Source: Arachis hypogaea
Lineage: Eukaryota; Streptophyta; Magnoliopsida; Fabales; Fabaceae
Assembly: GCF_003086295.3 (NCBI RefSeq)
Contig: NC_092051.1
Span: 80,050,445 to 80,114,444 of the forward strand
Direction of reading: 5' to 3'
DNA length: 64,000 bases
Made by a program: the position numbers and the translations under genes. Under the pieces are notes generated by a model. The model made no database searches, had not been told where the DNA came from, and saw only the letters and a list, made by a program, of their open reading frames with translations. This document shows, piece after piece, positions 1 to 64,000 of the stretch. Within the stretch, counting starts at the first letter, position 1; the number at the start of each line of letters is the position of its first letter.

Positions 1-1
1 A

Positions 2-1189
2 GCTGGCACTACTTAGGAAGCTTCTTCTGAAGTAGAAGCTTATGATCCTGATTAACCTACCATGGAGAAGGTGAATTACATGGGAGAACCCTATGGAAAC
101 ACCTACAACCCTTCATGGAGGAAACATCCTAACCTTTCATGGAAGGATGAACAGAAGCCTCAGCAAGGCTTCAATAATAATCAAGGTGGAAGGAACCAAA
201 ATAGGTTCAACAATAGACCATCATTCCCATCTTCTCAAGGGAATATGGAAACCTCTAAGCAAAACCTTTCTAACTTAGTCACTCTGGTTTCCAACCTCTC
301 TAAGACCACCCAAAGTTTCATGAATGAAACAAGGTTCTCCATTAGAAATCTGGATGTACAAGTTGCTCAACTGAGCAAGAGGATCCCTGAGACTCCTTCT
401 GACACTCTTCCTAGTAATACTAAACTAAAACCAAGATAAGAGTGCAAGGCCATTACCACAGAGGTAGAGGCCGAATCTGGATAAATTGGGAAGGCATTGA
501 ACACCAGTGAATAAGGTTTCACTGGGCGTTCAACGCCCACAATGGCAACAAGCCTGGCACTGAACGCTAGTGAGGAACCCCTCACTGGGCATTCAATGCC
601 CATCCTAGCAGCAGAGCTGGCATTAAACGCCAGCCAGGGAGTACTGGCAGAGTGTTCAACACCCAAACATACAGGAACTCTAGCGCTAAACTCCAGTGAG
701 GAACCCCTCACTGGGCGTTCAATGCCCAACCAACCAGGGAAGCTGGCATTGAATGCCAGCAAGGATACCCCTGCTGGGCGTTTAATGCCCAAAATGACAG
801 AGAGACTGGCATTTAACGCCAGTGAGGGTGCACAGCATGGGCGTTTAACGCCCAAGGAGCCAACAGAGCTAGCGTTGAATGCCAGTGGAAGCACACCTCC
901 TAAGTGCTTGATTCCCACTCAAGAAACCCCTATCCAAGAACCGAAGGAAGCTAAGGTTCCCATAAAGACCATAGAGGTTCCTTTGAATGCACTTCTGCAG
1001 TGCATAAGTTCTGATGAACACTCATCCTCTGATGAAGATGAAGACACTAGGAAAGAGCAAGTTGCTTGGTACCTAGGAGCTCTTATGAAGCTGAATGCCA
1101 AGTTATTTGGTACAAAGACTCTGGAGGAAGAACCTCCACTGCTTTCCAAAGAACTCCATGCTTTGGTTCAGCAGAAGCTACCTCAATAG
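2..1189 (+). pseudogene. gag: Element A gag C-terminus and gag-protease linker, broken by stops
   Basis: One frame runs through the segment with in-frame stops (near 17, 56, 438, 481, 511 and 1187). The first part is polar and rich in Asn, Gln and Pro (FNNNQGGRNQNRFNN) and matches the gag tail of element G. From about 540 the frame crosses the palindrome array and reads as repeated LALNAS / TGRSMP-like units. It ends in an acidic stretch (SSSDEDEDTRKEQ) and a conserved block before protease. The nucleocapsid zinc knuckle is not seen here. The structural role is inferred from position and from similarity to G; it is non-functional as it stands. Confidence 0.8.
520..895 (+). repeat. Palindrome array inside the gag-protease linker of A
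   Basis: Short imperfect palindromes alternate between a CTGGCATTNAACGCCAG form and a TGGGCGTTCAACGCCCA form, separated by 10-25 bases. The core is GGCGTTNAACGCC. They lie in frame, so each also encodes a short repeated peptide. The same core recurs in the LTRs and 3' UTR of A, B, D and G. Confidence 0.85.
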
Positions 1190-1936
1190 CTTCCAGATCC
1201 TAGACGCTTTCTGATTCCTTGCACTATAGGCACTATGAGCTTTGACAAGGCTCTGTGTGACCTAGGGTCAAGCATCAACCTCATGCCACTCTCTGTAATG
1301 GAAAAGCTGGGAATCCTTGAGGTACAAGCTGAAAACATCTCATTAGAGATTACAGACAAGACCATGAAGAAGCCATATGGCTTAGTAGAGAATGTCTTGG
1401 TAATGGTTGAAAACTACTACATCCCTGCAAACTTCATAGTCCTGGATATTGGAGAGGATGAAGATGACTCTATCATCCTTGAAAGACCTTTCCTACCCAC
1501 TGCCAATGCTATCATTGATGTGGCTAAGGGAAAACTGACTCTACAACTAGAGGAGGACCACATCTTGTTCAAGATGCATCATCCCTCTCCCTCTAAAAGA
1601 GAGATAACTATGCAACACCTAGTGTTCCAACCCTCTCTTTCTCTGCAGAGCTTCACTGAGCCCCCAAACATCAATTCTAAGTTTGGTGCTGGGTAGCCAT
1701 CAACAAGCTCTAAGCATAAAGGTACTAAGAAGAAAGTACCTAAAGGCTGGAGGGACAAGAAAGTCTCAACTGAAGGCCTCTCACCTGGCATGAGAGTTGT
1801 CTTCACTAAGAAACCAGTCATGGCGCATACAGTGAGTCATGTCCTGTCTTTAGAGCATGTGGAGCTCATTCATGAAAAGATAGGAAGAAAGTTCACTGTA
1901 AGGGGCAAAAATCTTACCCCATACTTACCTCTGTAA
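1190..1936 (+). pseudogene. Element A retropepsin fused to an integrase C-terminal-like tail
   Basis: The first 165 codons or so resemble plant Ty3/gypsy aspartic protease: the active-site block CDLGSSINLMPLSV lies near 1257-1298, and IILERPFLPTANAIIDV matches the flap-distal ILGRPFL block. After a TAG at 1694 the same frame continues with a basic stretch (KHKGTKKKVPKGWRDKK) and then LSPGMRVVF...VLSLEHVELI...GRKFTVRG. That spacing resembles the integrase C-terminus of element B (VTSVSP.CYVELQDIDS..KLIVNGQRIKHYL). No reverse transcriptase or integrase core lies between. Element G has the same fusion, so the arrangement is inherited and not damage unique to A. The integrase assignment of the tail is my inference. 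Confidence 0.7.
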
Positions 1937-1975
1937 GGAGCTAACCGTCAAGCTAGTGATGATAAAGGAGTGCTT

Positions 1976-1993
1976 GTTGGGAGGCAACCCAAC
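1976..1993 (+). other. Post-pol hairpin of element A
   Basis: GTTGGG-AGGCAA-CCCAAC is a perfect 6-bp stem with a 6-base loop, about 40 bases after the last codon. The same structure follows the last pol-type frame in B, C, D, E, G and H with compensated stem changes. Confidence 0.75.
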
Positions 1994-2130
1994 CTTAATT
2001 AATTATTTTCTTTAATTTTATTTTTCTTTTAGTTATTTTTAGGGTAATGATCACATGCATCAGTCAGAACAGAGATAGAAATGTCAAAGCAGTGAAAACA
2101 GAACACTCTGGATGGAGTGTTATTAAAATT

Positions 2131-2240
2131 TGAACGCTAGCCAGGGAGCTCTGGCTGGGCGTCTAACACCCCAAATGCGCAGCATTGCTGGTGTTGAACA
2201 CCAGCCAGGGAGCAGCCCCTGGGCATTCAAACGCCAGTGC
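2131..2240 (+). repeat. Palindrome cluster, 3' UTR of A
   Basis: Decayed copies of the GGCGTTNAACGCC palindrome (GAACGCTAGCCAGGG...CTGGCTGGGCG, GGTGTTGAACACC, GGGCATTCAAACGCC) lie directly after the post-pol hairpin, the same place as in B, D and G. Confidence 0.7.
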
Positions 2241-2607
2241 AAAAGGCAGGGATTCTTAAATTTCTAGCCTCTCAGGACTAGTGGGTCCCACATCATATTC
2301 ACCTACCCCACTTACTTTCACACTACCCCATACACACTTCCCTAAAAATCCTAGCCCAATCACATCAATATCACTTCCCCACAACCATCATAACTCTCAC
2401 CAACCCCCACCCAATTCAAAATCAACTTTTCCACCCAAAACCACACCCATGGCCGAACCTAACCCTAAGCCACTCCTATAAATACCCCCCTTCATCATCC
2501 TTCATACACACACCTCTCATACACTCATAAGCCCCACAGGCCGAGCCCTCTCTCTCCCTCTATCTTCTTCTATTTTCTTCTTCTTCTACTCAATTCTTCT
2601 CTTTATT
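2241..2607 (+). other. Pyrimidine-rich spacer upstream of the 3' ORF
   Basis: C- and T-rich sequence (cacc/tctc runs) with no convincing gene. B and D carry T- or C-rich spacers at the same position. The frame at 2281-2481 is low-complexity Pro/His/Ser and is not supported as a gene. Confidence 0.5.
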
Positions 2608-2645
2608 TTTGCTTGAGGACGAGCAAAGTTTTAAGTTTGGTGTTG
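2608..2645 (+). other. AGGA-loop hairpin plus internal purine-tract-like motif (A, copy 1)
   Basis: TTTGCTTG-AGGA-CGAGCAAA forms a stem (one G-T wobble) followed two bases later by TTTAAGTTTGGTGTT. The second copy of this module abuts the 3' LTR at 4819-4856. Confidence 0.75.
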
Positions 2646-2679
2646 GAAAAGCATAGCTTTTTTCTTTCCATTACCATTC

Positions 2680-3599
2680 ATGGCACCCAAGGTTGGGGAA
2701 TCCTCTAGAAAGAGGAAAGGAAAGGCAATAGCCACCTCCTCTGAATCTTGGGAGATGGAGAGATTCATCACCAAAGCTCATCAAGACCACTTCTATGAAG
2801 TAGTGGCTGAGAAGAAAGTGATCCCTGAGGTCCCTTTCAAGCTCAAGAAGAATGAGTATCCAAAAATCCAAAGAGAGATCCGGAGAAGAGGTTGGGAAGT
2901 TCTAACTAACCCCATTCAAGATGTTGGGATTCTAATGATGCAAGAGTTCTATGCTAATGCATGGGTTACTAAAAACCATGACACTAGTGTGAACCCAAAT
3001 CCAAGGAATTGGAGAACCATGGTCCGAGGGAGAATCTTATATTTCAGCTCGAAAAGTGTGAGATTGGCGTTCAACCTGCATTTAATGCAAGGTGACCTAC
3101 ATCTTTACACTAGGAGAGTCAACTTTGATCAGAGATTGGATCAAGTACTTTTAGACATATGTGTAGACGGAGCACAATGGAAAAGGGATTCCCAAGGCTT
3201 GACCTAAAGCCCATGGCTAGAGGATGGTTGGAATTCATCCAACATTCCATCATCCTCACTAGCAATCGGTCAGAAGTGACTGTTAACAGAGCTATCATCA
3301 TCCATTGCATCATGACTGGAAGTGAGGTGGAAGTACATGAGGTGATTCCTCAAAAATTGTACAAGATAGCTGAGAAGCCTTCTACCAATTCAAGATTGGC
3401 ATTCCCATACCTCATCTGTCATCTATGCAATTCAGCTGGAATTGTCATAAATGGAAACATCTCCATTGGGGAGGACAAGCCCATCACTAAAAAAAGGATG
3501 GAGCAAACTAGAGAGTATACACAAGAGCCTGTGCAGCCGCCTCAGTATGAAATCCCTGAGATACCTCAAGGGATGTATTTTCCTCCTCAAAGCTATTGA
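2680..3599 (+). pseudogene. 3' ORF of A with putative plant transposon-type domain, frameshifted
   Basis: The first frame starts at ATG 2680 (MAPKVGESSRKRKGKAI), has a basic, Ser-rich N-terminus that could act as a nuclear signal, and runs to a stop at 3207. The homologous reading continues in another frame from about 3159 to 3599, so a single frameshift splits it. Blocks such as FYANAW, VRGRILYFSS and ARGWLEFIQHSI resemble the legume family annotated as putative plant transposon protein (from memory, Pfam Transposase_32). It occupies the position of the env-like frame of Athila elements, but I see no signal peptide or membrane segment. B and D keep only fragments. Function unknown. Confidence 0.65.
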
Positions 3600-3639
3600 G
3601 ATCAATGGCAGACTTCTCTTGGAGAACTAAGCACTAACA

Positions 3640-3825
3640 TTGAAGCAATTGAGGATGGAGCATCAAGAGCATTCCACCACCCTCAATGAAATCAGAGAAG
3701 ATCAAAGAGCCATTAGGGAAGATCAAAGGGCTATGAGGGAAGAACAACAAAAGCAAAGGAGTGACATTGAAGAGATCAAGCATCACATAGGATCCTCAAG
3801 GAGGAGTACTAGCCGCCACCATTAA
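3640..3825 (+). pseudogene. Coiled-coil C-terminal tail of the A 3' ORF
   Basis: This frame reads as a charged, heptad-like helix with the repeated unit IREDQRAxREDQRAMREEQ and ends in SSRRSTSRHH. It is probably the end of the preceding frame after a further frameshift or stop near 3600. B (35712-35891) and D (about 56590-56710) keep the same tail, the best-conserved part of the 3' ORF. The repeated REDQRA unit suggests small in-frame duplications. Oligomerisation is an inference from the helix pattern. Confidence 0.6.
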
Positions 3826-4818
3826 AGGTGGATTCGTTCTCTTTATCTCCCTTTCCTGTTATTTTTTTCTGTTTTCTATTATGTTTTGTTTGTTCTCTTA
3901 TTCTTGTTGCATGATCATTTGCATTTATGTTTTATAGCTGTAAAATGTCCCATATATCTCTCACCTTGCTTAAAAGAAAATTTTTATTGAAAAGAATTGA
4001 GAGATACATGATTTTCAAGTTTATAATAAAAATAGTTTAATCATTTTGATGTGGTGGCATTGCTTTTGTTTTCTGAATGTATGAATAAACAGTACATATT
4101 TGAAGTTAGAATTTTAGAATGTTGGCTCTTGAAAGAATGATGATGAAAGTGAAGTATTATTAGTAATTTGAAAAATCCAAAAATTGATTCTTGAAGCAAG
4201 AAAAAGCAGCAAAAAAAAAAAAGCATGCAGAAAAAGCCAATAACCCTTTAAACCAAAAGGCAAAGGTAAAAGGATCCATGGCTTCGAGCATCAGTGGATA
4301 GGAGGGCCGAAAGGAATAAAATCATGGCCTAAGCAGCTCAACCAAGCTATCCCTAACAATGTGCTTGTGGCGTGAAGGTGTCAAGTGAAAAGCTTGAGAC
4401 TGAGCAGTTAAAGTTGTGATCCAAGAAAAAAGAGTGTGCTTAATAACTCTAGACACCTCTATCTGGGGATTCTAACAAAGCTGAATCACAATCCAAAAGG
4501 GTTCACCCAGTTAAAGTGTCTGTGGCATTTATGTATCCGGTGGTAATACTTGAAAACAAAGTGCTTAAGATCATGGCCAAGTCTCTAAAATTTGTGTTCA
4601 AGAATTAAAAAGAACTAAACTAGGAGAGTTAATAATATCATCTGGATTCTAAGTTCCTAAGGATGCCAACATCTATGAGTTTCAATGGATAGTGAGATGC
4701 TAAAACTATCCAGAAGTAAAAAGCTAGTAAGTCCCGCTCATCTAATTGAAACTGAGCTTCATTGAAAACTCTGAACTTTATTGTATCTTAATTTTCTTTT
4801 TATCTTATTGTGTTTTTA
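3826..4818 (+). other. Conserved 3' UTR of A
   Basis: About 1 kb without a coding frame. It aligns by eye with 35892-36953 (B) and 56711-57816 (D): T-rich start, ATTGATTCTTGAAGCAAGAAAAAGCAG, an A-run, then CCCTTTAAACCAAAAGGCAA, GGATAGGAGGGCC and GGTTCACCCAGTTA. Conservation between autonomous and non-autonomous members suggests cis-acting RNA functions. It includes CCGCTCATC at 4734-4742, complementary to the LTR start. Confidence 0.65.
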
Positions 4819-4856
4819 GTTGCTAGGGGATAAGCAACAGTTTAAGTTTGGTGTTG
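4819..4856 (+). promoter_or_regulatory. GGGA-loop hairpin and polypurine-tract region of A (copy 2)
   Basis: GTTGCTAG-GGGA-TAAGCAAC (one mismatch and one wobble) followed by TTTAAGTTTGGTGTTG, ending exactly at the 3' LTR. The place of plus-strand DNA priming should be here, although the tract is not purely purine. Confidence 0.75.
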
Positions 4857-6387
4857 TGATGAGCGGATATTTTATACGCTTTTTGGCATCATTTTCATAT
4901 AGTTTTTAATATGTTTTGTTTAGTTTTTATTAAGTTTTTATATGTTTTAGTGTTAAATCCACATTTTTTTATTTCTACTTTGATTTTGTGTGTTTTTGTT
5001 CAATTTCAGGTATTTTCTGGCTAAAATTGACAAGCTGGAGCAAAAGTCTGATTTAGAGACAGAGAAAGCACCGCAGATGCTGTCCGAATCTGACCTTCTT
5101 GCACTCGAAAGAGCTTTTATGGGGCTACAGATGTCCAAATAGAGCGTTCTCAAAGGCTATGGAAAGCTGACTTCCAGATCTTTCCAGCAATGTGTAATAG
5201 TCTATACTTTTCTTCAGATTTAAAGGCCCAAAACTGGCATCAAACGCCAGCCTCCTACCCCGTTCCAAGCATCATGCGCCCAAAGAGTAGAGACCAGCGT
5301 CCAAACGCCCAGAAAGGATCCCCTAGCCAGCGTTCATTGCCCTAGAGGCCTCAACATGTGGATCTCATCAAAGCTCAGCCCAAACACTCACCAAGTCGGC
5401 CCCAGAAGTTGATTTTAGCACTAAATAGACTGTTCACCCTTACTAGTCATCTGTTTAGTATTTAAGAGTTATTTTACATTCTTCCAGGGAGAGGACATCT
5501 AAATTTTACACCATATTCGAGTTTTACATTCTATTTCCTTTCAGTATGAGTTTTTAAACCTCCTAGGTTGAGGGGAGGAGCCCTGCTGAGTTCTATGAAT
5601 TAATAAAAGTATTACTGTGTCTCTTCGATCCGTGTTTGATTTAATTATAAGATGTATATTCGTTCTTCAACATGGTGAATAGGATGACTAGTGACAAGCA
5701 GCTCTATTCATCATACTAAGACATCGTGCCTGACAAACACCCGTGTCTACTTGGGTTCGTGCGAATACTTCAGTGGAAAGCATTGAACCGCTAGCTTGTT
5801 TATACATCTCTCAGATGGCTAATCCATAACTTCGTTGGGGTCTTCTCGAGACACCAGTTTAGTCGATTTACGGGGAGATTAGGGTCTCTGTGGTAGAGGC
5901 TAGAACCCAAAGATGCAGCATTCTCTGATCCGGAAGATCCGACCTTGTCTGTGGCGTTTTGAGTAGGATCATTAAGGAGAATGGACTGTATGAGCTTCAC
6001 CCTCAATCAGAATAGATCCACACTAACCTTGGGGTTCAGATCTGGAGGAGTATTGACGACCTCTCAATAAAGGTGTTGATCATATACAGCCTGCCATAGA
6101 AGAAATCACTCACAAGCAAAGAAGATAGTAATACCTGAGTTAATTCAGAAAGACAAAGCAACTCTAATCCTTAACCATATTCCCATTCCTGTTCACATTC
6201 CAAATTCACAGATACAAATTACGAATAGCCAGCTCTTCTATCCGCCTGACTAAGACCTGCAAGATAACCATAGCTTGCTTCAAGCCGCAATCCTCGTGGG
6301 ATCGACCCTGACTCGCTCAGGTATTACTTGGACGACCCAGTGCACTTGCTGATACAACTGTACAAAAGTGTGGTGATTCGTGCACCA
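4857..6387 (+). repeat. 3' LTR of element A
   Basis: Starts TGATGAGCGG, ends TTCGTGCACCA, 1,531 bp. The boundaries are set by comparison with B and D, whose LTRs are delimited by target-site duplications. A decayed GGCGTT palindrome cluster lies near 5230-5345. The end carries the family-conserved block ATTACTTGGACGACCCAGTG. Confidence 0.9.
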
Positions 6388-6412
6388 AACACTCATTAGG
6401 GATACCATGTGT

Positions 6413-6457
6413 GCCGTTCAACGGCAGCTTTCTTCCTTGTCTGGCGTTCAATGCCAG
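6413..6457 (-). repeat. Palindrome cluster, 3' UTR of G
   Basis: GCCGTTCAACGGC and CTGGCGTTCAATGCCAG, the same core type as in A, just past the post-pol hairpin in the minus reading direction. Truncated by the insertion of A. Confidence 0.75.
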
Positions 6458-6565
6458 CAAGGGACCTACTCCAGGGTGTTCTGTTTCCAGTTTTGACTGT
6501 CACTGTTTTAGTTCTAACTACCGCACATGATCACAAACCTAAAGAAATCATTATGTAAAATAAAT

Positions 6566-7406
6566 TTAAAGAAAAACAGAAAAATAACTATTTATGGTTG
6601 GGTTACCTCCCAACAAGCGCTTCTTTAACGTCACTAGCTTGACAGTTAGCTCCTTACAGAGATGATAGTCGCTCAGAATTTCACCCCTTACAGTGAACTT
6701 CTTGCCTGTACTCTCATGGATGAGCTCCACATGCTCTAGAGATAGGATCTTGTTCACAGTATATGGAATGACTGGGTTGTCAGTGAAGACAACTCTCATG
6801 CTAGGTGAGAGGCCTTCAGTAGGGATCTTCTTGTCCCTCCTACCTTTAGATACTTTCTTCTTAGTACCAGTGTTCTTAGTGCTTGATGATGGCCACCCAA
6901 CACCAAACTTAGAGTTGGTGTCTGGGGGCTCTGTATAGCTTTACACTGAGAGAGGGTTGGAACACTAAGTGTTGCACAACTATCTCTTTTCTGTCAGAGG
7001 GAGAGTTGGGGCTAGGCATCTTGAACAAGATGTGGTCCTCCCATAACTGTAGAATCAGCTCTTCCTTTGCTACATCAATGATGGCATTGGCAGTGGCTAG
7101 GAAGGGTCTTCCAAGGATGATGGATTCATCCTCTTCTTCCCCAGTGTACAAGATTATAAAATCTGCAGGGACGTAAAAGTTTTCAACCTTTACTAGAACA
7201 TCCTCTACCAGACTATATGCCCTTTTCATTGACTTGTCTGTCTTCTCTAGTGAGATTCTTTCAGCTTGTACCTCAAAGATTCCTAGCCTCTCTATTACAG
7301 AGAGTGGCATAAGGTTTATGCTTGAACCTAGGTCACACAAAGCCTTTTCAAAGGTAATGGTGCCTATGGTGTAAGGAATCACAAAGTGTCTGGGATTTGG
7401 CAGCTT
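6566..7406 (-). pseudogene. Element G retropepsin with integrase C-terminal-like tail
   Basis: The protease section (7382-6909) has the active-site block CDLGSSINLMPLSV and ILGRPFLATANAIIDV. After a frame change the reading continues 6799-6566 with MRVVF...ILSLEHVELIHE...KKFTVRGEIL and runs through the hairpin as LLGGNPTINSY. The order protease, basic spacer, VELI/KFTVRG tail equals that of A. A stop (TAG, where a CAG codon would be expected) separates linker and protease near 7407. The enzyme would cleave gag precursors; this copy is defective. Confidence 0.75.
6597..6614 (-). other. Post-pol hairpin of element G
   Basis: On the minus strand GTTGGG-AGGTAA-CCCAAC, a 6-bp stem, preceded by AAGAAGCGCTT as in B and D. 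The loop differs from A at one base (AGGTAA against AGGCAA). Confidence 0.75.
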
Positions 7407-7897
7407 CTAAGGAAGTTTCTTTTGAACCAAGGCATTGAGTTCCTTGGTGAGCACTGGAGGTTCTTCCTCCAATGTCTCTATTCTAAATAACTTGGCATTT
7501 AGCTTTATCAGGACTCCTAGGTAACGAGCAACTTGCTCTTCCCTAGTTTCCTCTTCCTCATCAGAGGAGGAGTGATCTTCATAATCCATAATTTGCAACA
7601 AGGCATTCAATGGAACTTCTATGGTCTCTTCTTTGGGCGTTGAACGCCCAGTAAGGATTCCCTTACTGGCGTTCAATGCCAGTAATGGCTCCTCTTTAGG
7701 CGTTGAATGCCTAGTAAGGACTTCCTTACTGGCGTTCAATGCCAGAGCATCCCCTTCAGATTCGGCCTCAACTTCTACAGCGATGGCCTTGCACTCTTCC
7801 CTCGGGTTAACTTCAGTGTTACTTGGGAGAGTGTTAGGAGGAGTCTCAGGGATTCTCTTGCTCAGCTGACCAACTTGTACCTCCAGATTTCGGATTG
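7407..7897 (-). pseudogene. gag: Element G gag C-terminus and linker (second part)
   Basis: Continues the gag that breaks off at 17873 once H and one copy of its AGGAC duplication are removed. Reads an acidic EVEAES block, then LALNAS / TGRSTPK units over the palindrome array, an acidic SSSDEEEETREEQ stretch and the block before protease. Collinear with 442-1189 of A. Confidence 0.75.
7632..7745 (-). repeat. Palindrome array in the G gag-protease linker
   Basis: Alternating GGGCGTTGAACGCCC and CTGGCGTTCAATGCCAG palindromes, shorter than the array in A but at the same coding position. Confidence 0.8.
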
Positions 7898-7902
7898 AGG
7901 AC

Positions 7903-9295
7903 TGAAGAACTGAAGATTGATGGTTTAGAAGTTATAGTAAACTCTCATTGCAAGTATAGTTACTAAACCAAGCAATCAACCTTTCTTACAAAAGTTTTGG
8001 TTATCACAAGTAACAAACCCCTTTAAAATTGATAACCGAGTATTTAAACCTCGGGTCGTCTTCTCAAGGAATTGCAGGGAAGTATGTTCTTATTATTGAT
8101 TATGAGTCTTGTAAATTGGGGGTTTTGAAAGTAAGGAACCAGTATCTTAAATGATAAGAAAAATAGAATAGTAATAATAAAATAAACTCTTGGCAAGGTA
8201 TTAGAATTGAAAGTCTTATCCTTATCAATTGTGATGAGAATTAGATTTTAATCCCACTTTGTTAACCTCTAACTATAAAGGTAAATCAAGTGGATTAATT
8301 AGCTTAATCCTCAGGTCCTAGTCAATTCCTAGTCAATTGTTTTATTTCAACCACTGCTTTATTTGACAGCTCAAGTATTACTAATTACTTAACCAAAGCC
8401 AAAAGGGAAGAGAATCTACTCGAATGAAAATAATTTGGATAAATCGAAAGCATTCATAGCATAAATAAAACAATCATAAACTGAAATACCTCAAATAACA
8501 TTAATTAAGAGAATCATATGTAACATGGAAGAGTTCATAAATTAAATTGAAAATAAATAAAAGAAACATTGAACCTGATAAAAAGAAACAATCCTGAAAG
8601 CAAAGAAATCCTAAATCCTAATCCTAAGAGAGAGGAGAGAACCTCTCTCTCTAAAAACTACATTTAAATCCTAAAATTGTGTATTGTGAGCTTGTTATCA
8701 TGAATGAATAGATTCTCTCACTTTATAGCCTCTAATCTGTGTTTTCTGGGTCGAAAACTGGGTCGAAAAGAGCCCAGAAATCGCTGGAGAAGAAAACTGC
8801 CACGCTGATTTTCGGAACTGCGATGTGTCCGCGTGGAGCGCGTGTTCGTGTCACCTAGCGCCAGGGTAACTATGGCATATTATATATCAAATCGAAGCCC
8901 CGGATGTTAGCTTTCCAACGCAACTAAAATCGCATCGTTTGGACTTCTGTAGCTAAAGTTATAGCCGTTTGAGTGCGAAGAGGTCAGGCTGGACAGCTTA
9001 GCAATTTCTCCAACTTCTTGTATTCCTTCCACTTTTGCATGCTTCCTTTCCATCCTCTGAGCCATTCCTGCCCTGTAATCTCTGAAATCACTTAACACAC
9101 ATATCAAGGCATCTAATGGTAATAAGAGAGGATTTAAACATAGGGAACTTAAGGCCAAAGAAGCATGTTTTCAATCAAAGCACATAACTAGGAAGGCAAA
9201 TGTAAACCCATGCAAATAGTATGAATAAGTGGGTAAAGAGTTGATAAAAACCACTCAATTGAGCACAAGATAAACCATAAAATAGTGGTTTATCA
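7903..9295 (-). repeat. 3' LTR of element H
   Basis: 1,393 bp, nearly the same as the LTR at 16455-17867. In the minus reading it begins TGATAAACCAC and ends CAGTTCTTCA. The boundary is confirmed by the AGGAC duplication. Confidence 0.9.
9269..9294 (-). other. LTR-terminal hairpin of H (3' LTR)
   Basis: GATAAACCA - 8-base loop - TGGTTTATC, a perfect 9-bp stem beginning at the second base of the LTR. Repeated at 17841-17866; element C has the compensated version ending CCC/GGG. Confidence 0.8.
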
Positions 9296-9333
9296 ACCTT
9301 CCCACACTTAAACTATAGCATGTCCTCATGCTA
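9296..9333 (-). promoter_or_regulatory. AGGA-loop hairpin and polypurine tract of H
   Basis: Minus strand: TAGCATG-AGGA-CATGCTA (7-bp perfect stem), then TAGTTTAAGTGTGGGAAGGT abutting the LTR. Same layout as A, B, D and E with a different stem sequence. The purine-rich GTGTGGGAAGGT is a plausible polypurine tract. Confidence 0.8.
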
Positions 9334-9542
9334 AGCTCAAGAGAAGCTATAAAGATGAAGAGGAATGGTAGATTAATATGAAATGCAACCTATCTATATG
9401 AATGCAACTACATGCAAAATGTTTCTACCTACTTAGTTAAAAGTAAACAAATCCTTCAAGAAGAAATATGAACTGGATTTCACTAATTCAAATCATGAAA
9501 ATTGGTACATGCGAAATTGCTACTCAGATTAGGTTGTAAAAT
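9334..9542. other. 3' UTR of H, no gene seen
   Basis: AT-rich sequence between the polypurine module and fragment I. No coding frame or repeat recognised. Confidence 0.5.
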
Positions 9543-9558
9543 TATTTGTTCGTTCTTT

Positions 9559-9575
9559 CCCTGGCAATGGCGCCA
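9559..9575 (-). other. Primer-binding site of fragment I
   Basis: Minus strand TGGCGCCATTGCCAGGG, 5 bases inside the LTR end. Close to the complement of the tRNA-Asp 3' end used by Athila-type elements. Confidence 0.75.
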
Positions 9576-9580
9576 ACAAC

Positions 9581-11157
9581 TGGTGCACAGAACCATGGTC
9601 CAAACATAACTTCACAACTTCGCACAACTAACCAGCAAGTGCACTGGGTCGTCCAAGTAATAAAACCTTACGTGAGTAAGGGTCGATCCCACGGAGATTG
9701 TTGGTATGAAGCAAGCTATGGTCACCTTGTAAATCTCAGTCAGACGGATATCAAATAGTTATGGAGTTTTCGAAAATAAATAATAAATAAATAGAAAATA
9801 AAGATAGAAACACTTATGTAATTCATTGGTGAGAATTTCAGATAAGCGTATAGAGATGCTTTCGTTCTTCTGAACTTCTGCTTTCCTGCTGTCTTCATCC
9901 AATCAGTCTTACTCCTTTCCATGGCAAGCTTTATGTAAGGGCATCACCGTTGTCAATGGCTACATCCCATCCTCTTGTGAAAAAGGTCCAAATGCTCTGT
10001 CACAGCATGGCTAATCATCTGAGATTCTCGATCATACTGGAATAGGATTCACCCTCCTTTTGCGTCTGTCACTACGCCCAGCACTCGCGAGTTTGAAGCT
10101 CGTCACAGTCATTCAATCCCTGAATCCTACTCGGAATACCATAGACAAGGTTTAGACTTTCCGGACTCTCATGAATGCCGCCATCAATCTAGCTTATACC
10201 ACGAAGATTCTGATTAAGAGATCCAAGAGATATTCATTCAATCTAAGGTGGAACGGAAGTGGTTGTCAGGCACGCGTTCGTAGGGGAATGATGATGATTG
10301 TAACATTCATCACATTCATATTGAAGTGCGAATGAATATCTTAGAAGCGGAATAAGTTGAATTGAATAGAAAAACAGTAGTACTTTGCATTAATTCATGA
10401 GGAATAGCAGAGCTCCACACCTTAATCTATGGAGTGTAGAAACTCTACCGTTGAAGATACTTAAGTGATGAAGGTTCAGGCATGGCTGAGAGGCCAGCCC
10501 CCAAAACGTGATCACAGGATCAAAAATACAATCCAGGATCTTCCAAAGATCATAAGATCAAAATACAATAGTAAAAAGTCCTATTTATACTAAACTAGCT
10601 ACTAGGGTTTACAGAAGTAAGTAATTGATGCATAAATCCACTTCCGGGGCCCACTTGGTGTGTACTTGGGTTGAGCTTGAATGTTACACGTGCAGAGGCT
10701 CTTTCTGGAGTTCAACGCCAGGTTGTAACGTGTTTCTGGCATTCAACTCCAGACTGCAGCGTAGAACTGGCGTTCAATGCCCTTTTGCGTCGTCTAAACT
10801 CAGCCAAAGTATGGACTATTATATATTGCTGGATAGCCCTGGATGTCTACTTTGCAACGCAATTGGAAGCGCGCCATTTTGAGTTATGTAGCTCCAGAAA
10901 ATCCACTTTGAATGCAGGGAGGTCAGAATCCAACAGCATCAGCAGTCCTTCTTCAACCTCTAAATCTGATTTTTGCTCAAGTCCCTCAATTTCAGTTAGA
11001 AAATACCTGAAATCACAGAAAAACACACAAACTCATAGTAAAGTCCAGAAATGTGAATTTAACATAAAAACTAATAAAAACATCCCTAAAAGTAACTAGA
11101 TCCTACTAAAAACATACTATAAACAATGCCAAAAAGCGTATAAATTATCCGCTCATC
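9581..11157 (-). repeat. LTR of fragment I
   Basis: 1,577 bp, TG...CA ends, same family as the LTRs of A, B, D and G. A palindrome cluster (GTTCAACGCC, CTGGCATTCAACTCCAG, CTGGCGTTCAATGCC) lies near 10706-10780. Confidence 0.85.
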
Positions 11158-12429
11158 AAAAATGAAGTACAAATAGACTTGCAAGAAGAAAATAGCTCAT
11201 GAAAGCAGGGAACAAGGAATTGAGCATCGAACCCTCACCTGAAGTGTATACACTCTAATCACTCATGTGTTTAAGGTTTTGATTCTCTCAATTCTCTACT
11301 AACCTTGCTTTCTAAGGCTTGCTCTTCATCTAACAATCAACAAAAATTTAATGCACAGATACACATATCAAGAGGTCTTTTAAGGGTTGTAATGGGGTTA
11401 GGGTCAAGGTAGGATTGTATTTGGCTAAGTGGACTAAAATCTGAATCCTTAATTAACTTAAACTTTCCACCTAACTTTAGACAATCCATGTAATCATAAT
11501 ACCACATCTAACTATCCATTAACCATGTTTTCCACATATTCATGCATTCTAATTTCAAGTACAGTACATATGCATTGCTTTCACCACTTACTTTGGGGCA
11601 TTTTGTCCCCTTTTTGCTTAATTGCTTTTTTTTTTCTTTTTTTTTCTCACTTTATATATATATATATTTTTTTTTTCTTTTCTTTTATTTTTCTCAATAC
11701 ATATGATTAAATTATTAGATGCATGAATCATGTCCTAAACATTTTTTTCACATTTTCAGAAAATTCTAACGTACTCAATTCTCAAACCAAATGTTTTCAA
11801 ACCCAATTTTCCCATACTTAAATCATAAGCACTCTCACTAGTCTAAGCTAACCAAGGATTCAAATTAAGGGCATTATTGTCTTTCGCTTAGAGTTAATGA
11901 TGTGCTAAAGTAAAGAACAAAGGGGTATAATAGGCTCAACATTGGGTTGCAAAGGAAATGAAAGGTTAAGGCCATATGGGTATGTAAGCTTAGTGAAACA
12001 AAGGCCTCAATCATGTAAGTGTATGCATACATCAAATAATGGAAATATAGAATTAAGCAAGACAAAGATCACAAATTTAGAGAGAAAAATACACACCAAA
12101 AATAAAATATTGGTTGGTAAAATGCAACCAATTCAAATAGGCTCAAAAATCTCACAGGTTTTGTGTGTTCGAGCTCTAAACCATGTTCCAGTATAATATT
12201 TCTTCAAACAAGTGTAACATTAAATTTTATTCAAATTAGTGAAATGCTCTAAAAGGTTTCTTGAAAAAGAAAATATTACTTCAATCAAGTGGTAAAATAT
12301 GCATAAAATCAAATAACCATGCAATCAAACATGGAAATGCAACAACTAACAAGGAAAATAAAATATTGGTGTTGAGAAGAAAATAACTAACCCTTGGAGA
12401 TCGGTATCGACCTCCCCACACTTAAAGAT
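11158..12429. other. Continuation of H 3' UTR, AT-rich, no gene
   Basis: Low-complexity AT-rich DNA with a TA run near 11655-11668 and T-runs. Short frames here are not supported by composition or similarity. Near 12411-12428 the minus strand reads TCTTTAAGTGTGGGGAGG, the tract of the next hairpin module. Confidence 0.55.
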
Positions 12430-12447
12430 TGCACCGTCCTCGGTGCA
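12411..12447 (-). other. AGGA-loop hairpin plus internal purine-rich tract of H (copy 1)
   Basis: Minus strand TGCACCG-AGGA-CGGTGCA (7-bp perfect stem, 12430-12447), then ATCTTTAAGTGTGGGGAGGT. This is the internal partner of the module at 9296-9333; the stem sequence differs completely but loop, spacing and tract are kept. Confidence 0.75.
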
Positions 12448-13109
12448 TGCTAAGATGTGCAAGTGGACGCATTGCTTCAACTGATGCTTTTCTTCAAGGA
12501 TTGTGCAGATGGACTTGTTTGTCTCCCCTTTTAGAAGTTTCTCCCTTTTTCTGTCTTCGGTGGCCATCCTGAAAGAAGAGAAAAAGAAGAACAGTAACCC
12601 AGAAATAAAGATAAAATAAAATATGGTTGGGTTAATGCCAAATAATGAGGGTCTCAATTACATGGTAGCTACAACATGCAAGTGAAAAAACAGTAGAAGT
12701 ACATGGCAAATCAAGAGTGCAAAAACTTGCAACAATAGGGAAGAGAGTGTGGGTAAGGAGGGATAATATAAATTCATGTCAATGCAAAAGTAATACAGGT
12801 ATAAAAGATTGGCATTGATTTAAATAATATTACCTGACCAGAATAAAACAAGTCACTAAGCACCCAAAATAATTCAAGAGAAGATGCAACAGTTAAATAA
12901 GAAAATCAACACTAAAGGAAAAATTTGGAAAAGAAAATAAAAATATGCACTAAATTAAAATGCAATGAATGAAATATGCAAATAAATTAAGTAAAATAGA
13001 ATGAAGGTGAAAAGGAATGAGAAGTGAAAGAAATAAAGTAAGAAAGAAAGAAGAAAAGATAGAAGAAATTAGGATTAGAAAAGAAAAGAGAAGATAATTG
13101 GCGCTGATT
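12448..13109. other. H 3' UTR with purine/pyrimidine-biased tract, no gene
   Basis: On the plus strand 12990-13100 is rich in GAAA/AAAG units, hence a polypyrimidine tract in the minus-strand transcript. A, B and D have pyrimidine-rich spacers at the same place, between palindrome cluster and first AGGA module. Confidence 0.55.
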
Positions 13110-13660
13110 TAGATGAGTTGTGCGGCGCAGGCGACGCGGACGCGTGAGTGACGCGGTCGCGTGGTGCACGATAAGGTCAGGTGACGCGGCCGCGTGGGTC
13201 ACGCGATCGCATGACCTAATTTGTGCGATTGGCGCAAGTGCAGCCTCGCGTTCGCGCAACTCTCTGTTCAAAACTCTTTTTGCCAAATTTTTAGGTGACG
13301 CGATCGCGTGGTTGACGCGATCGCGTGAATGGCCATATTTGCAAAACGACGTGGACACGTGGGGCACGTGTTCGCGTGGTAAGGCTTGTGCTTCTAGCAC
13401 CGTTCCAGCCCCATTCCAGCCTAACTTGCTGCCAAACACCCTTTTTACGTCGATTTTCAGGGCACGTGTTCGCGTGGGTGACGCTGACGCGTGGGAGGCG
13501 TTTTTCCCACATGACGCGGACGCGTCATCGACATGGTCGTGTGGATCAATCTGTGCTAAAGGCACGCCTCCAGCCATGCTGTCGCGTGACTCTCTGGAAA
13601 ATCTCTTTTCTTCCTTGAGGCACATATGACGCGGACGCGTCAGCGACGCTGCCGCGTCAC
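13110..13660 (-). repeat. GC-rich palindrome array of element H
   Basis: Repeated units such as GACGCGGACGCGTGAGTGACGCGGTCGCGTGG and GTGACGCGATCGCGTGG: short self-complementary cores built from ACGCG/CGCGT, strikingly CpG-dense in an AT-rich element. It sits downstream of the post-pol hairpin in the minus reading, the same place as the GGCGTT palindromes in A, B, D and G but with a different core. Open frames on both strands here are by-products. Confidence 0.8.
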
Positions 13661-13826
13661 TTGCGTGCTTTTTTTTTTATTTTTTTTATTTTTTTTAATA
13701 TGCAGTATGCAGAATGCAAAATGATATGGATGTTATGAGTAATTCCAGGTTCAATGAAATAAAATAAAACTCGAAAACAAACAAAACGAAATAAAATTAA
13801 AATTGAAAAAGGAACGATCATACCAT

Positions 13827-13844
13827 GGTGGGTTGTCTCCCACC
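13827..13844 (-). other. Post-pol-type hairpin of element H
   Basis: Minus strand GGTGGG-AGACAA-CCCACC, 6-bp stem, about 50 bases after the end of the long frame and preceded by AAAAGTGCTA. Matches C (GGTGGG-AGACAC-CCCACC). Confidence 0.75.
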
Positions 13845-13893
13845 TAGCACTTTTAGTTAAAGTCCTTAAGTTAGACATTTGGGGAGTCCTTTG

Positions 13894-15811
13894 TTATGGT
13901 GGCTTGTGCTTGTACTGATCCTTGAATCCCCACCAATGTTTATAATTCCAATGGCCTCCGAGATCCCAAACTAGGCGCAGAAAGCCTTCAAGTAAGTTAA
14001 AGCAAGTGACAAGGCCCCAAGAGTGTTGATTGCTGGAATGAATTCTGGGGTCCCAGACCTTGCCTTTGCACCCGTTTTCTTGTTGATCATTATGATTCCA
14101 TCCGGGTGGTACGCAGTCTAAATTCTCACTGAGACATCCAAATAGCTTGCTAGACCCATTTAATTGAGCTCTACACCAACCTTCGCGTTTAAACTTAAAG
14201 CTTCCAACCATAATGAACCTTGCAGGATAATTCTTACCACTGACCATCTTCCTCTTACTCTTAATTCCACAAAGAGCTCTAAGTTGACCATCCGTCTCCA
14301 GTAGCCCATATTCAAGTGGAATTAGAAAGCTAAGGGATATGAATTTTACCCACTTGAATGTTGTGAAGGATGATGGCAACTTAGGGGGAGGTATTTCTAA
14401 CGAATTTGCAAGCTCTACTCCCTTGTGCTCTTCTCTGACAACTTCCACCTCTTTGCAAGTTTTTTCAATATCAACCTCTTCATCTTGGTAGCTTTCTTCC
14501 AATTCAATCTCTTCTTCATTGTTTACCAAGGGCATGGGAGGTTGTGCTTCTTCTTCCTTAATCTCCATCTCTTGACTAACCTCTTCCAAGTCTTCAACTA
14601 TGATATGCCTTGGAGGTTGTACACCCTCCTCAGCATCAATTTCAATCACCTTGGAAGGAGGTTCTATAACTTGACTTTCCCATGGAGGTTTAGCATCTCC
14701 TAAGTCTGCAACCACTTTTTCCTTTTCAATAATTACTGCTTTGTCCAGTAGTTTTAATATAAAATCGTACTCATCGTTGATGATTTTCTTTCCATGACAA
14801 CTCCTTTCAACTATTCTTTCATCTTCAAGGGTCTCTCCTATCTCCACATTTTGGGCATCCTCTTGCTCTAAGACAAAATCAGACTCCTCCTTGATGTCTT
14901 CCTTCTCTAATTCTTCAACCACTCCTTCGACTTCAAGGGTCTTTACTACCTTCACCTTTAGGGCCTCCTCTAGCTCCTTATAAAGTATGGATTCGCAAAG
15001 ATGATCCCTTCTCTCTTGTTCTATGTCAATAGCATCATTGGGATCATGTTGCTCTTGGATTGATGGATGTGGGTGCTCTTCCATGGATGGTGGTGATGGG
15101 ATGGAGAGATCATTCTGTGGTTGAAAAGGAAGTGCACTAGAGCTGGAGGGTTGATTGTTGAAGGTATTTGGTGGTCTGATATGGGCGACGACAGCTTGTA
15201 TAGTAGAGTTTAGATCGGTACGTACTTTCTCCATGGAGGTTTAGGGTGGATAGGAGGGTTCATTTGTTGGGAGAAAGGGTTCATGGTAGGAAGGTGGTTC
15301 ATCTTGATAATGATAAGGAGATGGTGTATACTGAGGTGGTGGTTCATGAGAGTAGTTGTGTTGGAATGGGGGTGGTTCTGTGTATGGTTCATTTGGCTCA
15401 TAAGGTGGTTGGTATGGTGGATATAGGTTAGGGTCATATGGTGGTGTTTGGTGGAAAGGGGTTTGTGAGTATGGTGGTCCAAAGTTGTGTTGAGGAGGTT
15501 CATAGGCATATGATGGGGGTCCATCATATCTATCATCTTGGTATGCCCCCTGGAATAGCTCTTGACTATAGTAATTTGATGGCTGTTGGTTGTCACGAAA
15601 GGGTCCACCATAACTATTGTCTTGGTATGCATCGTGGAATGGTCTTTGTCTGTGGTACTGTGGAAGGTGTTGTTGCCAGAAGGGTTGATCAGATCCTCAT
15701 GGCTCCTTCCATCTCTGATTGTTTTGACCTTGATGCATGTTCCTGTTATAATTTCCATTCTTTGCAACAACATTGGAACCAAACTCAAAGCGAGAAAGGT
15801 GAGAACTCATA
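13894..15811 (-). pseudogene. Single long ORF of element H, unknown function, two in-frame stops
   Basis: Reading from ATG at 15811 (MSSHLSRFEFGSN) gives about 638 codons interrupted by a TGA near 15700 and a TAA near 15241; the final 446 codons are open. The N-terminal third is rich in Tyr, Pro, Gln and His with repeats such as YEPPQ and PPYEP. The middle is strongly acidic (many Glu-Val and Glu-Glu pairs, likely helical). The C-terminus is aromatic and basic (WNYKHWWGFKDQYKHKPP). I recognise no gag zinc knuckle, protease or polymerase motif. Similar frames occur, as I recall, in other legume non-autonomous elements. The role is unknown; a particle or RNA-binding role is only a guess. Confidence 0.65.
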
Positions 15812-16434
15812 ATAGTAATTAAAAATGAAAACAAAAACAAATTTTAAATTAAAAGGTTATTTAATTTTTGAATTTGAAAATTAAATTTTGAAATTTGAAT
15901 TTTAAATTTTGAAATTTTAAATTTTGAAATTTTGAATTTTAAATTTTTGAAATTTGAATTTTGAAATTTGAAATTTAAATATTGAATTTTGAAATTTGTT
16001 TTTTGGAAATAAGATAAGATAAGATTTTGAAAAAGATATGATTTTTTGAAAAAGATTTGAATTTTGAAATTTTAAATTTTGAAATTTGAAATTTGAAATG
16101 TGAAATTTGAAATTTGAGTTTTAAATTTTGAATTTTTGAATTTAATGAGGAAAGAGAAAAAACAATAAAATGACACCAAACTTAAAATTTTTAGATCAAA
16201 ATGAAGAAAATAACTAAGAACAACTTGAAGGTCAAGATGAACACGAAGATCAACTTGAAGATCAAGATGAACACCAAGAACAAAATTATTTTTAAAAAAA
16301 TTTTTAATTACTAAATAGAAACCAATAACCTCTTAATTTACGAAAAAGCAAAAATAAAAACAAAAATAAAAACAAATAAATAAGCAAAAAGCAAATATTT
16401 ACAATAACCAATAATAAGGCACACGTTTGCAATT
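15812..16434 (-). other. Leader of element H, low-complexity AT repeats
   Basis: Plus strand 15850-16145 is a run of variants of TTTGAAATTTGAA/TTTTAAATTTTGAAA. A copy of the tract-like motif (ACCAAACTTAAAATTTTT on plus) lies near 16173-16191, followed by AAGATCAACTTGAA repeats. No gene. Confidence 0.6.
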
Positions 16435-16451
16435 CCCCGGCAACAGCGCCA
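16435..16451 (-). other. Primer-binding site of element H
   Basis: Minus strand TGGCGCTGTTGCCGGGG, three bases from the LTR end; matches the Athila-type tRNA-Asp primer site with one change. Confidence 0.85.
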
Positions 16452-16454
16452 TTT

Positions 16455-17867
16455 TGAAGAATTGAAGATTGATGGTTTAGAAGTTATAGTAAACTCTCAT
16501 TGCAAGTATAGTTACTAAACCAAGCAATCAACCTTTCTTACAAAAGTTTTGGTTGTCAAAAGTAACAAACCCCTATAAAATTGATAACCGAGTATTTAAA
16601 CCTCGGGTCGTCTTCTCAAGGAATTTCAGCGAAGTATGTTCTTATTATTGATTATGAGTCTTGTAAATTGGGGGTTTTGAAAGTAAGGAACCAGTATGTT
16701 AAATGATAAGAAAAATAGAATAGTAATAATAAAATAAACTCTTGGCAAGGTATTAGAATTGGAAGTCCTATCCTTATCAATTTTAATGAGAATTGGATTT
16801 TAATCCCACTTTGTTAACCTCTAACTATGAAGGTAAATCAAGTGGATTAATTAGCTTAATCCTCAGGTCCTAGTCAATTCCTATGGAAAGACTAGAGTTA
16901 TTGGAGCAACTCCCAATTTCAACCACTGCTTTATTTGACAGCTCAAGCGTTACCAATTACTTAACGAAAGCCAAAAGGAAAGAGAATCTACTCAAATGAA
17001 AATAATTTGGATAAATCGAAAGCATTCATAGCATAAATAAAACAATCATAAACTAAAATACCTCAAATAACATTAATTAAAAGAATCATATGTAACATGG
17101 AAGAGTTCATAAATTAAATTGAAAATAAATAAAAGGAACATTGAACCTGATAAAAAGAAACAATCCTGAAAGCAAAGAAATCCTAAATCCTAATCCTAAG
17201 AGAGAGGAGAGAACCTCTCTCTTTAAAAACTACATCTAAATTCTAAAATTGTGTATTGTGAGCTTGTTATCATGAATAAATGGATTCTCCCACTTTATAG
17301 CCTCTAATCTGTATTTTCTGGGTCGAAAACTGGGTCGAAAACAGCCCAGAAATCGCTGGAGAAGAAAACTGACACGCTGATTTTCGGAACTGCAACGCAT
17401 CCCTGTGGAGCGCGCGTTTGCATTGCCTAGCGTTAGGGCAACTATGGCATATTATATATCAAATCGAAGCCCCAAACGTTAGCTTCTAAACGCAACTAGA
17501 ACCGCGTCGTTTGGACCTCTGTAGCTAAAGTTATAGCCGTTTGAGTGAGAAGAGGTCAGGCTGGACAGCTTAGCAATTTCTCCAACTTCTTGTATTCCTT
17601 CCACTTTTGCATGTTTCCTTTCCATCCTCTGAGCCATTCCTGCCCTGTAATCTCTGAAATCACTTAACACACATATCAAGGCATCTAATGGTAATAAGAG
17701 AGGATTTAAACATAGGGAACTTAAGGCCAAAGAAGCATGTTTTCAATCAAAGCACATAATTAGGAAGGCAAATGTAAAACCATGCAAATAGTATGAATAA
17801 GTGGGTAAAGAGTTGATAAAAGTCACTCAATTGAGCACAAGATAAACCATAAAATAGTGGTTTATCA
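16455..17867 (-). repeat. 5' LTR of element H
   Basis: 1,413 bp. Begins (minus) TGATAAACCACTATTTTATGG with the 9-bp terminal hairpin at 17841-17866 and ends CAATTCTTCA. Differs from the 3' LTR by scattered substitutions and small indels (for example near 8330/16885), so the insertion is not recent. Confidence 0.9.
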
Positions 17868-17872
17868 AGGAC

Positions 17873-18994
17873 TTAGTTTCTGTTATGAAACTGTGAGTGG
17901 TCTTAGAGAGTTCAGAGACTATAGTTGTTAAGTCAGAGAGGCTCTGCTTAGAAGTCTCCATCTGTTAAGAAAGTGGGAATGGTGGTTTGTTGTTGAACCT
18001 ATTCTGGGTTCTTCCACCTTGGTTGTTGTTGAAGCCTTGCTGAGGCTTCTGTTGATCCTTCCATGAGATGTTAGGATGATTCCTCCATGAAGAGTTGTAA
18101 GTGTTTTCATAGGGTTCTCCCATGTTATTCACCTCTTCCATTGTGGGTTGATCTGGATCATAAGCATCTCCTTCATAGGAGGTGTCTTGAGTGCTGCTAG
18201 CTACAGCTTGCATTCCAGTCAAATTCTGAGATATCATATTGACCTGTTGAGTCAAGATCTTGTTCTGAGCCAATATGGCATTCAGAGTGTCAACCTCTAG
18301 AACTCCTTTCTTCTGAGCTACCTCATTGTTCACAAGGTTCCTCTCAGAAGTGTACATGAATTGGTTGTTTGCAATCATTTTAATGAGTTCTTGCACCTCT
18401 TCAGGCGTTTTCTTCAAGTGGAGTGATCCACCTGCAGAATGGTCCAATGACATCTTGGACATCTCAGATAGACCATCATAGAAGATACCTAGGATAGTCC
18501 ATTCTAAGAGCATGTCAGGAGGACATCTCCTGATCAGTTGCTTGTATCTTTCCTAAGCTTCATAGAGAGATCCACCCTCTTTTTTTCTGAAGGTTTGAAC
18601 TTCCACCGTGAGCTTGCTCATCATTTGAGGTGAAAAAAATTTGGCCAAGAAAGAATTGACCAACTTTTTTCAAGAGTCTAGGCTTTCTTTGGGTTAAGAA
18701 TCCAACCATATCCTAGCTCTATCTCTAATAGCAAAAGGGAAAAGCATAAGCCTGTAGACCTCAGGATCCACTCCATTGGTCTTAATAGTGCCACAGATTT
18801 GCAAGAACCTTCCTTGCATCTCCTCCATCATTAATATTGGCTGACATATCTGTGTTTTCAGCTTCTTGTTCGAATAGCTCTATGAGGTTTCCTCCAGAGT
18901 GTTGTACTTTAGCCTCTTGCAAACGCTTCCTTAGGGTCCTCTCAGGTTCAAGATTAGGATTAAAGAGAGGTTCTTTATCTCTGTTCCTGCTCAT
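17873..18994 (-). pseudogene. gag: Element G gag, N-terminal and central parts, broken by stops
   Basis: From ATG at 18994 (MSRNRDKEPLFNPNLEPERTL) through an acidic segment, then across degenerate sequence with stops and frame changes (18782-18514) that still reads gag blocks (LVNSFLAKFFSPQ, LYEA.ERYKQLIRRCP), then an open part from 18513: DGLSEMSKMSLDHSAGG, a helical region and a polar tail (PQQGFNNNQGGRTQNRFNN). Conforms to the retrotransposon gag family of plant Ty3/gypsy elements. H is inserted after 17873. Confidence 0.8.
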
Positions 18995-19000
18995 AAACAA

Positions 19001-20343
19001 GAAAAGAAAAACAAAAAGGAAAAAGAATGGAATTCTCTATGTCACAGTATAGAGAACTTCCTATGAGGTATCTTGAAGAAGAAGAAGAAGAATGAGTGTA
19101 GAGAGATGAGAGAAAGAATTCAAATGGGAAGGGGGAAGAATTCAAAAATTAAGAAATAAAAAGGGAAACTAGAATTGAAATATTTTTGTTTTTATTTTAT
19201 TTATTTATTGATTTCAAAAAATAAAAAGGAAATTAAAAGCTAAGATTACTAATTAACTAAAAGATTTGAAAATTAAGTATGTGATTTTTGAAAAAGAAGA
19301 AAGAGAAAGAGGTAAGAAGTTTTCGAAAATAGAAGAGATAGTAATTAGTTAGGAAGTTTTGAAAAAGAAGGAAGAGAAAGGAGAGTATTAAAGACATACC
19401 AAACTTTTAAAACTAAAATAAGATAAAACAAGTAACTAATTAAGAAAGAGTTGAAAATAAGATAAGATAGAAGATTTGTAAAATATTTGATTTTAAAAGA
19501 TTTTGAAATTTAAAATTGGAAAGAAAAAAGTCAACAAGATAAGATAAGAGTTGAAAATATTTGAAAAAGATTTGATTTTGAATTTTGAAATTGAAACAAG
19601 ATAAGATAAAGATTTGAAATTAAGTTGAAAAGATAAGATATGGTGAAGATTTGAAATAGATTTGAGATTTAAAAAATTAAAAGAAAGATAAGATAGGAAA
19701 GAACTAAATTAAAAGAAAGATTTGAAAAGATAAGATTTGAAATTTGACTTTACTAACAAGAAAATACCAAACTTTAAAATTTTTAAATCAAAATAAAAAA
19801 AAAGAAAGCAAGATTTTCGAAATTTTTGAATAAAGATAGAAAAGATATTTTTTTTATTTTTCGAATTAATGAAGAAAGAGAAAAACAACCAAAAGATACC
19901 AAACTTAAAATTTTTAGATTAAAGACACTAGTTTTTTGAAAATTATAAAGAAAAATACCAAAAGACACCAAACTTAAAAATTTTAAGATCAAAACAAGAA
20001 AAGAAACAAGAACAACTTGAATACCAAGAAGAACACTCAAGAACAAATTCGAAGATTTAAAGAAAATAAAGAACACACAAGGGATACCAAACTTAAAAAC
20101 TGACACTAGACTCAAACAAAAGACACAATTTTTGAAAATCTTTTGGAAAAAGGGACCAAGAAAGTTCAAAACTTTTAATAAGAACAAGAACACAAAACTC
20201 AAACAAAAGATCAAGATTAATAAAGAAAAGAAAAGGGTTTTGAAAAATTTTTGAAAAAGAAAATAAAAGTCTCAAAACAAAAGAGTAAAAAGTACCTAAT
20301 CTAAGCAACAAGATAGTCCGATAGTTTGTCAAACTCGAACAAT
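19001..20343 (-). other. Leader of element G
   Basis: 1.3 kb, AT-rich, no gene. Several copies of ACCAAACTT(T)AAAA on plus (near 19396, 19766, 19899, 19967 and 20087), i.e. TTTAAGTTTGGT on minus, the same tract that precedes LTRs in this family. GAAAATTTGAAAAAGATTTG-like repeats fill the rest. Confidence 0.65.
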
Positions 20344-20360
20344 CCCCGGCAACGGCGCCA
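20344..20360 (-). other. Primer-binding site of element G
   Basis: Minus strand TGGCGCCGTTGCCGGGG, a full match to the usual Athila tRNA-Asp site, six bases from the LTR. Confidence 0.9.
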
Positions 20361-20366
20361 AAAACT

Positions 20367-21823
20367 TGGTGCACGAAATTGACTCCGCAATATTCGCACA
20401 GATAAACCAGCAAGTGCACCGGGTCATCCAAGTAATACCTCAGGTGAGTGAGGGTCGATCCCACGGAGATTGTTGGTTTGAACAAGCAATGGCTATCTTG
20501 CAGATCTTAGTTAGGCGGATAGAAAATATAGTTGTTGTGGAAAAATGCATAAAAATAGAATAAATAAAGATAGAACTACTTAATTGGGGTGAAATTAGTG
20601 ATACGAGAATGGTTGAGGCTTTGGAGATGCTTCCTCCTTCTGGATCAAATTTTCTCACTATCTACTTCAACTTGTGATGATTCATTCCATGGCAGGCTAT
20701 AAGTGATTAACGCCAGGTCAGTGGTCATTAATCTCCTCTACTTTAGATCAAACTCCAGGTCAGTGATCATCCAATCTGAACAGGGGTGAAGCTCTTGTAG
20801 TTCATTCCCTTGGTGATTCTAGTCTCTACCGCAAAGGCCCTAATCGTCCCGTACCTCGACTAAACTGATGTCTCAAAGTCCCCAATGAAGTCGTGGATTA
20901 GCCGTCTAAGAGATGTATAATCAAGCTTCTGGTTCAATACTATCCCGTCAAGGACTCACAAGAACCCATGTAGAATAGTGACGACGGTCAAGTTACACTC
21001 CCAATTCATTAGGATGAAGAACGAAGATACATCTTAGAATAAAATCAAGCATAGATTGAAATAGAACAATGATATTATTAATCCATAAAAGTCAGCAGAG
21101 CTCCAAACCTTAACCTAGGAGGTTTAGTTGCTCATAGCTTACAGAAAGGTAATGTAAAATGTGTAGAGTGGCCAAGAGCTCCTAACAAGGGTGAACTCTT
21201 GTCTATTTAGACTAATCTAATAACTAAGAATTACAGAAATAAGATAAACTAGTTTTGTAGTGGAAAAATTCACTTTCCAGGCCCACTTGGTGAGTGGTTG
21301 GGCTAAGCTTGAGTGAAGCCACGAGTTGGTACTCCCTCTAGGGCATTGAACGCCAGCTTTGGACTCCTTTTTGGGTGTTGGATGCCAACTACTCCCTTTT
21401 GGGCGTCTAACACCAGGAAGAGGGTGAAGTGCTGGCGTTGAACGCTAATTTTGGACCTTCATTTCCAGAGCAAAGTATAAACTATCATATGTTACTGGAA
21501 AACTCTGGAGGTTAGCTTTCCAATGCTGTTGAGAGCATGCCATTCGGACTTCTGTAGCTCCAAAAATGCTCTTTCGAGTGCACGGAGGTCAGAATCCAAT
21601 AGCTTCTACAGTCCTTTCTCTATCTCTGAATCAGACTTTTCCAAAGCTCCTCAATTTCAGCCATAATTTACTTGAAATTATCATAAAACACACAAACTCA
21701 AAGTAGAGTCCAAAAATGTGAATTTTGTACTAAAACCTATGAAAACATAATAAAACTTAAACAAAATATAACAAAAACTATATGAAAATGATGCCAAAAA
21801 GCATATAAAATATCTACTCATCA
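20367..21823 (-). repeat. 5' LTR of element G
   Basis: 1,457 bp, minus reading TGATGAGTAGATATTTTATATGC...TTTCGTGCACCA. A palindrome cluster lies near 21335-21455 with a mixture of intact and decayed cores. Same family as A, B, D and I. Confidence 0.9.
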
Positions 21824-21891
21824 GTGGTCTCTCAGATCCGGCTCGTGCACGAATTTAGCCCCTGAGATTCCAATTGCACTATTCTTGTCCC
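21824..21891. other. Spacer between elements G and C
   Basis: 68 bases outside any recognised element, the only candidate for older host sequence in the window. Contains GTGCACGAATT, which resembles an LTR end of the A/B/D/G family, so it may itself be repeat debris. Confidence 0.4.
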
Positions 21892-23457
21892 TGATAAACC
21901 CCATTTTTAGGGTTTATCTTGTATGGATTTTGAGGGTTTTATCAATGTTCTTTCACACTTATTCATATAAAATGCATGGTTTTGTGTTTCCTTCCCGATT
22001 TTGCTTCATGGATGATAACATGCCTCTTTTACACTAAATGTGTTATATTTGAATCCTCTTCTATTACCATTCGATGCCGTGATCTGTTTGTTAAGTGATT
22101 TAAGAATTTATAGGGCAATGATGGCCTAGAAGAGAGGAAGGAATCATGCATAAATGGAAGGAGCATAGAAATTGGAGCTTTGGAGTTTAAGCAGCGACGC
22201 GTACGCGTGCCTTGCATGTACGCGTGGATGCGCGCTACTGGGATCGGCGAGAAGGAGCCAAAGCTAGAAGCTAGCGCATTTGCATAGCTGAGCCAGAACC
22301 TCATGGATGCACACGCGTGTCTCACGCCTGCGCGTGAATCAAAAAACCCCCAGGGACGCGCACGCGTGCTGTACGCGTACACGTCGGTGCTGGCACATGA
22401 TTTTTAAGTGAAATCATGCTGGACAAATTCACAGAGGCTGTAGGGCCCAATTTGAACTAACTCTAGCACCAAAACACTTAAGAGGACCAAGGGATGAGGG
22501 GATAATCATTCATTCACACGTTTAGATATTTTTCTAGTTAGTTTTGGAAGTTACATTTTGTAGAGAGAGAAACTCTAGCTTCTCTCTAGGGTTTTGCTTC
22601 TTAATTTGGAATTCTCTTGGATCCATTGGTGAGATCTTTTGTCAATTCAATTCTACATTGCTTCAAGTTGTAGATCTAATTCTCCTACTCTCAATCTAGT
22701 TCTTGTTACTCAAGTTACTTGTGGATCTTAGATTTGGAATTTTGTTACTTTGATTTTCATTAATGCTTGGGGAATTTTACATTCATTGTTGCCAATTGTT
22801 TGATTGTTGTTAATCTCTTGTAGTGGATATCTTTGATTTCAAGTTTATTCTCAATTTTACAATGTCTTTCATCCTTGCTCTCCAAGTGTTTGAGAAAATG
22901 CCAACTTTAGCTATGGAGTAGACTTTTCATTCTTGGCTTGGGGTTGAGATATTAGAGACACTTGAATTATCAATATCCCTTGTTGGTTATCAATTGGAAA
23001 TTGCTAATTGATTTGCATGTCACTAAATCTAGCCTTCCCTAGGGTTAGACTAGCACTTGTGAACTCAAATTGATTACTTTCACTTGACTTTCCTTCATGC
23101 TAGAGGTTAATTAAGTGAATCAATAACTAATTGTGGTCATAATTGATAGAGATTTTGATGATAGAAAGTCCAATTCTCACTCCTAGCCAAGGCTTTTATA
23201 TTGCTTGATTGTCATTTACACTATTAGCTTGTTCCTTTCTTGCCTTAAACCCCAAAACACCAATACAACTTCTAACCAATGATGTGCATCTTGGAGCACT
23301 CCTAGGGAGAACGACTCGGGACTAATACTCTTGGTTATTGATTTTTGGATTGTGGTGACACAATTTCTTTGTTTGATGTGGAATTGCGTGTCGGTTTAGA
23401 CTATACTCACGATTTGAATTATTTATAAATTCCACACCGGCATAAAATCTCTCATCA
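21892..23457 (+). repeat. 5' LTR of element C with GC-rich palindromes
   Basis: 1,566 bp, TGATAAACCCC...CTCTCATCA. The region 22190-22390 holds CpG-rich palindromes (GACGCGTACGCGTG, GTACGCGTGG, ACACGCGTGTC, GTACGCGTACACG), a different core from the A/B/D/G family. The right end is set by the primer site three bases on. Confidence 0.85.
21893..21918 (+). other. LTR-terminal hairpin of C
   Basis: GATAAACCC - CATTTTTA - GGGTTTATC: 9-bp stem starting at the second LTR base. Compared with H, the loop-closing pair changed on both sides (A-T to C-G). Confidence 0.8.
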
Positions 23458-23460
23458 AAA

Positions 23461-23478
23461 TGGTATTGTTGCCGGGGA
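23461..23478 (+). other. Primer-binding site of element C
   Basis: TGGTATTGTTGCCGGGGA; the tRNA-Asp site with three changes, two of them C-to-T or G-to-A at former CpGs, as expected of methylated old DNA. Confidence 0.75.
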
Positions 23479-23633
23479 GTTGCATATGAGTGCCGCATTG
23501 TTGGTTAGTGTAAATATGTAGATATGTGCATACTTGCATTTTTCTTGATTGTGTGTGTTAGTTTAATTGTTAGTTAGGATTACTCTTTGTTTGGTTCACT
23601 TTATTGTCATGAGTTATCTATCTCTTCCCTTGA

Positions 23634-25161
23634 ATGACGCGTTCTTTATCCGATCCGAGCTTAGTTAGATTTGATCCTGAAATAGAAAGAACTTTGCTTC
23701 ACATTAGACAAGCTCGGAGACGGTTGACATTCGGAGGTGGTGAAAAGGTTTTTGCCAATTCACCCACCATATCCGAAGTCGATTCCGAATCGTCATTCAA
23801 AGAAAGCACTGTTTACTCTTCCATAGATACTACTAATAACTCTTCTCTTGATCTAGGTACAGACACTATGGCCGCTCCAAGGCGAGTCACTATCAAGGAA
23901 GATGGTGCTCCGAATTTTGTTCTTCAACCTACTCACATTCGTCATCCGGACTTGAATGCTAATTTTGAGCTTAAAACCGCTTTGATCAATCTTCTTCCCA
24001 AGTACCAAGGACTTCCCGCCCAAGATCCTATTAGACACCTTAGGGACTTTCAAGGTGTATGTTCTACTACTAGACGGGAAGGCTCTAGTGAAGTTGTGGT
24101 TTGGTTGTATGCTTTTCCTTTCTCTCTTGAAGGGAGAGCTAAGGAGTGGTTCTACTCTTTGCCAAGTGAGATTGTTAGTGATTGGGACTTGCTTAGAAGG
24201 GAATTCTTAGACAAATTCTTTCCTGTGGCGGTGACCGATATGTTGCGAAAAGAAATTTCATGCATTGTCCAAAATATAGAATGGCGGAAGAGGCATGGCA
24301 ATTGATCACCGATTTGGCCGAGGCCACCTTGCATGCTAGACAAAGAAGCAATCACCCTAGAGCCATTAATGAAGTTTCTTCTAGTGGTGAAACCGCCGCC
24401 CTTACCAAAACCTTGTGCGAGATGACAAGCATTCTAAAGCAACTCCAAATAAATTAACAACAACCTCCATTTCATCAACAACAACCTCCACCACCTCCTC
24501 AACAACAAAGTCAACAATTGGTCCCTGAAAGAGTGTGCGACATTTGCTCTTGCTACTCCCATTACATGGATGAATGTCCAAGTCTCCAAGAAGACAACAC
24601 TTTGGCAGCTACCCACAATTTCTATGACCATCCGAATCAAGGATACTATCCACAAGGCGGCAATTTCAACCAAGGGTATCCCCAACAAGGAGGCAATTAC
24701 AATCAAGGGAGTAACAACTATAATCAAGGTTAGAGAGATAATTCCAACCAAGGATGGCGGGACAATTATCAACAAGGAGGTAGGGACAATGGAGGAAACC
24801 AAAGATGAAACAACAATAATCCACAAAACCAATACTCACAAAAGCCTCCATATCAACAACCAAACCAAGGAATAAACTACCAAACGTACCAACCGCCTCA
24901 TCATAGGCAACCACCTCAACCCAACCAATCACAAACCCTTCAAATCACCTATCCTTCACCTTCCTCTAATCAAGATAAAACACTCTGGTCCATACTCCAA
25001 GGACAAAAAGAAATTCAAACTACACTTGCCTCTAGTCTTACTGGTCTTACTTCTACCCTCCAAGCCCCCAAAGCTCACATGGAACCACCTTCTACCTCCA
25101 CTCCTCAAGCTTCAAGTTCTAGTGCCATACCCTCTCAACCTCTACCTTACCTTGAGGTTTG
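23634..25161 (+). pseudogene. gag: Element C gag with zinc knuckle, frameshifted
   Basis: ATG at 23634 (MTRSLSDPSLVRFDPEIERTL). Central gag blocks follow (FELKTALINLLPKYQG, DPIRHLRDF, WLYAFPFSLEGRAKEWFYSLP, LDKFFP), with a frameshift near 24285. The zinc knuckle CDICSCYSHYMDEC (C-x2-C-x4-H-x4-C) lies at about 24536-24577, then a Gly/Asn/Gln-rich tail (YPQGGNFNQGYPQQGGNYNQG) with stops at 24733 and near 24808. The capsid/nucleocapsid precursor role is family knowledge; this copy is defective. Confidence 0.85.
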
Positions 25162-25197
25162 AAACTCAATTACAAGAGAGGAGTCCAAAGGCACCTA

Positions 25198-26100
25198 GCC
25201 TAATGATAGTTACTCAAGATGAGGATGTGGTTGAGATAGAAGAAATTGAAGAGGAGGATGAAGCACATGAGGTAGTTGAAGATAAAGTTTCTCAACCAAG
25301 GAGTGAAGTCTCTAAAGATGATCAAGTCTTGGAGGAAGTTGCTCAACCAATTCCATTTCCTATATTGGCAAGAAAGACCAAGAAGCGTGTAGAGGTTGAC
25401 CCCAAAATGGTGGAGATGTTCAAGAAAGTTGAGGTAACTATCCCTCTCTTTGATGCTATCCATCAAGTACCTAAATATGCAAAGTTTCTTATGGATTTGT
25501 GTATGAACAAAGATAGAATCCGAGTTAGAAACTATTCCATTGGGGAGCTCTATTTCGGCTTTAATGGGAGCAGTACCGGAAAAGTGTGGTGATACGGGCC
25601 CTTGCTTAGTCACTTGTACCATAGATGGAGTTCAATTCATTGATTGTATGTGTGATCTTGGTGCATGCGTTAGCATTATGCCTCTTTCCGTTTATCATAT
25701 ACTGAAGCTCCCACCGTTGAAGCGGTCGGCGGCTAGGTTTGTCTTGGCATATAAGAGCATAATAACTGTGACGGGTATTGCAAAAAATGTGTTGGTAAAC
25801 ATAAAGGGTTTGGTATTTCTGATTGATTTTCATATCCTTGAGATGCCACCTAGTGAATCCAAAAAGACATCATCTATCCTCATTGGGAGGCCATTTTTTA
25901 GGACCTCTAGGTTCAAATTGGATGTCTATACAGGAACTTATTCTTTTGAGATCGACGGAAGAGTTGTTAGCTTTAGTCTTGATGAAGCCTTGAGACACCC
26001 ACCGGAGAATCATTCCATATTCCGATGTGACTTAATTGACAATGTTGTGGCTGAAGTGCATTGTGAAAATATTGATGAGAAGAGTATGATTGAAGTATGA
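25198..26100 (+). pseudogene. Element C acidic linker and retropepsin
   Basis: An acidic linker (EEIEEEDEAHEVVEDK) leads into the conserved pre-protease block (PQMVEMFKKV-like, VPKYAKFLMDLC). A frame change at about 25540-25592 is followed by protease: VTCTIDGVQFIDCMCDLGACVSIMPLSVY with the DLGA active site, then SSILIGRPFFRTSRFKLDV. It ends at a TGA at 26098. Near-complete domain but separated by frame from gag. Confidence 0.8.
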
Positions 26101-27222
26101 TTGAAACCACTACCGCACCATCTAAAATATGCCTATCTTGATGAAGCTCACAAGTTCTCGGTAATTGTTGCAAGGGAGCTCACTCCTCAACAAGAAGAGA
26201 GGTTACTTAATGTTTTGAGGAGGAACAAAAGAGCTATAGGATGGAGCTTGGCGGACCTAGTGGGCATAAGCCCCCAAGTATGTGAGCACCAAATCTTCTT
26301 AGAAGAAGGAGCTAGACCCGTTCGGCAACCTTAAAGGCATTTGAATCCTACCATTTTAGAGGTTGTAAAGAAGGAGGTAACCCGATTATTAGAAGCGGAC
26401 ATCATTTACCCCATCTCAGTTAGTGAATGGGTAAGCCCCGTCCAAGTCATCCCAAAGATGTCCGGGGTTACTACAATCAAGAATGAGAGCGAGGAGCTTA
26501 TAGCTACAAGGGTGCAAAACTCATGGAGGGTGTGTATTGACTACCAGTGTTTGAACACGGCCACCAGGAATGATCACTTTCCGCTACCATTTATCGATCA
26601 AATGCTTGATCGATTGTCTGGTAAATCTCATTACTGTTTCTTAGATGGCTATTCGGGGTATTTTCAAATCCACATTGCTTTAGAGGATCAAGAGAAAACA
26701 ACCTTTACGTGCCCCTTTGGAACTTATGCCTACAAGCGTATGCCATTTGGCTTATAAAACGCATTGGCAACTTTCCAAAGGTGTATGATGAGCATATTTA
26801 TGGATCTTCTAGAGCATTTCATGGAGGTGTTCATGGATGATTTTAGTGTCTATGGGGACTCCTTTGATCTTTGCTTGGAGAGGTGTACTAAATCAAATCT
26901 TGTCTTAAATTTTGAGAAGTGTCATTTTATGGTTAGACAAGGTATTGGTTTAGGAGACGTTGTCTCTAACGAGGGTATTTTTGTGGATCCGGCAAAGATC
27001 AATGTTATATCTAGCTTGCCTTACCCTTCCTCCGAGAGGGAAGTCTGTGTGTTCCTTGGGCATGCAGGTTTTTACCGGCGATTTATTACGGACTTTAGTA
27101 AGGTGGCGTTACCTCTGTCTCGATTGTTGCAAAAGGATGTTGAATTTGATCTAAGCAAAGAGTGCATGGAGGCTTTTGACAAGCTTAAAGTTGCATTGAC
27201 TCAAGCTCCCATAGTAAGAGGG
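26101..27222 (+). pseudogene. Element C reverse transcriptase, N-terminal part, interrupted by B
   Basis: Begins with the pre-RT block (LPHHLKYAYLDEAHKFSVI), then RLLEADIIYPIS.SEWVSPVQVIPK, WRVCIDYQCLNTATRNDHFPLPFID, the first catalytic Asp in CFLDGYSGY, and after a stop at 26756 the second catalytic motif FMDDFSVYGDSF, intact. The connection [11 protein letters not shown] follows, and the frame reaches ALTQAPIVRGP where B is inserted. Stops also at 26098 and 26333. Confidence 0.85.
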
Positions 27223-27227
27223 CCCGA

Positions 27228-28779
27228 TGATGAGCAGATAATTTATACCTTTTTGGCATTATTTCTACATAGTTTTTAGTGTGTTTTATTCACTTTTTAT
27301 TATATTTTTATTAGTTTTTATACAAAAATCACATTTCTGAGCTTTACTATGAGTTTGTGTGTTTTTCTATAATTTCAGGTAATTTCTGGCTGAAATTGAG
27401 GGACCTGAGCAAAAATCTTATTCAGAGGCTGAAAAAGGACTGCAGATGCTGTTGGATTCTGACCTTACTGCACTCGAAATGGATTTTCTGGAGCTACAGA
27501 AGCCCAATTGGCACGCTCTCAATTTTGTTGGAAAGCAGACATCCTGAGCTTTTCAGTAATATATAATAGTCTATACTTTGCCTGAGATTTGATGGTCCAA
27601 TCTGGCGTTCAAAGTCAGCCTAAAACTGTGTGGCGTAAAACGCCAGAACTGGCACCTTTTTCGGCGTTAAACGCCCATTCTGGCACCCAAGGTGGCGTTT
27701 AACGCTAGCTTTGGGCATATGAACGTGAAAGCTTGAAAGCTCAGCCCAGGCACACACCAAGTGGGTCCCAGAAGTGGAATTCTGCACTATCTGCACTTAG
27801 TTACTCATTTTCTGTAAACCTAAGTTACTAGTTTATTATAAAAACTACTTTTAGAGATTCATTTTGCAACCTATGACATTTTTACACTTCATATTGTCTT
27901 TCTGATGCCATGAGTCTCTAAACCCCATGGTTAGGGGTGAGGAGCTCTGCTGTTTTTCAATGAATTAATGCAATTACTACTGTTTTCCATTCAATCACGC
28001 TTGATTCTACTCTAAGATACTCATTCGTACTTCAATCCGGAGAAGATGATGATCCGTGACACTCATCATTATTCTCAAATCTATGAACACGTGCCTGACA
28101 ACCACTCCCATTCTATCTGAGCTCAACGTAGTCATTGAGCGACAGCTTGAATGCATATCTCTTGGGTTTCTGATCCACGGACCAAGTCCGGAGGTTAGAA
28201 CCTTCGTGGTATAGGCTAGAACCAATTGGCAATATTCCTGGGATCCGGAAAGTCTAAACCTTATCTGTGGTATTCCGAGTAGGATCTGGGAAGGGATGAC
28301 TGTGACGAGCTTCAAACCTGCGAATGTTGGGCGCAATGACAGTGTACAAAAGGACAAGGGTCCTATTCCGACGCTAGCGGGAACCGACAAATGATTAGCC
28401 GTGCGGTGATAGTGCATATGGATTTGTTTTCATCCGAGAGGATCATACAGCCTGCCATGGAAAGAGTCGTGCGTGTTCGGAGAAGAAGACAGTAGGAAAG
28501 CAGAGATTCAGATGACAAAGCATCTTCAGAACCTCAACCTGTTTCTCGTTATTGAATTACAAGTACAATTTATTTTATGTTATTTGTTCTTCATAAACAC
28601 AATCATTTTTATTACTAATTTCCTGACTAAGAGTTACGAAATAACTATAGCTGGCTTCAAGCTGACAATCTCTATGGGATTAATCCTTACTCACGTAAGG
28701 TATTACTTGGACGACCAAGTGCACTTGCTGGTTAGTTGTGCGGAGTTGTGAAAAGTGTGATTTACAATTTCGTGCACCA
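27228..28779 (+). repeat. 5' LTR of element B
   Basis: 1,552 bp, TGATGAGCAGATAATT...TTTCGTGCACCA. A palindrome cluster lies at 27602-27716 (GGCGTAAAACGCC, CGGCGTTAAACGCCC, GGTGGCGTTTAACGCTAGC). By eye it differs from the 3' LTR at several percent of positions. Confidence 0.92.
27837..27843 (+). promoter_or_regulatory. Candidate TATA box of the B LTR promoter
   Basis: TATAAAA in the middle of the LTR; D has the same motif at 48957-48963. A U3/R promoter position is plausible; the start site is not visible. Confidence 0.45.
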
Positions 28780-28785
28780 AGTTTT

Positions 28786-28802
28786 TGGCGCCATTGCCGG
28801 GG
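28786..28802 (+). other. Primer-binding site of element B
   Basis: TGGCGCCATTGCCGGGG, six bases after the LTR, tRNA-Asp type with one change. Confidence 0.9.
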
Positions 28803-29749
28803 ATTGTTCGAGTTTGGACAACTGACGATTTATTTTGTTGCTTAGATTAGGAAAAATTTATCTTTTTGGTTTAGAGTCACTAAAATTGAGTCTTCTATTA
28901 TTGTTTTTGGTTGAAATTTTAGAATCCTTATTTTCTTTTTCCTAAATTATTTTCGAAGAATTTTTCAACCAATAACTTCATAATTTAGTCTTCCATTTGA
29001 GTTTAGTTTCATGTTTTAAGTTTAGTGTCAATTGCATGTTTTTATTTTTCTTTCAATTTTTCGAATTACATGTTCTTAGTTCTTTATTGATCTTCAAGTT
29101 GTTCTTGTTTATTTTCCTTACTTAATCTTTAAAATCTCTTGTTTGGTGTTTGTTGCTGTTTATCTTATACATTTTTGAATTATTAGTGCCCAAAATATAA
29201 AAATTTTTAAGTTTGGTGTCCTTTGTGTTTCTATTTTCTTAAAAATTTTTTAAAAATTTGTTCTTGGTGTTCATCTTGATATTCAAAGTGTTCTTGGTGT
29301 TCATCTTGACATTCAAGGTTTTCTTGTTTGTTTTCTCTGTTTTGATCTAAAAATTCTAAGTTTGGTGTCTATTTATTATTTTTATCTTTCCTCATTAAAT
29401 TCAAAAATATCTTTCCTAATTATTTAATTGAATTTTCGAAAGTTCCATTTAAAAATTCAGATTTTTATTTCAAAATTTTTATTTTATCTTATCTTAATTT
29501 TAAAATTTCAAAATTCAAAATCTTTTTCAAAAATCATATCCACAATTTTTCAAATCTTCTTAATTAACTAATTATTTTAGTTTTCAAAATTTTTTTCTCT
29601 TTTTCTTTTAGTTTTCGAAATTTATATTTCATTTTACAGTTATTTTATTTTATCTATTTTTTATTTATTCGGTTTGTTTTTAATTAAATAAAATAAAAAA
29701 ATAAAAGTATACTTTACTTGCAATTCACATCAATTCCCTTTTCTCCATC
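28803..29749 (+). other. Leader of element B
   Basis: AT-rich, no gene. Contains TTTAAGTTTAGTGTC (near 29015), TTTTAAGTTTGGTGTC (29205-29220) and TCTAAGTTTGGTGTC (29355-29369), copies of the motif found before the 3' LTR, plus repeats of GTTCTTGGTGTTCATCTTGA near 29262 and 29291. Confidence 0.65.
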
Positions 29750-30703
29750 ATGGACATAAGTGGAAATGAACAGTCCAGAAGGACTTTGGGGTCATATGCT
29801 AACCCCATTACTACTACATACGGGAGTAGTATCTGTATACCCCCCATCAGAGCAAGCAGTTTTGAGCTAAATTCTTAGCTCATTATCATGGTGCAGCAAA
29901 ATTGCCAGTATTCCGGTCTTCCACAGGAAGAACCTACTGAGTTTTTGGCACAGTTTTTACAAATTGCTGAGACAGTACGTGATAAAAAATTGGATCAGGA
30001 TGTCTACAGACTATTACTGTTTCCATTTGCTATAAAAGATCAAGCTAGGAGGTGGTTAAATAACCAACCCACAGCAAGCATAAGAACATGGAAACAGTTA
30101 TCAGATAAATTCTTGAGTCAATATTTTCCTCCAAAAAGGATGACACAGCTAAGGCTGGACATCCAAAGCTTTAAACAAGAGGATCATGAATCTCTTTATA
30201 ATGCCTGGGAGAGGTACAGAGGGATGCTAAGGAAATGCCCCTCTGAAATGTTTTCAGAGTGGGTACAGTTAGACATCTTCTACTATGGGCTTACAGAAAA
30301 AGCTCAAATATCTCTAGATCACTCAGCTAGTGGATCTATACATATAAGAAAGACACTTGAAGAGGCTCAATAGCTCATTGATACAGTTGCTAGAAATCAG
30401 CATCTGTACTTAAGCTGTGAGTCCTCCCTGAAAGAAGAGGCTAAAGCAGTATCCACTAAACTTAGTCCTCAAGAACAAGTTGCTGAACTCAATCAACAAT
30501 TGCTTATTATAACAAAACAGTTCGCAGAATTTAAAGATATGCTCCAAGACACTAAAAATGCTAATCAAAATATGGAAGCATAATTGGATCAGACAAGACA
30601 GCAGCTATCTAAACAGATAACAGAAGAATGCCAAGTTGTTCAATTAAGGAGTGGGAAAATACTAAATGTATCAATCCAAGGTAGCAGGAAGCCAAGAAAG
30701 GAG
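29750..30703 (+). pseudogene. gag: Element B gag
   Basis: ATG at 29750 (MDISGNEQSRRTLGSYANPI), a stop at about 29875, then an open part 29888-30373 with the gag core: FLAQFLQIAETV, YRLLLFPFAIKDQARRWLNN, WKQLSDKFLSQYFPP, ESLYNAWERYRGMLRKCP, LDIFYYGLTEKAQISLDHSA. Further stops at 30371, near 30581 and at 30703. A long helical region (AELNQQLLIITKQFAEFKDML) precedes a polar tail. No CCHC zinc knuckle was found, unlike C and F. Confidence 0.85.
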
Positions 30704-31800
30704 TAGCTGACAAAGGATAACCAAACCACTGCCCAAATTCCCTCTAAGGACAATAAAAGCCCAGAGAGGAATGATAAGGGTGGAAAAGTGGCGTTAAACG
30801 CCCAAAGGACAACCAATTCTAGCGTCCAGACACGAGAAAAGGGTGGCAATCTGGTATTAAACGCCTATACATCCTCTAATTCTGGCGTTCAAATGCCACA
30901 AAAGGGTCAGACACTTGCAAGTGCTGATAACAACCTCCTTAAGCAGGCTTCTCCAACCACTTCTCTAGGAAATAAACCTGCAGCAACCAAGGTTGAAGAA
31001 TATAAAGCCAAGATGCCTTATCCTCAGAAACTCCGCCAAGCGAAACAGGATAAACAATTTGCCCACTTTGTAAACTACCTCAGGACTCTTGAAATAAAGA
31101 TTCTGTTTGTAGAGGCACTTGAGCAAACACCCTCTTATGCTAAGTTCATGAAAGAGATCTTAAGCCATAAGAAGGATTGGAGAGAAACTGACAAAGTTTT
31201 TCTCACTGAAGAATGCACTGCAGTCATTCTGAAAAGCTTACCAGAAAAGCTTAAAGATCCCAAAAGCTTTATGATACCATGCATATTAGAGGGTGCTTGT
31301 ACCAAGACAGCTCTGTGTGACCTTAGGGCAAGTATCAACCTAATACATGCATCCACTATCAAAAAGCTTGGTTTAACTGATGAAGTTAAACCAACCCGGA
31401 TATGCCTCCAACTTACTAATGGCTCCATTAAAATCCCATCAGGCATAATTGAGAACATGATTGTCAAGGTTGGGCCGTTTGCCTTTCCTACTGACTTTGT
31501 GGTGCTGGAAATAGAGGAGCACAAGAGTGCAACTCTCATTCTAGGAAGACCTTTCCTAGCAACTGGAAGAACCCTCACTAATGTCCAAAGAGGAGAGATA
31601 ACCCTGAAAGTCAATGAGGATGAGTTTAAGTTGAATGCTGTCAAAGCTATGCAGCATCCAGACACACCAAAAGACTGCCTGAGCGCAGATGTTATTGACT
31701 CCTTGATGGAAGAGGTCAATATAACTGAGAGTCTCGAATCCGAGCTAGAGGACATTTTTAAGGATGTTCAGCCTGATCTGGAGGAACCAGAGAGAACGGA
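30704..31800 (+). pseudogene. Element B linker and retropepsin, active site altered
   Basis: The linker carries a few GGCGTT palindromes (30790-30895) read as VALNAQ / VLNAY / SGVQ. Then the pre-protease block (KAKMPYPQKLRQAKQDKQF, YAKFMKEILSHKKDW) and protease: CTKTALCDLRASINLIHAS, where D shows DLGAS, so the glycine after the catalytic Asp region is Arg here, and ATLILGRPFLATGRTLTNV. The C-terminal acidic spacer SELEDIFKDVQPDLEE leads to RT in the same frame. Confidence 0.85.
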
Positions 31801-33262
31801 AGAACCTCTGAAAACTCCTCAAGAAGAGGATAAGTCTCCTAAACCCGAGCTCAAATCACTACCACCATCCCTGAAATATGCATTTCTGGGAGAAGGTGAC
31901 ACTTTTCCAGTGATCATAAGCTTTGCTTTAAACCCACATGAAGAGAAAGCACTAATTCAGGTGCTAAGGACACACAAAACAGCACTTGGGTGGTTCATAA
32001 GTGATCTTAAGGGTTTTAGCCCAGCAAGATGCATGCACAAGATCTTATTAGAGGATGATGCTAAGCCAGTGTTTCAACCACAGAGGCGGCTAAATCCAGC
32101 CATGAAGAAGGTGGTGCAGAAAGAGGTCACGAAGTTACTGGAGGCTGGGATTATTTATCTTATTTCTGACAGCCCCTAGGTGAGCCCTGTCCAAGTTGTC
32201 CCCAAGAAGGGAGGCATGATAGTAGTTCGTAATGAAAAGAATGAACTGGTTCCTACAAGAAGAGTTACAGGGTGGCGTATGTGTATTAACTACAGAAGGC
32301 TCAATACAGCCACCAGGAAGGATCATTTTCCTTTACCATTCATAGACCAGATGCTAGAGAGATTAGCAGGTCATGAATACTACTGCTTTTTGGATGGCTA
32401 TTCAGGTTATAACTAAATTGCAGTAGATCCTCAAGACCAAGAGAAAATAGCATTCACATGTCCATCTAAAGTGTTTGCCTACAGAAGGATGCCATTTGGT
32501 CTGTGCAATGCACCTGCAACCTTTCAGAGGTGCATGCTCTCTATCTTCTCTGATATGGTAGAGAAATTTCTGGAAGTCTTCATGGATGCCTTCTCAGTAT
32601 TTGGAGACTCATTCAGCTCCTGTCTTGACCATCTAACACTTGTTCTCAAAAGGTGCCAAGAAACTAACCTGGTTTTAAACTGGGAGAAATGTCACTTTAT
32701 GGTGACTGAAGGAATTGTTCTTGGGAACAAAATTTCAAATAAGGGAATAGAGGTGGATCAAGCTAAGGTGGAGGTAATAGAAAAATTACCACCACCTGCC
32801 AATATTAAGGCAATCAGAAGCTTTCTGGGACATGCAGGATTCTATAGGAGCTTTATAAAGGATTTTTCAAAAATCGCAAAACCTCTGAGCAATCTGCTAG
32901 CTGCTGACACACCATTTATCTTTGATACGGAGTGTCTGCAGGCGTTTGAAACTCTAAAAGCTAAGTTGGTCACAGCACTAGTTATTTCTGCACCAGACTG
33001 GACATTATTACCATTCGAACTAATGTGTGATGCCAGTGACCATGCCATTGGTGCAGTATTGGGACAAATGCATAACAAGCTTCTGTACGTCATTTACTAT
33101 GCTAGCCGTGTTCTGAATGATGCACAGAAGAATTACACAACCACAGAAAAAGAGTTGCTTACAGTGGTTTATGCCATTGACAAGTTCAGATCTTATCTAG
33201 TAGGATCAAACGTGATTGTGTACACTGACAATGCTGCTCTAAAATATCTCCTCACAAAGTAG
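31801..33262 (+). pseudogene. Element B reverse transcriptase and RNase H, catalytic motif altered
   Basis: RT blocks: LEAGIIYLISDSP then a TAG at 32177, VSPVQVVPKKGG, WRMCINYRRLNTATRKDHFPLPFIDQ, CFLDGYSGYN followed by TAA at 32414 (same codon as in D), RMPFGLCNAPATFQRCM, and FMDAFSVFGDSF: the second Asp of the FMDD motif is Ala. RNase H follows: [45 protein letters not shown], ending at TAG 33260. Enzymatically dead as written. Confidence 0.88.
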
Positions 33263-34737
33263 GATTCAAAACCCAGACTCATAAGATGGGTGTTGCTTCT
33301 GCAAGAGTTTGATATAGAAATAAGAGACAGAAAAGGGACAAAGAACCAAGTAGCAGATCACCTGTCCCGGATAGAACCAGTAGCAGGAGCGTCCCTCCCT
33401 CCTATTGAGATCTCTAAAACCTTCCCGGATGAGCAACTCTTTGCCATTCAGGAAGTACCATGGTTTACAGACATTGCAAACTATAAAGCTGTGAGATTCA
33501 TACCCAAGGTATATAGCAAGGTGCAAATGAAAAAATTGATTTCTGATGTAAAATACTACTTGTGGGATGAACCATATCTCTTTAAGAGGTGTGCAGACGG
33601 AATGATCCGTAGATGTGTGCCTAGAGAAGAAGCACAGAAGATCCTGTGGCATTGCCATGGATCACAATATGGAGGACATTTCGGAGGTGAGCGAACAGCC
33701 ACCAAGGTTCTCCAATGTGGCTTCTACTGGCCTACTCTCTATAGAGACTTCCGAGAGTTTGTACGTAATTGTCACAGTTACCAGAGAGCTGGTAATCTGC
33801 CTCACGGTTATGCCATGCCTCAACAAGGGATCTTAGAGATTGAGTTGTTTGATGTATGGGGTATTGATTTCATGGGGCCTTTCCCACCATCATACTCAAA
33901 CACTTATATTCTGGTGGCAATAGATTATGTATCTAAATGGGTAGAGGCAATTACAATACCCACTAATGATACTAAGACAGTAATGAAGTTCCTCCAAAAG
34001 CATATCTTCAGCAGGTTCGGTGTCCCTAAGATACTGATCAGTGATGGAGGCACTCATTTCTGTAATAAACAGCTTGAGTCTGCTCTGGCTCGATATGGAA
34101 TTAACCACCAAGTGGCGACTCCATATCATCCACAGACAAATGGACAGGCTGAAGTCTCGAATAGAGAACTAAAACGAATCCTGGAACAGAATGTAAGTAC
34201 CCGTAGAAAGGATTGGGCAAGAAGTCTGGATGATGCTCTGTGGGCATACAGAACAGCATTCAAGACTCCTATAGGGACCTCTCCATACCAGCTTGTGTAT
34301 GGCAAAGCCTGTCATCTGCCAGTGGAGCTAAAACACAAAGCCTACTGGGCAACTAGGTTCCTAAACCTTGATGCTAAGATAGCTGGAGAAAAAAGATTAC
34401 TCCAGTTGAATGAGGTAGAGGTGTTCAGACTCAATGCTTTCGAAAATGCTAAAATCTATAAAGAGAAAGCAAAAAGATGGCATGATAAAAGGTTGTCACT
34501 AGAGTTTTTGAACCAGGACAGAAGGTCCTGCTGTTTAACTCTAGGCTCAGATTGTTCCCCGGGAAATTGAAATCCCAGTGGAGGGGCCCATATGTGATTA
34601 CAAGTGTGTCACCATATTGCTATGTAGAACTTCAAGATATTGATTCTGACAAAAAGCTCATTGTTAATGGACAGAGAATCAAACATTATCTTGAAGGCAA
34701 TGTTGAGCAAGAATGCTCAAAGCTGAGACTAAATTAA
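33263..34737 (+). pseudogene. Element B integrase
   Basis: Continues from RNase H ([21 protein letters not shown]). The zinc-binding HHCC region reads [14 protein letters not shown]...[10 protein letters not shown], with the last Cys changed to Tyr (NCDSCQ in D). The catalytic D-D-E is present: [31 protein letters not shown] short frame disturbance near 34505 precedes the C-terminal GPY-like domain ([28 protein letters not shown]) and the stop at 34735. No chromodomain, as expected of the Athila/Tat branch. Confidence 0.88.
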
Positions 34738-34779
34738 AAGCTCATTAAAGTCCAGCTAAAGACAGTAAAGAAGCGCTTA

Positions 34780-34795
34780 CTGGGAGGCAACCCAG
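34780..34795 (+). other. Post-pol hairpin of element B
   Basis: CTGGG-AGGCAA-CCCAG: here the outer pair is C-G where most copies have T-A. Preceded by AAGAAGCGCTTA. 42 bases after the integrase stop. Confidence 0.8.
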
Positions 34796-34934
34796 CCACT
34801 ATTAGATGTTTATAACAATTATATAAGTTTATTTAATTTTGTTAATTATGATTGTTAATGTTTATCAGTGAAAAAGTCAAGGAAATGAAGGTTTAGAACA
34901 TAAAACAAAAAAATCACAGAGAAAAAGAGCTCAC

Positions 34935-35235
34935 TGGCGTCAAAGCGCCAGTAAAGAGGCAAATTGGGCATTAAACGCCAGAATGGCGACCATTCTGGGC
35001 GCGCCAGTAAAGATATCATTCAGGGCGTTAAACGCCAGAATGGGAAGCATTCTGGGCATTTAACGCCAAAAACAGCAGCATCCTGGGCGTTCAGAAAAAC
35101 GCCCAATGAGAAAGGGTTTCTGGAATTTAACGCCAACCAGGGTATCTGGCTGGGCATTAAACGCCCAAAATGGCAGACAAGTGGGCGTTAAACGCCAGAA
35201 TAGATAGCATTCTAGGCGTTTAACGCCAGGATGAC
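34935..35235 (+). repeat. Palindrome cluster, 3' UTR of B
   Basis: Dense series of GGGCGTTAAACGCC(C/A) and CTGGCGTC...GCGCCAG cores separated by CAGAATGG-type spacers; the clearest example of the array type. Lies just after the post-pol hairpin and before a T-rich spacer (35236-35525). Confidence 0.88.
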
Positions 35236-35525
35236 ACAAGGGAGGTAGTTTTGTTTCCAATTCGATTTTTTTTCAATTTTTCATATTTTAATTCATACTT
35301 TTTTGCATCAAACATATTTTAAACTTTCATCTTTCAATTTCTATTTTCAAAAATTAGTAATTTTTCCAATTTTTTTAATTCTCTTTTTTAATTCTTTTCA
35401 ATTCCTTCCAAAACGTTTTCAAAACTTACATATCTTTTCAAATTCTTTTTAACTCTTTTTCTTATATACATTAATATGTTTTCAAAATTAATTGCATCAC
35501 TCTTCTTCTACTCCCTTCTATCTTA

Positions 35526-35565
35526 TTTTGCTCGAGGACGAGCAAAACTTTTAAGTTTGGTGTGG
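35526..35565 (+). other. AGGA-loop hairpin plus internal purine-tract-like motif (B, copy 1)
   Basis: TTTTGCTCG-AGGA-CGAGCAAAA, a perfect 9-bp stem, then CTTTTAAGTTTGGTGTGG. Confidence 0.85.
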
Positions 35566-35600
35566 AAAAAGCTTTGCTGTTTGTTTTTCCATAACCATTA

Positions 35601-35891
35601 ATGACACCTAAGGCCGGAGAAACCTCTAGAAAGATGAAAGGAAAGGCAGTTGCTTCCATTTCCGAGTCATGGGAGATGGAGAAATTCATCTCAAAGGCCC
35701 ATCACTAGAAAGAGGATAGAGCAAACAAGAGAGCCCATTCATGGACCTCAACAAGAGCATTCCATTATCCTCTATAAAATCAGAGAGGACCAAAAGGCCA
35801 TGAAAGAGGAGCAATAAAGCCAAGGAAGAGATATTGAGGAGCTAAAGCATTCCATGGGATCTTCAAGAAGAAGAACTAGCCGCCATCACTA
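35601..35891 (+). pseudogene. Internally deleted 3' ORF of element B
   Basis: ATG 35601 gives MTPKAGETSRKMKGKAVA..ISKAHH and stops at 35708; the following sequence matches the C-terminal part of the A frame (coiled coil, MGSSRRRTSRHH) out of frame. Relative to A about 700 bp (roughly 2784-3486) are missing, with CATCA present at both A breakpoints. The plant transposon-type domain is absent. Confidence 0.75.
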
Positions 35892-36953
35892 AGGTGGACC
35901 CGTTCTTTAATTTCCTTGTTCTTATTTTTCTGTTTTTTTTTAATTCTATGCTTTATGTTTTGTCATGTTTGTGTCTTTATTACATGATCATTAGTGTCTA
36001 GTGTCTATGTCTTAAAGCTATGAATGTCCTATGAATCCTTCACCTTTCTTAAATAAAAAAAAAATATTTTTAATTGCAAAAGAACAAGAAGTACATGATT
36101 TCAAAATCTATCTTGAAATTAGTTTAATTATTTTGATGTGGTGGCAATACCTTTTGTTTTTTGATTGAATGCTTGAATAGTGCATATTTTTGAATTTGTT
36201 GTTTATGAATGTTAAAATTGTTGGCTCTTGAAAGAATAATGAAAAAGGAGAAATGTTATTGATAATCTGAAAAATCATAAAATTGATTCTTGAAGCAAGA
36301 AAAAGCAGTGAAAAGCTTGCAAAAAAAAAAAGAAAGAAAGAAAAAGAAAAAGCAAGCAGAAAAAGCCAATAGCCCTTTAAACGAAAAGGCAAGGGTAAAA
36401 TAAAAAGGATCCAAGGTTTTGAGCATTAATGGATAGGAGGGCCCAAAGGAATAAAATCCTGGCCTAAGCGGCTAAACCAAGTTGTCCCTAACCATGTGCT
36501 TGTGGCATGAAGGTCCAAGTGAAGAGCTTGAGACTGAGTGGTTAAAGTCATCGTCCAAAGCAAAAAAGAGTGTGCTTAAGAGCTCTGGGCACCTCTAACT
36601 GGGGACTCTAGCAAAGCTGAGTCACAATCTGAAAAGGTTCACCCAGTTATATGTCCGTGGCATTTTTGTATCCAGTGGTAATACTGGAAAATAAAGTGTT
36701 TAGGGTCACGGCCAAGACTCATAAAGTAACTGTGTTCAAGAATCAACATACTAAACTAGGAGAATCAATAACACTATCTGAATTCTGAGTTTCTATAGAT
36801 GCCAATCATTCTGAACTTCAAAGGATAAAGTGAGATGCCAAAACTGTTCAGAAGCAAAAATGCTATAAGTCCCGCTCATCTAATTGGAACTGATCTTCAT
36901 TGATATTTGAAATTTATTGTACATTCTCTTCTTTTTATCCTATTTTATTTTTA
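35892..36953 (+). other. 3' UTR of element B
   Basis: Non-coding, collinear with 3826-4818 of A and 56711-57816 of D. CCGCTCATC at 36872-36880 is complementary to GATGAGCGG at the LTR start (36993-37001). Frame 36108-36392 on the minus strand is A/T-run driven and not supported. Confidence 0.65.
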
Positions 36954-36991
36954 GTTGCTTGGGGACAAGCAACAATTTAAGTTTGGTGTTA
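36954..36991 (+). promoter_or_regulatory. GGGA-loop hairpin and polypurine-tract region of B (copy 2)
   Basis: GTTGCTTG-GGGA-CAAGCAAC, a perfect 8-bp stem, then AATTTAAGTTTGGTGTTA, abutting the LTR. Confidence 0.85.
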
Positions 36992-38544
36992 TGATGAGCG
37001 GATAATTTATACCCTTTTTGGCATTATTTTTACATAGTTTTTATTGTGTTTTATTCACTTTTTATTATATTTTTATTAGTTTTTATTCAAAAATCACATT
37101 TCTGGGCTTTACTATGAGTTTGTGTATTTTTCTGTAATTTCAGGTAATTTCTGGCTGAAATTGAGGGACCTGAGCAAAAATCTGATTTAGAGGCTGAAAA
37201 AGGACTGCAGATGCTGTTGGATTCTGACCCTCCTTCATTCTAAATGGATTTTCTGGAGCTACAGAGACCCAATTGGCGCGCTCTCAATTGCGTTGGAAAG
37301 CAGACATCCTGGGCTTTCCAGCAATATATAATAGTTTATACTTTGCCTAAGATTTGATGGTTCAAACTGGCGTTCAAAGTTAGCCTAAAACTATCTAGCG
37401 TAAAACGCCAGAACTGGCACCTTTCTTGGCATTAAACGCCCATTCTGGCACCTAGGGTGGCGTTTAATGCCAGCTTTAGACATATGAATGTGAAAGCTTG
37501 AAAGCTCAGCCCAGGCACACACCAAGTGGGTCCCAGAAGTGAAATTCTGCACTATCTGCACTTTGTTACTCATTTTCTGTAAACCTAAGTTACTAGTTTA
37601 GTATAAAAACTAATTTTAGACATTCATTTTGCAAGCTATGACATTTTTGCACTTCATATTGTCTTTCGGACAGCATGAGTCTCTAAACCCCATGGTTGGG
37701 GGTGAGGAGCTCTGCTGTGTTTCAATGAATTAATGCAATTACTACTGTTTTCCATTCAATCACGCTTGATTCTACTCTAATATACTCATTCGTACTTCAA
37801 TCCGGAGAAGATGATGATCTGTGACACTCATCATTATTCTCAAATCTATGAATGCGTGCCTGACAACCACTCCTGTTCTATCTGAGTCCAACATAGTCAT
37901 TGGGCGACAGCTTGAATTCGTATCTCTTGGGTTTCTGATCCACGGACCGAGTCCGGAGGTTAGAACCTTTGTGGTATAGGTTAGAACCAATTGGCAGTAT
38001 TCCTGGGATCCAGAAAGTCTAAACCTTGTCTTTGGTATTTCGAGTAGGATCTGGAAAGGGATGACTGTGACGAGCTTCAAACCTGCGAATGTTGGGCGCA
38101 GTGACAGTGTGCAAAACGACAATGGTCCTATTCCGACGCTAGTGGGAACTGACAGATGATTAGCCGTGCAGTGACAGCGCATATGGATTTGTTTTCATCC
38201 GAGAGGATCATACAGCCTGCGGTGGAAAGAGCCGTGCGTGTTCGGAGAAGAAGACAGTAGGAAAGCAGAGATTCAGATGACAAAGCATCTCCGGAACCTC
38301 AATCTATTTCTCGTTCTTGAATTACAAGTACCATTTATTTTATGTTATTTATTCTTCAGAAACACAATCATTTTTATTACTAATTTCCTGACTAAGAGTT
38401 ACGAAGTAACCATAGCTTGCTTCAAGCCGACAATCTCTGTGGTATCGACCCTTACTCACGTAAGGTATTACATGGACGACCCAGTGCACTTGCTGGTTAG
38501 TTGTGCGGAGTTGTGAAAAGTGTGATTTACAATTTCGTGCACCA
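36992..38544 (+). repeat. 3' LTR of element B
   Basis: 1,553 bp, TGATGAGCGGATAATT...TTTCGTGCACCA. Palindrome cluster at 37370-37475. An antisense frame of 136 codons (37772-38182) is mirrored in the 5' LTR only because the LTRs are duplicates. Confidence 0.92.
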
Positions 38545-40241
38545 CCCAACTGGAGTCGGCCATTCAAAATAATGTGTGATGCTTCGAACTATACGGTGGG
38601 AGCCGCGCTAGCACAGCGCGAGTGTAAGAATCCTTATGTTATTGCCTATGCATCAAAAACTTTGGATGGAGCCCAATCCAATTACACTACCACTGAGAAA
38701 GAGTTGTTGGCTATTGTTTTTGCTTTGGATAAATTCTGAGCTTATCTACTTGGTTCTAAGGTGGTAGTGTATTCGGATCATGCGGCGTTAAAATATTTGA
38801 TGGCTAAGAAGGAATCCAAACCAAGGTTGATTAGATGGGTTTTGTTATTGCAAGAATTTGACCTAGAAATTAAAGATAGGAGTGGCACGCAAAACCTAGT
38901 GGCGGATCACTTGAGTTGCCTTGAGCACACCAAAGGTGATTCCACTCCTATTAATAATTCTTTTCCCTTTGAGGGCTTGCAAGCAATCTCTGTAATCATA
39001 CCTTGGTATGCGCCGATTACCGATTACTTGGTGTCTCGAACCTTTCCTCCTAATCTCTCCAAGCATCAAAAGGATAAGCTAAAAAGCGAATCCAAATACT
39101 ATGTATGGGATGACCCATACCTTTGGAAATGTGGTGTGGATCAAGTAATTCGGAGGTGCATCCCACAAACGGAATTCCAATCAATCTTAGAAGCTTGCCA
39201 CTCGTCTGAGGGAGGTGGCCATTATGGACCTCAAAGGATGAGAAGAAAGATCCTAGATTGTGGATTTTGGTGGCCAACTCTTTTCAACGACTCTTCTCTC
39301 TTTTGTAAATCTTGTTCTCAATGTCTTAGATTTGGTAATATCTCCAAGAAGGATGAGATACCCCAACAAACCATGCTCTTTTGTGAGATTTTTGATGTGT
39401 GGGGTATCGACTGCATGAGGCCATTCCCAAACTCTAATGGTTTTCTCTACATTCTACTAGCCGTTGATTATGTGTCCAAATGGGTGGAAGCGATACCCAC
39501 CCGGACAGACGATGCTAATGTGGTTCTTTCTTTTATGAGGAATAACATAATTTGTCACTTTGGGTCGCCATGAGCAATCGTGAGTGATCAAGGCTCACAT
39601 TTTTAAAACAAGAGAATGGAAGGGCTAACGAGGAAATATGGTATCATGCATAAAGTAGCCACGGCCTACCATCCCCAAACGAACGGCCAAGCCGAGGTTT
39701 CCAATCAGGAGATTAAACGCATATTGGAAAGAATTGTGAAGCCTCATAGAAAATATTGGAGTTCTAAACTCACCGACGCACTATGGGCCTACCGAACGGC
39801 TTACACGACGCCAATTGGCATGAGCCCCTTTCGGTTGGTCTATGGCAAGGCTTGCCACCTACCGGTGGAGATAGAGCAAAGGTATATTGGGCCGTCAAGG
39901 AGTGCAATTCAAGTTTGAGAGGGGCCGAAATTGAGAGAAAGCTACAATTAGTGGAATTGGAATGTTTAAAGTTAGAAGCCTATGAGAACTCTAGACTCTA
40001 CAAGGAGAGGATGAAAGCCGTGCATGATAAAAACATAAGGGGAAGAAAATTTAGAGCTGGCGAACTAGTCCTCCTCTACAATTCAAGATTGAGGTTGATG
40101 CCTGAAAAGCTAAAGTCAAGATGGGAAGGACCTTATCTAGTAGAAAAGGCGGAGCCGTATGTGGTCTATCACTTGCGTCATCCTTCAAGCTCCGACATTT
40201 TCAAGATTAACGGGCATCGCCTAAAATTGTATCATGGTTAA
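38545..40241 (+). pseudogene. Element C RNase H and integrase (resumes after B)
   Basis: Resumes at the exact codon where RT broke off: [40 protein letters not shown], a stop at about 38740, [16 protein letters not shown]. Integrase follows with a zinc region ([12 protein letters not shown]...CKSCSQC), [10 protein letters not shown], a stop in place of a codon near 39571, SDQGSHF with another stop, and [10 protein letters not shown], so D-D-E is present. A frameshift near 39890 leads to the C-terminal domain (KLKSRWEGPYLVEKAEPYVVYHL) and the stop at 40239. Confidence 0.88.
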
Positions 40242-40352
40242 AAGCTGAAAAGCAACAAGGAGATTGAGGTGTTCCTTTTGGAAGATACACCTAATTGCAA
40301 AGAGAATTGAGCTAGTGACCGTCCAACTTAAGGACATTAAACAAAAGTGCTA

Positions 40353-40370
40353 GGTGGGAGACACCCCACC
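40353..40370 (+). other. Post-pol hairpin of element C
   Basis: GGTGGG-AGACAC-CCCACC, preceded by AAAAGTGCTA. Same loop pattern A-G-R-Y-A-M as in the other family with a changed, still paired stem. Confidence 0.8.
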
Positions 40371-40761
40371 ATGGTGAGATATACCCTTTTTGTCTCTTTT
40401 GTATATAGTCTTGAACTCTTGCTTAATTTGGTGAATACTTAGTTTTTGAGATTGTTTAGATGGACTTTATTGTGCTAGTTGTGATGTTCATGAAGGTTTG
40501 CATTGATCTTAAGTAGGTTGGATCCTCAGTGTGAAAGACAACACTCCATTTTGAGCATTACATAGATTTTTGAGTGTTTTTTGATCTCTTCAGTTTAATT
40601 GCCTACTAAATTTATGATGAAAATGCATTCCTTCATGTCTATGAAAAAAAAGGAAGGGTACCCACACGTGGGCGTATGAGACGCATATGCGTCACTGGCC
40701 TTTCGCAACTCCTGGTCCTTCAACCAGAGAGTTGTGCAACATCTGAGCCTGCACTGAGCCT
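40371..40761 (+). other. 3' UTR of C with start of a palindrome cluster
   Basis: No gene. GACGCATATGCGTC at 40680-40693 is a perfect 14-bp palindrome, with CCCACACGTGGGCG just before it: apparently the first units of a C-type array, cut by the insertion of F at 40762. Confidence 0.6.
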
Positions 40762-41123
40762 TGTAAGAACCGCAACTAATCAACCGGTTAATTACGTGAT
40801 TAATTGCCCAAATTAGATTCTGAAAAGTGAAAGAGAGAATTTTAGGATTTAAAGGTGATTTTCGGACTCAGTAGGTCTTTCTGAGTCAGAAAATGTGCTT
40901 TTTACGAAAAACCGTAAAAAATTGCAAACCGGCAGTTGTACCGGTTGAACCGGTTCAAGTATGCCCAGTACCACATGAAAAAAGTAAAAATTGGCAAAAA
41001 CATTAGAAAAATGTTAGAAATAGAAAACCGGGCGTTAATTTTAAAGGTTTGGCCTGAAGTAGGCCAAACGGGCTAAAAACGCTAACGGGTTGGACCGGGC
41101 CCAAGTTGGACCAAAGCCCAACA

Positions 41124-41130
41124 TATAAAA
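41124..41130 (+). promoter_or_regulatory. Candidate TATA box in the F LTR
   Basis: TATAAAA in ACATATAAAAGACTC, 360 bp into the LTR, followed by A/C-rich sequence (CATCACAACACAC) typical of plant start regions. Confidence 0.5.
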
Positions 41131-42312
41131 GACTCATTAAATGAACTAACCAGCATCACAACACACTAATAAGCACACACAATCAGAAATTGAAAGGAGG
41201 ATTGGAGAAGAGAGTGAGCACTATTCATCTCAATCTTCCAAAGCTCATATCTTGAGCTAGAGAGCTCCGATCGCCGTACCGTTTACTACTACGTGTTCCT
41301 TGTGAAGAGCTCTACAAAACCCATATAAGAAACTGGTAAGAAAAGCTCGAATCCCTTTCAGTTTCTCTCCTCAAAATTTTGGGTTTATAAGATTTTTGAT
41401 TAAATGAGTTTTTGTGATTCTTGGTGTTTAGGTTTGCTCTAATCCTTGCTTAGCCTTGGATTCTTGCTAGTAAATCTGTGGGAGAAGGTAAGAGCTACTA
41501 AACCTTTGTGAACTTATGTATAATTGGAACCCTAGGTTGATTTGAGGTGATTTATATGTATATAGTTTGATTATTGTGGCTTTGGGAGCTCTTGGAACTT
41601 GTTTGTGCTTAGTGGAGTGGATGTGAAAGCTTTTGGTTGAAAGCTATTGGGTGATAAATTTGAGTTTTGGTGCATAAGGGGGAATTGGCCAAGGTATGGT
41701 TTCGGTTTCCTCTATGTAGTATATAATATTCATGGATACTTAGGCTAGTGACCTATAGGATAGGTTTGGAAATTGTATGTTGTTGATGATTGTTTGTGTT
41801 AACGAGGTATAATGTATTGATGTGTCGTTGTGATTACATGATGAAGTTAAAATATAATGGATTAGATGCATGAGTATTGTTGATTATGAATATGTATCTT
41901 GGTTGAGTTGGTGATGAGGATTGGTAATGAGATAATGATGGTTGGTAGATATGTTACGTATATGTGATAAATGAAGTTGAGAATAATGAAAGGTGAAAGA
42001 AATTGTGGTATGATTGGTGTGATATGATACCAAAGGTAAATTCTGATGAGAGAAGGGGGTTTGGAATGTGTATGGTAATAAATTGTGTAAGTTGTGAAGT
42101 TTGGTAAAATTGAATTTTTGGTGAACTTTGCTTGATTATAACTTTTGACTCGATTTTCGAAATTGATTGAAATTTGTTTATAATTAAAGATCTTTGTAAA
42201 CTCTTCAAATCGATATAAAATTTGTGAAAATTAGAATTTTGTAGAGGAAGTTATGATCCTTCAAAGTTGGTGTTAAAAATTTGAGATTCTGCAAAGTTGC
42301 AGAATTTCATGA

Positions 42313-42675
42313 TTTTTTATGTGTGCGGGCGCACATCTTCGTGCGGACGCACACCCTGCAAATATTTCAACCTGTGCAGACGCACACATTTGTGCGCACG
42401 CACAGGCAGGAAAGTGCGTTCTGTTCGCAGCGCCAGCACAGCTTGTGCACGCACACATCTAAGGAAAAACTTCAACATGTGCGGACGCACAGGTCTGTGT
42501 GGACGCACACGTCGGCAAGGTCATTCTGTTGGCGGCGCTGGCACAGGTTGTGTGACTGCACAGATCCTTGTAAAAATTGATACCTGTGCGTACGCAAACC
42601 CCTGTGCGGACGCACACATTTCAAAACTCTCAGGAGTGTGCGCACGCACAGACCCTTGTGCGGCCACACACGTCC
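42313..42675 (+). repeat. Palindrome array in the F LTR
   Basis: Repeated GTGCGGACGCAC and TGTGCGCACGCACA cores at roughly 20-50 base spacing (for example 42324, 42340, 42389, 42480, 42588, 42604, 42640). A third, unrelated palindrome core in the same window. Confidence 0.8.
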
Positions 42676-44286
42676 TGTTTCTCAAAATTTTCTTTGTTTT
42701 CAACTATTCTACCTTCCCAACATGGTTGTAGACTTCTAAAACACCATTTTAAAATTTATGGGCTTAATTTTGAGTATTGGAACATGGGATGTAACTTAAG
42801 GTTTCTAGAACACGATTTTATGATAAATTAGAAAATGGAGGCTTAGGTTTCTGGCGGGCTGAGAATGATTTGACGTTGGGTGGAGCATGAGTGATATATG
42901 AAATAAGGAAAGATGAACTTTTGACCTTGGAAACTGAGTTATGAAAGGGACAGTGGTTGAGATGACTCGAGGAATCAGATTGAGACGATGGATCTCTGTA
43001 TACTGAAAATGTTTTCTGAAAACCCCTGAAATATTGTTTTACTGAGAATATGAGACGCTATGCACCCGGCAGGGACGGCGGTTGGATCCCGCCTGTCGAG
43101 GTAGCAGCGACGGCGTCAGGGCGGTGGTTCGTCCTGCTTACGTTGAGATGTGAGGTCTTTTGCAAGAGTATCCCGCTCGCATCCCTTCGGACCTATAGAG
43201 CGTGCAGGCGCCGGTACCTGAACAGTGATCCGGGCACTATATCTCAGGGGTTCCCATATAAGAAATCCGAAGGGCGACGTCTCCGTGGAGATGTGTCGGG
43301 TTGGCAGTTGAACCGACAATGTGATATCACAGCCAGTAGGGCAGGCATTCATCATATGCATTTCCTACCTGTTTGTTTGCTTTTCCGACTTGTAATTGTA
43401 TGCCTAATTCAATAACATGCCTATTTGCTTACTTGATCTACTTGCCTTGTATGATTTTACTTGTGAATTACTTGCATTATTATTAATTGTGCTTTCTACT
43501 GGGATTGAGGAGGTTCGGAAGGCGGTGGCGATGGGATCACATGGAGGATAGGTTGGTGAAGGCTATGGGACAGTGGTTTTTGTTTAGAATTAGAAATTCC
43601 TTAAGATAGATTACCCAGTTCATTTTATGATGAGGTTTATATTATGCTTATTTGTTTTATAATGCCTTACGCTTGAATCTTGTGATGGATATGGAGCTTA
43701 GGATTGCCTTCGGCGTCCCGGGGTCTTATATCCTACATCACTAGGCACTGTTACCATACTGAGAACCTCCGGTTCTCATACCATATCTTTGTTGTGTTTT
43801 TCAGATGCAGGTTGCAACCCACCTCGGTGAGTTGCTTTGGATGGTGACAGGAGCGGAGGATCTGGAATTCTTTTGGAGTCTTTCTAGTTTATCTGTTTAT
43901 ACATCTCTCTTTTGTATTTTTGTCTAGCCTAGAGGCTTGTATTTGAGAGAATAAACTTGTATAAGCTGTTTTAAAACTGTATGATTCTGTATACCTGTAT
44001 ATGGCTAGCCGGCTTAAACTCCGCGAGTCGAGGCTAGTTTCCTATGATATTATATATTTATGTTTTGTTGTATCTTAACTTTTTCTTGTACCTTAAGCTA
44101 GTAGCTTCTTTAGTACGCTTTGCGCTTTTGAAAACCTGTTTTTGAGCTATATTCTTCATCGGGCTTCTATATTACATTATTTCTTCTATATATTATACGT
44201 ATGAGCTTAGAACTGTCGTAATCTCTGATTAACCTTTACTTTACGATGCGAGGAAAGGCTTATGCTAATTAGCATGTTACATTTAG

Positions 44287-44298
44287 TGGTATCAGAGC
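44287..44298 (+). other. Primer-binding site of element F
   Basis: TGGTATCAGAGC, the standard complement of the plant initiator tRNA-Met 3' end, five bases after the LTR. Confidence 0.9.
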
Positions 44299-44507
44299 GG
44301 TTCGTCCTTGTGAGCCTGAAGGATGGACTGATTGTGCTTTATTGCATACTCTGTGTGTCTTTTCTTTGATGCTATTAGGTTATCTACTTGATATATGCAT
44401 AGCATGCTTGTTTGTGAGTGCCTGTTTGGGATAATTGAAGCACTAGGCTCTTGATATTGAGACTGATCACCATGATATCGATTGTTTGGTGTAGACAGGA
44501 ACCCTAC

Positions 44508-44690
44508 ATGGCCACTCGCGGGCGAGGTCGAACACGTACACGAGAAAGTAGGAATGAGCACCCAACTGATAACTATGCCGAGTTTATGGCGGCCATGGCT
44601 AACTTAGCAAACACCATGGAAGCGAATACTGTTGCGACTCTGCAAGCTGTGCAGAGGTTAGGCAAACTGGCGGGGAATGGCAATGGGAAC
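44508..44690 (+). pseudogene. gag: Element F gag, first 61 codons, interrupted by E
   Basis: ATG at 44508: MATRGRGRTRTRESRNEH, then an Ala/Met-rich helix (FMAAMANLANTMEANTVATLQAVQRL) and NGN repeats. It stops at the LTR of E. After removal of E and one GGAAC copy the frame continues at 62995 (GEGNANDNAEG) in phase, which confirms the insertion. Confidence 0.88.
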
Positions 44691-46713
44691 TGATGGGTGG
44701 AAATCAAATTTCCATACAAAACTCATCGGCAAGTGTACCGGGTCGCATTAAGTAGTAAGAACTCACAAGAGTGAAGTCAATCCTACAAGGATTGATGGAT
44801 CAAGCAACTTTAGTTAGTGATTAGTCTAGTCAAGCTAACATTGGTGAATTGAAGTAAAATTGAAGCAACAGAATGTAAATAGTAGTGAATTTAAAGTTGC
44901 AGAAAATAAATGAGCAGAATCTTAAAGAGCAAGAAATGTAAATTGACAGAATCTTAAATGACAAGAAATGTAAATTGTATCAAATATAAAGGGGGCTGGG
45001 TACTGGGAAATTAAAGAAAGCAATAGATCAAGAAATTGAAAAGAACTTAAGAACAAGCAACTGGAAATTTAAATTGCAGGAAGAATAAAGGAAGTTGGGT
45101 GCTAGAAATTAAAACAGGACTGAAAGATAAGAAGTGCAGTAAACTAAAGAGCTCTCAGATTATGAAATTTAGAAACAGATTGATTCAGTACCAAAACAGA
45201 AATGTAGAAGTGCAGAAGAATCAAAACAGCAAGAACTTAGATCTTTCATGAAATTCCAGAAGAAAAATTGACAATGGCAGAAGAGAGAAAATGAAACAGA
45301 AAGCAAAACTCAAATCTGATCCCCAATTCTTTAAAACTCAAAAAGGAAAATTAAAAGGGAGCTCTCTATTCTACTTCTACTCCTATTGCTCTCTAATAAA
45401 GCTAGCCTTTTTTCTAAAATGGAACAGATGCCTTTTTATAGGCTTTTTCAAAAATGAAAATGAAATTAAAATTGAAAATAAAACTACAAATAAAATGAAA
45501 TTCATAATCTAATTTATCCTTGTGCCTTTGAGTGATGTCAATTGGGCCTTGCTTGCTTCGGATTTAAATGAGAATGGATCCGGATACATTTGGTGACTTG
45601 GGTCTGTGAAGAATTTGGATACAAGATGGCACTTGATGGCAAGGGTTAGGAGTGGCTTGGTGACACTCCCAGGGGAGGGCTCCGTATGGTAAGTGAACGT
45701 AGCGTTCACTCTTGCCTTGTCCTAGGCTCCTTGGTTCGCTTTCGAGCCTTCCTCGTGCCGAGTTTCCTCTTTCCCATAGTTCTCAGTTGAGTAATGCAAC
45801 ATAGCGCTACTTTTATGCCTTGGTTTCCCTCTTCGAACCCCGGGCCGTTCCCTTTTGAATGCTGCGCCTTGTTTTTTACTTTTGTGAAGCCCGAAAATGT
45901 TGAAAGAGTTAACGTAGCACTGGCCTTGCTTAGTGTCAAGCCTTCTTTGTAACGCTCCATGAAGAATTCCAATGTAGCATTGCTTTTGCTTTTCTTCACT
46001 AGCACTTAATGAGAGAGCACTGCGCTCAATTAGAGAGCACTACTTCCTTTGTTGTGCGTTACTCCTTGTTCCCTTGCTTTATATTGCATGCTTTCATTAA
46101 AAGTGTTAATGCATTAATCGTAGAAGCCAATGCAAGCATGTAATGCATTATCAATTGCCAATTGGCATAATTAATTAAAGCTTCATGCATGCTTTCATTA
46201 CATTTAATTAACTATGCCAATGCATTAACGTTGCATTCTCCAATTCTTTCTCAATTAAATGCATGCATGCTTTATTAATTAGTAATGCCATTTAATGTAA
46301 AGATCATTCATTTCATGCATGCTTTCATTAATGCCTTGAAATAATATTACTTGCATGCATCCATTGTCTTTATTAGCCAATTAATTTAGCGTTCACTTTT
46401 TGCAATGCCATGGTTGATTGGCTTAAATGCATGCATAAGGCATTAATGCATGCCATGGCTTGATGGTCATGGGCCACGCTTTTAAAAGCGTGGCCTAAGG
46501 CTCCAAAATGTGCCCCAAAATTCCTCTTTTTTTCTTTTTAGCTTATTTTGTGATTTTTTTCTTCTTTTCCTTCTTATTTCCTACAAAATTTATAAAATCA
46601 AAAGATCAAAAAAATATACCAATTAAGCACAAAAGCATTCAATATTTAAGCACAAATCATCAATTTCTTGTATAAAAAATCATACAAAAATATGACATGA
46701 TGACATGTCATCA
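44691..46713 (-). repeat. 3' LTR of element E
   Basis: 2,023 bp; minus reading TGATGACATGTCATCA...GATTTCCACCCATCA. The AGCGCT palindromes present in the other LTR are here mostly AGCACT, AACGCT or AGCATT (45915-46055), i.e. CpG lost to TpG/CpA. It lacks a stretch of about 70 bp of CATGCATGC-rich sequence found at 62520-62590. Confidence 0.92.
46698..46713 (-). other. LTR-terminal palindrome of E (3' LTR)
   Basis: TGATGACATGTCATCA, perfect 16-bp palindrome forming the LTR terminus; also at 62974-62989. Confidence 0.85.
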
Positions 46714-46749
46714 CAACACCAAACTTAAACATTGCTTGTCCCCAAGCAA
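46714..46749 (-). promoter_or_regulatory. GGGA-loop hairpin and polypurine-tract region of E
   Basis: Minus strand TTGCTTG-GGGA-CAAGCAA (7-bp perfect stem, 46732-46749), then TGTTTAAGTTTGGTGTTG abutting the LTR. Same module as A, B and D although the LTR is unrelated. Confidence 0.85.
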
Positions 46750-48340
46750 GAAAAGAATCATGCAATAGAGATTTGACAATTCAAGGTAAGAAGAATAGCA
46801 ACTCAATGTTCATGGTTGGCTAGTTTTCTATGCATGCCACAATCACAAAAGAAATGTAAATGATTGATGCTTCTATCTAGCTCATTTTATGAAATCTTTT
46901 TCTTATGTTTCTTCCTTGAAAACAAGCTTTACATTCTCTTATTAGCTTCTCCTTTTGGGTGCTTTGCCCCGTGAGTTGATAACAAAGCTACGATTCTAAA
47001 TGCTTTATTTTCAAGTATTACCACTTGACACATAAAAACCACAAGCATTTAATTAGAGGACTTCATTAAGCTCATTTGTTTCTTTTTTTGACTCTCTAAT
47101 TATTGATGCTCAGAACCTTGAACTTTGAGGGAGTGCTTTTGCACTTGAGCCTAATCTTGACTCTAAGTGTTTTGTTTTCAAGCTTTTTGCTTGATACATA
47201 AACACCACAAGTACTTAAAAATGCAATTGTCATTGGTACTCAGAGCCTTCAGCTTTCTCATTCTTTCCCTTTTTCTTTTCTTGCCTTAATTTGCAATTGC
47301 TTCTTTAAGGTTTTCATGATTTCCAAAGATTTTACAAAATATTCTAGATGAAAACTTCAATTAAATAAAATCCAATGCAATTGAGCATTAACCATACTAG
47401 CCTTCCAACACTTGTATGTACATGCTAAATTCTTCTTAAATTCCTTGTTTGTTTATGATCATGATATTTTACTGCTTTGAACTCACAAAACTCAAGTTGA
47501 TAGTCATAATGTCATAGCAACATGTTGCAAATCAAAATTCAGGCTATGCTTATTCATACCACACATGAATACAGAGAAGATAGAGACAATCATGCAATTT
47601 AAAGTGCTGGAACAAATGAGAGAAAAAGGAACTTTACAACCTTGTAATTCATATTCTCTATTGTTGTCATTTTCCTTTTATTCTTCCCTTTCCCTTGCCA
47701 AACTCAGAATGCTTGCTCATCCTCAAGCAAGAATTAGAACAATGGCTATGGGGCTAAGATGGATCATGAATGTCTTACATAATGAAAAGTCAGTAGCACA
47801 TGTGTTTTAAGCAAGCAAATTTAAAGATAACAATCAAGGCACAAGAAACAGAGACATTGTAATTGCAAGCATAAGAGGGTGTGCATGATACATTGCATAA
47901 GGATATAAGTGGCACACCAAACTTAGTGTGGCATTCTCACTTGGAATTGATGCAAGTATCCCGTGTGGATTGGAAATAAATTTTGTGGCACAGCAACACC
48001 AAACTTAGAATGCAATCCTATGTCAATTTATTTGAACTAAAACTAAACAAAGGGAACTGTTATATGTTAAATACAATAACCAAGTCAGGAATCTGTCATG
48101 AATAAGGATTTCTTGGTGATGTATTAACAAAAACAGTTAAGGAGCAAAATAAATGAAAGCTTTAAAAACAAAGAAATGACTAAAACAGAAAAAAATTAGA
48201 CCAATAGAAAGATAATACTGTAAAGGCATTATGATTATGCAGACAGGTGGTGTTGTTGGATTTCTTGCATAGAGAATTAAGTGGCACACCAAACTTAGAA
48301 TCTTAGTGTGGCACATCAAAGAAATGAAATGTTACCCAAG
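46750..48340 (-). other. 3' UTR of element E
   Basis: No gene. Contains a second hairpin module at 47698-47731 and three copies of ACCAAACTTAG (near 47918, 48000 and 48289; minus CTAAGTTTGGT), two of them followed by GTGTGGCA. AT-rich elsewhere; short frames are not supported. Confidence 0.6.
47698..47731 (-). other. AGGA-loop hairpin plus tract-like motif of E (internal copy)
   Basis: Minus strand CTTGCTTG-AGGA-TGAGCAAG (8 pairs, two of them G-T), then CATTCTGAGTTTGGC: a decayed version of the same module. Confidence 0.65.
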
Positions 48341-48346
48341 GTTGGG

Positions 48347-49890
48347 TGATGAGCGGATAATTTATACGCTTTTTGGCATTATTTTTACATAGTTTTTAGT
48401 ATGTTCTAGTTAGTTTTTTTATATTTTTATTAGTTTTTAAATAAAAATCACATTTCTAGACTTTACTATGAGTTTGTGTGTTTTTCTATAATTTTAGATA
48501 TTTTCTGGCTGAAATTGAGGGACCTGAGCAAAAATCTGATTTAGAGGCTGAAAAAGGACTGCAGATGTTGTTGGATTCTGACCTCCCTGCACTCGAAGTA
48601 GATTTTCTGGAGCTACAAAAACCCAATTGGCACGCTCTCATTTGCGTTGGAAAGTAGACATCCAGGGCTTTCTAGAAATATATAATAGTCCATACTTTGC
48701 CCAAGTTATGACGACACAAATTGGCGTTTAACGCCAAGTCTTTACCCTATTCTGGCGTTAAACGCCAGAAACAGGTTGCAAACCAGAGTTAAATGCCAGA
48801 AATAGGCTACAACCTGGCGTTTAACTCCAAAAAACGTCTCTACATGTGTAAAGCTCAATGCTCAGCCCAAGCACACACCAAGTGAGCCCCGGAAGTGGAT
48901 TTCTGCACTATCTGCACTTAGTTACTTATTTTCTGTAACCCTAGCTACTAGTTTAGTATAAAAACAACTTTTAGAGATTTATTTTACATCTGATGACATT
49001 TTACACGTTTCATATTGTATTTCTGACAGCATGAGTCTCTAAACCCCATGGTTGGGGTGAGGAGCTCTGCTATGTCTTGATGAATTAATGCAATTACATC
49101 TGTTTTCTATTCAATCACGCTTGTTTCTGTTCTAAGATACTCGCTTGTATTTAACCGTGATGAATGTGATGACCCATGACACTCATCACCATTCTCAACC
49201 TATGAACGCGTGCCTGACAACCACTTCCGTTCTGCCTTAGATTGAGTGTGTATCTCTTAGCCTCTTGGTTCATTATCAGAGTCTTCGTGGTATAGGCTAG
49301 GATTATTGGCAGCCATTTCTGAGATCCAGAAAGTCTAAACCTTGTCTGTGGTATTCCGAGTAGGATCTGGGATGGGATGACTGTGACGAGCTTCAATCTC
49401 ACGAGTGTTGGGCGTAGTGACAGATGCAAAAGGATCAATGGATCCTATTCCAACATGAGTGAGAACCGACATATGATTAGCCATGCGGTGACCGTGTATT
49501 TGGACCATTTTCACTGAAAGGATGGATGATAGCCATTAACAACGGTGATCCACGAACTTACAGCTTGCCATAGATGGAGCCTTGCATGCGTGAAGAAGAA
49601 GACAGTAGAAAAGCAGAGATTCGAAAGACAGAGCATCTCCAAATCCTCAATCTGTTCTCCATTACTGCATAACAAGTATTATTTATTTTATGCTATTTAC
49701 TCTTCATAAATATAATCACTCTTATCATTGATTTCCTGACTAAGAATTACAAAATAGCCATAGCTTGCTTCAAGCCGAAAATCTCCGTGGGATCGATCCT
49801 TACTCACGTAAGGTATTACTTGGACGACCCAGTGCACTTGCTGGTTAGTAGTACGAGTTGTGAAAAGTGTGATTTACAATTCGTGCACCA
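48347..49890 (+). repeat. 5' LTR of element D
   Basis: 1,544 bp, TGATGAGCGGATAATTTATACGC...ATTCGTGCACCA. Palindromes at 48722-48830 (TGGCGTTTAACGCCA, TGGCGTTAAACGCCA, CTGGCGTTTAACTCCA). TATA-like motif at 48957-48963. Confidence 0.95.
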
Positions 49891-49896
49891 AGTTTT

Positions 49897-49913
49897 TGGC
49901 ACCGTTGCCAGGG
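49897..49913 (+). other. Primer-binding site of element D
   Basis: TGGCACCGTTGCCAGGG, the tRNA-Asp site with two G-to-A changes, six bases after the LTR. Confidence 0.88.
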
Positions 49914-50968
49914 ATTGTTCGAGTTTGGACAACTGACGGTTTATTTTGTTGCTTAGATTAGGAAAAATTTTTCTTTTTGGTTTAGAGTCTTCTATTATTG
50001 TTTTTGGTTAAAATTTTAAAATCCTTATTTTATTTTTCTAAATTATTTTCAAAAATTTTCAAAACCAATAACTTCATGATTTAGTCTTCTGTTTGAGTTT
50101 AGTTTCATATTTTAAGTTTGGTGTCCTTTGTGTTTCTTTTTTCTAAAAATTTTTAAAAATTTGTTCTTGGTGTTCATCTTGATCTTCAAAGTATTTTTGG
50201 TGTTCATCTTGACATTCAAAGCTTGCTTGTTTGTTTTCTTTGTTTTGATCTAAAAATTCTAAGTTTGGTGTCATTTTATTGTTTTTCTCTCTCCTCATTA
50301 ATTCCAAAAATATCTTTTCCCTTTATTTTAATTAAATTTTTGAAATTTCCCTTTAAAAATTTAGATTTTTATTTTAAATTTTTTATCTTATCTTAGTTTT
50401 AAATTTCAATATTCAAATATTTTTCAAAAAAAAAATTATATCTTTTTCAAAATCATTTTATTTCAAATTTCAATTTTCAAAATTTGAAAATCTTTTATAA
50501 AATTTTTCAAAATCTTTTTCCTTTTAGACATAATTTTCAAAATTCTTGTCCTATTTTACTATTTTGATTGAAAAATTTTGAGTTTGGTGTTTCCTTGTTA
50601 AGAAAATTCCAATCTTTAAAATTTTAAAATCATATATCTTTCAAATCTTTTCCTTTGTTTACTTTCTTACAAGTATCTTTAATTTTAAGACATATCTTTT
50701 TCAAAACTCCCTAACCACTTTCTCTCCTTTCAATTTTCGAAAATCATATCCAAAATTTTTCAAATCTTTTTAATTAATTAGCCATTTTAGCATTCGAATT
50801 ATTTATTTATTTATTTTATTTTACTTTTTCTCTTAGTTTTTGAAACTTATATTTTATTTTCCAATTTTTTATTTTATTTCTTTCTTTTTAATTCGGTTTA
50901 TCCTTAATTAAATAAAAAATCTATATATATATTTTAATTACAATCCACATCATCTGCCTTTCTCCATC
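49914..50968 (+). other. Leader of element D
   Basis: AT-rich, no gene. Copies of TTTAAGTTTGGTGTC (50111-50125), TCTAAGTTTGGTGTC (50258-50272) and TTGAGTTTGGTGT (near 50578), as in the leader of B. Confidence 0.65.
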
Positions 50969-52000
50969 ATGGACTTAAGTGGAAATGAACAGTCCAAAAG
51001 GACTTTGGGGTCATATGCTAACCCTATTACTGCTGCATACGGGAGTAGTATCTGTATACCTCCCATCAGAGCAAGCAGTTTTGAGCTAAATCCTCAGCTC
51101 ATTGTCATGGTGCAGCAAAATTGCCAGTATTCAGGTCTTCCATAGGAAGAACCTACTGAGTTTCTGGCACAGTTCTTGCAAATTGATGACACAGTGCGTG
51201 ACAAGGAGGTAGATCAGGATGTATACAGGCTGTTACTGTTTCCATTTGCTGTAAAAGATCAAGCTAAGAGGTGGTTAAATAACCAACCCACAGCAAGCAT
51301 AAGAACATGGAAACAGTTATCAGACAAATTCCTGAATTAATATTTCCCTCCAAAAAGGATGACACAGCTAAGGCTGGACATCCAAGGCTTTAAACAAGAG
51401 GATGATGAATCCCTCTATAATGCGTGGGAGATGTACAGAGGGATGCTAAGGAAATGCCCTTCTGAAATGTTTTTAGAGTAGGTGCAGTTAGACATCTTCT
51501 ACTATGGGCTTACAGAAAAAGCTCAGATATCTCTAGACCACTCAGCTGGTGGATCTATACACATGAGAAAGATTGTTGAAGAGGCTCAAGAGCTTATTGA
51601 TATAGTTGCTAGAAATCAGCATCTGTACATAAGTAATGAGTCCTCCATGAGAGAAGAAGCTAAGGCAGTATCAACTGACTTTAGTCCTCAGGAACAAGTT
51701 GCTGAACTCAATCAGCAACTATCTTCTATAACAAGGCAGTTAGCAGAATTTAAGGAGATGCTACAAGAAACCAAAATTGCCAACAAGGATATGGAATCAC
51801 AATTGAATCAGACAAAACAGCAGTTATCAAAATAGAAAACAGAGGAGTGCCAAGCAGTTCAATTAAGAAGCGGAAAAACATTAAATACTCCAACTCAAAG
51901 CAGCAGAAAGCCAAGAAAAGAACAGCTGATAGAGGATGAGCGACATGCTACCCAAAATCCCTCTGAAGATAGTAAGAGCCCAGAGAGGAATATGTCTGGC
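50969..52000 (+). pseudogene. gag: Element D gag
   Basis: ATG 50969 (MDLSGNEQSKRTLGSYANPI). Stops near 51145, 51338 and 51479 and at 51833 interrupt an otherwise B-like gag (YRLLLFPFAVKDQAKRWLNN, LDIFYYGLTEKAQISLDHSAGG). The helical C-terminal part (AELNQQLSSITRQLAEFKEML) is the best-preserved. No zinc knuckle seen. Confidence 0.85.
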
Positions 52001-53008
52001 GATCAAACACCAGAAACAGGTGAAAAACTGGCGTTAAACTCCAATTCCACGTCCAGTTCTGGCGTTCAAACGCCAGTGAGGGATCAGACACCTGCAAGTG
52101 CTGATGCTAACTCCCTCAAGAAGGCTTCTCAACCTGCCTCTGTAGGAATTAAACCTGCAGCAACTAAGGTTGAAGAATATAAAGCCAAAATACCTTATCC
52201 TCAGAAAATCCGCCAAGCAGAATAGGATAAACAATTTGCTCGCTTTGCAGATTATCTCAGGACTCTTGAAATAAAGATTCCATTTGCAGAGGCACTTGAG
52301 CAAATACCCTCTTATGCTAAGTTCATGAAAGAGATCTTAAGTCATAAGAGGGATTGGAGAGAAACAGAAAAAGTTTTTCTCACTGAAGAGTGCAGTGCAG
52401 TCATCCTAACAAGCTTACCAGAGAAGCTTAAGGATCCCGAAAGCTTTATGATACCATGCACACTAGAGGGTACTTGTACCAAGACAGCTCTATGCGACCT
52501 TGGGGCAAGTATCAATCTAATCCCTGCATCCACTATCAGAAAGCTTGGCTTGACTGAAGAGGTTAAACCAATCCGGATATGTCTTCAACTTGCTGATGGC
52601 ACCATTAAATATCCATCAGGCATAATTGAGGACATGATTGTCAAGGTTGGGCCATTTGCCTTTCCCACTGACTTTGTAGTGCTGGAGATGGAGGAGCACA
52701 AGAGTGCAACTCTCATTCTAGGAAGACCTTTCCTAGCAACTGGACAAACCCTCATTGATGTCCAAAAAGGGGAAGTGACCTTAAGAGTCAATGAGGATGA
52801 GTTCAGACTAAATGCTGTTGAGGCAATGAAGCATCCAGACACATCAAAAGACTGCATGCGTGTTGATATTATTGACTCCCTGGTAGAGGAGATCAACATG
52901 GCTGAGAGTCTCGAATCAGAGCTAGAAGACATCTTTAAAGATGTTCAGCCTGATCTGGAGGAATCAGAGGAAATAAAAGAGCCTCTGAAAATTCCTCAGG
53001 AAGAGTAG
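52001..53008 (+). pseudogene. Element D linker and retropepsin
   Basis: The linker has a short palindrome group (52028-52078, CTGGCGTTAAACTCC and CTGGCGTTCAAACGCCAG). A stop at 52223. Protease 52325-53008 is open over its whole length with an intact CDLGASINLIPAS active site and ATLILGRPFLATGQTLIDV, then the acidic spacer and a TAG at 53006. Confidence 0.87.
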
Positions 53009-54522
53009 AAACCTCCTAAACCCAAGCTCAACCCACTACCACCATCCCTGAAATATGCATTTCGGGCAGAAGGTGACACTTTTCCAATGATCATAAGCTC
53101 TGCTTTAAATCCACAGGAAGAGAAAGCATTACTTCAAGTGCTAAGGACACACAAGGCAGCTCTTGGGTGGTCCATAAGTGATCTTAAGGGCATCAGCCCA
53201 GCAAGATACATGCACAAGATCCTATTGGAGGATGATACTAAGCCAGTGGTTCAACCACAGAGGCGGCTAAATCCAGCCATGAAGGAGGTGGTGCATAAAG
53301 AGGTCACCAAGTTACTAGAGGCTGGGATTATTTATCCTATTTCTGATAGCCCCTGGATGAGCCCTATCCAAGTTGTCCCCAAGAAGGAAGGCATGACAGT
53401 GGTTCATAATAAAAGAAATGAACTGGTTCCTACAAGAACAGTTACAGGGTGGCGTATGTGTATTGATTACAGAAGGCTCAATACAGCCACCAGGAAGGAT
53501 CACTTTCCTTTACCATTCATAGACCAGATGCTAGAAAGACTAGCAGGTCATGAATACTACTACTTTTTGGATGGCTATTCAGGTTATAACTAAACTGCAG
53601 TAGATCCTTAGGACCAAGAGAAAACAACATTCACATGTCCTTCTGGAGTGTTTGCCTACAGAAGGATGCTTTTGGTCTGTGCAATGCACCTGCAACCTTT
53701 CAGAGGTGCATGCTTTCTATCTTCTCTGATATGGTAGAGAAATTTTTGGAAGTCTTCATGGATGACTTTTCAGTCTTTGGAGACTCATTCAGCTCCTGCC
53801 TTAACCATTTAGCACTTGTTCTGAGAAAATGCTAAGAGACCAACCTAGTTTTAAACTGGAAAAAATGTCACTTTATGGTGACTCAAGGGATTGTCCTTGG
53901 GCATAAAATTTTAAACAAAGGAATAGAGGTGGATCAAGCTAAAGTTGAAGTAATTGAAAAATTACCACCACCTGCCAATGTTAAGGCAATCAGAAGCTTT
54001 CTGGGGCATGCCGGATTCTATAGGAGGTTTATAAAGGATTTTTCAAAAATTGCAAAACCTCTGAGCAATCTGCTAGCTGCTGACATGCCATTTGTGTTTG
54101 ACACAGAGTGTCTACAGGCGTTTGAAACTCTGAAAGCTAAGCTGGTCACAGCACCAGTTATTTCTGTTCCAGACTGGACATTACCATTCGAACTAATGTG
54201 TGATGCCAGTAACCATGTCATTGGTGCAGTATTGGGACAGAGGCATAACAAGCTTCTGCATGTCATTTATTATGCAAGCCGTGTGTTAAATGATGCCCAG
54301 AAAAATTACACAACCACAGAAAAAGAATTGCTTGCAGTGGTTTATGCCATTGACAAGTTTAGATCATACTTAGTAGGATCAAAAGTGATTGTGTACACTG
54401 ACCATGCTGCTCTTAAATATCTACTTACAAAGCAGGATTCAAAACCCAGGCTCATAAGATGGGTGTTGCTTCTGCAAGAGTTTGATATAGAAATAAGAGA
54501 CAGAAAAGGGACAGAGAACTAA
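53009..54522 (+). pseudogene. Element D reverse transcriptase and RNase H
   Basis: RT blocks PISDSPWMSPIQVVPKK, WRMCIDYRRLNTATRKDHFPLPFID, YFLDGYSGYN then TAA at 53591 (the same stop as B), a further TAG three codons before EKTTF, a small deletion near 53668 that shifts frame before FGLCNAPATFQRCM, the intact FMDDFSVFGDSF motif, [11 protein letters not shown]. RNase [46 protein letters not shown]. It ends at a TAA at 54520. Confidence 0.88.
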
Positions 54523-55893
54523 GTGGCTGATCATCTGTCCCGGATAGAACCAGTTGAAGGGGCATCCTTTCCCTCTATTGAGATCTCTGAAACCTTTCTG
54601 GATGAGTAATTGTTTGCCATTCAGAAAACACCATGGTTTGCAGACATTGCAAACTATAAAGCTGCAAGATTCATACCCAAAGAGTACAGCAGGAAACAAA
54701 AGAAAAAATTAATTACTGATACAAAGTACTACCTGTGGGATGAACCATATCTCTTTAAGAGATGTGCAGACAGAATAATCCGTAGGTGTGTGCCTAGAGA
54801 AGAAGCACAGAAGATCCTATGGCATTGTCATGGATCACAATATGTAAGACATTTTGGAGGTGAGCGAACAGCCACAAAAGTCCTCCAATGTGGCTTCTTT
54901 TGGCCCACTCTCTATAAAGACTCCCGAGAGTTTGTGCATAATTGTGACAGCTGCCAGAGAGCTGGTAATCTGCCTCATAGTTACGCCATGCCTCAACAAA
55001 GGATCTTAGAGATTGAGTTATTTGACGTATGGGGTATTGACTTCATGGGGCCTTTTCCACCATCATACTCAAACACTTATATTCTGGTGGCAGTCGACTA
55101 TGTATCCAAGTGGGTAGAGGCAATTGTAACACCCACCAATAATACTAAGACAGTGCTGAAGTTCCTCTAGAAACATATCTTCAGCAGATTTGGTGTCCCT
55201 ATAGCACTAATCAGTGATGGGGGCACTCACTTCTGCAAGAAACAACTTTACTCTGCAATGGTCCATATGTAATTAGCCACAAGGTGGCAACTCCATATCA
55301 TCCACAGGCAAATGGGCAAGCTAAAGTCTCTAATAGAGAACTAAAAAGAATCCTGGAACGGACTGTAAGTACCCGTAGAAAGGTTTGGACAAGAAACTTG
55401 GATGACGCTCTGTGGGCATACAGAACAGTATTCGAGACTCCTATAGGGACCTCTCCATACCAACTTGTGTATGGTAAGGCCTGTCATCTGCCCGTGGAAC
55501 TGGAGCATAAGGCCTACTGGGCAACCAGATTCCCAAACTTTGATGCCAAATTAGCTGGAGAAAAAAGATTGCTCCAGCTAAATGAGCTAGAGGAATTCAG
55601 ACTCACTGCTTTACAAAGAGAAAGCAAAAAGGTGGTATGACAGAAAGCTGCCATCTAGAGTCTTTGAACCAGGACAGAAGATTCTGCTGTTTAACTCTAG
55701 GCTCAGATTATTTCCTGGGAAACTGAAATCCCGGTGGAGGGGACCATATGTGATTACAAGTGTGTCACCATATGGCTATGTGGAGCTTCAAGACATTGAC
55801 TCTAATAAGAAGTTTATTGTTAATGGACAGAGAGTCAAGCATTATCTTGAAGGCAATCTTGAGCAAGAATGCTCAAAGCTGAGACTATATTAA
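54523..55893 (+). pseudogene. Element D integrase, catalytic Glu replaced
   Basis: Zinc region [14 protein letters not shown]...[10 protein letters not shown] intact. [10 protein letters not shown] and LISDGGTHF supply both Asp residues; after a stop at 55168 and a frame disturbance near 55270, the Glu motif reads [10 protein letters not shown], a Glu-to-Lys change where B has [11 protein letters not shown] deletion near 55610 shifts frame before the C-terminal domain (KLKSRWRGPYVITSVSPYGYVELQDID), which ends at 55893. Confidence 0.87.
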
Positions 55894-55934
55894 AAGCTCA
55901 GCAAGGTCCAACTAAAGACAATAAAGAAGCGCTT

Positions 55935-55952
55935 ATTGGGAGGCAACCCAAT
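55935..55952 (+). other. Post-pol hairpin of element D
   Basis: ATTGGG-AGGCAA-CCCAAT: the outermost pair is A-T where A, E and G have G-C, so pairing is kept. Preceded by AAGAAGCGCTT. Confidence 0.8.
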
Positions 55953-56087
55953 TTTTACTTATCTATGTTAATTTTCTGTTTTCCTTTTTTATTTTATGTT
56001 TTCTTTAGGACGATGATCATGTGGAGTCACAGAAATCAAAGCAAAGTCAAAAACAGCATTAAAAATAGCTCACCCTGGAGAAAGAGC

Positions 56088-56278
56088 TTACTGGCGTTTA
56101 AACGCTAGTAAGAAGCATCAGACTGGCGTTTAATGCCAGAAAGAAGCATCAAGCTGGCGTTAAACGCTAGAAACAAGCACCAAGTTGGCGTTGAACGCCA
56201 AGAAAGGGAGAAAAACTGGTGTTTAACGCCAGAAACAAGCAACAGTCTAGCATTAAACGCTAGGATTGCACTCTAAGG
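56088..56278 (+). repeat. Palindrome cluster, 3' UTR of D
   Basis: Series of CTGGCGTTTAAACGCTAG, CTGGCGTTTAATGCCAG, CTGGCGTTAAACGCTAG, TTGGCGTTGAACGCCAA and CTGGTGTTTAACGCCAG, each separated by AAGAAGCA-like spacers of about 10-15 bases. Confidence 0.87.
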
Positions 56279-56508
56279 GCATTTTGCATGCCTCAATGGA
56301 GCAGGGATGCTAAATCCTTGACCCCTCAAGATCTGTGGACCCCACAGGAATCCCACCTCTTCTTCTCTCCTCTTCACACCTTTCCATAACACTCTTCTCC
56401 ATACTCTCTTCACCACTCACATCCATCCATCATAAACCCCTCATAAAGATTCTCACCCTCCCTTGGCCTAACCCACCACACATTTCCATCTCCTCCTTTC
56501 TTTCTTAT
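56279..56508 (+). other. Pyrimidine-rich spacer of D
   Basis: C/T-rich sequence with TCTTC and CATCC runs, no supported gene; matches the spacer of A at 2241-2607 in place and composition. Confidence 0.5.
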
Positions 56509-56547
56509 TTTGCTCGAGGACGAGCAAACATTTTATGTTTGGTGTGG
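56509..56547 (+). other. AGGA-loop hairpin plus internal purine-tract-like motif (D, copy 1)
   Basis: TTTGCTCG-AGGA-CGAGCAAA, a perfect 8-bp stem, then CATTTTATGTTTGGTGTGG. Confidence 0.83.
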
Positions 56548-56580
56548 AAAAAGCCCCGCTATTTAATTTTCCATAACCAT

Positions 56581-56711
56581 ATGGCACCTTCCATGAGATT
56601 ATAGAAGATCAAAGAGCTATGAGGGAGGAGCAACAAAGGCAAGAAAGAGACATAGAGGAGCTCAAGAGCACCATTGGTTCTTCAAGAGGAAGAAGACGCC
56701 ACCCTTACTAA
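56581..56711 (+). pseudogene. Internally deleted 3' ORF of element D
   Basis: ATGGCACC at the start matches A at 2680; the next bases already match A from about 3675, so nearly the whole 3' ORF is gone. CACC occurs at both A breakpoints. The tail reads REEQQRQERDIEELKSTIGSSRGRRRHPY. A different and larger deletion than in B. Confidence 0.75.
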
Positions 56712-57816
56712 GGTGGACCCATTCCTTAATCTCCTTGTCTAATTATTTTTTCTGTTTTCGTTCTCTATGCTTTATGTTTATTTATGTTTGTGTCTGTACT
56801 ACATGATCATTAGTGTCTAGTGTCTATGTCTTAAAGCTATGAATGTCCTATGAATCCATCACCTTTCTTAAATGAAAAATGTTTTTAATCACAAAAGAAC
56901 AAGAAGTACATGATTTCAAATTCATCCTTGAAATTAGTTTAATTATTTTGATGTGGTGACAATACTTTTTGTTTCTCTAAATGAATGCTTGAACAGTGCA
57001 TATGTCTTTTGAATTTGTTGTTTATGAATGTTAAAATCGTTGGCTCTTGAAAGAATGATGAAAAAGGAGAAATGTTATTTGATAATCTGAAAAATCATAA
57101 AATTGATTCTTGAAGCTAGAAAAAGCAGTGAAAAGCAAAGGCTTGCGAATAAAAAAATGGCAAAAAAAAATAATAAAAAAAGCAAGCAGAAAAAACCAAG
57201 AGCTCTTTAAACCAAAAGGCAAGAGCAAAAAAGCCAGTAACCCTTTAAACTAAAAGGCAAGGGTAAAAAGGATCCAAGGCTTCCAGCATCAGTGGATAGG
57301 AGGGCCCACAGGAATAAAATCCTGGCCTAAGCGGCTAAACCAAGCTGTCCCTAACTATGTGCTTGTGGTGTGAAGGTGTCAAGTGAAAAGCTTGAGACTG
57401 AGCGGTTAAAGTCGTGATCCAAAGCAAAAAGAGTGTGCTTAAGAACCCTGGACACCTCTAATTGGGGACTCTAGCAAAGCTGAGTCACAATCTGAAAAGG
57501 TTCACCCAGTTATGTGTCTGTGGCATTTATGTATCCGGTGGTAATACTGGAAAACAAAGTGCTTAGGGCCACGGCCAAGACTCATAAAGTAGCTGTGTTC
57601 AAGAATCAATATACTAAACTAGGAGAATCAATAACACTATCTGGATTCTGAGTTCCTATAGATGCCAACCATTCTGAACTTCAAAGGATAAAGTGAGATG
57701 CCAAAACTATTCAGAGGCAAAAAGCTACTAGTCCCGCTCATCTAATTGGAGATAAGTTTCATTGATATTTTGGAATTTATAGTATATTCTCTTCTTTTTA
57801 TCCTATTTGATTTTCA
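56712..57816 (+). other. 3' UTR of element D
   Basis: Collinear with the 3' UTRs of A and B. A small duplication of AGCC...TTTAAACyAAAAGGCAA occurs near 57195-57265. CCGCTCATC at 57734-57742 can pair with GATGAGTGG at the LTR start through one G-U pair. Confidence 0.65.
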
Positions 57817-57854
57817 GTTGTGTGGGGACAAGCAACAATTTAAGTTTGGTGTTG
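57817..57854 (+). promoter_or_regulatory. GGGA-loop hairpin and polypurine-tract region of D (copy 2)
   Basis: GTTGTGTG-GGGA-CAAGCAAC (one mismatch, one wobble), then AATTTAAGTTTGGTGTTG, abutting the LTR. Confidence 0.8.
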
Positions 57855-59226
57855 TGATGAGTGGATAATTTATACGCTTTTTGGCATTATTTTTACATAG
57901 TTTTTAGTATGTTTTAGTTAGTTTTTATTATATTTTTATTAGTTTTTAAATAAAAATCACATTTCTAGAATTTACTATGAGTTTGTGTGTTTTTCTGTGA
58001 TTTCAGGTATTTTCTGGCTCAAATTGAGGGACCTGAGCAAAAATCTGATTTAGAGGGTGAAAAAGGACTGCAGATGTTGTTGGATTCTGACCTCCCTGCA
58101 CTCGAAGTGGATTTTTTGGAGCTACAAAAACCCAATTGGCACGCTCTCATATGCGTTGGAAAGTAGACATCCAGGGCTTTCCAGCAATATATAATAGTCC
58201 ATACTTTGCCCAAGTTATGATGACGTAAATTGGCGTTTAACGCCAAGTTTTTACCCTATTGTGGTGTTAAACGCCAGAAACAGGTTGCAAACCAGAGTTA
58301 AACGCCAGAAACAGGCTACAACCTGGCGTTTAACTCCAAAAAAAGTCTCTACACGTGTAAAGCTCAATGCTCAGCCCAAGCACACACTAAGTGGGCCCCG
58401 AAAGTGGATTTCTGCACTATCTGCACTTAGTTACTTATTTTCTGTAACCCTAGCTACTAGTTTAGTATAAAAACAATTTTTAGAGATTTATTTTGCATCT
58501 GATAACATTTTACACGTTTCATATTGTATTTCTGACGGCATGAGTCTCTAAACCCATGGTTGGGGGTGAAGAGCTCTGTTGTGTCTTGATGAATTAATGC
58601 AATTACTTCTGTTTTCTATTCAATCATGCTTGTTTCTGTTCTAAGATACTCGCTTGTATTTAACCGTGATGGATGTGATGAATGTGGTATTCCGAGTAGG
58701 ATCTGGGATGGGATGACTGTGAAGAGCTTTAAACTCATGAGTGCTGGGCGTAGTGACAGACGCAAAAGGATCAATGGATCCTATTCCAACATGAGTGAGA
58801 ATCAACAGATGATTAGCCGTGCGGTGACAGTGCATTTGGACCATTTTCACTGAGAGGACGGATGGTAGCCATTGACAACGGTGATCCACCATCATACAGC
58901 TTGCCATAGATGGAGCCTTGCGTGCGTGAAGAAGAAGACAGTAGGAAAGCAGAGATTCGAAAGACAGAGCATCTCCAAATCCTCAATCTGTTCTCCATTA
59001 CTGCATAACAAGTATTATTTATTTTATGCTATTTACTCTTCATAAATATAATCACTCTTATCATTGATTTCCCGACTAAGAATTACAAAATAGCCATAGC
59101 TTGCTTCAAGCCGACAATCTCCGTGGGATCGACCCTTACTCACGTAAGGTATTACTTGGACGACCCAGTGCACTTGCTGGTTAGTGGTACAAGTTGTGAA
59201 AAGTGTGATTTACAATTCGTGCACCA
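57855..59226 (+). repeat. 3' LTR of element D, with internal deletion
   Basis: 1,372 bp. About 170 bp present in the 5' LTR (roughly 49172-49350) are missing at about 58680, where GTGATGA joins ATGTGGTATTCCGAG. Palindromes at 58228-58338. The right end is confirmed by TTGGG. Confidence 0.92.
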
Positions 59227-59243
59227 TTGGGTTGCCTCCCAAC
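59227..59243 (-). other. Post-pol-type hairpin of element E, split by D
   Basis: Minus strand GTTGGG-AGGCAA-CCCAAC once D is removed (the final C comes from G48341). D entered at the CCCAA arm, so its target duplication is that arm. Confidence 0.8.
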
Positions 59244-59262
59244 AAGTGCTCTTTTAGTGTCA

Positions 59263-60693
59263 TTAGCTTGACCTGTTGTTCTTCACTTTCTTCCTCTTCT
59301 TCCAGTTTGTTAAGAGGAATGACCTCAAGGGGAGAGATGAACCAGCTAGTGTCCCCTGCTTTGGCCTCTCCTCAGCAAGCTTCCTTTTGTTAATGGCTTG
59401 ATTGAGCTTGCTTGCTGGATCAAGGGTAGGATTGGTGCTTTTGTTAGTTGCCTTCACTTCTTGGATATCAGTACTTGGTGGTTGTGTGATGGTTGGAGCT
59501 TTATCTTCATTAAAAGCCTCTTGAATTGGTGGTTCCATGAGCCCTTCTTCTATGCATCTTTCTGCTTCACTTGAGTTTGGATCTCCTTGATTGTCTTCCT
59601 CACTTTCTTGTTCTTCCACTTCCTCCCTTCCACTCAATATTTGACTTAATAGCTCTTTCATGGAGGAGGTTTGTTATTCTTCCCAAGATTTCTTCACCTC
59701 CTCTTCATATCTTTCAATCACAGATTCAAGTGTTGAGAGTTTTTGGTTCAGGGGAGTTTGTAGAGGTTGTGAGTTTTCATGTTCCTTTGTCATCTCAAGT
59801 GGCTTCTGTAGATATGCAATTTCAGGTTCAAATGCCTCCTCCAACTCATTCTTTATTAACATTTTGCTTGACACAGGGGCCTCTTCATCTTCCTTCTCCA
59901 CTTCTTCCTTTTTATCCACCAATTGATCTTCATCTTCCTTACTTAGCAATTCTCTGTTTCTTCTTGCTTGCTCCAAATATCCATTCATCTTATTGTAGAG
60001 GGTTTCTTGCCTTTTCCAAGATTATTCTTGTCTTTCAAAAAATTCTCTAGACTTTTGAAGGAGATCCTCTGAAGGTTGAGAGTAATTTTGTGGACATGAA
60101 TGTGTTGTAGTGAAGTTGTTTTGAGGGTTATGGAATGAATTTTGTGAGTTGTGGAATGAATTTTGTAGTTGTTGAGATGAGTTGTATGGATCTTGGAGGA
60201 AACTGTGTGTTGAAGCATAATCAAGAGATGATGTCTCTTGCTGAGTGTCATATGGAGCACCAGAATTCCCTTCCCAGCCATAGTTAGTGTTAGCATCGTA
60301 ATAGAATGATTTACTTTGTGGCTCTGGGAGGAAATTCCTTTCACTTGATTGTTTACACTCTTGTTGATATGCACAGGCACCATGAGAAAAATGCCATGAA
60401 TCATTTGGTGGTTCTGGATCATATCTCGTGTGAATTGCTTCATCATCTATCATTTCTTGGTGATATTCCCAGCCACCATTAGAATAATGACTCGAATCAT
60501 TTTGTGGTGATGGGAGATAACCCATATGATTCTCTTGCTCATCTTGTGGTTTTGAAGCATATTTCCATTGAGTGGAGTGCTCAGAATTTGCATTTTCTTG
60601 GTGATATTCTCAGCCACCATTAGAATAATCAATTGGTGATGGTGGGTAATATCCCATAAGATTTGTTTGATCACAAGATGAGTTGAACTCCAT
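59263..60693 (-). pseudogene. Single ORF of element E, Gln/Asn-rich, unknown function
   Basis: ATG at 60693 (MEFNSSCDQTNLMGYY), about 476 codons with stops near 60609, 60021, 59673 and 59662. The N-terminal half has two copies of a unit MGY(Y/L)P.SP..DYSNGG.EYHQE, then a Ser/Asn/Gln/His-rich stretch (NSFHNSQNSFHNPQNNF). The C-terminal half is charged and helical (SREFFERQE, MNGYLEQARRNRELLSKEDED, EVEEQESEEDNQGD). No gag, zinc finger or enzyme motif. General layout (Tyr/Gln-rich N-terminus, acidic helix) recalls the frame of H, but I cannot claim homology. Confidence 0.65.
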
Positions 60694-60870
60694 TTGAATT
60701 TTGTAAAACACAACACCAATGAAAATCGAAATTACTCATATCAGAGATGAGAATTTCTTAGTGAGCCAAAAACACAAACACCTTGGTTTCAATCTAAAAC
60801 AGAAAACAAAAACAAAGAAAATGCTTGATCTAGACTTCTCACCCATTTAATCATTGTTGATCTAAATCAA
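60694..60870 (-). other. Short leader of element E
   Basis: Between primer site and ORF start; no further feature. Much shorter than the leaders of B, D and G. Confidence 0.5.
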
Positions 60871-60888
60871 TCCTCGGCAACGGTGCCA
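60871..60888 (-). other. Primer-binding site of element E
   Basis: Minus strand TGGCACCGTTGCCGAGGA, tRNA-Asp type with two G-to-A changes, six bases from the LTR end. Confidence 0.85.
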
Positions 60889-60894
60889 AAAACT

Positions 60895-62989
60895 TGATGG
60901 GTGGAAATCAGATTTCCACATAAAACTCACCGGCAAGTGGACCGGGTCGCATCAAGTAGTAATAACTCATAAGAGTGAGGTCGATCCCACAGGGATTGAC
61001 GGATCAAGCAACTTTAGTGAGTGATTAGTCTAGTCAAGCTAACATTGGTGAATTGAAGTGAAATTGAAGCAACAGAATGTAAATAGCAGTGAATTTAAAG
61101 TTGCAGAAAATAAATGAGTAGAATCTTAAAGAGGAAGAAATGTAAATTGATAGAATCTTAAATGATAAGAAATATAAATTGCATCAAATGTAAAGGGGGC
61201 TGGGTGCTGCGAAATTAAAGAAAGCAATAGATTAAGCAATTGAAAAGAACTTAAGAACAACCAACTGGAAATTTAAATTGCAGGAAGAATAAAGGAAGTT
61301 GGGTGTTGGGAACTAAAACAGGACTGAAAGATAAGAAGTGCAGTAAACTAAAGAGCTCTCAGATTATGAAATTCAGAAATAGATTGATTCAGTACCAAAA
61401 CAGAAATGTAGAAGTACAGAAGAATCAAAACAGCAAGAACTTAGATCATTCATGAAATTCCAGAAGAGAAATTGACAATGGCAGAAGAGAGAAAATAAAA
61501 CAAAAAGCAAAACTCAAATCTGATCTCCAATTCTTTAAAACTCAAAAAGGAAAATTAAAAAGGAGCTTTCTATTATACTTCTACTCCTATTGCTCTCTAA
61601 TGCAGCCAGCTTTTTTTCTAAAATAGAATAGATGCCTTTTTATAGGATTTTTCAAAAATAAAAATGAAATTAAAATTGAAAATAAAATTATAATTAAAAT
61701 GAAATTCCTAATCTAATTTATCCTTGTGCCTTTGAGTGATGTCAATTGGGCCTTGCTTGCTTTGGATTTGAATGAGAGAGGATCCGGATACATTTGGTGA
61801 CTAGGGTCTGTGAAGAATTTAGATCCAAGATGGCACTTGATGGCAAGGGTTAGGAGTGGCTTGGTGACACTCCCAGGAGAGTGCTCCGTTTGGTAAGTGA
61901 ACGTAGCGTTCTCTCTTGCCTTGTCCCAGGCTCCTGGGTTCCCCTTCGAGCCTTCCTTGTGACGAATTTCCTCTTTCCCATAGCGCTCAGTTGAGTAATG
62001 CAACGTAACGCTACTTTTATGCCTTGGTTTCCCTCTTCGATCCACGGGTCGTTCCCTTTTGAATGCTGCGCCTTGTTTTTTCTTTTGTGAAGCCCGAAAA
62101 CGTTGAAAGAGTTAATGTAGCGCTGGCCTTGCTTAGTGTCAAGCCTTCTTTGTAGCGCTCCGTGAAGAATTCCAACGTAGCGCTGCTTTTGCTTTTCTTC
62201 ACTAGCGCTTAATGAGAGAGCGCTGCGCTCAATTAGAGAGCGCTACTTCCTTTATTGCGCGTTACTCCTTGCTCCCTTGCTTTATATTGCATGCTTTCAT
62301 TAAAAGTGTTAATTCGTTAATCGTAGAAGCCAATGCAAGCATGTAATGCATTATCAATTGCTAATTGGCATAATTAATTAAAGCTTCATGCATGCTTTCA
62401 TTACATTTAATTAACTATGCCAATGCATTAACGTTGCATTCATCCAATTCTTTCTCAATTAAATGCATGCATGCTTTATTAATTAGTAATGCCATTTAAT
62501 GTAAAGCTCATTCATTTCATGCATGCTTTAGTTATTAATTCATGCATGCATAAGGCATAAATAATTAAATGCATGCATGCTTTCATTAATGCCTTGAAAT
62601 AATATTACTTGCATGCATCCATTGGCTTTATTAGCCAATTAATTTAGCGTTCACTTTTTGCAACGCCATGGTTTATTGGCTTAAATGCATGCATAAGGCA
62701 TTAATGCATGCCATGGCTTCATGGTCATAGGCCACGCTTTTAAAAGCGTGACCTAAGGCTCCAAAGTGTGCTTCAATTCCAAAATGTGCCCCAAAATTTC
62801 TCTTTTTTTCTTTTTAGCTTATTTTGTGCTTTTTTTCTTCTTTTCCTTCTTGTTTCCTACAAAATTTATAAAATCAAAAGATCAAAAAAATATACCAATT
62901 AAGCACAAAAGCATTCAATATTTAAGCACAAATCATCAATTTCTTGTATGAAAAATCATAGAAAAATATGACATGATGACATGTCATCA
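60895..62989 (-). repeat. 5' LTR of element E
   Basis: 2,095 bp, minus reading TGATGACATGTCATCA...CAGATTTCCACCCATCA. It holds a cluster of AGCGCT hexamers and related CpG-rich words at 61905-62265, the LTR palindrome set of this family, and CATGCATGC-rich sequence at 62400-62720. Confidence 0.92.
62115..62265 (-). repeat. AGCGCT array in the E 5' LTR
   Basis: TAGCGCTGG, TAGCGCTCC, GTAGCGCTGC, CTAGCGCTT, GAGCGCTGCGCTC and GAGCGCTAC in about 150 bp. Self-complementary core; the other LTR has the same words with CpG mutated. Confidence 0.8.
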
Positions 62990-62994
62990 GGAAC

Positions 62995-64000
62995 GGAGAA
63001 GGAAATGCCAATGATAATGCTGAGGGAAACGACGATAACACGGGAGTAGTTCCGATGACCTTGGCCACGTTCCTCAAGGTTCATCCGCCAACTTTCCAAG
63101 GGTCTACAAATCCTGTTGAAGCGGACCACTAGTTCCAGGCTATGGAGCGTTCTTTACAGGCGCAGCATGTTCCTCTTAATCAATATGTAGAGTTTGCCAC
63201 TTATCAGCTAGTGGGAGAGGCCCAGCCCTGGTGGCAAGCTGAGTGTCGTTTGCTATAGCTTCAAAACGCCGACATTCCATGGGAGGTGTTCCAAATGGCT
63301 TTCTACAAGAAGTATTTTCCTGAGTCTGCAAGGGAAGCGAAGAAAATGGAGCTAATGCAGCTGAAGCAAGGTTCCATCTCTGTGGCTGAGTACACCAACA
63401 AGTTCGAAGAGCTTTGTAGGTTTTCTCGAGTGTGTCAGGGTGACCAGGAGACTTTTGAGAGCTAGAGGTGCATTAAGTACCAAAGGGGTTTGAAGGACAA
63501 TATTATGACTGTTGTGGCTCCTATGGAGATCCGTGTCTTCTCCGACTTGGTGAATAAGGCTAGAGTAGTGGAGGAGTATGCCAAAACCGTGGCGGCATCT
63601 AAGGATTCTCATAGAGGGAGTTCTAGTCATGGGCATGGCAAGTACTTTCATCCGAGGGGACAAAACTTCATGAGAGGAAGATATGTGCCTCAAGGTCAAG
63701 GAGGCTTCAGAAAGAACACACGTGACCAGATTCAGCGTAGCAAAGGGAGAGGAAATCATACTATGAGGTCTTCGGATTTAGCTTGTGATCGTTGTGGACA
63801 TTTTCATCCATATGACTCTTGCAAGATTGGTATAGATGGGTGCTTCAACTGTGGCCTGCCTGGTCATTTTGCGAGGGATTGCACTCGTGAGAGGAATCAT
63901 AATGCGGGCCAGAGTCAGCATCAAGGTCGGGTCTTTGCTGTGAATGCCAAAGATGCTTCTAAGGTGGATCCGTTGATGAGAGGTATATGTCTAATTGGTG
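62995..64000 (+). pseudogene. gag: Element F gag (continued), with zinc knuckle, three stops
   Basis: In phase with 44508-44690. Blocks VPMTLATFLKVHPPTFQGS, MERSLQAQHVPLNQYVEFATYQLVGEAQPWWQAE, VFQMAFYKKYFPESAREAKKMELMQLKQGS, VAEYTNKFEELCRFS. Zinc knuckle CFNCGLPGHFARDC at 63841-63882 (C-x2-C-x4-H-x4-C), preceded by CDRCGHFHPYDSC. Stops: TAG near 63129 (DH.FQ), near 63257 (RLL.LQ) and near 63463 (ES.RC); the first and third are consistent with TGG-to-TAG and the second with CAG-to-TAG. It runs to the window edge toward protease (DPLMRGICLIG). Confidence 0.88.

What the first reader, a model, noticed from the sequence alone, without database searches (positions are those of the whole stretch)
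2608..57854. A two-copy module: hairpin with AGGA/GGGA loop followed by TTTAAGTKTGG, once internally and once abutting the 3' LTR
Internal copies: A 2608-2645, H 12411-12447, B 35526-35565, E 47698-47731, D 56509-56547. LTR-abutting copies: A 4819-4856, H 9296-9333, B 36954-36991, E 46714-46749, D 57817-57854. Stems differ (TTGCTCG/CGAGCAA, TTGCTTG/CAAGCAA, TAGCATG/CATGCTA, TGCACCG/CGGTGCA) but the loop is AGGA inside and AGGA or GGGA at the LTR, and the tract TTTAAGTTTGGTGTT (A, B, D, E) or TTTAAGTGTGGGGAGG (H) follows within a few bases. The second copy is where plus-strand DNA priming must occur, so the first may be a central polypurine-type second priming site, with the hairpin as an RNase H or integrase guide. 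Covariation across unrelated LTR families makes chance unlikely.
Basis: partly seen in the sequence, partly recalled or inferred. Interest (0 to 1): 0.87.

Follow-up and report, generated by a model that had tools for sequence, protein, structure and literature searches.

The report
Paired hairpin-primer signals in plant retrotransposons
Several families of peanut retrotransposons carry the same small signal twice, a short hairpin followed by a primer-like tract, once inside the element and once exactly at its right-hand end, and the hairpin's two arms change together between families, which suggests it helps start copying of the second DNA strand.

Summary
All ten copies lie at the stated places (H and E on the minus strand; E-internal has a diverged tract, A- and D-terminal imperfect stems). 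In the window plus 200 kb of unselected sequence from the same 2.56-Gb genome (inferred peanut), 35 modules occur against 0.12 per dinucleotide shuffle. Of 645 perfect tetraloop hairpins, 22 of 29 with AGGA/GGGA loops precede the tract, against 1 of 616 others. Stems covary. Genome-wide, TTTAAGTGTGGGG occurs 40,865 times and AGGA-7-to-13-TTTAAGTGTGGGG 34,104 times. B and D are FIDEL-type Ty3/gypsy. E and H show no gag-pol by tblastn yet keep both copies, so the module looks cis-acting. The terminal copy occupies the plus-strand primer position; loop-to-LTR distance is 25-27 nt in five elements with both LTRs found, one of them chromovirus-like (inferred) with a different primer site and no second copy seen. 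Best reading: a hairpin-marked polypurine-tract module whose inner copy is a probable second plus-strand start, by analogy only. A pause ruler fits HIV spacing (18) but not Ty3 (~13). My searches found internal or multiple PPTs in print, but no such hairpin. New variant of a known kind.

The parts
2608..2645 (+). A internal module: hairpin TTTTGCTTG-AGGA-CGAGCAAAG plus TTTAAGTTTGGTGTTG
4819..4856 (+). A terminal module (loop GGGA, one stem mismatch), abutting the 3' LTR that starts at 4857
35526..35565 (+). B internal module
36954..36991 (+). B terminal module (loop GGGA), abutting the 3' LTR
56509..56547 (+). D internal module (tract TTTATGTTTGGTGTGG)
57817..57854 (+). D terminal module (loop GGGA, imperfect stem), abutting the 3' LTR
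47698..47731 (-).
46714..46749 (-). E terminal module (loop GGGA), abutting the 3' LTR
12411..12447 (-). H internal module: TGCACCG-AGGA-CGGTGCA plus TTTAAGTGTGGGGAGG
9296..9333 (-). H terminal module: TAGCATG-AGGA-CATGCTA plus TTTAAGTGTGGGAAGGT, abutting the 3' LTR
27228..28779 (+). B 5' LTR (93.1% to the 3' LTR); PBS follows after 6 nt
36992..38544 (+). B 3' LTR; flanks CCCGA/CCCAA (4 of 5 bases alike)
48347..49890 (+). D 5' LTR
57855..59226 (+). D 3' LTR; TSD TTGGG/TTGGG
60895..62989 (-). E 5' LTR
44691..46713 (-). E 3' LTR; TSD GTTCC/GTTCC
16455..17867 (-). H 5' LTR
7903..9295 (-). H 3' LTR; TSD GTCCT/GTCCT
2680..3207 (+). A ORF of 175 aa starting 34 nt after the internal module; weak Pfam match PF20167 below its cut-off (35.9 against 45 bits)

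Best explanation
The module is the plus-strand priming signal of these plant Ty3/gypsy elements: a hairpin with an AGGA/GGGA loop, then a T-box (TTT), then the purine-rich (H type) or purine-poor (FIDEL type) primer tract, then the U3 edge. The hairpin is kept by selection at a nearly fixed distance from the LTR and most likely marks which tract is spared and cut by RNase H, acting in the genomic RNA or in the minus-strand DNA. The internal copy, about 1.0-2.2 kb upstream (nested insertion in H discounted) and with the element's own tract type in A, B, D and H, is most likely a second plus-strand start comparable to the internal PPT of Ty1 or the central PPT of lentiviruses. Shown: position, structure, covariation, pairing of copies, retention in elements without detected gag-pol. 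Inferred: priming at either copy, and the role of the hairpin.
For: [quoted passage not shown] Covariation. Twenty more hairpins were chosen by right arm before the left arm was seen: 12 have all seven inner pairs, 5 six, 3 five, G-U counted. E and H give no tblastn hit (E <= 1e-3) to the gag, protease, RT/RH or integrase pieces used, yet keep both copies, so the copies are not by-products of coding. The tract type agrees between the two copies of an element (GTTTGGTGT in A, B, D; GTGTGGG in H) while the stems of the two copies differ. Spacing: among the first 100 listed tracts, 26 same-strand neighbour pairs lie within 4 kb, 22 of them 1.40-1.77 kb apart; 4 pairs are on opposite strands. Loop-to-LTR distance: 26, 26, 25 and 27 nt in B, D, E and H, and 25 in a chromovirus-like element with both LTRs found; 25-28 in all 12 junctions I tabulated, seven of them with the LTR start read from its TGAT-type beginning only. 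T-box/U-box upstream of PPTs is known (PMC10085805, passages); second starts in Ty1 and retroviruses (PMC5371799, passages) and primate lentiviruses (PMC3616985, passages).
Against: No plus-strand 5' ends were mapped. The FIDEL-type terminal tract has only 7 purines in 13, poor for a PPT. The authors of PMC3616985 thought it unlikely that RNA structure per se modulates PPT priming, because the primer works in a hybrid. Tracts without hairpins also occur in the leaders. E internal has lost the canonical tract. 2 of the 8 pattern-called terminal copies with enough upstream sequence show no internal copy even in the relaxed list. The chromovirus-like loci showed no second copy, though only about 1 kb (9 kb at one locus) upstream was fetched and not scanned systematically. 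Terminal copies in the sample were recognised by an LTR-type start within 14 nt of the tract, so part of the constancy of spacing is by construction. In one search two of five measures (pairs with a double change, further pair types) did not exceed the shuffles clearly. Only one host genome was available.
Confidence: 0.5

Rival explanations
1. The hairpin is an RNA-stage signal (Gag/nucleocapsid binding, packaging, RNA stability or dimer contact) that lies next to the PPT for positional reasons; two copies raise avidity. The tract is then the PPT only at the LTR.
For: Elements without detected gag-pol keep both copies, as expected of a packaging signal. Among tract-preceding perfect hairpins the loop is nearly fixed (22 of 23 AGGA/GGGA) while stems vary, typical of protein-recognised loops. 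G-U closing pairs outnumber A-C closing pairs genome-wide, 1,654 to 1,042, a modest lean towards RNA.
Against: The near-fixed distance to the LTR and the fact that the tract, not only the hairpin, is repeated at the internal site are unexplained. In the fetched set G-U and A-C were about equal, 15 to 13.
Confidence: 0.2
2. The internal copy is a relic: an ancestor ended there, and the stretch with the extra ORF region and a second module was gained downstream by recombination. The inner copy has no present function.
For: The internal copy lies downstream of integrase in B and D, and an ORF starts 34 nt after it in A. Terminal and internal surroundings of A are partly alike (68% over 98 nt, module included). 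Inner copies are sometimes decayed (E tract; L028 and L033 loops).
Against: Copies of internal type recur with intact pairing in FIDEL-type, H-type and further families with different stems, and in elements without detected pol; the tract follows the element's own terminal tract in A, B, D and H.
Confidence: 0.17
3. Pause ruler: reverse transcriptase copies the tract, stalls at the hairpin base, and this places RNase H at the PPT/U3 edge.
For: Hairpin base to LTR is 16-20 nt in the 12 junctions tabulated, outermost pair with at most one mismatch; HIV-1 RNase H cuts 18 nt from the polymerase site (PMC5766924, passages).
Against: For Ty3, the nearer relative, about 13 bp separate the two sites (PMC5371799, passages). 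Stems of 7-9 pairs (-6 to -12 kcal/mol) may be weak blocks. The constant distance may be shared ancestry.
Confidence: 0.08
4. Translation or subgenomic-RNA element for a downstream env-like ORF.
For: The A ORF begins 34 nt after the internal module.
Against: No long ORF starts within 400 nt after the internal copy in H, E, B or D (longest 52, 29, 35 and 30 aa), though these copies may be decayed; the terminal copy has no ORF to serve.
Confidence: 0.03
5. DNA palindrome read by integrase or a host factor on the double-stranded copy.
For: Stem mismatches in the fetched set are nearly strand-symmetric (15 G-T, 13 A-C).
Against: The inner copy is far from the DNA ends; the whole-genome closing-pair counts lean to G-U.
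Confidence: 0.02

Closest known systems
Central/internal polypurine tracts of lentiviruses and Ty1
   Same: Second primer tract upstream of the terminal one (PMC3616985 passages; [quoted passage not shown]
   Different: No covarying hairpin directly 5' of each tract is described in the passages read; here priming at the inner copy is unproven, and it lies after pol in B and D
Sirevirus (Ty1/copia) multiple PPTs with inverted repeat at the terminal PPT (PMC2829016, passages)
   Different: There the inverted repeat spans the PPT and its right arm lies inside the 3' LTR, and the upstream PPTs lack it; here a compact hairpin lies wholly 5' of the tract and accompanies both copies
Bongo3 chromovirus additional PPT (PPTa), Beta vulgaris (PMC3605345, passages)
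   Same: Plant Ty3/gypsy element with an extra PPT upstream of the terminal one
   Different: No hairpin mentioned (0 occurrences of the word); Bongo1, Bongo2 and the other clades lack the duplication
T-box/U-box upstream of PPT (retroviruses, Ty1; PMC10085805, passages)
   Same: TTT directly 5' of the purine stretch in the module
   Different: Here the T-box is preceded by a covarying RGGA hairpin
FIDEL of peanut (Athila-like affiliation recalled; primers from PMC3496627, passages)
   Same: B, D and the solo LTR: 7 of 8 printed FIDEL-related qPCR primers match the window with 0-3 mismatches, at B, D, the solo LTR and one further LTR fragment; 0 of 4 control primers do. A is joined to them by LTR similarity only (77-83%)
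   Different: E and H are other families; a DOI recalled for the original FIDEL description was not held

Membership tests
Plus-strand primer tract (PPT) of LTR elements: terminal copy | Abuts the 3' LTR | tested here: met
   A, B, D, E, H
Plus-strand primer tract (PPT) of LTR elements: terminal copy | Purine-rich | tested here: inconclusive
   11 of 13 purines in H, 7 of 13 in the FIDEL-type terminal tract
Plus-strand primer tract (PPT) of LTR elements: terminal copy | RNase H resistance and use as primer | not testable with these tools
   needs biochemistry or mapped 5' ends
Central/internal PPT | Second copy of the element's own PPT inside the element | tested here: met
   A, B, D and H; in E the inner tract is diverged
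Central/internal PPT | Plus-strand initiation at the inner copy | not testable with these tools
   no 5'-end data
Sirevirus-type multi-PPT junction | Inverted repeat whose right arm lies in the 3' LTR | tested here: not met
   both arms of this hairpin lie 5' of the tract; a further repeat reaching into the LTR was not sought
Ty3/gypsy (Athila/Tat group) | gag-PR-RT-RH-INT order with integrase after RNase H | tested here: met
   B and D pieces, Pfam and tblastn; no such pieces detected in E and H, read as non-autonomous
Ty3/gypsy (Athila/Tat group) | PBS of the Asp tRNA type a few nt from the LTR | tested here: inconclusive
   TGGCRCCRTTGCCRGGGA 6 nt after the LTR in B and D, similar in E (6 nt) and H (3 nt); the tRNA assignment is recalled
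Athila lineage proper | RT/INT phylogeny | not tested
   no tree was made
Chromovirus (the L038/L069 element) | Gypsy-type RT, Met-type PBS, chromodomain | tested here: inconclusive
   an L069 ORF matches RVT_1; PBS-like TTTGGTATCA follows the 5' LTR (Met assignment recalled, Met PBS stated for chromoviruses in PMC3605345); no chromodomain was sought

The most novel reading that the evidence does not exclude
Plant Ty3/gypsy elements, Athila-type and chromovirus-type alike, share an ancient structured plus-strand origin: an RGGA hairpin held 25-28 nt from the LTR that selects the primer tract, so that even a purine-poor tract can prime; Athila-type elements duplicate the whole origin to start plus-strand synthesis twice.
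Probability: 0.3. Interest if true: 0.75.

Novelty: new variant of a known kind. Interest (0 to 1): 0.58.

Why it matters
What makes reverse transcriptase choose one tract as the plus-strand primer is not settled, and PPTs have no common consensus sequence (PMC3185511, passages). A covarying hairpin next to the tract, in tens of thousands of copies in one genome, would be a structural determinant that can be tested directly. It would also give a marker for locating 3' LTR edges and for grouping non-autonomous elements.

Tried and rejected
Relatives in IMG/VR viral contigs: one pattern scan and one integrase-protein scan gave none. Rfam: 0 matches at gathering thresholds in the window. Direct text search for six tract strings in papers: 0. 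A purine-rich chromovirus-like pattern (65 matches, 19 with the pattern reversed): the eight loci first fetched (L009-L016) have no hairpin; three others picked from the list do, two of them with one unpaired position in six; the remaining matches were not fetched. A further pattern (13 matches, 5 reversed) gave one more chromovirus-like sequence at two places with identical 307 bases. Alignment A2 of whole modules shifted the right arms and was not used for covariation. The FIDEL-type LTR found directly after an H-type internal module at L049 looked like a chimera, but is a nested solo LTR with target duplication GTCGG. The flexible-loop score was too permissive for a test (5 of 92 above the 99% control) and was replaced. 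Strand asymmetry: 15 G-T against 13 A-C in fetched modules; genome-wide closing pair 1,654 against 1,042, a modest lean only, and fixed family variants may contribute. No covariance model, protein fold or homologous-protein search was run.

Full report
What was checked. The ten sites were read directly. Each has a hairpin with a four-base AGGA or GGGA loop; in nine the tract that follows is of the form TTTAAGTKTGG or one change from it (D internal), and in E internal it has diverged. A, B and D lie on the plus strand, H and E on the minus strand. Two terminal stems (A, D) are imperfect.

More than chance. In the window alone an [AG]GGA loop with six or more contiguous pairs occurs eight times on both strands, and all eight are the module. 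I then took 20 unselected 10-kb stretches of the same genome. In these plus the window, 35 modules were found against a mean of 0.12 and maximum of 1 in 100 dinucleotide shuffles, and 35 against 3 in reversed sequence at a looser cut. Of 645 perfect six-pair-or-longer tetraloop hairpins, 23 precede the tract; 22 of these have AGGA (13 of 18) or GGGA (9 of 11), and 1 of the 616 others does. With G-U pairs and a mismatch allowed, 34 of 63 tract-preceding hairpins have those loops, the rest being scattered over 21 others with at most 4 each.

Covariation. Copies were selected by loop and tract only, without asking for pairing: 33 copies, 25 distinct, of which one (window 48007-48028, 2 of 7 pairs) is plainly not a module and was kept in the count. 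Inner seven-pair occupancy was 93%, against 66% when right arms were exchanged among sequences (maximum 78% in 2000 permutations). The pair count gave 45 double-change cells against 17.7 (s.d. 3.1) shuffled, and covariation score 0.563 against 0.182 (0 of 500 as high), with slid structures at most 0.204. Two measures were less clear: pairs with any double change (8 against 6.5; 65 of 500 shuffles as high) and further pair types (18 against 15.6; 59 of 500). The tool warns that related sequences can exceed such shuffles without structure. Twenty more copies were chosen from a genome listing for the diversity of their right arm, before the left arm was seen: 12 have all seven inner pairs, 5 six and 3 five, with stems such as AGCATCG/CGATGCT, AGCACGG/CCGTGCT and GGCACCG/TGGTGCC.

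Genome scale. The window lies in a 2,557,474,382-base assembly; size and FIDEL-related primers (7 of 8 match with 0-3 mismatches, 0 of 4 control primers) point to cultivated peanut, which is an inference. GAGGACGAGCAAA followed by TTTAAGTTTGGTGT occurs 8,345 times (reversed pattern 0). TTTAAGTGTGGGG occurs 40,865 times (reversed pattern 187), and AGGA, 7-13 bases, TTTAAGTGTGGGG 34,104 times (reversed pattern 0). These are two separate counts, exact matches only; I read the ratio as the share of tracts with AGGA upstream. Among the first 100 listed tracts there are 26 same-strand neighbour pairs closer than 4 kb, 22 of them 1.40-1.77 kb apart, and 4 opposite-strand pairs.

The elements. LTRs and flanks were read: D has TSD TTGGG, E GTTCC, H GTCCT, and B flanks alike in 4 of 5 bases (CCCGA/CCCAA). 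LTR identities by aligned segment are about 90-95%. B and D carry gag, protease, RT/RNase H and integrase pieces with Ty3/gypsy order. E (internal part about 3.3 kb without the nested D) and H give no tblastn hit to those pieces, and A only to the protease piece. The PBS after the 5' LTRs is of one kind in B, D, E and H, 6 nt from the LTR in B, D and E and 3 nt in H (its Asp-tRNA assignment is recalled). Internal-to-terminal distance is 2211 (A), 1428 (B), 1308 (D), 982 (E) and 3114 (H), the last being 1510 once a nested solo LTR is discounted. In the unselected sample 12 terminal copies were called by an LTR-start pattern, 8 of them with at least 2.6 kb upstream: four have an internal copy on the scan, two more a copy with a mutated loop, two none; two terminal-like copies missed by that pattern both have one.

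How it most likely works. The terminal copy ends where plus-strand DNA of an LTR element must begin, so its tract is taken as the primer: TTT is the T-box known upstream of PPTs (PMC10085805, passages), and the following stretch is purine-rich in H (11 of 13) though not in FIDEL-type copies (7 of 13). The hairpin directly 5' of it varies in sequence but keeps its pairing, loop and distance. Loop to LTR is 26, 26, 25 and 27 nt in B, D, E and H. It is 25-28 nt in all 12 junctions I tabulated; these were chosen by me, seven have the LTR start read from its first bases only, and sample copies were recognised by a start within 14 nt of the tract, so constancy is partly by construction. Two of the twelve are chromovirus-like. 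One of them has an LTR pair 92.6% alike, ends TGATACG...CGTATCA in the 3' copy (the 5' copy begins TT), flanks ATTTT on both sides, a Met-type PBS by resemblance and an ORF with RVT_1; no chromodomain was sought. The architecture thus seems to cross two lineages in this genome, from few loci and with shorter stems, partly in coding sequence. The two copies of an element share the tract type while their stems differ, which fits two sites read by one enzyme. I therefore prefer two plus-strand origins. This is inference: nothing here shows a DNA 5' end.

The step from hairpin to function is open. A pausing ruler fits the HIV distance of 18 nt (PMC5766924, passages) and the 16-20 nt measured here, but Ty3 RT has about 13 bp (PMC5371799, passages), and PMC3616985 (passages) argues that RNA structure per se is unlikely to modulate PPT use. 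A packaging or Gag-binding role is a serious rival. G-U closing pairs exceed A-C ones genome-wide (1,654 to 1,042), which leans towards RNA, but only modestly, and the fetched set shows 15 to 13.

Literature. Nine full-text searches were answered; one search was an argument error. Passages of PMC11963269, PMC1142308, PMC2829016, PMC6317226, PMC3605345, PMC3616985, PMC3185511, PMC5766924, PMC10085805, PMC3496627, PMC10373317, PMC7264820, PMC4079200, PMC3059260 and PMC5371799 were seen; no paper was read whole. None of these passages describes an RGGA hairpin at the PPT. Multiple or internal PPTs are described in Sireviruses, in Bongo3, in Ty1 and in lentiviruses. The Athila4/Calypso paper (PMC155253) and a DOI recalled for the FIDEL paper were not held, and supplements were not open, so an earlier description cannot be excluded.

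Noticed in passing
window 29015-29365 (+), 50111-50587 (+), 15779-16186 (-), 19767-20097 (-): The tract TTTAAGTTTGGTGT(C), or one change from it, recurs several times, often after A-rich aaaaat, in 5' leader/gag regions, without the RGGA hairpin. If the tract alone were a primer site these would be further starts; perhaps the hairpin tells them apart.
   Followed up: partly
L021:8964-9045; similar in L024 and L028; window 1676 (+), 6913 (-): TCTAAGTTTGGTGTTG recurs, in L021 three times in about 70 bases after CCCCACA/TTCAAAC-type sequence, another tract-like repeat without hairpin.
   Followed up: no
G000:C1:16538377-16553250: Three tract pairs at a period of about 6.66 kb on one strand, as in a tandem array of a short element sharing LTRs.
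   Followed up: no
L049/L068 (G000:C1:12630970-12633097): A FIDEL-type solo LTR inserted just 3' of an H-type internal module, target duplication GTCGG.
   Followed up: yes
window 44691-62989: D (48347-59226) is nested inside E; B (27228-38544) is nested inside another gypsy element whose RT/RNase H region is split at about 27.2 and 38.5 kb; an LTR without partner (about 9558-11161, -) is nested in H between its two modules.
   Followed up: partly
window 56090-56260, 519-827, 35017-35088: Tandem repeats with a palindromic GGCGTTNAACGCC-type core in the elements.
   Followed up: no
window 28785-28830, 49896-49940: Downstream of the PBS a TTGTTCGAGTTTGGACAA stretch resembles the module hairpin and tract; possible structural partner, untested.
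   Followed up: no
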